A DNA stretch of 37,380 nt from Bacteroidales bacterium (GTDB lineage Bacteria; Bacteroidota; Bacteroidia; Bacteroidales; GCA-2711565): positions 1-37,380 of the forward strand of contig JANQLW010000040.1 in assembly GCA_028280405.1 (NCBI GenBank), given 5' to 3'. A program made the translations under genes and the position numbers. This document shows, piece by piece, positions 1 to 37,380 of the stretch (position 1 is the stretch's first letter; each line of letters begins with the position of its first letter). The notes under the pieces are model-generated. The model saw only the letters and a program-made list of their open reading frames with translations, was not told where the DNA came from and made no database searches.

Positions 1-35
1 GGTTCACTGGCTGTAGTGATTAAGATGATTAAAGG

Positions 36-61
36 CTTTTATTTCTGTAGAACAATAAAAG
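36..61. terminator. Weak hairpin downstream of the M14 peptidase gene
   Basis: An 8-bp inverted repeat (CTTTTATT / AATAAAAG) with a 10-nt loop lies about 50 nt past the stop of the leftward M14 gene. The stem is AT-rich and the run after it on the minus strand is only mildly T-rich. It may terminate that gene; nothing else is seen in positions 1-111. Confidence 0.3.
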
Positions 62-111
62 TCAATGATATAAACAGCTTAACTTAACGGCTATGGGATG
101 GTATCCCTAGA

Positions 112-1737
112 CTATTGAGAATCTATGATCGTCTTTTCCACCACCTTATAAACCGGATACGGATAATACCTTCTCCCCCATTGTGGAGTTATGTTTCTAT
201 CAAAAAAATTCCATTTTAGCAAATTATCATCCGAATGAGGTTCTAAAAGGTTTACAATTAATGATCCCAACTTTTGAGCAGTCCTGATCACATAAGTTCC
301 TTTTTTAAATTCTTTTTCTACGGTAATATAGTCTCCATCTATCTTATTTAAATAATGCCCTTGATTATGCCTCGACTGAGGTTCAATTTTTTTAAATTTA
401 AACTCTTCAACATTGAGTTTTTGATCACTACTTAATTTCTCAATGCGAATACCATGATGCTTTAGATTATTCAGAACATCATTATTTCTGATATTTATCA
501 GATAAGCGTAAGGAAACTCAATTTGTTTTGTAGGAATATTATCAGCCGTATAAGTAACTGTAACTTCCCTTTTTCTGTCGGAAGGTTTGTATCTTCTCCA
601 TCCATTTACAGTTTCGGTGTATTCAGCTTCTATGGCTTTAATTTTGATTTTATAAGGGATCGGGACTTTCTTATATTCCAAAGCAAACGAATCTTTCACT
701 CCCGGATTCAATCCCCTTAGCATGGATTTTGAATCAGCATTTTTTACAGCTAATTTCATTTCATATTTATGCTCAACAGCATATTCTAATACTGATTTTA
801 AGAAATAATAGCAACCAATAACACGGGTTTTATAATCGGCATAAACATAATTTTCATTTAAAATCGCAAAGCGATTTCTTAAACCAATATAATTAGTCAT
901 ATAACGGGGAGAAGCAGCATGATAAACCCATCCGCTTTCCGGTTTTGTACGATCTTTGAAATTACCATAATAGCAATTTTCAACTTTATACTTATCTCTT
1001 AATGTATTGCCAACTTCCGGCATCATCTTATCCCGCATATAATTGATCAGGTTACGATCGCCATTTGGGTTTACCTGCCAGGTGAAAGTAATGGGTTCTT
1101 CATGATAGGAGCCATTCGTAGTGTGGCAATCGACGGTAAGTACAGGATCCCATTTATTGAAAATATTTTTCAACAATCCTTTTAATTCCGGTGTTTCTAC
1201 TTTTATTCCATCCCGGTTAATGTCCAGCATTTGGCCGTTATGTCTCAAGCCTACTGAAGCAGGGCCATTCTGATTGGTTCTGTTGCTTTCACTCATCTGA
1301 TCATTTCCATCCGGATTCAGGTTTGGAACGATGATTAGTACCAATTTCTTCCATATCTCATTTTTCATATCTTTTAAGAGATCACGGGCAAACATTAAAC
1401 TGGCTTCTTTTCCTTCTACTTCTCCGGCATGAATATTTGCCTGAATATAAAGTACTATGCGAGGATCGTCTTTCAAATCTGCAGGACTTTTCGGAAGCGG
1501 ATTAGCGATCATTAGCATTGGAATTTCATTTCCAAACGATGAATAGGCGATGTTTTCTACTTTTAAATATTTTGAATTTCTTTGTTTCAACTTTTGTATA
1601 AAATCCAGTACATCTGCATTATAGGATGTTTTAGTATAATTGGATTTTTCAGCAACAGTTAATAAATCTTTATTCTTCGCAAAAGAAGGAGTTAAAAGTA
1701 AAGTCAGTGCAATTAAAATTAAGTTTAGTCTTTTCAT
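112..1737 (-). CDS. Secreted M14-family zinc carboxypeptidase
   Basis: A metallocarboxypeptidase-like exoenzyme that would remove C-terminal residues from peptides outside the cytoplasm. The start is placed at the ATG opening MKRLNLILIALTLLL, which gives a clean signal peptide; the upstream in-frame codons add a poor leader. The M14 zinc motif is visible in NIHAGEVEGKEA (H..E), with a later DCHTTNG segment as candidate third zinc ligand region and a conserved LNENYVYADY segment towards the end of the catalytic domain. The C-terminal third (about residues 340-540) is a beta-rich extension. The gene stands alone and ends in TAG. Family assignment is good; substrate is unknown, although peptide processing would suit the neighbouring import operons. 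Confidence 0.85.
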   Translation of the reverse strand: MKRLNLILIALTLLLTPSFAKNKDLLTVAEKSNYTKTSYNADVLDFIQKLKQRNSKYLKVENIAYSSFGNEIPMLMIANPLPKSPADLKDDPRIVLYIQANIHAGEVEGKEASLMFARDLLKDMKNEIWKKLVLIIVPNLNPDGNDQMSESNRTNQNGPASVGLRHNGQMLDINRDGIKVETPELKGLLKNIFNKWDPVLTVDCHTTNGSYHEEPITFTWQVNPNGDRNLINYMRDKMMPEVGNTLRDKYKVENCYYGNFKDRTKPESGWVYHAASPRYMTNYIGLRNRFAILNENYVYADYKTRVIGCYYFLKSVLEYAVEHKYEMKLAVKNADSKSMLRGLNPGVKDSFALEYKKVPIPYKIKIKAIEAEYTETVNGWRRYKPSDRKREVTVTYTADNIPTKQIEFPYAYLINIRNNDVLNNLKHHGIRIEKLSSDQKLNVEEFKFKKIEPQSRHNQGHYLNKIDGDYITVEKEFKKGTYVIRTAQKLGSLIVNLLEPHSDDNLLKWNFFDRNITPQWGRRYYPYPVYKVVEKTIIDSQ

Positions 1738-1960
1738 GTGATTCATATTTGAAAAGCTAATGTACATATTTCATTTTTCTTTTAAATAAGAACTATATGA
1801 AAAGAATAAATCTTTGGCTGAAAAGAGCTTAATTATAGATTTTCAGAATTATGCAGATTTTATAACGAATATCATCAATAATAAGAATACTGTATCATGA
1901 ATAAATAATATCTTTATCCCCTATTATACTAAAAAGCTATTAACCTTAAACTAAAAACTG

Positions 1961-2458
1961 ATGAAGTTATTCTATCTGGCACTGATATGTATATTATTTA
2001 TAGCCTGTAACGAAGACAGTCAGAAAAGCAAAACAGAAGAAACATCACAAAAAGAAGAAAAGAAATCTGACGATAATTTTTTCAAAAGAGCGGCAGCCTC
2101 TTTTGTTCAATACAGAGATATTACCAGTTTGGTAGGTCCCAAAGAATTTCACAGATTAATTCAGGAATGTGACACTGTTTTAATATTAGATGTAAGGCCA
2201 AGGGAAGTTTGGAAAAGCGAAGCCCGAATTAAAGGCGCGATCTCAACGGCTAATTATATGTTATTCCAAAGGATTATGAAAGGGAAAAACAAGGATCAAC
2301 AGATTATGGTTTATTGCGGGAAAGAATTGAGAAGTCCAGGTACTGTAGAGGCATTGGTAAGAATGGGATTCAACAATGTATATGAGTTAAAAGGCGGATT
2401 AAGGGTTTGGAAAGAGTTGAAATTGCCTTTGGTGACGGTGGAAGGGAAGCCAATATGA
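1961..2458 (+). CDS. Single-domain rhodanese lipoprotein
   Basis: A 165-residue envelope sulfurtransferase-like protein and the only convincing plus-strand gene. A lipoprotein signal (LALICILFIAC, lipid Cys at residue 16) is followed by a charged Lys/Glu-rich linker (residues 18-45) and one rhodanese domain (about 55-160). The active-site loop YCGKELRSPG carries the catalytic Cys, and the family's final motif GGLRVWKELKLPLV is present. Rhodaneses carry persulfide on this Cys; membrane-anchored single-domain forms are common in Bacteroidota. It ends in an ordinary TGA and is convergent with the selenoprotein gene at 2534-3976. A link to sulfur or selenium handling for that neighbour is only a guess. 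Confidence 0.85.
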   Translation: MKLFYLALICILFIACNEDSQKSKTEETSQKEEKKSDDNFFKRAAASFVQYRDITSLVGPKEFHRLIQECDTVLILDVRPREVWKSEARIKGAISTANYMLFQRIMKGKNKDQQIMVYCGKELRSPGTVEALVRMGFNNVYELKGGLRVWKELKLPLVTVEGKPI

Positions 2459-2503
2459 AGAATAAAAAACCCAGAATCAATTGAGTATTCTTAAGTTCCG
2501 TTC

Positions 2504-2533
2504 CAGGAACCAGTCGAATCTATCTGGCTCCTG
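2504..2533 (+). terminator. Terminator hairpin between convergent genes
   Basis: Arms CAGGAACCAG and CTGGCTCCTG pair over 9 of 10 positions around a 10-nt loop, and TTATTTT follows on the plus strand. It lies 45 nt after the rhodanese stop and directly against the stop of the leftward gene, so it mainly serves the rhodanese gene. On the minus strand no T-run follows. Confidence 0.6.
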
Positions 2534-3976
2534 TTATTTTGCAGTCATTTCAATAAGATTATTTGCTTCCCCAAGCCAACAAGATTCATGATTACAATAT
2601 TGAAAAATAGTATTTACATTAATCTTATATTTTTTCCCTTTTACAGCATTAGAAGGAGTTTTAATGTAAGCTCTGAAATGAATCTGTTTCTTATAAACAG
2701 GTAATTCAAATTCACCTTGCTTTTTTATTGTGGGTTCTGGCCAATTGCAAGAAATAAGTTCAAATCCTTCTGGGAGTTCCCAGTTCATTTCTGTGTTTTT
2801 ATAGCCTTCACCTTCTTTAATACCATAGGTATGATATCCGTCTTTTATAGTAAGGCTAATCATTATTCGTTTATCTTCTCCGGGGGTGAAAGTTTCACCT
2901 CCATATGGGCTGATCCTATATTTTACTTCATCAGTGCCTGAAATATATTTTTGAGATTGTTTAATTCTAAATTCCCTCATTTTTTTCATATTCTCTTCAG
3001 TACTGAGTTCAGGATCCCAACCCTGAGACAACCACTCTTTTTCTTCATGTAAAGGAGCCCGGGCCTCACCGAACATTATCTCAACAGGGAATTCTATTTT
3101 ATGAACTTTTGCAGGGGACTTTGAGTTCTTTTGTAAAGAAATTTGCATTTTAGCTTTACCGGCTTTTGCATCTATTGGAATAAAGACCATTCCAAAATAC
3201 CTGTAACTTCAGCAACGCATATTAAGTTTGCTAATGTATTCTTTATTTTTTCCTCGTTTATCGATATATTTCAGGCTGGCAATAAGGCTTTCATTTTGGG
3301 GAACGAATGAAATATCAACAAACCATTTGGAACCATTAGTGCCCTTTCTTCCTATATTATAAGCTATTTTATTAAGGTAATAATCTTTATAAGGCGCATT
3401 TTTTAATTCTCCCATTCCTTCATAAAACTCATAGTTTTTTAAAGCAACATCACCTTTATAAAAATTCAGGGCTTGTTCAAATCCAATATATAATTTTCCT
3501 GCATTTTCAGGTGAGCTCCCTGTATTTAAAAAGGCATAAGACATATATTCATTTACTTTAAGGTGTAATTGTATTTCCGCCTGATTATTTTTAGTCGCTT
3601 TTACAAATGCTAATATCTTTGTTGTTTCTCCTGTAGCCGGATTTTTACAATCATTGATTTCATAAGCACCTCCAAAGAGTGTTACATCCCGGTCTGTTCT
3701 TTCTCCTGCTTCTCCTATAATACCATTGGCATTTTTATCAATATACAATACATCAAAAGTTTTTGATTGTTTTGATTTAAAATCTGCAATCAGCCATATA
3801 GCTTTGTTAGCTTTTTTCCCAAACAACAAAACTCCATAAACAGCTTTATCACTAAATTGCCGGCCCGAAGCTGGTTTAATTTTGGGATTTATTCTATTGT
3901 AATTAACTTTTTGCTTACTATTGACTGTATTGGCCAAAGTAAAAAGCATAACTATAATTAAAACGATTCTATTCAT
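2534..3976 (-). CDS. Predicted exported selenoprotein, Cys-Sec motif plus DsbD-N-like domain (TGA = Sec at 3211-3209)
   Basis: One 480-residue protein read through an in-frame TGA. Residues 1-21 are a signal peptide (MNRIVLIIVMLFTLANTVNS). Residues about 25-250 form an unrecognised beta-rich domain. The TGA is residue 256, directly after Cys255 (MRC-U-SYRYFG). The frame then continues without a break to TAA at 2536-2534. Residues about 360-480 resemble the N-terminal periplasmic domain of DsbD (DKRIMISLTIKDGYHTYG), ending in a Cys pair, C461 and C466 (QYCNHESCW), the spacing used by that domain to pass electrons. A SECIS-like hairpin (3175-3195) lies just after the TGA. It is the last gene of import operon 3. 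I infer a periplasmic redox role. The alternative is two genes or a pseudogene, but the downstream half has neither a signal peptide nor a good start of its own. Confidence 0.8.
3175..3195 (-). promoter_or_regulatory. SECIS-like hairpin of the DsbD-N-like selenoprotein gene
   Basis: On the coding strand TTGGAAT pairs perfectly with ATTCCAA around the loop GGTCTTT. The loop starts 20 nt after the TGA and its first base is G. This fits the general bacterial SECIS layout: a short stem-loop inside the coding region just after UGA, with a G at the head of the apical loop, recognised by SelB. Confidence 0.7.
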
Positions 3977-3980
3977 ATTT

Positions 3981-4214
3981 TTATTTTTTTATACTAACCC
4001 ACACCATTCCGGCTCCGGTTTGTTTTGGTTTTAAACTCCATAATTTTGATGAAATTTCCATTCGCTCTTCATTTAGCTTCTTGAATTCATCTATTTTCTG
4101 CAGATACTCATACATTTTTTTATTCTCTTCACTATTCGTTACTTTCCCATTTTTCTTTTCGTATGATTTGTATAAAACATCCAATTGGGTACTTACCTGC
4201 TTGCCAGCAGACAA
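3981..4214 (-). CDS. Small uncertain ORF upstream of the selenoprotein gene
   Basis: A 77-codon frame with a Lys/Glu-rich, probably helical middle (KKMYEYLQKIDEFKKLNEER) and the end GAGMVWVSIKK. It stops 4 nt before the ATG of the selenoprotein gene, as expected for translational coupling. The start is unclear: only TTG at 4214 or internal ATGs are available, and upstream the frame meets a TGA at 4271-4269. No signal peptide, no recognised family. It lies after the terminator at 4289-4318. It may be a real small gene or the remnant of a longer one. Confidence 0.4.
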   Translation of the reverse strand: MSAGKQVSTQLDVLYKSYEKKNGKVTNSEENKKMYEYLQKIDEFKKLNEERMEISSKLWSLKPKQTGAGMVWVSIKK

Positions 4215-4288
4215 GGAATACGCATGCTTATATTCACCACTTTTGGTATGCGATCCTTTATGCGTATTTCATAACAATATAATAAATA

Positions 4289-4318
4289 CTAAGCCTGACA
4301 AAAGCGAGGCAGGCTTAG
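4289..4318 (-). terminator. Terminator after the PKD-like lipoprotein gene
   Basis: A perfect 9-bp stem, CTAAGCCTG / CAGGCTTAG, has a 12-nt loop and is followed on the minus strand by TATTTATTATATT. It sits 25 nt past the PKD-like gene. It would cut or reduce transcription before the small ORF and the selenoprotein gene, so these may be expressed at a lower level or from their own promoter. Confidence 0.65.
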
Positions 4319-4342
4319 CATTTTATTATTTCGTTTAAGCAA

Positions 4343-5890
4343 TTAATAATGCATCTTATGACGATGCAATGCGGGGGAGATATAGTAGACATGGCCTACT
4401 TTTCCTTCCCCTTCGTATATTATCGGGTTAGGTTTGGGCTTACCTGCAAGCATATCAAATAAGTAAACTTTATAATTTGTTCCATCATAAGTTGCTACAA
4501 CTAATTTATCAAAAGAATATTCTTCTGCATCAGGTTCATCATGAACCCGATGATGTATATGTGTAATTTCCTCTCCAGTTGTGAAATTATGGATCACTTC
4601 CTCTGCCTGTGACGAAAGGTTAAAAGCACTTAGTTTATTCGCATTTGAATAATACAATAAATTTAGGCGTTTATTTACAGCATAATGCTTTGCATTTTCG
4701 ATTTCCATTCCTTGAGGAATTGTATCTAAGGCATATACAGGGTTTTTATTTTGTCCAAAATATCCGGCTGCATACAATTCAAGCCTTGCTATAACCAAAC
4801 GTTTTACGGCATCCCGTGTTTTTAAAAGAGCAATACCGTCTCCATCATCTTTATATCCGCCAAATTTATAATCCATAAACAGGTTATCCGCATTCAGATT
4901 TTTATGAGGATAATAGGTTTTAGTTGTATCGTTTCCTTCATCTGTGAATGGAGTTAAATAACTTGTACTAAAATAATGTAAGCCATAAAAAGTTCCTTTT
5001 AAATTGTCATACACTATTGGATTGTTTTGAGGATTATTAGGAGGTAGAATATGAGGAGCCAGGCTATAATCATATTCTGTTCTATATTCATAACCAAACT
5101 TACCCGAATTACCATATATAAATACACCATGTGCCTTATTATTCGTAACAAGGAAATCACCATATCCATTTATTGTCCAAGCCTGTGGTTTTGGATCAGC
5201 ATACGGACCATAGAATATATCTTTGAATTTATCCAATACTTTTGCATCTGACATTCTCATTCTCGCAATATCCTTATCAGTTAAAAGATAAACCACCCGT
5301 ATCATTCTGTTCAATTCATTTTTTTCAGGATCAAACCAGTTTGCCCTGTCGTTAAATCCGATTTGAACGGCTTCTCCGTCGAGTTTTTCTCCTGCATTTT
5401 CACTATAAACATTTTCTCCTTTACCATGTTCATTAAAAATGTCAAGATCAGATTTTCCATTCTGGCTTTTCAGTACATACCAACCCCTGGATGACATACT
5501 TTCAACCACCAGCTCTGAAGAATTAATGGTTTCAATCTCTGTTTTAAGATCCTTTACGATAAGTACTAATTTGTATGTGCCCGGTTTAAAATTAATTTTT
5601 AAATCCAGGTTCTTTTCCATTCCAAGGGTATCAAGCTTATATTCATCAGGATCAGCAGTTACCAACATGAACTTTCCCCACAAATAACTTAACTCTTTAC
5701 CTTCTGCATTTTTTATTTCCGGTTTGAGATTAATCTCATCAGCAAAAGCAACAACTTTATACTTTTCCTGTATATTCTCAATTGTTACCTGGCCGTATTC
5801 TGCACTTACATCTGTTGTTTTATCTTTATAACAAGATGTTAATAACAGAACCAGCATTCCTAAATATATTATATTAATTTGTGTTTTCAT
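4343..5890 (-). CDS. PKD-like family lipoprotein of a SusCD operon
   Basis: A 515-residue outer-membrane lipoprotein. The lipobox is at LLLTSCYKDK (Cys20). Residues about 35-130 form a PKD-like beta-sandwich (YKVVAFADEINLKPEI ... SYLWGKF), joined through SSRGWYVLKSQNGKSDLDIF to a beta-propeller-like C-terminal region. This is the arrangement of the PKD-like lipoproteins that follow SusD and DUF4843 genes in many Bacteroidota operons. It begins 12 nt after the DUF4843 gene. Probable role: surface ligand binding with the SusCD pair; ligand unknown. The His-rich tail (HRHKMHY) is notable but its meaning is unclear. Confidence 0.75.
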   Translation of the reverse strand: MKTQINIIYLGMLVLLLTSCYKDKTTDVSAEYGQVTIENIQEKYKVVAFADEINLKPEIKNAEGKELSYLWGKFMLVTADPDEYKLDTLGMEKNLDLKINFKPGTYKLVLIVKDLKTEIETINSSELVVESMSSRGWYVLKSQNGKSDLDIFNEHGKGENVYSENAGEKLDGEAVQIGFNDRANWFDPEKNELNRMIRVVYLLTDKDIARMRMSDAKVLDKFKDIFYGPYADPKPQAWTINGYGDFLVTNNKAHGVFIYGNSGKFGYEYRTEYDYSLAPHILPPNNPQNNPIVYDNLKGTFYGLHYFSTSYLTPFTDEGNDTTKTYYPHKNLNADNLFMDYKFGGYKDDGDGIALLKTRDAVKRLVIARLELYAAGYFGQNKNPVYALDTIPQGMEIENAKHYAVNKRLNLLYYSNANKLSAFNLSSQAEEVIHNFTTGEEITHIHHRVHDEPDAEEYSFDKLVVATYDGTNYKVYLFDMLAGKPKPNPIIYEGEGKVGHVYYISPALHRHKMHY

Positions 5891-5902
5891 ATCTTTTTTG
5901 AT

Positions 5903-6667
5903 TTAAACAAATTGAACTAAATCACCTATCGTTTGCCCTTCTTTAGGTTCTTCCCTCAATGGATTATCAGGATGGGCATCATTATACTCTCTAAGCTTAT
6001 CTTTAAAAAGCGTCATATAAAAATTTCTCAGGGTAGCGTTCCTCACAAAGCCTTCCAAAAATTTATCATCTATTTTAAGGCCTGTAACATCAATCATAAA
6101 GCGGTGCTTTACAGGGCCATATGCACCCAAGTACCATTTAGCCAAGTAACCGCCCCATCTATCCCAATAGCTTGGTTTCTCCAATTTATCTGAAAAAACA
6201 ATTGTCCTGACAAGGTTAGTAGATTCACCCAATTTAAAATCTCCGCTTTCAAGTAACCTCACTTTCAAGGTAAAGGACTTCTTTTTCAGGATATCATGCC
6301 TGTACAATACAATGGGAAGCTTAACTGATCCTGAATCTGCCTTTATCATCAGATGTTTGCTAAACTCCGGATCTGTAAAAGCCAGAAAATGCTCACCTGC
6401 CACAGCGACATTCACATTCCCTGTATCAATCACTTGTTCAATTTTAATTTGTCTGTCTTTTTTAACATTGCGGCCAACAATCTGAACATATAAATGAACA
6501 GTATCTTTCAGTACTGAAGGCGGATCATAAATAAAACTTTTTGCTTGCAATGTATCTCCTGAGAACTGTAGCCAGGCATCATTGCCAAAAGCTTCTATCT
6601 CTTTTTGTTCGCATGAAGCAAACATACCGATTATAATAAATAGGAATATATATTTTATTGTTTTCAT
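5903..6667 (-). CDS. DUF4843 lipoprotein
   Basis: A 254-residue lipoprotein. The start is set at the ATG opening MKTIKYIFLFIIIG, 13 nt after the SusD stop, giving a lipoprotein signal with lipid Cys in MFASCEQKE. The body carries DUF4843 features: an early WLQFSGDT strand, a central calcium-sheet-like beta region, and the YLGAYGPVKHRF block near residue 200. DUF4843 proteins lie between SusD and PKD-like genes in Bacteroidota and are thought to be accessory surface proteins. A longer in-frame start overlaps SusD and is not favoured. Confidence 0.75.
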   Translation of the reverse strand: MKTIKYIFLFIIIGMFASCEQKEIEAFGNDAWLQFSGDTLQAKSFIYDPPSVLKDTVHLYVQIVGRNVKKDRQIKIEQVIDTGNVNVAVAGEHFLAFTDPEFSKHLMIKADSGSVKLPIVLYRHDILKKKSFTLKVRLLESGDFKLGESTNLVRTIVFSDKLEKPSYWDRWGGYLAKWYLGAYGPVKHRFMIDVTGLKIDDKFLEGFVRNATLRNFYMTLFKDKLREYNDAHPDNPLREEPKEGQTIGDLVQFV

Positions 6668-6680
6668 AATAAATTCATCT

Positions 6681-8111
6681 TTAGTTTGATAAAATTTCAG
6701 AATCCGGTAATGGTATAACATATGCTTTTTCATCCACTTCTCCGTTTACCCATAGCATATTGCTTATTCCTAAACGCTTATAGGTATAAAACATCTGGCC
6801 TTCAGCATAAAATTCTCTTCTGAATTCTTTTACAATGGTGTTTAATCTATCCAATTCATCTGTAAAGCTCAAGGGAGCATTATCCCTGGCAGCTCTAAAT
6901 GTTTTATAATACTCATTTGCCTCAGCTAATGGTGTAGTTTCCATAACAATCATATAAAGCTCAGACAAACGAATTAATGGGATCACTTCTTTATTTTCAA
7001 AATCGACACCATCCTGCTGCCAGTATTTTTTAATCGAAAATTTTGAGTCTCCATGACTAGAAACAACTGTAGTCCACATTTCAACAAAACGAACATCTGT
7101 ATCCAGATTTTCAAAAACATCATCTAAAACATCATTTCGTTCTTTATTCAAAGAACCGCTTTCAAAAAGCCTTTCAGATATTTTACTTAAATCGAATTTG
7201 TGCAGTCCAAACAAATGCTCTGAACCGAGCGTATATTTTTTCAGGGCAAAATCATTGGGACCTCCTAATTCAAACTTCAAGCTGCCATCTGTATTTTTTG
7301 CTTCAATTACCATTTTGGCATAATTGGTAGCATTAACCTTATCCTGCATCCAAAGATAAAAGCGGGCTTTTAGTCCAAGAACTGCATAATAATTCATTCT
7401 GAATTTCCGGTATGCCCTGAATGTATCCGTAGGTTTATATTCTCCTGAGCTTGGATCATTAACATCACTCATACTATAATCTTTTACAGGATCTACTTTA
7501 TTAAGCAATTCTTCTGCTTTATTTAAGTCATCTAGTAACGCATTTGTAAACTCTGTATAACTTAACCTTTGATGAGGTTCTTTTGATATAGTTGTAACAT
7601 AAGGTAATGTAATTGAATTATCCATTTTTGTAGGCATAGGCCCAAACAAACGAAGAATATCCAAATGACAATATGCTCTAAGTGCAAGAGCCTCACCTTT
7701 TACCAATTCATAATTAATCCCATCAAAAACATCTTTTTTGGCATCAATTTGCTCAAGGATTGCATTTAAGTGTGAAATGATATTATACACCGATAAATAA
7801 ATACTGGAAAATCTGCTTTTGACTGTAGCATCTTTATAATCATGATTATTTAGTGCCATTTCCGCAGTTCCAATAGTAGTTTCCCAATGAGCCACCAAAT
7901 GTTCAACAGTTGTAAATGTTAACCGGTCTCCATAAGCACTATAGTCACCCAGTTTAATATATACACCGGCAATGGCATCTTTAAAGCCATTCTCAGTTTC
8001 AAATACCATATCTCTTCTGATCTGCGTTCTTGGCTGCACATTTAACCAATCATTACAGGCTGAAAGAGAAATACAGCAAAATATTATTGTATAAAAAATT
8101 ATTTTTTTCAT
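6681..8111 (-). CDS. SusD/RagB-like outer-membrane lipoprotein, operon 3
   Basis: A 476-residue substrate-binding lid protein for the TonB-dependent channel encoded 17 nt upstream. Lipid Cys is in CISLSACNDWLNVQPRTQ, the common SusD opening. TPR-like helices follow (VKGEALALRAYCHLDILRLFG, the typical first TPR helix) and the C-terminal SusD region includes IPLIRLSELYMIVMET. Complete at both ends, TAA stop. The operon partners (DUF4843, PKD-like) are more usual for RagAB-like peptide importers than for polysaccharide loci, which is family context rather than proof. Confidence 0.9.
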   Translation of the reverse strand: MKKIIFYTIIFCCISLSACNDWLNVQPRTQIRRDMVFETENGFKDAIAGVYIKLGDYSAYGDRLTFTTVEHLVAHWETTIGTAEMALNNHDYKDATVKSRFSSIYLSVYNIISHLNAILEQIDAKKDVFDGINYELVKGEALALRAYCHLDILRLFGPMPTKMDNSITLPYVTTISKEPHQRLSYTEFTNALLDDLNKAEELLNKVDPVKDYSMSDVNDPSSGEYKPTDTFRAYRKFRMNYYAVLGLKARFYLWMQDKVNATNYAKMVIEAKNTDGSLKFELGGPNDFALKKYTLGSEHLFGLHKFDLSKISERLFESGSLNKERNDVLDDVFENLDTDVRFVEMWTTVVSSHGDSKFSIKKYWQQDGVDFENKEVIPLIRLSELYMIVMETTPLAEANEYYKTFRAARDNAPLSFTDELDRLNTIVKEFRREFYAEGQMFYTYKRLGISNMLWVNGEVDEKAYVIPLPDSEILSN

Positions 8112-8128
8112 GATACTAAATTTTTAAA

Positions 8129-11100
8129 TTAGAAAATGGCTAGAACCTTAAATGAAACACTTCTTGAAAATGGATAAGCCAACCCTCTTTCTCTTTTAAT
8201 TGTAGACAAATAGAATAAATTCGCAGAATTACATGAGAATTTCAACTGTCGGATTCCCCTGCTTTTCAACCAATCATTTTGAAGTTTGTAGCTAAGTTCA
8301 GCAGATTGCAATTGAAAAATGGCTTCATCCTGAACAAATCTGGATGAATAATATGTTTCTGCATACTTATCTCTAATGTCTTTAAAGAAGGCAATGTCTC
8401 CTTGTTTTCTCCAGCTACTTTCATATACCCTTCTGTCTACATTATACAACAAATCAGCATTTTCAACCCGGTCAATTAAGGTTTGATTATACTTTTGCCC
8501 ACCCCAGGAATATCCAAAAGCAAGATTTAATTCAAAGTTTTTAAAACGCATATAGGAAGTCATGGTACCCCTGTATTTCGGTTCACTTATTCCGGCAAAT
8601 ACCCTGTCTCTGGCATCCCATGTATATGTAATCTCTCCCTTTCTGTTCATAAATACTTCATTCCCTGTATTCGGGTCAATTCCTAAAGAAGGAACAACAT
8701 AAATTGCATTAATAGGATCTCCTTCAAACAGCAAATTATTTGGAACTGAAGTCACACGGTTCATTACATTCTTATTCTGCTGTTTTATTGCATCTGAGAG
8801 CTTAACAATTTTACTCTTATTGTGTGCAATACGGGTTCTGACCAACCAGTAGAAATCTTTTTTATTAATCAGATTTACACCCAGCATTAATTCAAATCCC
8901 TTATTTTCAACTGCACCTATATTTTCTGTATAGGAAGGAAAACCATTTGACAAAGGAATATCTATTTGAGACAACAGGTTTGAGGTTTTTTTAAGATAAA
9001 AATCAGCACTAAACTGAATCTTACCTTCAAATAATTCCGTATCAAAACCAAGATTGTATTGTTTTGTTTTTTGCCATTCCAAATCTTCATTTCCCAAACC
9101 AAGTAAAGCAAGCCCCCTTAAATCAAGATATCTACTACTTGTATAATACTGATAAGTTGAAAGAGCCTGGTAAGCACTAAATTGCTGTGAACCCGTTACT
9201 CCATATGAAGCTTTTAATTTGAACCTTTTTATAAACGTTATCGAATTAAACCATGCTTCCTTATGCAGGTTCCATCCTGCCCCTACCGACCAGAAAGGAG
9301 CAAACCTTTTATTTGTTCCGAATTGAGAAGATCCATCAATACGGTAAGAAAAATCAACAAAATAGCGATCATCATAACTATAGTTCATATTTCCTGTAAA
9401 TCCCACACTTCGGGTGTTAGTTTCACCACCTGAAGGTTTTCCGTCCTTTAAATATTGTAAGCCCATAGTGAGAAAGTCAAGACTTTCGTGAGCAAAGCCT
9501 TCTATAGTGAAGTTATAAAACTTACTTGATCTTTCAGTCATACCATAATCCAATCCAATATATACCTGATGCTTATCTGCAAAAATCTTAGAGTAGGAAA
9601 TGGTCGTATTCAAATCCCAGTTAAAGTCTTCACCTGTACCATATCTGTACATACCTTTTCTGAATAAATCTTCACCTTTGTAGTTTTCAAACATTGTGTG
9701 TTGCGCAGGAAGGAAGAAATCCGAATCTCTTTCTACCAATGACAAGCCCACCTTTGTTCTGAATGTTAACCCATCCATTATTTTCCATTCAACAGAAAAA
9801 TTATTTACAATATCCTTGTAATTATTGGAATTAACGGTATTTAAAGTAGCATTATATAATGGGTTAGAGGGATATTCTTTATTTTTAAAGAACTCATCAA
9901 AAGTATCCAGGAATCGTTTCATATTTCCGTTTTCATCATAAGGGGTCCAGTATGGATTAAGTGGTACATAGTCACTAAAACTCCCGTACGGGCTTTCATT
10001 CCCCTTATTTAAACCTATTGAAAGTTGATTTCTAAATACCAGGTTATGATGATAATAAGCTAAACTAATAGAACCATTAAATGCTCTTTTATTTGAGCCT
10101 TTCATGACTCCATTTATTTCGTTATAATCAATAGTAGCAGCATATCTGAATTTAGAATCACCACCTTCCAGTCTAAAATTATGTCTTTGTCCGACACCGG
10201 TTCTTAAAGGCTTTGACAACCAGTCTGTACTCACACCTTCTGTTGTTTGCTTTAGCAGTTTACTGTATCTTTCTCTAAGCATAAGATCCAGCATTGCCAG
10301 TGGAGTGTCATAATAACCGGCAGCTTTTTCCAATTCCAGTTTTTCTCTGGCATTTAACAATTTATAACCACTTAAATCCGGAACTTCAATTGTAACTTTT
10401 GAATTATAAGTTAGTTTAAGTTTCCCAGCCTCAGGCTCTTTTCTGGTAATTACAACAACTCCGTTTGCTCCTCGGGAACCATAAATTGCCGTGGCACTTG
10501 CATCTTTTAATAAGGTAATGCTTGCTAACTCCTCATCATTTAAAGTTGTTAATTTTTCAAGCGAAATTTCAAACCCATCTAATATTATTAAGGGAGTATT
10601 TATGTGAGCTTTCGTATTATTTTGTAATTCTTGAACAGTTGGTAAACTGGAAGTACCCCTAATATTAATTTCAGGTAATCTGTTAGGATCCGAACCATAT
10701 ATATTACTTTCAACAATATTAAATGATGGATCAATGTTTTTTAAGGTTGAAATTACGTTTCGAGTTCCAAACTTTTCTAACTCATCTTTACCTATAGTCG
10801 TTACAGAGCCTGTATAAGTTTCCACTTTTTTCTTAAACATACCTGTAATTACAACCTCTTCCAAACTTTCAGCAGACTCCTCAAGCACAACCTTAATTTC
10901 AGTTCTATTTCCAACTGGAATAGTTTGAGTTTTAAATCCAATATAGCTTACTTTTATTTTTGATGCTGAACTGGTAACTTTTAATGTAAAATTACCTTCT
11001 TTATTAGTTGTCACACCATTTAAAGTTCCCTCTTCCAAAACGGTAGCACCAGGTAAAGGGTTCCCCTCTGAATCTGTAACTTTACCTTTAATTTCTATAC

Positions 11101-11485
11101 TTTCTAATTCTACATAGTTATCAATAGCTTCAGATTTCATTATGATTACAGTATTTTCATTTACTGTATAATCCAACCCATTTTCTTTCAAACATTTATC
11201 TAATACATTTTCCAGAGTTTCATTTTCAACTGTCAAATTTACACCTTGAATATTTTCAATATCATCAGAGCTATATAAAAACGTAAAGGCCGTTTGCTTA
11301 TTAAGCTGCCAGATAATGCTTTCCAAACTTGCATTACTAACTTGAAGATCAACAGTCGTTTGTAAACTTAAGGGATTAGCCTGAAGCATGCCAAACAAGA
11401 TAAATGTAAAAAGTGATCCCATAATCCATTTTGGTTTTAACAAGTTTCTTATCAGATAAGAAACTCGTTTTGATTTTTTTTTCAT
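8129..11485 (-). CDS. SusC/RagA-like TonB-dependent transporter with STN domain, operon 3
   Basis: An outer-membrane channel of about 1,118 residues. The start is the ATG before KKKSKRVSY, preceded by the conserved leader shared with operon 2. Order: signal anchor (about 25-45), STN domain (about 50-125; FTFLYSSDDI ... ENTVIIMKS), carboxypeptidase-regulatory-like domain (IKGKVTDSEGNPLPGATVLE), TonB plug with TLLKDASATAIYGSRGANG, then the 22-strand barrel. The STN domain is the part that contacts the FecR-like anti-sigma factor, so transport and transcription are linked. The plug variant VVITGMFKKKVETYTGS matches SusC proteins found with DUF4843/PKD-like lipoproteins. Confidence 0.93.
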   Translation of the reverse strand: MKKKSKRVSYLIRNLLKPKWIMGSLFTFILFGMLQANPLSLQTTVDLQVSNASLESIIWQLNKQTAFTFLYSSDDIENIQGVNLTVENETLENVLDKCLKENGLDYTVNENTVIIMKSEAIDNYVELESIEIKGKVTDSEGNPLPGATVLEEGTLNGVTTNKEGNFTLKVTSSASKIKVSYIGFKTQTIPVGNRTEIKVVLEESAESLEEVVITGMFKKKVETYTGSVTTIGKDELEKFGTRNVISTLKNIDPSFNIVESNIYGSDPNRLPEINIRGTSSLPTVQELQNNTKAHINTPLIILDGFEISLEKLTTLNDEELASITLLKDASATAIYGSRGANGVVVITRKEPEAGKLKLTYNSKVTIEVPDLSGYKLLNAREKLELEKAAGYYDTPLAMLDLMLRERYSKLLKQTTEGVSTDWLSKPLRTGVGQRHNFRLEGGDSKFRYAATIDYNEINGVMKGSNKRAFNGSISLAYYHHNLVFRNQLSIGLNKGNESPYGSFSDYVPLNPYWTPYDENGNMKRFLDTFDEFFKNKEYPSNPLYNATLNTVNSNNYKDIVNNFSVEWKIMDGLTFRTKVGLSLVERDSDFFLPAQHTMFENYKGEDLFRKGMYRYGTGEDFNWDLNTTISYSKIFADKHQVYIGLDYGMTERSSKFYNFTIEGFAHESLDFLTMGLQYLKDGKPSGGETNTRSVGFTGNMNYSYDDRYFVDFSYRIDGSSQFGTNKRFAPFWSVGAGWNLHKEAWFNSITFIKRFKLKASYGVTGSQQFSAYQALSTYQYYTSSRYLDLRGLALLGLGNEDLEWQKTKQYNLGFDTELFEGKIQFSADFYLKKTSNLLSQIDIPLSNGFPSYTENIGAVENKGFELMLGVNLINKKDFYWLVRTRIAHNKSKIVKLSDAIKQQNKNVMNRVTSVPNNLLFEGDPINAIYVVPSLGIDPNTGNEVFMNRKGEITYTWDARDRVFAGISEPKYRGTMTSYMRFKNFELNLAFGYSWGGQKYNQTLIDRVENADLLYNVDRRVYESSWRKQGDIAFFKDIRDKYAETYYSSRFVQDEAIFQLQSAELSYKLQNDWLKSRGIRQLKFSCNSANLFYLSTIKRERGLAYPFSRSVSFKVLAIF

Positions 11486-11504
11486 AATTTTGAAATTAGT
11501 TAAC

Positions 11505-11567
11505 AATAAGGGTTTCTATTCATTTAGGTACTCTTATTAAAAGCAGAGGATGTGTCCGCATTCTCTG
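11505..11567 (-). promoter_or_regulatory. Structured leader between anti-sigma and susC genes, operon 3
   Basis: Two hairpins precede the susC start: CAGAGAATG / CATCCTCTG (11544-11567, 8 of 9 pairs) and AATAAG / CTTATT (11505-11538). Sequence and structure recur at the same place in operon 2, with compensating changes in the second stem. Likely an attenuator, processing site or sRNA target that sets SusC levels relative to FecR. Confidence 0.5.
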
Positions 11568-11578
11568 TTTTTTTGCAC

Positions 11579-12784
11579 CTAATTATTTTTAGTAATCAGT
11601 ATATAGTTTTTATCCATTTCAATTTTTACTTTTTCTGTTAGTTCAATAAAGTTTAACAGACTGTTTAATTCAGAATATTTATAAAGACTTCCCCCAAATC
11701 TTAAGCTTTTCAATGATTCATACTCATAGAAGACTTCAATATTATACCATCTGCTTAAAGTTTGCATAATTACATCCAATCGTTCATCTTTAAATACAAA
11801 CCTTCCTTTTTTCCAGGCAGAATAGATACTGGCATCCACTTCACTGATTTCAATTTTATCTGGATTTTTATTGTCTATCCTAGCTTGTTGGTTTGGTTTT
11901 AAAACAATAACTTCATTTTTATCCGAAAGGTTTGTAATCTGCAAGCTACCGGTTTCCAGGGTAAAAATAGATTCCCTGGCATCTTTGTAACAAGATACAT
12001 TAAATGAAGTACCTAAAACCTCTAATTCAGCCCCATTTGTTTTTACAATAAATGACTTTTCTTGGTTTTCTGCCACTTCGAAAAAAGCTTCACCTTCCAG
12101 AACTTCAACGATTCTTTTATCACCAATGAATTTTACAGGGTACTTAATGTTTGATAAGGAGTTTGCAAAAATCTTAGAACCATCAGAGAGTATTACCGAA
12201 TAATCGCCACCACCTCTTGGTGTTATCATATGGTTGTATACAATCTCTTCCTTTCCATGAATAATTGAGCTATCCTGATAGTTAATGGTAGTATTTAGCT
12301 TTTTAATTTTCCTACCGCCCAGTTCCTGAATTACGGTATTTTCATTTACAGATAATCTATGCTTACTTCCATCTCCCAGTACCAACATGGCTTTAGGACT
12401 TCCTATTACAATTTCTTCTGTTCCCATTCCTTCAATGGACATTTTCTCATCCAGAGTTAAATAGTACATTGTAGCAGAGGTGGCTAAAACGATAATAAAA
12501 ATTGCAGCATACTTCATAAATTTTCTAAACAGTATTCGTTTTGCCAACATTGTATTTCCAGTAGTTTTTATTTTCTGTAATGCATATATATAATCTATTT
12601 CCTCTACATTTCTCTTGTATGCATAACGATTCTCTTTATCAAGGATCTTATTGTAAAGCAGTAGATTATCATCACTTTCGGATTTCCAGGATTCCAGTTC
12701 CTTAGCTTCAGATTCACTTAAGTCATTACTCAAGTAACGAGATATTAAACTTGAATAGTAAATATAGGATGGTGCGTTATTCAT
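11579..12784 (-). CDS. FecR-like anti-sigma factor, operon 3
   Basis: A 401-residue inner-membrane regulator. A cytoplasmic N-terminal region (ISRYLSNDLSESEAKELESWK, the usual FecR anti-sigma helix pair) is followed by one membrane segment (about 90-110, YAAIFIIVLATSATMYYL). The periplasmic FecR domain includes TPRGGGDYSVILSDGS and VEVLEGEAFFEVA, and a C-terminal DUF4974/secretin-like segment (ERLDVIMQTLSRWYNIEVFYE) follows. It would hold the sigma factor at 12904-13464 and release it when the STN domain of the SusC protein signals substrate. TAG stop. Confidence 0.9.
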   Translation of the reverse strand: MNNAPSYIYYSSLISRYLSNDLSESEAKELESWKSESDDNLLLYNKILDKENRYAYKRNVEEIDYIYALQKIKTTGNTMLAKRILFRKFMKYAAIFIIVLATSATMYYLTLDEKMSIEGMGTEEIVIGSPKAMLVLGDGSKHRLSVNENTVIQELGGRKIKKLNTTINYQDSSIIHGKEEIVYNHMITPRGGGDYSVILSDGSKIFANSLSNIKYPVKFIGDKRIVEVLEGEAFFEVAENQEKSFIVKTNGAELEVLGTSFNVSCYKDARESIFTLETGSLQITNLSDKNEVIVLKPNQQARIDNKNPDKIEISEVDASIYSAWKKGRFVFKDERLDVIMQTLSRWYNIEVFYEYESLKSLRFGGSLYKYSELNSLLNFIELTEKVKIEMDKNYILITKNN

Positions 12785-12814
12785 GCTTAGTTTTCTTTTA
12801 TTGACAACTAAGTA

Positions 12815-12828
12815 TAAATACAGGGTGG
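12815..12828 (-). promoter_or_regulatory. Candidate ECF-sigma promoter upstream of the anti-sigma gene, operon 3
   Basis: The minus strand reads CCACCCTGTATTTA and, about 10 nt later, TTGTCAATAAA before the fecR start. A closely similar block stands at the same position in operon 2 and a weaker form in operon 1. Its position points to a promoter used by the cognate ECF sigma factor, letting fecR-susC-susD be induced apart from the sigma gene. Confidence 0.4.
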
Positions 12829-12903
12829 TTCTTTTTATAAGATTTTAGATATTAGGCCTTAGATGTAAGATATGATATACCAGAATAAAATCTAAAGTCT
12901 TTC

Positions 12904-13464
12904 TTATGAATTCAATATTTTGAGAAGAAAAAGGATTGCAAGTTTATGTTCCTTTAATAGCTCTCTAAGGCGTTGATAACTTTTTAGTTTAGAAGACTTA
13001 ACTGTATTAATAGATACATTCAGTTCTTCAGCTATCTGTGGATTAGATAATCCATTTAAGCTTAACTCAATAATTTCTTTACTTCTTTCAGGAAGGGAAT
13101 TGATTGCTTCATATAAAATCCTGTAAGTTTCCTGCTCCATTAAGGTATCCTTAAAAAACATTTCTTTTTCATGTTTTTTAGCATTCCGAAACTTATTTTT
13201 AACTTTATTATGTTTCAGATAATTATGGCAACTATTTTTGGTAAGGGTATATAAGTATGCTTTTATATTATCAAATTTCCGGAGTGTTTTGTCATCTAAA
13301 TAAACTTTTAGAAATACATCCTGACAAACATCTTCTGCAGTTTCTATATCCGAAACATATTTTTGAGCAAAAACAACCAATGTAGGGTAGAAGCTTTCAA
13401 AAAAATTATCGAAAGCTGAATCATCTGATTTGGAAACCAAATTAGCGCTATTAAACTTAGACAT
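12904..13464 (-). CDS. ECF sigma factor (FecI/RpoE-like), operon 3
   Basis: A 186-residue sigma-70 family protein. Region 2 is visible in FESFYPTLVVFAQKYV ... AEDVCQDVFLKVY and the tract IKAYLYTLTKNSCHNYLKH. Region 4 helix-turn-helix is LPERSKEIIELSLNGLSNPQ followed by EELNVSINTVKSSK. The pairing with the FecR-like gene downstream shows cell-surface signalling control of the SusCD operon. It keeps the normal size for Bacteroidota ECF sigma factors. The closest relative in the window is the operon 2 sigma factor. Confidence 0.92.
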   Translation of the reverse strand: MSKFNSANLVSKSDDSAFDNFFESFYPTLVVFAQKYVSDIETAEDVCQDVFLKVYLDDKTLRKFDNIKAYLYTLTKNSCHNYLKHNKVKNKFRNAKKHEKEMFFKDTLMEQETYRILYEAINSLPERSKEIIELSLNGLSNPQIAEELNVSINTVKSSKLKSYQRLRELLKEHKLAILFLLKILNS

Positions 13465-13486
13465 ATTTCCCCACCATTTATGATTG

Positions 13487-13503
13487 CAAGTTTACAAAAA
13501 TAA
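13487..13503 (-). promoter_or_regulatory. Candidate promoter of the operon 3 sigma gene
   Basis: The minus strand reads TTATTTTTGTAAACTTG, containing TATTTTTG, a match to the Bacteroidota -7 element TAnnTTTG. ATTTTTGTAAACTTG recurs upstream of the operon 2 sigma gene. The distance to the ATG implies a very short leader. No clear -33 TTTG is seen. Confidence 0.4.
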
Positions 13504-13542
13504 TTTTGCATTCGATAAAGGTGTTGGAAATTGGTTCTATTT

Positions 13543-13680
13543 TGTGGGGGCTGTTTCAAAAGTCAGGGTATGAATGTACTTGTAAAAACCTTCAATAGAT
13601 AAAAGCCATAGCCTTAATCAATCAGCCAATCACGCCCTGACTAAAATTTAATTTATTAATGCTTTTGAGACAGCCTCACA
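13543..13680. mobile_element. MITE-like element with terminal inverted repeats
   Basis: The ends are near-perfect inverted repeats: TGTGGGGGCTGTTTCAAAAG at the left and, reading in from the right, TGTGAGGCTGTCTCAAAAG. A second inner inverted pair is GTCAGGG (13562-13568) / CCCTGAC (13635-13641). The 138-bp interior has no ORF. The GGCTGTCTCAAAAG end type is seen on insertion sequences, so this looks like a non-autonomous derivative. It lies directly after the ThuA-like selenoprotein gene and before the operon 3 sigma promoter. No target-site duplication is clear. Confidence 0.55.
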
Positions 13681-13692
13681 TTATTCCGGGTT

Positions 13693-15162
13693 TTACTTTT
13701 TATAAATATTTATATAATTTTTACATCCTCCCTGTTCCGAAAAAAACAAGCGGTCTTTGTTTTTAGTATACCAGTTATTCCATTCCTCATAGGTATTAAA
13801 AGATACTGTGGTATAACGTTTAAGCAATACAAGAGCGAGTTCTTTTTTGGTATGATCATTTAATGCATCAATGCAGTAAGGGATAAAATCTTCATCATAA
13901 AAACTTTTACCTAATTTTTTTGCCTCCATATCCACAATAAAATTTCTGGGATATTTTGGATCTGCTCTCAAATAATTAGCATTCTCATTATAGAAATCTG
14001 AATATTTTTCAAGATCGGTACCAAGCTTTGAAAATAAAGATTTCTCATACCTATTTAAGTATTCCTCAAGGGTATATGGTTTTCTGATTTTATGATTTAA
14101 CGCCCTTTTCTCTTTCTCAGTAAGATCCTCACCTGTCTTAACTTTTTCCCTGGCAGTTTTTTGTGCAGCTAAAGCTCTTTGATAATAAGCATTGGAAGAC
14201 TTTTGATACTCTTCCCATTTCTTTTTAAAATCTTTATTTACTTTCTTTTTTAATTGATCTCTAAACCACATTGTCCCGGAAAGCTTAGGAGATAAAGGCC
14301 TTTTTCCTTTAAACTTTGCAATATAATGTATGGCATTCAGGAAAACCAATTTCCCTTGTTTTGTCATATGTTTTGGTCCTCCGGAAAATCCCCAGTGAAG
14401 AAAATTCCCATGACGGCCTATGGCTATTTGTCCAGACCTCTTTGTATGGTTTCCTTCCGAAATAAACTCTGCATCCGGTGCATCTAAAAATCCTTTTCCT
14501 CTGCTCACAAGCCCGGCTCCTAAAACGGAACCTTTCTTATATCCCATTGTTTGAACTTTCCACATTTTCATTGTTTCCCCTATATCCTTTTTATATTTAC
14601 GGAAATTTTTAGGAGTTTCAACATCTTCCCATATTAAGTTCACTTTATATGGTGTATTAAAAATTTCGTGTTCCTCTTTTGTAAATAATCCATATTTACC
14701 AAGGCAAAGTCAGCACCAATCCAGTTTATGCTTAACACTATATCGTGTTCTTTCGGTCATCGTATTTAAAGTAATTGCTGCAGCTGAGAAATCCTCCGGA
14801 ATATAATGTTCATATTCAAACTTTGTATAATTTCCATCAGCATCCTTCTCCGTTACTCGGCCTTTTATTTTTTTAGGCATTGCATCGAAAACAGTTACAT
14901 CATAGCCTTCCGACATTTTCGAGTTATAATCCCAATGATGCACCATTTTAACACTTTTGAAATATGTATTGAGAAATTTTTTAAAATCAGACCAGCGAAG
15001 TTTTTTTTCCTCAAAAACTGCTTTAGATCCATATCCTTTTCTTATATGTTGCTCCGGATGTTCCGGATTCCAACCTACATACAATACACTCAATTTACTT
15101 TTCGCAGCATAAGAAGAGGAAATAATGAGTATGGTAATTATTAATAAAAGTATTTTCTTCAT
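13693..15162 (-). CDS. Predicted exported selenoprotein, ThuA/GATase-like with W-C-U-L-C motif (TGA = Sec at 14712-14710)
   Basis: A 489-residue protein read through an in-frame TGA. Residues 1-19 are a signal peptide (MKKILLLIITILIISSSYA). Residues about 22-270 look like the ThuA / class I glutamine-amidotransferase-like fold: an opening LSVLYVGWNPEHPEQHI, a strand GYDVTVFDA, then LDW-C150-U151-L-C153-LGKYG, and finally GRHGNFLHWGFSGGP ... LFLNAIHYIAKF, the ThuA-like closing block. LCLGKYG sits where GATase enzymes have their nucleophile elbow. The C-terminal 200 residues are helical and end in EEWNNWYTKNKDRLFFSEQG. The frame after TGA is uninterrupted to TAA, and the downstream half has no signal peptide. 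SECIS-like hairpin at 14679-14702. Last gene of operon 2. Reaction unknown; a selenol-based redox or binding role is inferred. Confidence 0.8.
14679..14702 (-). promoter_or_regulatory. SECIS-like hairpin of the ThuA/GATase-like selenoprotein gene
   Basis: On the coding strand GTAAATA pairs perfectly with TATTTAC around TGGAT; two further T-A pairs form below a one-base G bulge. The loop starts 17 nt after the TGA and G is its second base. Placement and shape match the other two SECIS-like hairpins in the window. Confidence 0.7.
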
Positions 15163-15179
15163 TACAAATTTTATTAAAT

Positions 15180-15218
15180 TTTACAGGGGCTTATATTCCT
15201 GCGGAAAGCCCCTGTAAA
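15180..15218 (-). terminator. Perfect 13-bp hairpin between DUF4465 and selenoprotein genes
   Basis: TTTACAGGGGCTT and AAGCCCCTGTAAA pair perfectly around a 13-nt loop. On the minus strand the stem is followed only by AATTTAATAAAATTT, a weak T-run, and 17 nt later the selenoprotein gene starts. It probably acts as a partial terminator or mRNA-stabilising stem that sets the level of the distal selenoprotein gene. Confidence 0.6.
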
Positions 15219-15255
15219 GTCAAGTTAATCAAATTAAGGAAAACAGAATTACTAA

Positions 15256-16086
15256 CTATTCTCTTTTCAAACGTATGCCATCCAGGCAAAAATACGGAGG
15301 TGTTTTCATTTTTCCGGTATCCTGGTCCACATCTGTGGATTCCATAGTAAAAACCAGTTTGTCCACGAGTCCTAATTCATCCAGGTCCCAACGCATCCAA
15401 TCATTTAAATAATATGATTTATCAGGAAAAAGAGGATCAACTTTATTAGATCTTAAATAAAAAACTGATTCTCCAGTTAAAGTTGAACCATTGTAACCTT
15501 TTACAATTATTTTTATAAAATCTCCTTCTTCTTTTAATGTTCTGGCTCCACCTGTATTTAAATACCAAACCCCTTTAGCTGTTGCTGTAATATTGGGGTT
15601 TTGCTTAGTTGAAGATTCTGTTCCATAGGGATCACCATAATACATAGAAAGATAATTATAGGTTGTATTTGCGGCAAGTACATGTTCCACAACATATGGT
15701 TTATCAAAAGTTATATAAGCATCTTCATCTTTTACACATGCCACAGCATATACTTTTGTCAAATTCACTCGTGGTGTATAAACACTCATCCTCATAGAAT
15801 CCAATGCTGTTGGTGTTGTTGTCCACGTATAGGATCTATAGGACCTGTTGGAATATGCAAAGCCGCTAAAAGTTCCATCTCCATTATTAACGGTATTAAA
15901 ATGGGCAACGTCAGAATTAAATCCTCCATTAGGAATGCTGTGATTAAACACTCCCAAGTCATCATCTAATTCATTGAGCGTAATATCATTTGGAATTGGG
16001 ATTGGTTCTTTATATTTCGTTTCACATGACATTATAAATATTATGGAAAAACATAATGATAAAATATATAAATAAAACTTTTTCAT
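15256..16086 (-). CDS. DUF4465 lipoprotein
   Basis: A 276-residue surface lipoprotein. Lipid Cys is in FIMSCETKYKEP. The body has DUF4465 hallmarks: SGFAYSNRSYRSYTW near residue 80, the strand VFYLRSNK, the block WMRWDLDELGLVDKLVFTM, and the end TPPYFCLDGIRL. DUF4465 proteins are beta-sandwich lipoproteins found next to SusC/SusD pairs and TonB receptors. It lies 40 nt after the SusD gene. Likely an accessory ligand-binding protein; ligand not known. Confidence 0.8.
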   Translation of the reverse strand: MKKFYLYILSLCFSIIFIMSCETKYKEPIPIPNDITLNELDDDLGVFNHSIPNGGFNSDVAHFNTVNNGDGTFSGFAYSNRSYRSYTWTTTPTALDSMRMSVYTPRVNLTKVYAVACVKDEDAYITFDKPYVVEHVLAANTTYNYLSMYYGDPYGTESSTKQNPNITATAKGVWYLNTGGARTLKEEGDFIKIIVKGYNGSTLTGESVFYLRSNKVDPLFPDKSYYLNDWMRWDLDELGLVDKLVFTMESTDVDQDTGKMKTPPYFCLDGIRLKRE

Positions 16087-16126
16087 AATTTCTTCTTTAT
16101 TAATTGATATAAATAATCTTCATAGC

Positions 16127-17686
16127 TTAATATCCAGGATTTTGCGTCATTGCAGCATTCGCTTGCATTTCTACATCCGGAATTGCCAAGCAACGCTTAT
16201 CTTCTTCTACGGCAATATCTGGTTTTAACATATGAATCCAGGGCAAACCATTTGTTTCGAATCTCAGGGCAGCAAAATATTCACTACCGTTTTCCATACC
16301 TAATTCTTGCCAGATTTCTTTAAAAACAATATCCATGGCTTCTTCATGTGTAGTTGCAGACACATCCGGCAGAAATCGCTCAGTAATACCATTTATAGTA
16401 ACTTCACCCCGATTTTGACGTAGTAAATTTATCGGAGCGAGGCCATTTGTAATATCCGATGGATTTGTTCTTAATCTAAGTTCAGCTTGCATTAAGAGTA
16501 ATTCCGGATAACGGAAAAAGTATACTGCCCACTTTTGAACAGGATCTATATGCCTACTGTTTCTGGATAGTTTCCCGACTACATATTTAGGGTATCTGTA
16601 TGCTGCAGAGGAAGAAGGATGAAAAGTCCATCCTAAACTTACTTCTTTACGGTATTTATTACTTTCTTCATTTAAAATGTTTAAAGCCTCTGTATACAAA
16701 GCTGCATTATTTGAAGGAGATCTGGAAGCATTTGTAATTAAATAATATGCATATCCGGATGACTTAGAACTTCTTCGATCATCATTTTCCAGATACCTTA
16801 CAAACAGGTTTTCTTTAGAATCCCAAGATTTCGAAAACAAAGCGCCCATTCTGCTAGACTCAAATGATGTAACATTATACATAGCTCCCTGGTATTCAAA
16901 AGGCTCCGGGAACTGCCCCATATCTGTTTCCATACTGAAGCTGGCAGGTGCAGTTGCTATAACATCATCCACTAATGTAAGAGCTGTCTGGTAATCTCCA
17001 TCTTTTCCTCTATTCATTAAGATTTTAGCTTTAAAAACTTTTGCCAACTCCTTGGACACATGGAACTGGCTTGTCACTGAAGGAAGATGATCAATTGCAA
17101 AATCGATATCTTCTAATAGTTTAACATACGATTCTCCTACTGATATTCTTGCTGTTTGTTCATTATTCAAGGTAGATAAACCATCTTTAAATAAAAGCCC
17201 ATACTCATTATCATCATCATCCCACCAACGGGCAAAGGCCCAAAAAACATGGGTATTAAACCACGCTCTGAGCATTTTTACTTCGGCCATTAACTTATTC
17301 TTTTCATCTTCTGAAGGGAATTTACTAACATCAAGATTTTCAATGCTCAGCAGAGCGATATTAGCAGCATTTATAGCTTTATAATAGTTAATCCATATAT
17401 TCCTTGAAGTATAGTCTGCTGAACTATTTGCTTCTTTATAAAAAGTGGAACTAGTTCTTGAAAATCCACCTTTTGCAGCTAAATTTGGATAAAATCTGGG
17501 GCCTATCCAGTCAGACTGTAAATAGCTATATACTCCATTAACTATTGCCTGCGCAGAATTATAGTCTACAACAGCTTCATCGTAACTATATTGAAACTTG
17601 GGACTTTCATCCAAAAATTTTTCACATGACTGAAAAACAATCATTAATACAATAAATAAGATTTTATATATATAATTTGTCTTCAT
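16127..17686 (-). CDS. SusD/RagB-like outer-membrane lipoprotein, operon 2
   Basis: A 519-residue lid/binding partner of the SusC channel encoded 6 nt upstream. The lipoprotein signal ends at IVFQSCEKFLDESP (Cys20). The SusD TPR helix is KLMAEVKMLRAWFNTHVFW and the C-terminal SusD block contains YFFRYPELLLMQAELRLR and NLLRQNRGEV. It ends TQNPGY as many SusD proteins do. Complete. Confidence 0.92.
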   Translation of the reverse strand: MKTNYIYKILFIVLMIVFQSCEKFLDESPKFQYSYDEAVVDYNSAQAIVNGVYSYLQSDWIGPRFYPNLAAKGGFSRTSSTFYKEANSSADYTSRNIWINYYKAINAANIALLSIENLDVSKFPSEDEKNKLMAEVKMLRAWFNTHVFWAFARWWDDDDNEYGLLFKDGLSTLNNEQTARISVGESYVKLLEDIDFAIDHLPSVTSQFHVSKELAKVFKAKILMNRGKDGDYQTALTLVDDVIATAPASFSMETDMGQFPEPFEYQGAMYNVTSFESSRMGALFSKSWDSKENLFVRYLENDDRRSSKSSGYAYYLITNASRSPSNNAALYTEALNILNEESNKYRKEVSLGWTFHPSSSAAYRYPKYVVGKLSRNSRHIDPVQKWAVYFFRYPELLLMQAELRLRTNPSDITNGLAPINLLRQNRGEVTINGITERFLPDVSATTHEEAMDIVFKEIWQELGMENGSEYFAALRFETNGLPWIHMLKPDIAVEEDKRCLAIPDVEMQANAAMTQNPGY

Positions 17687-17692
17687 AATTTC

Positions 17693-20600
17693 TTAATTTA
17701 AAGTTATTTTTAAACCAAATGTATATGTTTTAGCGGGTGGATAAATACCACGATCTATACCCATTCCAAAGAATGCTCCATCCCAATTGGCATCCCAGTT
17801 TCCTTGAGGATCCATGCCCGGGTATTTAGTAATGGTAAAGAGATTTGTAACCTGAAAATTCACCACAATCTTGCTAATAAGTGTATTTTTTAACAATCTA
17901 CGAGGGATATTATAGTTTAATGTTAAATTATTTAAACGGATATATGATGCGTCATATAAGAAATCCTCATTGAATTGATAATTGTAGTTTTTAGGGAATC
18001 CCGGAAAATCTGCTCTGGGATCTTGCGTATATAAGTAACCGTCCAGAACAATAGCATAAGTATTATAGCCGGCAGAAGAGTTAATCATATCATATAATGC
18101 ATACCAATATCTTTTATTTCCATATGAGTAGGTAAAGTTAGCTACAACATTAAAGCCCTTCCACATACAATTGATATTAAAGCCACCAAAAAAATCAGGA
18201 TTATAATCTGCATTTAAAGGAACCCGGTCATCAGCATCAATTTTATCATCTCCGTTTTGGTCTATAATGTATCTACCTCCCGGAACATCATAGGTATGGA
18301 AATACTTATTTGGATATCCTGATGAACTTCTACCTCGAAGTGCTATAATTTCTTCCATAGTGGCAAAATACCTGCCTGCTGTTTGGAATCCATACCAGTC
18401 ACCTAATGGTTGCCCTGGTTTAAGCTTAATTGACTGACTAGTTGTTCCCCAACCTGCAGGAAGATTTAATTCCTGTATAACGCCATCAATTTTGTCAACC
18501 TTCCCAACATTTCTGGCAATATTGAATCCCAGTTTAAACAATAAATCCTTTTTCCTTATAACATCCCATGTAATGTCAAACTCCAATCCTTTATTTGTAA
18601 TACCTGCAATATTATAATTAGAATAAGAATAAGCCGTTGATGGTGCTAAAGCTTTCCTATAGATCATATTGCTAATACTTTTCTTATAGTAGCCAAGAGT
18701 ACCTCTTATACGATCTTTAAGCAAGCCAAAATCAAGCCCAATATCCAGCTGAGAGGTTTCTTCCCATTGCAAAAATGGATTTCCGATTTGAGATCCTGGA
18801 ATAATAGCCGGCAGATCAAAAGATGTTGTAGCATCCATTAGTTTTCTCCACTCATATGCAGAAAGGTTTTGCGAACCGGATTTACCTAATGATACTCTTA
18901 ACTTCATATATGAAATTTTATCCTTTATTGGTTTCATAAAATCTTCTTCACTAATTAACCAGCCTACAGCTCCTGAAGGGAAATATCCCCAACGATTTTC
19001 AGGGCCAAACTTAGAAGAACCATCAGCTCTAATTGTGAAAGTTGCTAAATATTTATCAGAAAATTTATAATTCAATCTGCCAAACCAGGATACTAATGAA
19101 GTTGCATTATAATATTCGGAATTTTTTGCTAAAATAGAAGCATATGACAAATTTGTCATGGTTTCATAATCAGGAAATTTTTCACCATTGGCAGTAACAC
19201 TTTCACTGCTACTCTTTTCAATAGAAAAACCTGATAGAAAGTCAAATGTATGATCTTTAATTTCTTTATTGTAGGTTAATAAATTCTCCCACATAAATGT
19301 ATAATTATCATTAACACTAATTGACTTACGCCCTTCATGAGAAGTTCTCAGAGAACCCGGCCTTTGAAGTATTTCTGTTCTGGAATTAGAAAATCTTACA
19401 CTTCCGGAAGTTTTAAATTTTAATCCTGGAATTATTTCATATAATAAATAGGTTGATAAATTTCCACTTTTTGATAATCCTTCATCTTTATTCAAAATAC
19501 CAACCAATGGATTTTGCCTGAAATAACTACCGGCGTCAAACAAAGTACCATCCGGATTATATGGAGGTAAATCAGGTCTAAATTCAGCAGCAGCATTTAA
19601 CAAACTATTTTTACTATTGGTCATTCTGCCATTTAAGCTTAAATTTATATTATACTCCAGCTTTTTACTAATATTTGCTGTATACCTGATTCTTGCACCA
19701 AACGTTTTTGCATCACTATTTTTCACAACCCCTTTATTAAGTCCAAAATTCAAAGCAACATAATACCTAGAATTATTACCTCCACCTTTAATGGACAGGT
19801 TATATTTTTCATCATGAGCAGGTTGTGTAATTTCTGAGTACCAATCTGTATTTGCAGTACCAAATGCATCAGGTAATACCGTTAACATATCCTCATTAAA
19901 TTGTGAGGTACGTAAATCCAAAAATGCATTGTAATCAATAAAATCCTTGGTACCCCATGCCCAATGAGAATTAACAATTGTTTGTTTTAGGCTTCTAGTT
20001 ACAAAATCAATATACTGTTCACCGGTAAGCAATTTGTATTTGTCATTTTTAATTTGCTTAAAGGAATATTTCGCTGAAACCTCAATTTGTGGTTTAGCAT
20101 TTTTCTTGCCTTGTCTGGTTGTAACCAATACTACACCATTAGCAGCTCTGGAACCATAAATTGCAGCAGATGATGCATCTTTTAAAATATTAATGCTTTC
20201 AATATCATCCAAATTAAGGTTATAAAGTGTATTGCTAATATCACCTGATGTTCCTGCACTATATTCAGGGACTCCATCAATGACCCACAAAGGTTGACTG
20301 TCACCCGATAAAGAAGATGTTCCTCTGATAATTACACTAATCGGTGAATCCGGAGCAGAAGATTGTACCATCACATTTACACCTACTGCACGTCCTTGTA
20401 AAACACTTTGTACACTTGTTTGCAGTGGAGCTTCTGAAATTTCTTTCGCACTAATAAAAGAAACAGAACCTGTAGCATCCTTAATTTTTGTAGAACCATA
20501 TCCAATGACAACTACTTCATCCAGGCTACTGGCCTCAGATTTTAAAACTACATTTATTAATTGTTTTGTACCAACAGTAATTTCCTGAGTTTCATACCCT

Positions 20601-21154
20601 ATGTATGAAAACTTAATAATAGATTTACTATTTTTAACTTTTAGCGTATACTTTCCGTTTATATCTGTAGTCACTCCATTAACTGTACCCACTTCCAGTA
20701 CTGTGGCTCCTGGCAAAGGGGTACCTTCAGAGTCAGTAACTTTTCCTTGGATCTCAATTTCCTCAATGTCCTCTTCAAAGTTGACTACATCATGTTTTTC
20801 TGCTTTCATAATCACAACTGTATTATGACTTACATCAAATTCAAGATCTTGCCCTTCCAAACATTCTTTAAGTACTGTATTAATATTTGCCTTTTTCACA
20901 TCTACGTTCAGATGCTGAACATCTTTAATATCATCAGTACTATATAAAAAGGTAAAACCGGTTTGTTCTTTCAATTCCCAGATCACACTTTCCAGGCTGG
21001 CATTTTTCAAAGACAAACTGATATTGTTTTGCAATTCCAAGGGCATGGCCTGTAAAAAGCTAAAGAAAACAAGTGAAAAAAATGTACTCATAATCCATTT
21101 TGGTTTTAACAGAAGAACCCTAATGCGGGGTTCCTGCTTTAATTTTTTTTTCAT
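17693..21154 (-). CDS. SusC/RagA-like TonB-dependent transporter with STN domain, operon 2
   Basis: A 1,153-residue outer-membrane channel. Order: signal anchor, STN domain (about 45-120; FTFLYSTDDI), carboxypeptidase-regulatory-like domain (IQGKVTDSEGTPLPGATVLE), VVVIGYGSTKIKDATGSVS as TonB-box/plug start, plug with SINILKDASSAAIYGSRAANG, then the barrel ending in YTFGLKITLN. The N-terminus is close to that of the operon 3 SusC (LLKPKWIM ... LE.VIWELK), but the plug and barrel differ clearly, so the two operons probably share origin of their signalling parts and differ in substrate. Confidence 0.93.
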   Translation of the reverse strand: MKKKLKQEPRIRVLLLKPKWIMSTFFSLVFFSFLQAMPLELQNNISLSLKNASLESVIWELKEQTGFTFLYSTDDIKDVQHLNVDVKKANINTVLKECLEGQDLEFDVSHNTVVIMKAEKHDVVNFEEDIEEIEIQGKVTDSEGTPLPGATVLEVGTVNGVTTDINGKYTLKVKNSKSIIKFSYIGYETQEITVGTKQLINVVLKSEASSLDEVVVIGYGSTKIKDATGSVSFISAKEISEAPLQTSVQSVLQGRAVGVNVMVQSSAPDSPISVIIRGTSSLSGDSQPLWVIDGVPEYSAGTSGDISNTLYNLNLDDIESINILKDASSAAIYGSRAANGVVLVTTRQGKKNAKPQIEVSAKYSFKQIKNDKYKLLTGEQYIDFVTRSLKQTIVNSHWAWGTKDFIDYNAFLDLRTSQFNEDMLTVLPDAFGTANTDWYSEITQPAHDEKYNLSIKGGGNNSRYYVALNFGLNKGVVKNSDAKTFGARIRYTANISKKLEYNINLSLNGRMTNSKNSLLNAAAEFRPDLPPYNPDGTLFDAGSYFRQNPLVGILNKDEGLSKSGNLSTYLLYEIIPGLKFKTSGSVRFSNSRTEILQRPGSLRTSHEGRKSISVNDNYTFMWENLLTYNKEIKDHTFDFLSGFSIEKSSSESVTANGEKFPDYETMTNLSYASILAKNSEYYNATSLVSWFGRLNYKFSDKYLATFTIRADGSSKFGPENRWGYFPSGAVGWLISEEDFMKPIKDKISYMKLRVSLGKSGSQNLSAYEWRKLMDATTSFDLPAIIPGSQIGNPFLQWEETSQLDIGLDFGLLKDRIRGTLGYYKKSISNMIYRKALAPSTAYSYSNYNIAGITNKGLEFDITWDVIRKKDLLFKLGFNIARNVGKVDKIDGVIQELNLPAGWGTTSQSIKLKPGQPLGDWYGFQTAGRYFATMEEIIALRGRSSSGYPNKYFHTYDVPGGRYIIDQNGDDKIDADDRVPLNADYNPDFFGGFNINCMWKGFNVVANFTYSYGNKRYWYALYDMINSSAGYNTYAIVLDGYLYTQDPRADFPGFPKNYNYQFNEDFLYDASYIRLNNLTLNYNIPRRLLKNTLISKIVVNFQVTNLFTITKYPGMDPQGNWDANWDGAFFGMGIDRGIYPPAKTYTFGLKITLN

Positions 21155-21177
21155 AATTTTGATTTTAGTTAAACATT

Positions 21178-21237
21178 AAGTGTTTCTATTCTGTAGATGC
21201 ACTTATTTGAAGCAGGGGATGTAGCCGCATTCTCTGC
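21178..21237 (-). promoter_or_regulatory. Structured leader between anti-sigma and susC genes, operon 2
   Basis: Hairpin one pairs GCAGAGAATG with CATCCCCTGC (21212-21237, 8 of 10 pairs); hairpin two pairs AAGTG with CACTT (21178-21204). Both match the operon 3 leader in place and sequence (AGAGAATGCGG, GAATAGAAAC conserved), and the second stem keeps pairing though its bases differ. Confidence 0.5.
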
Positions 21238-21248
21238 TTTTTTTGCAT

Positions 21249-22451
21249 CTAATCATTTTTCGTAAACAGTATATAGTTTTTATCTGTTTCTATTTTTACT
21301 TTTTTCGTCATACTGATCAAATCCAATAGAGAATTGATATCCGAATACTTATTCAGGTTCCCTCCAAAACGAATGGATTTCAAGGATTCAAACTCATAGA
21401 ATACTTCAATATTATACCATCTGCTTAAAGTCTTCATGATTACATCCAGGCGTTCATTTTTAAATTCGAACATTCCTCTTCTCCAGGAAGAATAGATTCC
21501 TGCATCCACTTCTGATATTTCCATTGCTCCAGGCTTGTTATTGTTAATTCTCGCCTGTTGATCAGGAGTTAAGATCTTGACTTCGTTATTATGCTTTAAG
21601 TTGATCACCTCTAGTAATCCGGTTTCCAAAGTAATAATTAATTCATTGGAACTACTATAAGCAGATACATTAAAGGATGTACCTAATACTTTTAATCGGG
21701 CATTTTTTGTTTTCACGATAAAAGGCATGGTTTTATTCTCCACGACTTCAATAAAAGCTTCACCTTCCAGAATTTCCACTTCACGATAATCTCCTGAGAA
21801 TTTTACCGGATATTTAACTTTAGACATAGAATTCACATACAATTTACTACTGTCTGAAAGTACTACCGAGTAATCTCCCCCCCCTCTGGGTGTAACTATG
21901 GTATTATACAGATTTTTGATTTTGGTAAATCTGATAGAACTATCTAAATAATTGATCGTATTATGAGCAGTTTTAATTTTTAATTCTCCTTTCTCCAGAA
22001 GAATTTTTTGAGCAGTTTGTTGTAAATTATGACTCTGCCCATCATCCAAAATTAATTGAGCCTGGGGTTTGCCTGTAACGATCTCAGCCGTACCCATTCC
22101 TTTGATGGACATTTTTTCTTTATAAAAAACAGTATAATAAAGAGTAGCTGTTAGGCCAATTAAAATAAGTAAAGTAGCTGCAAATTTCATAAAGCCTTTA
22201 AATCTATCAATTCTAAATTTGTTGGAATTAATTGAATGGGATACTTTATTCCAGGCTTGATCAGCATCAACCAGACTTATCGCTTTCTTATACGCATCAC
22301 GGTTTTGCTCATTAAGAATCTTAATAAATAAATGGGGGTTCTCATTCTTCCAAACTTCCAAATCTTTAAATTCTTCTTCAGATAAAGAATCCTGACTGAA
22401 GTACCGAGCTAAAAGCCGTGAAAAATAAAAATATGTACTGGTGCTTTCCAT
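21249..22451 (-). CDS. FecR-like anti-sigma factor, operon 2
   Basis: A 400-residue paralogue of the operon 3 anti-sigma factor. N-terminal anti-sigma helices (LLARYFSQDSLSEEEFKDLE), one membrane segment (about 85-108, FAATLLILIGLTATLYYTVF), periplasmic FecR domain (TPRGGGDYSVVLSDSSKLYV, VEILEGEAFIEVV) and the C-terminal segment ERLDVIMKTLSRWYNIEVF. The C-terminal part is the surface expected to meet the STN domain of SusC. Confidence 0.9.
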   Translation of the reverse strand: MESTSTYFYFSRLLARYFSQDSLSEEEFKDLEVWKNENPHLFIKILNEQNRDAYKKAISLVDADQAWNKVSHSINSNKFRIDRFKGFMKFAATLLILIGLTATLYYTVFYKEKMSIKGMGTAEIVTGKPQAQLILDDGQSHNLQQTAQKILLEKGELKIKTAHNTINYLDSSIRFTKIKNLYNTIVTPRGGGDYSVVLSDSSKLYVNSMSKVKYPVKFSGDYREVEILEGEAFIEVVENKTMPFIVKTKNARLKVLGTSFNVSAYSSSNELIITLETGLLEVINLKHNNEVKILTPDQQARINNNKPGAMEISEVDAGIYSSWRRGMFEFKNERLDVIMKTLSRWYNIEVFYEFESLKSIRFGGNLNKYSDINSLLDLISMTKKVKIETDKNYILFTKND

Positions 22452-22481
22452 GGATGTTTTTCTTTATATAACAACAAGAGA

Positions 22482-22494
22482 GGAAAACAGGGTG
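22482..22494 (-). promoter_or_regulatory. Candidate ECF-sigma promoter upstream of the anti-sigma gene, operon 2
   Basis: The minus strand reads CACCCTGTTTTCC, then TTGTTGTTATATAAAG before the fecR start. CACCCTGT is identical to the operon 3 element and lies at a similar distance from the ATG. Confidence 0.4.
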
Positions 22495-22521
22495 AATTTT
22501 TCAATAAATGATATAATAATT

Positions 22522-23082
22522 TTAGGAATTTAGAATACTCAGGAATAGTAAAATTGCCAGTTTATGTTCTTTAAGCAACTCTCTGAGTTTCCTATAAGTT
22601 CTGTTTTTCAATGTCTTAACTGTATTTAGCGAAATATCCAGTTCTTCAGCTATTTCAGGATTAGTCATATCATTTAAACTTAACTCAATAATTTTTTTGC
22701 TTCTTTTAGGCAGCGTATCTATAGCCTGATATAACATTCTATAAGTTTCTTGTTCAATGATAGTATCTCTAAAAAAATTGTCATCTTTACCTGGTTGCAA
22801 TTTTTTATATTTCTCTTCTACCTTTGCATGCTTAACATAATTCAGGCAGGAATTTTTCGTAAGCGTATAAATAAAAGCTTTTAAATTATCAATACTTTTA
22901 AAACTATTATCAGATTCATAAGCCTTAATAAAAGCATCCTGACAGATGTCTTCGGCTATTTCCTTCTCTACTACATATTTTTGAGCAAACACAACAATAG
23001 TAGGGTAAAAACGTTCAAAGAACTCTTTAAATGTTAATTTTTCCCCTTTTAAAAGCTCAAATATTTTAAAAGAATTGTGCAT
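22522..23082 (-). CDS. ECF sigma factor (FecI/RpoE-like), operon 2
   Basis: A 186-residue sigma factor, the same length as the operon 3 one. Region 2 is FERFYPTIVVFAQKYV ... AEDICQDAFIKAY; region 4 is LPKRSKKIIELSLNDMTNPE followed by EELDISLNTVKTLK. Both end in LLKEHKLAIL.F...LNS, showing they are recent paralogues. Confidence 0.92.
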   Translation of the reverse strand: MHNSFKIFELLKGEKLTFKEFFERFYPTIVVFAQKYVVEKEIAEDICQDAFIKAYESDNSFKSIDNLKAFIYTLTKNSCLNYVKHAKVEEKYKKLQPGKDDNFFRDTIIEQETYRMLYQAIDTLPKRSKKIIELSLNDMTNPEIAEELDISLNTVKTLKNRTYRKLRELLKEHKLAILLFLSILNS

Positions 23083-23098
23083 AAGAAAATTTCTTCTA

Positions 23099-23112
23099 CA
23101 AGTTTACAAAAA
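23099..23112 (-). promoter_or_regulatory. Candidate promoter of the operon 2 sigma gene
   Basis: The minus strand reads ATTTTTGTAAACTTG just upstream of the ATG, shared with the operon 3 sigma gene, where it holds a clear TAnnTTTG. Here the first bases differ, so the -7 match is weaker. Confidence 0.35.
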
Positions 23113-23181
23113 TTTAAATAAAGCAGCTCTTTAGGTTTACTTAAATTAACATTAGCTATTTAAATACCAAACAATAAAAAA

Positions 23182-23209
23182 CCCGGATATTTCATAATAA
23201 ACATCCGGG
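23182..23209 (-). terminator. Rho-independent terminator of operon 1
   Basis: CCCGGAT / ATCCGGG form a 7-bp GC-rich stem with a 14-nt loop; on the minus strand GGGTTTTTTATTG follows. It is 230 nt past the last operon 1 stop. The stretch between (23210-23440) holds a repeated 3' element and a 14-bp hairpin, and no gene. Confidence 0.75.
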
Positions 23210-23227
23210 GAAATTTTAATATAGCCT

Positions 23228-23277
23228 AAAATTTATTTATCTAATATAAAACTATACAATGAAATCTGTATTCAATT
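23228..23277 (-). repeat. Repeated 3' untranslated element, copy 1
   Basis: About 50 bases matching positions 32223-32273 at roughly 42 of 50 places, with an identical core CTATACAATGAAAT (plus-strand reading). Both copies lie between the end of a gene and its terminator, in the same orientation. No ORF. Could be a duplicated gene end or part of a 3'-UTR-derived small RNA. Confidence 0.5.
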
Positions 23278-23347
23278 TATTCAACATTCGTCAGGATATA
23301 AAGCTGTTTTGCATAATGAATAATGAAGTATTCTAATTTACAGCCCT

Positions 23348-23386
23348 AGGGAAGCAATCCTATTATGAAGAAAGGATTGCTTCCCT
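23348..23386. repeat. Perfect 14-bp inverted repeat after operon 1
   Basis: AGGGAAGCAATCCT and AGGATTGCTTCCCT pair perfectly around an 11-nt loop, 55 nt past the pappalysin-like gene. No T-run follows on either strand, so it looks like an mRNA 3'-end stabilising stem or a regulator site rather than a simple terminator. Confidence 0.5.
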
Positions 23387-23440
23387 AATTCTTCGGTGTT
23401 CAGTATTCAAAAAAAGATTACCTTTATTTCAAATAGTTCT

Positions 23441-24682
23441 TTATTCTACTCCGGTAAAAGCAAAATCGGATTTCCAGGCCCAATGTGTAGGGCAGTTTTC
23501 CAGTACCCAGTGCATACGTTCCACCTGCTCGCCCGTAAATACTGACCTTGAACCGCGATGTCCCATAACATTTGTAGGGAAAAAGAGGAAACCTAAGGTA
23601 TTTCTAACCCATCCTTCAATGGTCGAATAATCAGTACGACTTTGCTCATAAGTATCGTCACAATAATCCATACCTCTTGAACTGAATAATCCCAGGTATT
23701 TAGGAAATGAAGTCTTCCAATTGAAACGAGTAAAGTACCAATAACCCCAATTATAGGCACCGATAATAATCCCTGAATTTTCAGGTACGGACAAATCCAG
23801 GGGATCCTCTGCTGTAACCAGAGTTTCAATACTCAATCCGGCCAGTGTATCCATACCATTGAGTAAAGTGTGTGGCATTTTGTTGGATGGAGGATATGTG
23901 CAAATGTATATATTCATATACTTTTTAGGATCCCAGGTATGTTCTACCAAAAAAGGCTTCATGGCTCCACCTGCCAAAGGGGTGGACTGGCGGTTGATGC
24001 CTTCTTCTTCCAGCTTCGTTCCGTCCGGCGCATACATAGCCATTTTGAATTCAATATTCGGATTGGCTGAATTGGAAATATTAGGCCCTCGCTGACTAAA
24101 TACGATATTTGCTTCATCTAATTGCTGTTTCAATAATGCAGAGGTGTAACGTATACCTCCATTGATCCCGGGCTCTATTCCCTCCGATTGGAGCACATGA
24201 AAAATGACCGGGATCACCTTTTTCTCTTTTTCCGGGAAAGGCTCCCTAACATCAATCTGGAATAGTTCACTCTGTTTGTCTCCAATTTTTGCATAGACTT
24301 TAAAGTCTTCCACAGTCGTGGTTGAGATTCTTGCATTCTCGGGAAGCCTGGTACCATCCTCCTTATAGAATTCTACTTCATTGGTAAGCCTTGATAGTTG
24401 TACTTTATAAACATCGGTATGCAATGAATCCTTCGACCCCAGGCTACCATCGGGTAAGGTTATTTTTTCCTTACGCCAGACCTGGTTGACATTATAGGCG
24501 AGTATTTGGATATTTAGCTCACTCACACCATCTGCATAAAGAATATGGCTGTTCGGCACAAGATCCATGGAATCTACCTGGGCCGGGTTAGCTTCAAAAT
24601 CAAAAATTTCATATTTATCAGGGGTGCAAGAAAATAAAAAAGCACCCATCATAAAAATTACGATATAAATTATTTTTTTCAT
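23441..24682 (-). CDS. Pappalysin-like lipoprotein lacking the HExxH zinc motif
   Basis: About 414 residues. The start is the ATG before KKIIYIVIFMMG; lipid Cys is in AFLFSCTPDKYE. The N-terminal half is a beta domain; the C-terminal half follows the pappalysin-type zinc protease pattern: IPVIFHVLQSEG, a helix LLKQQLDEANIVFSQRGP, FKMAMYAPDG, later MDYCDDTYEQS, and VMGHRGSRSVFTGEQVERMH, where Met of the Met-turn remains. The zinc helix, normally HExxHxxGLxH, reads TSFPKYLGLFS: YLGLF is kept but every His and the Glu are replaced. I see no frameshift. It is probably an inactive relative used for binding. It follows SusD and closes operon 1, the usual place of the active 'substrate import-associated' metallohydrolase lipoproteins. 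Confidence 0.75.
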   Translation of the reverse strand: MKKIIYIVIFMMGAFLFSCTPDKYEIFDFEANPAQVDSMDLVPNSHILYADGVSELNIQILAYNVNQVWRKEKITLPDGSLGSKDSLHTDVYKVQLSRLTNEVEFYKEDGTRLPENARISTTTVEDFKVYAKIGDKQSELFQIDVREPFPEKEKKVIPVIFHVLQSEGIEPGINGGIRYTSALLKQQLDEANIVFSQRGPNISNSANPNIEFKMAMYAPDGTKLEEEGINRQSTPLAGGAMKPFLVEHTWDPKKYMNIYICTYPPSNKMPHTLLNGMDTLAGLSIETLVTAEDPLDLSVPENSGIIIGAYNWGYWYFTRFNWKTSFPKYLGLFSSRGMDYCDDTYEQSRTDYSTIEGWVRNTLGFLFFPTNVMGHRGSRSVFTGEQVERMHWVLENCPTHWAWKSDFAFTGVE

Positions 24683-24713
24683 CATTTCTTGTTTTTTAAT
24701 TAATAACACCCGA

Positions 24714-26249
24714 TTAGTTTGACCATCCCGGGTTTTGTTCCAGGCCTGAATTTAGGGATAACTCGCCTTCAACAGGAATGTAAAAAGCAAAGCGGTAATC
24801 ATTGCTTTCCAGGGTAATACTCTGTGCTCCGCTAATGGGATCCACAAACTCATGAGTTATAGACATCTCATTGCGTTTTAAATCCAGCCAGACAATATCA
24901 TATTCACTAAAGAACTCTTTTTTCCGTTCATTCATGATTTCAGTCAGAATATCTGTACTCGCGTAATAAGTGGTATTTCTGGAAGCCTTGAACTCATCCA
25001 GCCATTGTTTGGCTGTAGCCTCATCTCCTTCGCGTGCATAGGTTTCAGCCACGATCAAATGTAGCTCAGCCGTACGAAGCATTTGGTAGGTATTCCTTGC
25101 ATCTCCGGGTTTCCCATTGCCTTCTGTCAGCCATTTATTATTTTCAAAGTTTATGCTATCAAATATAAACATGAACTCTTCCATCCTAATGTCACCTTCA
25201 TCATATAAATCGAGTAATTCAGGATGTAGAGGCCGTCCATAATAAGCAGGATTAAATGATATACCAGTAGCCCTGTATAATGGTATACCCCATATCCGGC
25301 TTGTCCAGGGAAAAATATCTTTGGACTCCCAGAAAAATAAAATGGCTGCAAAGGGACTATCAAATTGGTATTTAGTATCATCCAAAAAGAATACTGTTTT
25401 TAATTCATCCGAACTGGTCGCCAGGTATTTGCCCTCCAGGGCAGCCATTGCATGCATACGTGCATTGGCCCAATCATCTTCGGCTTTCACAGGGCCGGTA
25501 GCTTTATACAGATACAATTGAGCCAGTATACCATTGACAATATTCTTCCGGTAGAAAATATTGTAATTCTCATTAGTGGGTGCTGTATAGGCCAGCACTT
25601 CCTTTAAATCTGTAAAAATCATTTCATATACCTGGGTTTGTGTTTTACGAGTCTCAATGGTATTCGTAAGGTCTTCTACATCAAATTTCAATGGGATCCC
25701 CAATGTTTCATTGGTAAAGGGTGCAAAATACTGTAATAGTTTCATCGCATTCCATGCACGAACGATTTTAGCTTCCCCTACAATTTGCTGCTGCAAATCG
25801 GAAGCCGGCTCATTCAATCGATCCACTTCTGCCAGAATACGGTTCATCAAGCCAATATTTTTATAGGCATTTTCCCAGAAATGACCGTGTGTTTCTATGG
25901 AAGCCCAATTCAGCGCTTTGGCTATAGCCTCTCCATATTGATCTGCCTGGTAACCAAGCATGGATTCGGAATGATCCATACTATTATCATAATACGAAAA
26001 CATTTGGAATACTTCCGCATCCAGGCTAAAATTTATGCCTTTATACCAGTCATGTCCATAACCGTTTATATCATAGTTTATAGTGGCCTGGGGGGCTGCA
26101 ATGCTTAACAAGTAACCTCCCAATATTCCTTTTACATCTTCCATACTGCCAATGGCTTTCACATTCGCCGGTTGAATATCCAAGTACTTATCGCAGGATG
26201 AGCTAAAGATACCGGCACATAGTAGTAATATAATTGTTATTTTTCTCAT
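24714..26249 (-). CDS. SusD/RagB-like outer-membrane lipoprotein, operon 1
   Basis: A 511-residue SusD-like protein 18 nt after the SusC gene. Lipid Cys in GIFSSSCDKYLDIQP. TPR region with QQIVGEAKIVRAWNAMKLLQ and TETYAREGDEATAKQWLDEF; C-terminal block with IMNERKKEFFSEYDIVWLDL and the closing FYIPVEGELSLNSGLEQNPG. Complete. Confidence 0.92.
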   Translation of the reverse strand: MRKITIILLLCAGIFSSSCDKYLDIQPANVKAIGSMEDVKGILGGYLLSIAAPQATINYDINGYGHDWYKGINFSLDAEVFQMFSYYDNSMDHSESMLGYQADQYGEAIAKALNWASIETHGHFWENAYKNIGLMNRILAEVDRLNEPASDLQQQIVGEAKIVRAWNAMKLLQYFAPFTNETLGIPLKFDVEDLTNTIETRKTQTQVYEMIFTDLKEVLAYTAPTNENYNIFYRKNIVNGILAQLYLYKATGPVKAEDDWANARMHAMAALEGKYLATSSDELKTVFFLDDTKYQFDSPFAAILFFWESKDIFPWTSRIWGIPLYRATGISFNPAYYGRPLHPELLDLYDEGDIRMEEFMFIFDSINFENNKWLTEGNGKPGDARNTYQMLRTAELHLIVAETYAREGDEATAKQWLDEFKASRNTTYYASTDILTEIMNERKKEFFSEYDIVWLDLKRNEMSITHEFVDPISGAQSITLESNDYRFAFYIPVEGELSLNSGLEQNPGWSN

Positions 26250-26267
26250 TGTTTTTCTTTTTTTTAA

Positions 26268-29200
26268 TTAAAAAGTAATTTCCAGACTGGCCGTATATTT
26301 TCTTGCTGAAGGATAACCAAAGACCCCGTTATTTTCGGGATCGATCCCTTTATACTTGGTCCAGGTAAATACATTATTGGCATTAATGCTAAAACGGCAT
26401 TGTTCCATACCCAGTTTTTTGATAAAATTTCTGGGTAAATTGTATGAAAAGTTTATATAAGTTAACTTCAGAAAATCGCCTTTTTCCATGTCACTGGAGA
26501 AGAAATATTCATTATAGGCAATCTTACCAATATCGTAAGGGGTAATAAGCCCATCCCTTACTAATATTTCGGGAATATCCGTTTCATCCCCGGGTTGTCG
26601 CCACCTATTGGCTGATTTACGTAAAATATTTCTTCTTGTGTCATTTATATCAGTGGTACTGGGGCTCCGGATAATGTTGCCCGTTACATATACAAACTGG
26701 GCAGCTAAAGTAAAGGACTTATAAGAAACTGTCGTCCCAAAACCACCCGAAATTGAAGGTTCTCTTTTACCTAAATAGGAAACCGTGGCTTCATGGTTAA
26801 AATAGCGGTCCATATCAATGATCTTACGTCCGTCTTTCTCCGAATGGATTTCCCATTCATTGAGGTATTCTTCATTATTGGCATAGATAAGTGTGTTCCC
26901 TGTCAGGGGATCTACCCCGGCAAAGTCATAACCGAATACGGCGCTTACATCATAACCCACCGTATAGTACTTAGACATGGAGCCGGCACTTTGACGGCTG
27001 ATCACCGGAAGTTCCGTTACTTTTTTGATAAAAGTATCGGTTATTTTATTTTCATTTTTGCTAAGGTTGAAATTCACCGTCCATCTCCAATCATTATTAT
27101 TTATAATGGCTGTATTTACGGTTAATTCAAACCCTTGATTGGTCAGGCTGGCCACATTTGTTTTAATGGATGAAAAACCCTTCGAGAACGGCAATTGTTT
27201 ATCGTCCAATAGATCAATGACCCTATTGTTGTAATAATTGAATTCAACATTCAGCTTACTTTTGAACAGGGAGGCATTAAAACCTATATTACGGTCATAC
27301 TTCTTTTGCCATTTAATATTCGGATTTTGCCAGTTCACTTCGTTAGGCAACAATGTGCCATCGTAATAACTGCCCGAAACATATCTTAAATAAGTAAAAG
27401 GTAAGGCATTACGGTCAATACTTCCTGTATATCCTACGGAAGCCCTTAAAGAAAGCACTTCAATAAAATCAAGGTTTTCCATAAACTTCTCACGATGGAT
27501 GTTCCATTTACCGCTAATGTTCCAAAGCGGGGTAAAGTTGTTTTTATTTCCAATGATATCCACCCCGTCATAACGAATGCTCCCGTTCAATACATAAATA
27601 TCTTTATAACTATAGGAAGCTGTCATGAAGAAGGAGGCAGCCCTTGTTTGGCTGATACCTGTATTTCCGAGCATTGGGAAATTATAGGTATCAAAAGTGA
27701 TCTCATTATTATACCAGCCTTCAAAAAGACGGGGATCTAGTTCACCCGGATAACTACCAATTTTATACAATGGATCATATTCCGGCAATAGATTAAAGAA
27801 ATTACCGGCATCGGTTTTGGAAGCTTCTTGTCCGAGCAGTACATTTACAAAATGTTTATCATTCAAGTTTACATTGTACTTGATCAGGTTCTTAAAGGTA
27901 TAGGATTCTGAATCTCCATGGGTTTCTCTTAAATAACCCTTATTCATATCTTCGGGTATGGATCTCATTCCTGAATTTATCAGGATATTCCGCTGATAGG
28001 AAGAAAAAGAACCGGGTTCTGCCCACTCTCTTCCGTAAGAAGATGAATTGGTATATTGCAATTGAGATTCTATATTCAGGTTTTTTAGTAGATCATAGCT
28101 TATGCGACCATCAAATGTAACCGAAGAAGTTTTATTTTGCCTGGTACTGGTAGCCATGTCTTCCAAAATATTATAATCCGTTCTATATTCCTCAGTCAGA
28201 TAGTTATATATACCAGTATAGGTTTCATCTGCGTCATAAGATCCATCATCATTATAGGGTTTTTCATAGGGATTGGCAAAAGTAGCATACTCAAAAGGAT
28301 CTACATAAGGATTGGGGATAATGTCTTTTCGGACACTCATCCGAAGCTGGGTTTCAATCTTTAGCTTCGGAATAGGAACAAAGGTCAGTTTTGCCGTAGA
28401 ATTAAAGCTATTCAGCTTATTTCCTTCCAAAATGCCTTGTTCTTCACTTAGGTTGGCTGAAGCATAATATTGCATTTTTTGTGTTCCGCCACTAAAATTA
28501 ATGCTATGTCGCCTGGAATAAGCTGTCCTGAAAATAACATCAAACCAATCGGTTTCAATCTTTGACAATTCGGCAATTTGAGCTTCTGCATCTTCCTCTG
28601 TCATAAGCCGTTGATGAGCCCTCCGAAGTAATGTCACCACCCTTCCAGCGCCAGCGCCAAGAGGTCTGTCTTCAAATAAATCACGTTCATACTGAATTTT
28701 TTCAGCAGTATTCATCATTTCATAATGATTGGTCGGCGCTTCGGATAAAGAGAAGGAAGTAGAAATACGAATGCGGTTGTCACCTGCATTTCCATTCCTG
28801 GTTTTAACCACGATTACCCCATTAGCCGCACGTGCTCCGTATAAAGCCGAAGCAGCAGCATCTTTTAATACAGTAATGGATTCGATATCTTCGGGAGCGA
28901 TGGCTCCAATGCCGTTGGTCAAAATACTATTTTGCAGGTTTAGACCGCCTATGGAAATATTAGGAACTGCTTCTTTCATTTCGATACCGTCTACGATCCA
29001 GATGGGTTCCATATTACCGGTAATGGAGTTCAGTCCACGAATACGGATGCGGGTAGTAGCCCCCGGACGCCCGGAGACATTCAATGCCAGTGCACCAGCC
29101 ATCTTCCCCCTGAATACCTGGTCAATAGATACTGCCCCGGATTCTTTAATGTCGGCAGCCGTGACCTTACTTACAGACCCGGTACTTCTTACTTCGGGAA

Positions 29201-29867
29201 TATCCTGGTAACCGGTAATTACAACTTCATCCAAACTTGTTGCGACTTCTTTGAGTACAACATTAATGACCTTTTTGTTGTTAACCGTTATTTTTTGAGT
29301 TTCGAATCCTACAAATGAAATTTTCAGTACGGAATTTTTTCCGCTAACCGTAAGGGTATATTTCCCCTGTTCGTCCGTTGTAACGCCATTAAGCGTTCCC
29401 TCTTCCAAAACAGTGGTACCGGGTAAAGGATTTCCGGATTCATCCGTTATGGTTCCTTTGATTTTAATTTTTTTAGAAACAACAGTTTCAACAGCCTTTT
29501 CATTCTTAGGCACAATAATGATGTATTGATCCGTAATTTCATAACTAAAATCTTCATATTCACTCAGAATAGAGTTAAGGATAGCCTCAATAGATTGATC
29601 TTTCACATCAATACTAACTTTCCTGCTTAAATTGATCTGGCTGTCAGAATAAAAAAACACTTTTTCTGTTTGTGCAGATATTGCATCAAAAACTTCCTTT
29701 ACACTAACATTATTCATATTCAGTGTAATTTGGCTCTTAGAGGGTACTGCAGCGTAAAGCTGAAAAGCAGTAAAGAAAATTAAAAAATATCCAATCCTCA
29801 TAAGCAATAAGAGTTTTTTCCGAGTTTTCCTGCTGGAAAACCAACTTAAACTTAGATTTTTTTTCAT
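26268..29867 (-). CDS. SusC/RagA-like TonB-dependent transporter with STN domain, operon 1
   Basis: A 1,199-residue outer-membrane channel. Signal anchor (about 17-42), STN domain (about 48-120; VFFYSDSQINLSRKVSIDVK), carboxypeptidase-regulatory-like domain (IKGTITDESGNPLPGTTVLE), plug with VVITGYQDIPEVRSTGSVSK and SITVLKDAAASALYGARAANG, then the barrel to SLEITF. By eye this gene is richer in G+C than the other two SusC genes, so operon 1 may have been acquired separately. Confidence 0.93.
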   Translation of the reverse strand: MKKNLSLSWFSSRKTRKKLLLLMRIGYFLIFFTAFQLYAAVPSKSQITLNMNNVSVKEVFDAISAQTEKVFFYSDSQINLSRKVSIDVKDQSIEAILNSILSEYEDFSYEITDQYIIIVPKNEKAVETVVSKKIKIKGTITDESGNPLPGTTVLEEGTLNGVTTDEQGKYTLTVSGKNSVLKISFVGFETQKITVNNKKVINVVLKEVATSLDEVVITGYQDIPEVRSTGSVSKVTAADIKESGAVSIDQVFRGKMAGALALNVSGRPGATTRIRIRGLNSITGNMEPIWIVDGIEMKEAVPNISIGGLNLQNSILTNGIGAIAPEDIESITVLKDAAASALYGARAANGVIVVKTRNGNAGDNRIRISTSFSLSEAPTNHYEMMNTAEKIQYERDLFEDRPLGAGAGRVVTLLRRAHQRLMTEEDAEAQIAELSKIETDWFDVIFRTAYSRRHSINFSGGTQKMQYYASANLSEEQGILEGNKLNSFNSTAKLTFVPIPKLKIETQLRMSVRKDIIPNPYVDPFEYATFANPYEKPYNDDGSYDADETYTGIYNYLTEEYRTDYNILEDMATSTRQNKTSSVTFDGRISYDLLKNLNIESQLQYTNSSSYGREWAEPGSFSSYQRNILINSGMRSIPEDMNKGYLRETHGDSESYTFKNLIKYNVNLNDKHFVNVLLGQEASKTDAGNFFNLLPEYDPLYKIGSYPGELDPRLFEGWYNNEITFDTYNFPMLGNTGISQTRAASFFMTASYSYKDIYVLNGSIRYDGVDIIGNKNNFTPLWNISGKWNIHREKFMENLDFIEVLSLRASVGYTGSIDRNALPFTYLRYVSGSYYDGTLLPNEVNWQNPNIKWQKKYDRNIGFNASLFKSKLNVEFNYYNNRVIDLLDDKQLPFSKGFSSIKTNVASLTNQGFELTVNTAIINNNDWRWTVNFNLSKNENKITDTFIKKVTELPVISRQSAGSMSKYYTVGYDVSAVFGYDFAGVDPLTGNTLIYANNEEYLNEWEIHSEKDGRKIIDMDRYFNHEATVSYLGKREPSISGGFGTTVSYKSFTLAAQFVYVTGNIIRSPSTTDINDTRRNILRKSANRWRQPGDETDIPEILVRDGLITPYDIGKIAYNEYFFSSDMEKGDFLKLTYINFSYNLPRNFIKKLGMEQCRFSINANNVFTWTKYKGIDPENNGVFGYPSARKYTASLEITF

Positions 29868-29896
29868 AAATTTGTAATGTTAATTTAATAATGTTA

Positions 29897-29956
29897 GTCT
29901 GTTCCCGCAGACTGATTTACTTACAAACCGGGAGTTGTTTCAGCAACTTTCGGTTT
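29897..29956 (-). promoter_or_regulatory. Hairpins between anti-sigma and susC genes, operon 1
   Basis: Two stems lie in the 91-nt gap: AACCG..AGTTG / CAACT..CGGTT (29927-29956) and AGTCTG / CAGACT (29897-29914). The sequence is not like the operon 2 and 3 leaders, but a structured spacer at the same spot is kept. Confidence 0.45.
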
Positions 29957-29958
29957 TT

Positions 29959-31137
29959 TTATTTACTAATCACAAGTGCATTTTCAACAATTGAAAACTT
30001 CACGAATGAAGTTTTCTCCAAGATCCTGATAAATTTGTCGATTGGTTCCTTCTTGTCTAAGGCACCTGTAAATCTTATTTCCTTAATTAATTCACTTTCA
30101 AAAAAGACATCAACTCCATACCATTGATGAAGCTTTGTTGTTATATCTAATAATTTTTCATTATTAAACATATAAATTCCACGTACCCATGAAGTGTATA
30201 TCATGGTATTAACATCCTTAATTATTAGTTTTTTCCCTAATTCAAGCTGTGCCTGTTGTCCGGGTTTTAGAAACAACTCTGTATCAGATGCCTTAACCTT
30301 AACTGAACCCTCAACTAAAGTTGCTTGAGTAAGGTTTTTTAAATGATCTGTTTTAACATTAAAATAAGTCCCTAAAACTTCAATCTCCATATTTTCCGTG
30401 ACCACAATAAAGGGCCTTAAAGAATCTTTAGCCACTTCAAATTGAGCTTCTCCAGTCAAATAAATTTTTCTCTCATCTCCCCAAAATTGTACCGGGTGCT
30501 TAAATTCGGTTTGACTGTTCAACCAAACTTTGGTACCATCGGATAATACAAAACTGTATTCCCCATTTATATTTCGAGATGTCTTTGCAATAAAATATCT
30601 TTCCTGTCTGATGGGAAAAACATTTTCTTTGTCACTAACATCATATCTTAATTGATTTAGGGAATTGATTGCCGTAATATTATCAGCAACCAAAATCTCT
30701 GATTTTTCTATTTTCTCAAGATCTATTGTTTCTCCCTTATCTGTTAACAAAACCGCCTTAGAATCAAAGTTTATGTTTCTATCAATAAACCTCTGGAATT
30801 TATTATCGCTATAAAAGTTATAGATAAAATAGCCCGCAATAATGGGAAGTATCAAAACAGCTGCCCATCTACTCAAGTTCCGGACAAATAATTTTCGTTT
30901 AACAGGCTTAATTCTACGATTCAATTGTTTCCACGTCATAACATGATCAATATTTTCGTAAAATTCCAGTCGTTGAGTTAAGCTTTGCTGATTTATTATT
31001 TCATAGTACAGTTCAGCATTTGCCGGGACTGATTTCCATTCCTCCAGTAAGCAATGTTCATCAGCGGAAAGCTTTTCAATTCTCTCTTTAGCAATAAGCC
31101 GGGAAATTAATAGTTTTTCGTTGATCATTTCGTGCAC
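29959..31137 (-). CDS. FecR-like anti-sigma factor, operon 1
   Basis: A 392-residue inner-membrane anti-sigma factor. N-terminal helices (ISRLIAKERIEKLSADEHCL), one membrane segment (about 92-108, WAAVLILPIIAGYFIYNF), FecR domain (GEYSFVLSDGTKVWLNSQTE, IYLTGEAQFEVAKDSLRPF) and the C-terminal segment NEKLLDITTKLHQWYGVDVF. More distant from the other two anti-sigma factors than they are from each other. Confidence 0.9.
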   Translation of the reverse strand: MHEMINEKLLISRLIAKERIEKLSADEHCLLEEWKSVPANAELYYEIINQQSLTQRLEFYENIDHVMTWKQLNRRIKPVKRKLFVRNLSRWAAVLILPIIAGYFIYNFYSDNKFQRFIDRNINFDSKAVLLTDKGETIDLEKIEKSEILVADNITAINSLNQLRYDVSDKENVFPIRQERYFIAKTSRNINGEYSFVLSDGTKVWLNSQTEFKHPVQFWGDERKIYLTGEAQFEVAKDSLRPFIVVTENMEIEVLGTYFNVKTDHLKNLTQATLVEGSVKVKASDTELFLKPGQQAQLELGKKLIIKDVNTMIYTSWVRGIYMFNNEKLLDITTKLHQWYGVDVFFESELIKEIRFTGALDKKEPIDKFIRILEKTSFVKFSIVENALVISK

Positions 31138-31159
31138 TTTTTAATAAGCACAGTCTAAA

Positions 31160-31173
31160 CGAAAAAAAGTGGT
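31160..31173 (-). promoter_or_regulatory. Candidate ECF-sigma promoter upstream of the anti-sigma gene, operon 1
   Basis: The minus strand reads ACCACTTTTTTTCG followed by TTTAGACTGTGCTTATTAAAA before fecR. It resembles the CACCCTGT elements of operons 2 and 3 in position and in the C-rich block followed by a T-run, but differs in bases, as expected if each sigma factor reads its own promoter. Confidence 0.35.
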
Positions 31174-31226
31174 ATTCAAAAACTAAAAAAAATTAGTTCT
31201 TATTATAGAAGTCGTCAAAAATTGAA

Positions 31227-31331
31227 AGCCAAACCCTGACTTCCGTACCTTGGCCGCTAAATAAGGATTAAAGATTTCTCTAATTGACAGACTGTAACTC
31301 AGATAATGGTATCCTGATTCAGGGCTTGGCT
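31227..31331. repeat. Inverted repeat between sigma and anti-sigma genes, operon 1
   Basis: AGCCAAACCCTGA (31227-31239) and TCAGGGCTTGGCT (31319-31331) are inverted copies with one mismatch, about 80 bases apart, with no ORF. The gap between sigma and anti-sigma is 234 nt here, against about 70 and 120 nt in operons 2 and 3, so a small insertion is likely. Confidence 0.4.
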
Positions 31332-31371
31332 AATCAGAAGATAAAAATAAATTCTAAAAAATAATTTTTAT

Positions 31372-31914
31372 TTATATACCAAGAAGAATATACAGAAGGA
31401 AAGCATGGTTTTTCATTTTTTCACGAAGAATATTATAAACTTTTTTCTTGTGCGTTTTTACCGTATCCAAAGAAATATTCAAATCTTCTGCAATCTCAGC
31501 ATTACTATATCCTTTCAAGCTTAACAAAATTACTTCCTTCCTTTTATCCGAAAGATCATTTATAAAATTATAAAGAATACGGTATACTTCTTCCGTCATA
31601 ATCCTTTTTAACAGATTTTCTTCTGTTTCCATCAACTTAATTTGTTCTTTACTATATTCATCTTTTACTTGTTGATGGCGGATGTAATTTATACAACGGT
31701 TACGGGTTGCTTTATATAAATAAACCTTAAAAGTTGATTCATCACTATATTCTCTTTTCTGATTCCATAAACTATAGAAAACATCCTGAACAATATCTTC
31801 ACCGGCATTTTGATCATTTATATAGGAATAGGCAAATCCAACAAGAGCCTTGTAGTACTGATTGTAAAGCTTTTCAAAAACGACTTTGTCCTTTATTATA
31901 AATTTGGATTTCAC
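31372..31914 (-). CDS. ECF sigma factor (FecI/RpoE-like), operon 1
   Basis: A 180-residue sigma factor starting at GTG (no nearer ATG fits). Region 2: YNQYYKALVGFAYSYI ... AGEDIVQDVFYSLWNQK and FKVYLYKATRNRCINYIRH. Region 4: LSDKRKEVILLSLKGYSNAE followed by EDLNISLDTVKTHK. Typical of FecI-type factors paired with FecR and SusC/STN. Diverged from the other two sigma factors here. Confidence 0.9.
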   Translation of the reverse strand: MKSKFIIKDKVVFEKLYNQYYKALVGFAYSYINDQNAGEDIVQDVFYSLWNQKREYSDESTFKVYLYKATRNRCINYIRHQQVKDEYSKEQIKLMETEENLLKRIMTEEVYRILYNFINDLSDKRKEVILLSLKGYSNAEIAEDLNISLDTVKTHKKKVYNILREKMKNHAFLLYILLGI

Positions 31915-32160
31915 TTCTATTCTCGTTACACTTCTTACAGAAAGCTAAAATACACATTCCTGAATAACTGCAAAATAATTGTGTAATCAATTGCTTTACT
32001 TTAAATTCTAAAAATCAGCTAAGTGACTGATTCATCAGGACATGGATTCTTTTTTAAAAAAATATTAAGTTCTAAGGTACACTATGAGCCTGGAATGAAT
32101 TGAATATTCCAGTTAAGAATTATTTATTAAAGGAAAGCCATTTAAATATGGAGTATAATC

Positions 32161-32203
32161 AAAAAAAACCGAAGCTCAGTGAAAACACAAGAAAGAGCTC
32201 CGG
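32161..32203 (-). terminator. Strong terminator after the LolA-like gene
   Basis: On the minus strand CCGGAGCTC pairs with GAGCTTCGG (9 pairs, one a wobble) around a 17-nt loop, followed by eight T residues. It separates the selenoprotein/LolA-like unit from operon 1. The rest of 31915-32160 shows no gene; a 65-codon plus-strand frame across 32100-32297 is not convincing. Confidence 0.8.
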
Positions 32204-32222
32204 GAAAATCATGGTACAAACC

Positions 32223-32273
32223 AAAATTTATTCATTTAATCTAAAGCTATACAATGAAATTTTGCATTCGATT
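32223..32273 (-). repeat. Repeated 3' untranslated element, copy 2
   Basis: Partner of positions 23228-23277, sharing AAAATTTATT and CTATACAATGAAAT in plus-strand reading. It starts 8 nt past the LolA-like stop and runs to the terminator, exactly as copy 1 precedes the operon 1 terminator. Confidence 0.5.
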
Positions 32274-32280
32274 AAATATT

Positions 32281-33009
32281 CTATTCTTCAAACTTAATTG
32301 AAGATTGATCAACTTTTGCATTTAATTCATATTTATCAACTAGTATTTTATATGTTTGTTCATTGATAATTATCGTTGATTTAAAGTGTAGTTTTAGCCC
32401 ATCAACATCTTTGTAATCACTATAATAAACATACATGATCGCATCAAATGAACCACGGATGTATTCCAGCTCTTCTGCAACAATCATATATGTTTCCTTA
32501 CTTATATATATAATGATGATATCATCCACCATCTCCCCATGCTTCGGCTTTTTGCCACGGTTTATTTCCAGTACATAGCATTCTTCACCCTGGATATTGT
32601 CATCTTCAAGCAGTTCAATTTTATATCCTTTTTCTTTATAATTAATCAGGTAAGATTTAAAGTCTTCATTACTTTTTTTAGCCCTGGTAGCTCTTTCTTT
32701 ATTAGACTTCTTTAGTCCTTTATCAGAACTTCTTTTCCAGTAATTTGTTCCGTCAAATCCAAATTCAATCTCATGTTTTCCTTCTATTTCCCTGGTTCCA
32801 TATGAAAAACCTTTTGTTACGAATGTTTCTATATCCGTTAATCCACGTGCATTACTTAGCTTGCCATACATTTTAATGGATTCAACTTTATCCCAGTTTT
32901 GAATTCCCCCTATCTTTTCAATGTGTTTTTGAATTATTTCTTCCGCTGTTTGAGCACTTATTATCCCTGCAATAAGGCTAAATAATAATATGATTGTAAT
33001 TTTTTTCAT
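32281..33009 (-). CDS. LolA-like periplasmic lipoprotein-sorting family protein
   Basis: A 242-residue exported protein with a signal peptide (MKKITIILLFSLIAGIISAQ) and no lipobox. The opening AEEIIQKHIEKIGGIQNWDK and the half-barrel strands after it follow the pattern of LolA-like / outer-membrane lipoprotein-sorting proteins common in Bacteroidota. It starts about 58 nt after the TlpA-like selenoprotein gene and shares its terminator, so the two are probably cotranscribed. A true LolA role is not shown; many such proteins bind unknown lipids or hydrophobic ligands. Confidence 0.65.
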   Translation of the reverse strand: MKKITIILLFSLIAGIISAQTAEEIIQKHIEKIGGIQNWDKVESIKMYGKLSNARGLTDIETFVTKGFSYGTREIEGKHEIEFGFDGTNYWKRSSDKGLKKSNKERATRAKKSNEDFKSYLINYKEKGYKIELLEDDNIQGEECYVLEINRGKKPKHGEMVDDIIIIYISKETYMIVAEELEYIRGSFDAIMYVYYSDYKDVDGLKLHFKSTIIINEQTYKILVDKYELNAKVDQSSIKFEE

Positions 33010-33067
33010 TTTTCTGTTTTTTTTTAATCAATAAATTGCCTGCAATATTTTTAAGTTTTCTTAATTA

Positions 33068-34456
33068 TCATTTAGAATCCCTCACAACGATCACTTTCAT
33101 AGGTTTCTTTCCTTTTTTAAGAACAATTCCCTGGTCCTGCAAAGCCTTTTTAAGTTCTTCAAAGTTTCTAAGGTTTCCTTTTAACTCAATATCAAATTCA
33201 TTATTTATGCCTGTCTTATCAATAAACGGAGGTTCATTTCTATTGCTTCGCTGAAGCATTTTAATCAAATCCGTGATCCTTGCATTTTTGATACTTGTCA
33301 CAAAAGAATCATTTGTACGAATACTATATGTATTACCCGGATTTTCTGCCTTTAAGCTTTTCTTTGCCTTTTTTGTTGCCGTTAATATCCAACAGGGCAT
33401 TTTACGAATCTCCACATTGACATCATATTTAAAATATGTTTTCATGTCCCGTTGGATAATTTCCTGCAATGATCCGGCACTTAGTTTTTCAGGAACAATC
33501 AAACTATAGTTCCAACGGTTGTCAGGTTTTTTATACTCAAATTCAAAAGGAGTTTTATCTCCTATTTCCAGAATTAACTCCGGCCAGGATTTGCCATAGC
33601 TATTAATCTTTTCGCCAGGCCTGTTAGAAATGGTATCTCCATAAGCCAGGTGATAAAGATAGGATAAATCAGCACCTACCTCCTGTACCATCTTACGATT
33701 ACCAAGCATAAACTGACTTCTACCCGCTTTAATGTCCCCTTTATATTTAGCAAGCAATGATCGGTACATATAGGCCGTATCATGGCCCCCGTTTCCATAA
33801 TGTAATAAGGGACGGGTTCTGTCGTAAACAGTATTCTTTGCCTCTTTTTCACGAGCTGCTTTTATTAACTCTTCCAATGAATGCTTCTCATTGACTACAT
33901 CATCCAGTAAACTCAGGAACTCTTCTGAAGCACTCCCGATATAAACAATACGGCCCAACTTGTCAACCAAAAATAGTTTCGGGACACCTTTTTCTCCAGA
34001 GGCATTTTGCCATGCCTTTTTTATCGTTTGATTTGCATCATCCACTGCTACAGTATATTTCATACGATTGGATCTTTCATTTACATATTTTTCAACACCC
34101 TCAAAATGCATTTGCTCCTGTTTTTCCATGGGAACTCCTCCCAAAAATCCCATGACAAATACACTGATCACATTCACTTTTCCCCGGTATTTTCTGGACA
34201 GCTTTGTTAAGAATGGAACCATTCTATGACATCCACCTCACCAGGTAGCTCCAAATTCAACCACATGCACTTTCCCTTTTTCCAACTCTGTCATTGATTT
34301 GCCCTTGAGCCATTTTGCTGCCTTGATCGGTGGTGCCTGGTCTCCTACTCTCAGAGTGATCTTTTGCGCATTTAAATCCACGGTACCAAATAGGATAACC
34401 AGCATTGCAATCAAAGTGATTACGCTTCGTTGTTTTTGTTTTATTGTCTGTTTCAT
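33068..34456 (-). CDS. Predicted exported selenoprotein, TlpA-like thioredoxin with U-G-G-C active site plus DUF3738-like domain (TGA = Sec at 34240-34238)
   Basis: A 462-residue protein read through an in-frame TGA. Residues 1-31 are a signal peptide (IAMLVILFGTVDLNAQ). Residues about 35-195 are a TlpA/thioredoxin-like domain: VGDQAPPI, VHVVEFGATW-U73-G-G-C76-HRMVPFL, and cis-Pro159 in EKGVPKLFLVD. The TGA takes the place of the first active-site Cys of CxxC. Residues about 240-460 resemble DUF3738 (PPFIDKTGINNEFDIELKG ... LKKALQDQGIVLK). The frame after TGA is open to TGA-TAA at 33070-33065. SECIS-like hairpin at 34210-34225. Likely a periplasmic thiol-disulfide oxidoreductase with a more reactive selenol. 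The downstream part alone would be a thioredoxin without its active site, which argues against two genes. Confidence 0.85.
34210..34225 (-). promoter_or_regulatory. SECIS-like hairpin of the TlpA-like selenoprotein gene
   Basis: On the coding strand AGAATG pairs perfectly with CATTCT around GTTC (a seventh G-C pair is possible). The loop begins 18 nt after the TGA and its first base is G. Same layout as the hairpins at 14679-14702 and 3175-3195. Confidence 0.72.
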
Positions 34457-34504
34457 TTTGATAATTGTGTTTATTTAAAATTAAGTATAGAACGCAGATG
34501 ACAC

Positions 34505-34543
34505 AGATTTAACGGATTTACACAGATTATATCCGTAAAATCT
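34505..34543. repeat. Interspersed inverted repeat between MutS-like and TlpA-like genes
   Basis: AGATTTAACGGAT and ATCCGTAAAATCT are inverted with one mismatch, within the run ACACAGATTTAACGGATTTA. Such CACAGATT-type repeats occur between genes in many Bacteroidota genomes. A short CCCAA / TTGGG hairpin follows at 34551-34564 and may help end the MutS-like unit. Confidence 0.45.
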
Positions 34544-34595
34544 ATATCAGCCCAATAGTTTGGGAGTGTTCCATAATTTTTATTTATATGATGAA

Positions 34596-35924
34596 TTAAT
34601 CCGTACTGATAATATCCAGTATTTTTTCATTTTTAATAATGATCATCCCATGACGATCATCCGTAATTCCATCTTCCAACTTATAAGGATAAGTCGGAAC
34701 CGTGCCCTTCATCACCGTGGGTAGATATTTAAAAAACAATCTGTCATTGCTCTTTTTTAATGTTTGTCCCGCTTCCATGATGTGCGTCGAGATAATAAAC
34801 GATCCGTTCCTTTTCGAAAAAGCATCTACAATCGAAACCGTACCATCATAAGCATCCTTTACATTAGTACCTTTAAACAGCTCATCAAAAATGATCACCA
34901 ATTGCTTATTGGAAGCAACCTCTTCTGCAACATGTTTTACCCTTAATACTTCCGCATAAAAATGACTGTAACCCATTGACAGATTATCCGGTACATTGAT
35001 CGAAGTATAAATACCATCATGAAGCGAAAAAACCATCTCTTTTGCTGCTACAGGAAATCCCATATGGGCAAGGTAGATTGCTATCGAAAAACTCTTCATA
35101 AAGGTCGATTTGCCGGCCATATTCGCCCCCGTTAAGAAAAATACATTTTTCTGTTTGCTATCTATCCTGATATCATTGTCCACTGCTTTTGGAATGCAGG
35201 GATGGTAACCCCCTTGCATATCTATGACTTTATCCTCTTGTGCCAGAGCTTTGGCATAAGTGAACTTTCTTTCCCTTGAAACATTTGATACCGCTATATA
35301 AACATCGAGCTCATAAATCGCCTTTAATAAGTTTTCCAGCTTTTCATTCAACTGGGCACGGAAAATATAATCCAGCTTAAAAACATTACGGAACAAAAAT
35401 GGAAACTGACCATTACACTCATAAGCCAAATCAAAACGTTTATCGCTTAAGATATCATAGATCCGCTTTACTTTCTCATGATAAGCATTACCCTGGGACT
35501 CTTTCACTATTTTTTCAACGACTTCCTTTAAGTTATCCATCAGGTTTATTGTTGTCAGTAATCCTTCTTTTAATACCAAATACTCCTTCTCATTGGCGAT
35601 GAAGTTCATCATCTTGGCCCGACTAATATTAAAGCCCGCTATAATCCGGTTTTTGGATTCAGGGTTACGGATATAGTTCTCTAAGATTTCAAACTGCTTT
35701 TCATCAAAAGGAAGAGAGACTTTTATTTTTTGAAAAAAAGAAAAGATCTCTGTTCGTTTGTTGATCTCATCTATATCATTCAAAGGCTCATGGAACATCT
35801 TTTCCAATAATCTTCCTCCTCCACCTGTGATCGTATGATTAAATAAACTGAAAATTGAGTTGTTCTTATACCTGCCCAATATGTTCAGATCATCCAATGT
35901 TTGTTTATCTGTTACAAATCCCAT
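34596..35924 (-). CDS. MutS-related ATPase, second of a tandem pair
   Basis: A 442-residue protein with the core and ATPase parts of MutS and no mismatch-recognition domain I. It opens TDKQTLDDLNILGRYKNNSI, has a helical lever region, and a C-terminal ATPase with Walker A GANMAGKST (about 263-271), Walker B LVIIFDELFKGTN and the STH motif (FIISTHIME). It starts 3 nt after its paralogue's stop. Short MutS-like proteins of this type are common in Bacteroidota; their role is not settled. Probably unrelated to the import operons. Confidence 0.85.
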   Translation of the reverse strand: MGFVTDKQTLDDLNILGRYKNNSIFSLFNHTITGGGGRLLEKMFHEPLNDIDEINKRTEIFSFFQKIKVSLPFDEKQFEILENYIRNPESKNRIIAGFNISRAKMMNFIANEKEYLVLKEGLLTTINLMDNLKEVVEKIVKESQGNAYHEKVKRIYDILSDKRFDLAYECNGQFPFLFRNVFKLDYIFRAQLNEKLENLLKAIYELDVYIAVSNVSRERKFTYAKALAQEDKVIDMQGGYHPCIPKAVDNDIRIDSKQKNVFFLTGANMAGKSTFMKSFSIAIYLAHMGFPVAAKEMVFSLHDGIYTSINVPDNLSMGYSHFYAEVLRVKHVAEEVASNKQLVIIFDELFKGTNVKDAYDGTVSIVDAFSKRNGSFIISTHIMEAGQTLKKSNDRLFFKYLPTVMKGTVPTYPYKLEDGITDDRHGMIIIKNEKILDIISTD

Positions 35925-35927
35925 AGC

Positions 35928-37256
35928 CTAATTCTTTAAAATGTCCAATATCTTTTCATTATTGATGATGATCATTCCATGACGATCTTCCGTGATCCCT
36001 TCCTCCAACTGGTAGGTATATTTTGGGACTTTACCATTCATGACCGTAGGAAGGTAAACAAACATAATGTTGTCTCTTAGCTTTTTTAACTCCTCGCCTG
36101 CTTCTATAATATGGGTGGAGATCACAAAGGTACATTTGCGTTTACCGGCAAAAGCATCCATCACTGCTATCGTAGCATCATAGGCATCCTTTACATTCGT
36201 GCCACGGAATAACTCATCAAAGACCACGATCATCCTGTCATTCGACTTTAAGCTTTCCGCTACTTTCTTTACCCTGGAGACTTCTGCATAAAAATGACTG
36301 AAGCCAAGGTTCAGGTTATCTGCAAGGTTAATGGTGGTGAACATCCCGTTTTGGATACTAAAACGGATCTTTTTGGCCGGAACAGGAAAACCCATGTGGC
36401 AAAGGTAGATCGCGATGCTGAAGGTTTTCATAAAGGTAGACTTGCCCGCCATATTGGCTCCCGTTAGAAAAACCATATTGTTTTCCTCGGTAATGGTAAT
36501 ATCATTTGAAATAGCATTAGGTACCAATGGATGATAAACCCCTTTCATTTCCAATAGGTTTGATTCATCCTCTACAATCTCGGCAAAGGTGAAGTTATAT
36601 ATATTAGCCACTTCCGCTATAGCGATGTATACATCAATATCGTAAACATAGTACAAAAGCTTTAGGATGCCTTTTCGGGATTCTGTAAAACGGAACAATT
36701 GGTCATACTCAGCCGTCTTTGTAAAACCAATCTTGCCTACTTTGTTTAGTCCGTTCACAAAAGAAAACGCTGGTTTTGATATGGTATCAGCTATAGACTC
36801 TAAAGTCTTATTAAACTCTGTGATGGTAGTCTCAGACTTAAGCTTTGACATGAAATTTTTCAAATCAATAAAAAACTGCAAAGTATTTATAACCCCTTTA
36901 TGGATCTGTTTATAATCAGTATCAGAACCCATCACCGAATCAAACTTTCGCTTTAAATTATCCTGGTGAACCGATAAACGCGTGCGCTCATCCGTATTGC
37001 TTAAATATTCTTCCACTACATCAAAAACACTGCTTTGAAATGGGAATTTTATTTGTTTTTCCTTAAAAAACTTAATAATGTTTACCCTGCCCATGATCTC
37101 TTCTTTTCTGGAGCGGGGATAAAGGAATATATCCTTGAGTAGTTTGGCTCCGCCACGCGTCTTGGTACGGTTGTAAAGACTGAATACATCATTGCCTTTA
37201 CTCCCACCTACCATCTTCAGATCGTTTATCGTCTGGTTATCTGCTTTAAATGCCAT
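35928..37256 (-). CDS. MutS-related ATPase, first of a tandem pair
   Basis: Also 442 residues, with the start set at ATG before AFKADNQTINDLKMV, which aligns with the N-terminus of the second copy; a longer frame would run into the REP-like repeat. Walker A is GANMAGKST, Walker B MIVVFDELFRGTN, then FVISTHIIEAGEEL. The two copies are similar along their length and probably form a heterodimer, since MutS-family ATPases dimerise. Confidence 0.85.
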   Translation of the reverse strand: MAFKADNQTINDLKMVGGSKGNDVFSLYNRTKTRGGAKLLKDIFLYPRSRKEEIMGRVNIIKFFKEKQIKFPFQSSVFDVVEEYLSNTDERTRLSVHQDNLKRKFDSVMGSDTDYKQIHKGVINTLQFFIDLKNFMSKLKSETTITEFNKTLESIADTISKPAFSFVNGLNKVGKIGFTKTAEYDQLFRFTESRKGILKLLYYVYDIDVYIAIAEVANIYNFTFAEIVEDESNLLEMKGVYHPLVPNAISNDITITEENNMVFLTGANMAGKSTFMKTFSIAIYLCHMGFPVPAKKIRFSIQNGMFTTINLADNLNLGFSHFYAEVSRVKKVAESLKSNDRMIVVFDELFRGTNVKDAYDATIAVMDAFAGKRKCTFVISTHIIEAGEELKKLRDNIMFVYLPTVMNGKVPKYTYQLEEGITEDRHGMIIINNEKILDILKN

Positions 37257-37295
37257 AATCTTCTTTTTATCTGCTGCCCTGAATCTTTTAGGCTT

Positions 37296-37369
37296 GTCAT
37301 CCTGAGCGAAGGGCATTTCGACTCCGCTGCGCTTCGCTCAATGACCGGGTCCCTGAGCTTGCCGAAGGG
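37296..37369. repeat. REP-like palindromic repeat at the right edge
   Basis: GTCATCCTGAGCGAAG (37296-37311) is inverted as CTTCGCTCAATGAC (37332-37345), and CCCTGAGCTTGCCGAAGGG (37351-37369) is a second small palindrome. Palindromes of this wording are frequent between genes in Bacteroidota. Its base composition is far above that of the surroundings. It may continue outside the window. Confidence 0.6.
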
Positions 37370-37380
37370 CCACTTCGCTA

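Follow-up and report, generated by a model that had tools for sequence, protein, structure and literature searches.

Does a member of the Bacteroidales make exported selenoproteins, and are these tied to its SusCD import operons? The question is raised by the window (the whole 37,380-nt stretch of DNA analysed here, contig JANQLW010000040.1), in which three minus-strand open reading frames, as the sequence-only reading described, carry one internal TGA each; in all three, the sequence before and after the TGA scores as coding, in keeping with the open frame that had been claimed. We refer to these genes as A1 (RCU, protein P0001), B1 (WCULC, P0002), and C1 (WUGGC, P0003), the last of which also ends in a TGA stop codon (Table 1). 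The N-terminal RCU domain of A1 has no Pfam or NCBIfam match, and its DsbD_N-like C-terminal domain (41 bits to PF11412, cut-off 25) carries Cys461/Cys466; B1 has no Pfam match at E 0.001; and C1 matches Redoxin PF08534 at 46.1 bits (cut-off 26.6).

Table 1. Predicted features of the window, in window coordinates.
Feature	Position	Strand	Remarks
Selenoprotein A1, RCU family	2534..3976	-	signal sequence, RCU N-terminal domain, DsbD_N-like C-terminus
SECIS-like hairpin of A1	3175..3195	-	8-bp stem, loop GTCTT; energy -10.0, within all limits
In-frame TGA of A1, Sec256	3209..3211	-	RCUS motif
PKD_2 protein, A1 operon	4343..5890	-	domain scan
DUF4843 protein, A1 operon	5903..6733	-	domain scan
SusD, A1 operon	6681..8111	-	
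SusC, A1 operon	8129..11506	-	assigned by reading
FecR-like anti-sigma, A1 operon	11579..12784	-	assigned by reading
ECF sigma factor, A1 operon	12904..13464	-	assigned by reading
Selenoprotein B1, WCULC family	13693..15162	-	signal sequence, ThuA-like/GATase1-like domain, helical C-terminus
SECIS-like hairpin of B1	14681..14699	-	7-bp stem, loop TGGAT; energy -6.7, short of -7.5 limit
In-frame TGA of B1, Sec151	14710..14712	-	
DUF4465 protein, B1 operon	15256..16086	-	domain scan
SusD, B1 operon	16127..17686	-	
SusC, B1 operon	17693..21154	-	assigned by reading
FecR-like anti-sigma, B1 operon	21249..22451	-	assigned by reading
ECF sigma factor, B1 operon	22522..23082	-	assigned by reading
LolA-like protein downstream of C1	32281..33009	-	26.2 bits, below Pfam cut-off of 30
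Selenoprotein C1	33068..34456	-	signal sequence, Redoxin/thioredoxin domain with WUGGC, DUF3738
SECIS-like hairpin of C1	34210..34225	-	6-bp stem, loop GTTC; energy -7.0, short of -7.5 limit
In-frame TGA of C1, Sec73	34238..34240	-	
Two MutS-like ATPase genes directly upstream of C1	34596..37316	-	

A1 and B1 do lie behind SusCD operons, as first proposed; C1, described as standing just upstream of another such operon, is probably not the first gene of that operon: its paralogue on C63 follows SusC, SusD, and two MutS-like genes, and a comparable MutS-like pair precedes C1 in the window, whose contig ends some 3 kb upstream of it. In each pair one gene was scanned (34596-35924 in the window; L057:14950-16278), with a MutS_V match in both cases; the other genes were assigned by reading.

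All three TGA genes are genuine and show the behaviour of selenoprotein genes, in a genome equipped for selenocysteine (Sec) insertion. The selB (368.6 bits) and tRNA-Sec (60.2 bits; ARAGORN anticodon TCA) genes, on whose presence the sequence-only reading had staked itself, were both found above cut-off, as were selA (538.6 bits) and selD (443.2 bits), the last being itself a Sec-containing TGA gene. This Bacteroidota bacterium thus carries the full Sec-insertion gene set; selA exceeded the cut-off in none of five genomes of the same genus (two 99-100% complete, three 68-87%).

Conservation of the three sites is consistent with Sec insertion, and the alignments by which they were to be judged show Cys or Sec in relatives of all three. 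Specifically, i) Cys occupies the TGA position in 116/116 aligned homologues of B1; ii) the same holds for 59/59 aligned homologues of C1, a Cys paralogue of which (WCGGC) is also encoded in this genome; and iii) all seven RCU copies of this genome, and relatives in two other genomes that lack the DsbD_N part, have TGA at the same site, making 9/9 copies that cover it. A third match, covering the DsbD_N part only, and three partial rows were left out of this count, and two extra MRCU pattern matches (L181:3876-3971 and L062:17153-17599) were discarded as chance. A scan of genome contigs with the RCU alignment was fruitless, the patterns having fallen in the DsbD_N part that is absent from the two relatives; nor did a search of 5.8 billion proteins with P0001 return anything, probably because the TGA-cut halves fall outside the length limits.

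A hairpin follows each TGA in the window, as had been claimed, with a G at loop position 1 or 2 and the loop 16-37 nt from the UGA; under the published bSECIS limits, which include an energy of -7.5 or lower, A1 alone reaches the energy limit, and B1 and C1 are among the 14 of 36 TGA genes that miss it. The full limits are satisfied by 22/36 TGA genes compared with 13/275 control positions, and the hairpin of the FG-GAP UC genes described below is preserved through synonymous codons and paired changes, that is, by covariation.

The three window genes belong to a much larger set. We count at least 43 predicted selenoprotein genes on 19 contigs, in five groups: 7 RCU, 4 WCULC (ThuA-like fold), 11 thioredoxin-like, 20 FG-GAP UC, and selD. 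A signal-like N-terminus was present in 41/41 TGA genes checked, and by a simple rule none of the 41 signal sequences has a lipobox, and this favours a periplasmic location over one on the outer surface. Two thioredoxin-like copies scanned have a Thioredoxin_2 domain with WUGPC, and DsbD_N domains form part of the RCU proteins and of some FG-GAP proteins. One FG-GAP copy (C74) is a fragment with a TAG, and a redoxin on C63 carries an extra TAA. Five pieces of the genome's own TGA-cut genes appear as separate proteins under standard gene calling. A mixed assembly is unlikely: across 27 sampled contigs, some bearing Sec genes and others not, GC content is 0.32-0.38 and the tetranucleotide correlation to the mean at least 0.98, except for 0.948-0.963 in five short samples without Sec genes.

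FG-GAP repeats (PF13517) were found in the four UC proteins scanned, and the U-C pair is present in 20/20 full-length copies of this genome. Among the matches listed, at least 11 further genomes, including five of Planctomycetota, have an orthologue, and every one of these orthologues has Sec. From at least 136 relatives found, 80 were kept; the Sec site is covered by 28 aligned rows, of which 11 have U-C and 17 are in our judgement ordinary FG-GAP proteins, including one (L151) with Cys in the Sec column but without the U-C motif. No SusCD genes were found near the FG-GAP UC gene in other phyla, where the one domain to recur among 10 neighbours of six loci was CarboxypepD_reg, in two.

The proposed tie between exported selenoproteins and SusCD operons holds genome-wide and had been understated: 32/42 TGA genes lie no more than 10 kb downstream of a same-strand SusD, versus 6.3% expected (2 of 57 SusD rows, being fragments of genes already listed, were left out; a further gene, on C69, was verified later, stands outside the 42, and by coordinates is also behind a SusD). 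Altogether 20 distinct SusD genes have such a gene behind them, and most of the 20 are accompanied by sigma and anti-sigma genes of their own. Scanning 30 neighbour proteins revealed peptidases, redoxins, DUF4465, ABC exporters, MutS, and lipoproteins, a mixture that implies no single substrate. Peptide-type cargo is favoured by the S9 peptidases in Sec operons on C88 and C90, by the DUF4369 redoxins of C61 and C63, and by an M43 match on C91 that is weak (22.2 bits, cut-off 23). The window has a clear M43 gene, but its operon contains no Sec gene.

We lean towards the view that this set of at least 43 genes, mostly behind SusCD, consists of periplasmic selenol reductases acting on imported material, the likely role being disulfide reduction of imported (poly)peptides. 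The Sec machinery, the TGAs in redox motifs, the Cys or Sec in relatives, the SECIS-like hairpins, and the SusCD linkage are the parts read from sequence; beyond them, SelB would insert Sec at each TGA; a SusCD pair would import peptides or other ligands; the Sec/Cys pair (WUxxC, RCU, WCULC, or WUC) would reduce a ligand disulfide or other oxidised group and pass into a selenylsulfide; and the DsbD_N-like Cys-pair domains on RCU and some FG-GAP proteins may recharge these centres with electrons relayed across the inner membrane. With selenium, the step would be quick and, after over-oxidation, readily reversed. Against this model, we know of no FG-GAP or ThuA-like fold that acts as a disulfide reductase; the mixed neighbours, the lack of SusCD hits near the FG-GAP gene in other phyla, and the hairpins that miss the energy limit also weigh against it.

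Several other roles have to be weighed. The proteins might protect against oxidation, repairing or scavenging peroxides and oxidised groups in the vicinity of the importers rather than acting on the ligand; Redoxin/AhpC-TSA and thioredoxin domains in Sec proteins and their neighbours would suit such a role, as would the resistance of Sec to over-oxidation, but placement behind 20 different SusD genes, most of which have dedicated regulators, suggests ligand-specific use, and we consider the idea rather unlikely. Slightly less probable still is metal or metalloid handling, in which vicinal Cys-Sec sites (RCU, UC, CULC) would bind or reduce mercury, copper, or tellurite entering with siderophore-like ligands: vicinal CU motifs occur in the metal-linked selenoproteins HgcA, MbdU, and SaoL (PMC13188914 Table 1), the periplasmic thiol protein ScsB stands at rank 28 in the Foldseek list of the weak RCU model, and one redoxin of a Sec operon on C63 has a weak SCO1/SenC match beneath a stronger AhpC-TSA match; yet apart from SCO1/SenC the scanned neighbours gave no metal-named Pfam match, and peptidases, redoxins, and lipoproteins prevail among them. 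We think it improbable that cobamides are the cargo of the WCULC operon and one FG-GAP operon at the least, with the Sec protein acting on the cobalt ligand: BtuF is among the listed selenoproteins (PMC13188914), and DUF4465, members of which bind vitamin B12 according to PMC13398666, adjoins B1 and recurs in the FG-GAP operon of L180, but these are the only two scanned Sec operons that have it, and peptidases occur in others.

That the genes are not selenoproteins at all, the TGAs reflecting errors, lesions of pseudogenes, or reassignment of the code, is scarcely credible. The stop codons of the C74 fragment and the C63 redoxin are what could be cited for it. Reassignment is rejected, as TGA also ends genes and each protein has a single internal TGA, at one motif; errors and pseudogenes are rejected on the Cys/Sec conservation and hairpin covariation, and sequencing error is strongly opposed by 43 TGA genes on 19 contigs and by orthologues in other phyla that have Sec at this site. 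The complete sel genes argue in the same direction.

The proteins resemble known systems in part. C1 shares its Redoxin domain and UxxC with the Redoxin selenoprotein (PF08534; PMC13188914 Table 1), but is fused to DUF3738, exported, and in a SusCD/MutS setting; the two thioredoxin-like copies scanned share Thioredoxin_2 with the thiol:disulfide interchange selenoprotein (PF13098, UxxC; same table), but copies of this group have a signal-like N-terminus (10/10 checked of 11), with 7 of the 10 behind a SusD. A1 has the DsbD_N domain and Cys pair of DsbD/ScsB, joined here to the RCU domain without family match, and by Pfam scan lacks the membrane and C-terminal thioredoxin domains of whole DsbD. 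The AlphaFold model of P0001 (Cys for Sec, 7 sequences; pLDDT 65.2, pTM 0.42) is weak outside the C-terminus, so its integrin-headed Foldseek list was set aside and only the periplasmic domain of ScsB is named from it. TsoB, a rhodanese/DsbD-like selenoprotein (NF045694), likewise combines Sec with DsbD-like parts; its profile matches neither P0001 nor P0002, and two thioredoxin-like copies score 55.6 and 49.7 bits, far below the cut-off of 805. The FCYXU-type TonB-dependent receptor selenoprotein (NF049945; Table 1 of PMC13188914) also links Sec to outer-membrane uptake, but has Sec in the receptor itself rather than in separate exported proteins. B1 has the fold of ThuA-like/GATase1-like proteins (PDB 4jqs, 1t0b) and differs by Sec or Cys in a DW.[CU]LC motif, many of its Cys homologues being fused to DsbD_N; the UC proteins share the repeats of FG-GAP/integrin-type beta-propellers (PF13517) and differ by the invariant Sec-Cys pair.

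A 119-family catalogue of prokaryotic selenoproteins (2026, PMC13188914) is without FG-GAP, DsbD_N-RCU, and WCULC families, and a 2026 review, whose text has no word starting with "bacteroid", places selenoprotein-rich bacteria mainly in Thermodesulfobacteriota, Synergistota, and Clostridia. The 43 predicted selenoproteins of this Bacteroidota come near the published records of 46, 57, and 63. More tentatively, and at somewhat less than even chances, we suggest a selenium arm of nutrient import: a private, multi-family periplasmic selenoproteome behind 20 SusCD systems, each ligand having a dedicated selenol reductase, with FG-GAP UC and RCU as two new selenoprotein families that reach several phyla and in which, among the matches listed, every orthologue seen has Sec and none Cys. 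Searches based on Cys homologues would miss both families, since no Cys form was seen among those matches, and standard gene calling, by cutting at TGA, can leave a class of SusCD partners unnoticed. Forty-three selenoproteins, nearly all exported, would show selenium at use in the envelope and in nutrient uptake.

The window, 37,380 bases, is one entire contig (G000:C22) of a 3.87-Mb draft genome (91 contigs, 95% completeness) that encodes the apparatus for reading TGA as selenocysteine (Sec, U). Specifically, i) selB (368.6 bits) and selA (538.6 bits) on contig C91 and selD (443.2 bits) on C51 all score above their curated cut-offs; ii) a tRNA-Sec on C91 scores 60.2 bits against a gathering score of 47, and its anticodon is TCA (ARAGORN); and iii) selD carries a single TGA of its own, in the motif HGAGUGCK. 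SelA exceeded the profile cut-off in 3 of 41 genomes searched, the host being one of the 3, and in none of the five same-genus genomes. The selB gene adjoins a sigma/FecR/SusC operon, and the sel locus also contains what we take to be transglutaminase-like, YedE-like transporter, TusA-like, and cysteine-desulfurase-like genes, with, presumably, DUF3343-like, radical SAM, and substrate-binding genes.

Features of the window and of other contigs and fetched stretches (C and L numbers)
Feature	Position	Strand	Details
P0001 (A1, RCU group)	window 2534-3976	minus	480 aa; U256 within MRCUS; TGA read as Sec
P0002 (B1, WCULC group)	window 13693-15162	minus	489 aa; U151 within DWCULC; TGA read as Sec
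P0003 (C1, redoxin type)	window 33068-34456	minus	462 aa; U73 within WUGGC; TGA read as Sec
DUF4465 gene, Sec SusCD operon	window 15256-16086		
DUF4465 gene, Sec SusCD operon	L180:8892-9812		
Rhodanese-like small protein	window 1961-2458	plus	60.4 bits; convergent with A1
MutS-like ATPase pair	window 34596-37316		upstream of C1
MutS-like ATPase pair	L057:14950-17637		
MutS-like ATPase pair	L181:7726-10385		
C1 paralogue (L036)	C63:17639-19021		Sec TGA, then TAA cutting the C-terminal part
FG-GAP UC fragment (L093)	C74:17534-17947		TGA and TAG; behind a SusCD operon
sel locus (L023)	C91:38000-57900		

Hexamer scores (trained on 152 long ORFs) are above zero on either side of the TGA in all three window genes. 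Cys stands at the TGA position in 116 of 116 aligned homologues of P0002 (the remaining 4 of the best 120, from 181 found, are pieces beginning past the TGA) and in 59 of 59 for P0003 (5 of the 64 found stop short of the site). The host also has a Cys copy of P0003 (WCGGC, 75% identity over P0003 residues 2-209) and two DWLCNC relatives of P0002 (37-38% identity). P0126, P0127, and P0130, homologues of P0003 on other contigs, lack the TGA position and are perhaps cut selenoprotein genes. A protein-level search with P0001 found no homologue; its seven full-length copies in the host each have exactly one TGA, always at RCU. Matches to P0001 occur in 3 of 11 other genomes, two of which span the site with TGA (ERCUGMLCHGP), while the third aligns with the DsbD_N part only. 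A search of 148 relatives turned up no RCU copies and no TGA copies of P0002 or P0003.

Screening of fetched stretches revealed a fourth group: propeller proteins of the FG-GAP type that contain a U-C motif. A genome search with seven of these as queries found 20 full-length genes, all with a single internal TGA, plus a fragment (L093) that is likely a decaying copy. Of 34 matches to a thioredoxin search, 11 have a TGA, every one of these in WUxxC. The total is 43 Sec genes on 19 contigs (7 RCU, 4 WCULC, 11 thioredoxin-like, 20 FG-GAP, and selD), a lower bound because the search was limited to these groups. Judged from sequence, the TGA genes are almost certainly selenoprotein genes.

Mean fold energy of the 47 bases past the TGA is -10.0 for 21 TGAs versus -5.2 for 1,596 in-gene controls, and 22 of 36 TGA genes pass published bacterial SECIS limits (PMC13188914, section 5) versus 13 of 275 controls; A1 lies within these limits; in B1 and C1, which both show the stem and the G in the loop, the fold energy falls short of the required value. 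The FG-GAP codons CCA CAG TTT GTG are nearly invariant (all 20 copies share the Q and V codons, and 18 share the P codon). Of 31 sequences of this group from 12 genomes, 25 keep all five pairs of the stem and 6 have it broken, versus 1.8 complete stems expected with random synonymous codons, a rough figure because the random model ignores codon bias. At one position of the stem A-T occurs in 26 sequences, G-C in 2, G-T in 1, and no pair in 2; the loop-side position has A-T in 26 and no pair in 5; another has C-G in 30 and T-A in 1, and in that last sequence the protein changes from PQFVD to LQFAD with the stem still paired.

The host has 55 SusD loci (57 rows), and 32 of 42 Sec genes have a same-strand SusD no more than 10 kb upstream, with 20 SusD genes involved in all. 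Zones defined in this way take up 6.3% of strand positions, giving a binomial probability of 3e-30 (7e-21 at doubled rate) under an assumption of independent genes that tandem copies do not satisfy. The typical order is ECF sigma, FecR, SusC, SusD, cargo, Sec gene. Six of the 10 unlinked genes (four on C61, one on C63, and C1) are within 10 kb of the upstream-side contig end, and their operon heads may therefore be missing; the remaining four comprise selD, the FG-GAP gene adjoining selB, and two small thioredoxins. The C63 paralogue of C1 ends such a SusCD operon, after a MutS-like pair, and C1 likewise has such a pair upstream. Short MutS-like pairs accompany redoxin or FG-GAP Sec genes at three places, those on L057 and L181 with an adjacent ABC_transp_aux-type ABC exporter.

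Scanning genome_contigs (84,980 species) with 20 FG-GAP protein queries, in patterns that excluded the U site, yielded at least 136 relatives, of which 80 loci were retained; 28 rows align at the U site, and 11 of these have U-C. The 11 come from one Bacteroidales, five Planctomycetota, one Chthonomonadaceae, Cand. Sabulitectum, Cand. Aegiribacteria, and two uncultured bacterium records (L101, L176, L099, and L104 are among the loci). The remaining 17 resemble ordinary FG-GAP proteins; in one of them (L151) the U column holds Cys, outside any U-C motif. SelA exceeded the cut-off in 10 of 11 U-C genomes, the eleventh having a selA end piece, versus 4 of 9 genomes with other FG-GAP proteins. Among 10 neighbouring genes at six loci, only CarboxypepD_reg recurs, in two. 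SusCD was found near the FG-GAP UC gene at none of 11 loci in other genomes, the Bacteroidales locus included, so the link appears specific to the host lineage.

A 2026 review (PMC13188914) catalogues 119 selenoprotein families, among them Redoxin UxxC and PF13098 UxxC, with no FG-GAP, VCBS, DsbD_N RCU, or WCULC family in the accessible part of its list; its largest bacterial sets are 57 and 63 genes. PMC12013277 gives 46 for Desulfosediminicola; it also describes a TonB-dependent receptor selenoprotein, a different type of uptake link from that described here. Accessible text of PMC9312934 does not mention Bacteroidetes, FG-GAP, or DsbD, a table in PMC5029168 names one Bacteroidetes single-cell genome, and Planctomycetes have other selenoproteins (PMC4807772). 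Titles and abstracts on FG-GAP/VCBS, Planctomycetes, Methylomirabilota, and Bacteroidota TonB/SusC, with few subscription papers among them, do not describe these groups.

By a simple rule, 41 of 41 Sec proteins (selD and a gene on C69 outside the count) have an N-terminus that is signal-like and lacks a lipobox, and nine cytoplasmic-type controls fall below its limit, which predicts soluble, periplasmic proteins. The rhodanese-like protein beside A1 also has a signal-like N-terminus, judged by eye. Ligands would enter the periplasm via SusCD, where the selenol-thiol pair would reduce a disulfide or another oxidised group and be regenerated by DsbD_N-type Cys pairs. Peptides are favoured as the putative imported ligand by the S9 peptidases and DUF4369 redoxins encoded in Sec operons, together with a weak M43 match there; the window's one clear M43 gene belongs to an operon lacking a Sec gene. 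DUF4465, present in two Sec SusCD operons, is a B12-binding family (PMC13398666), and a cobamide role may be suggested. We wish to stress that a reductase role for the Sec proteins is tentative, somewhat more doubtful than probable; the statement taken whole, a selenoprotein set with periplasmic selenol reductase action on imports, we regard as modestly probable.
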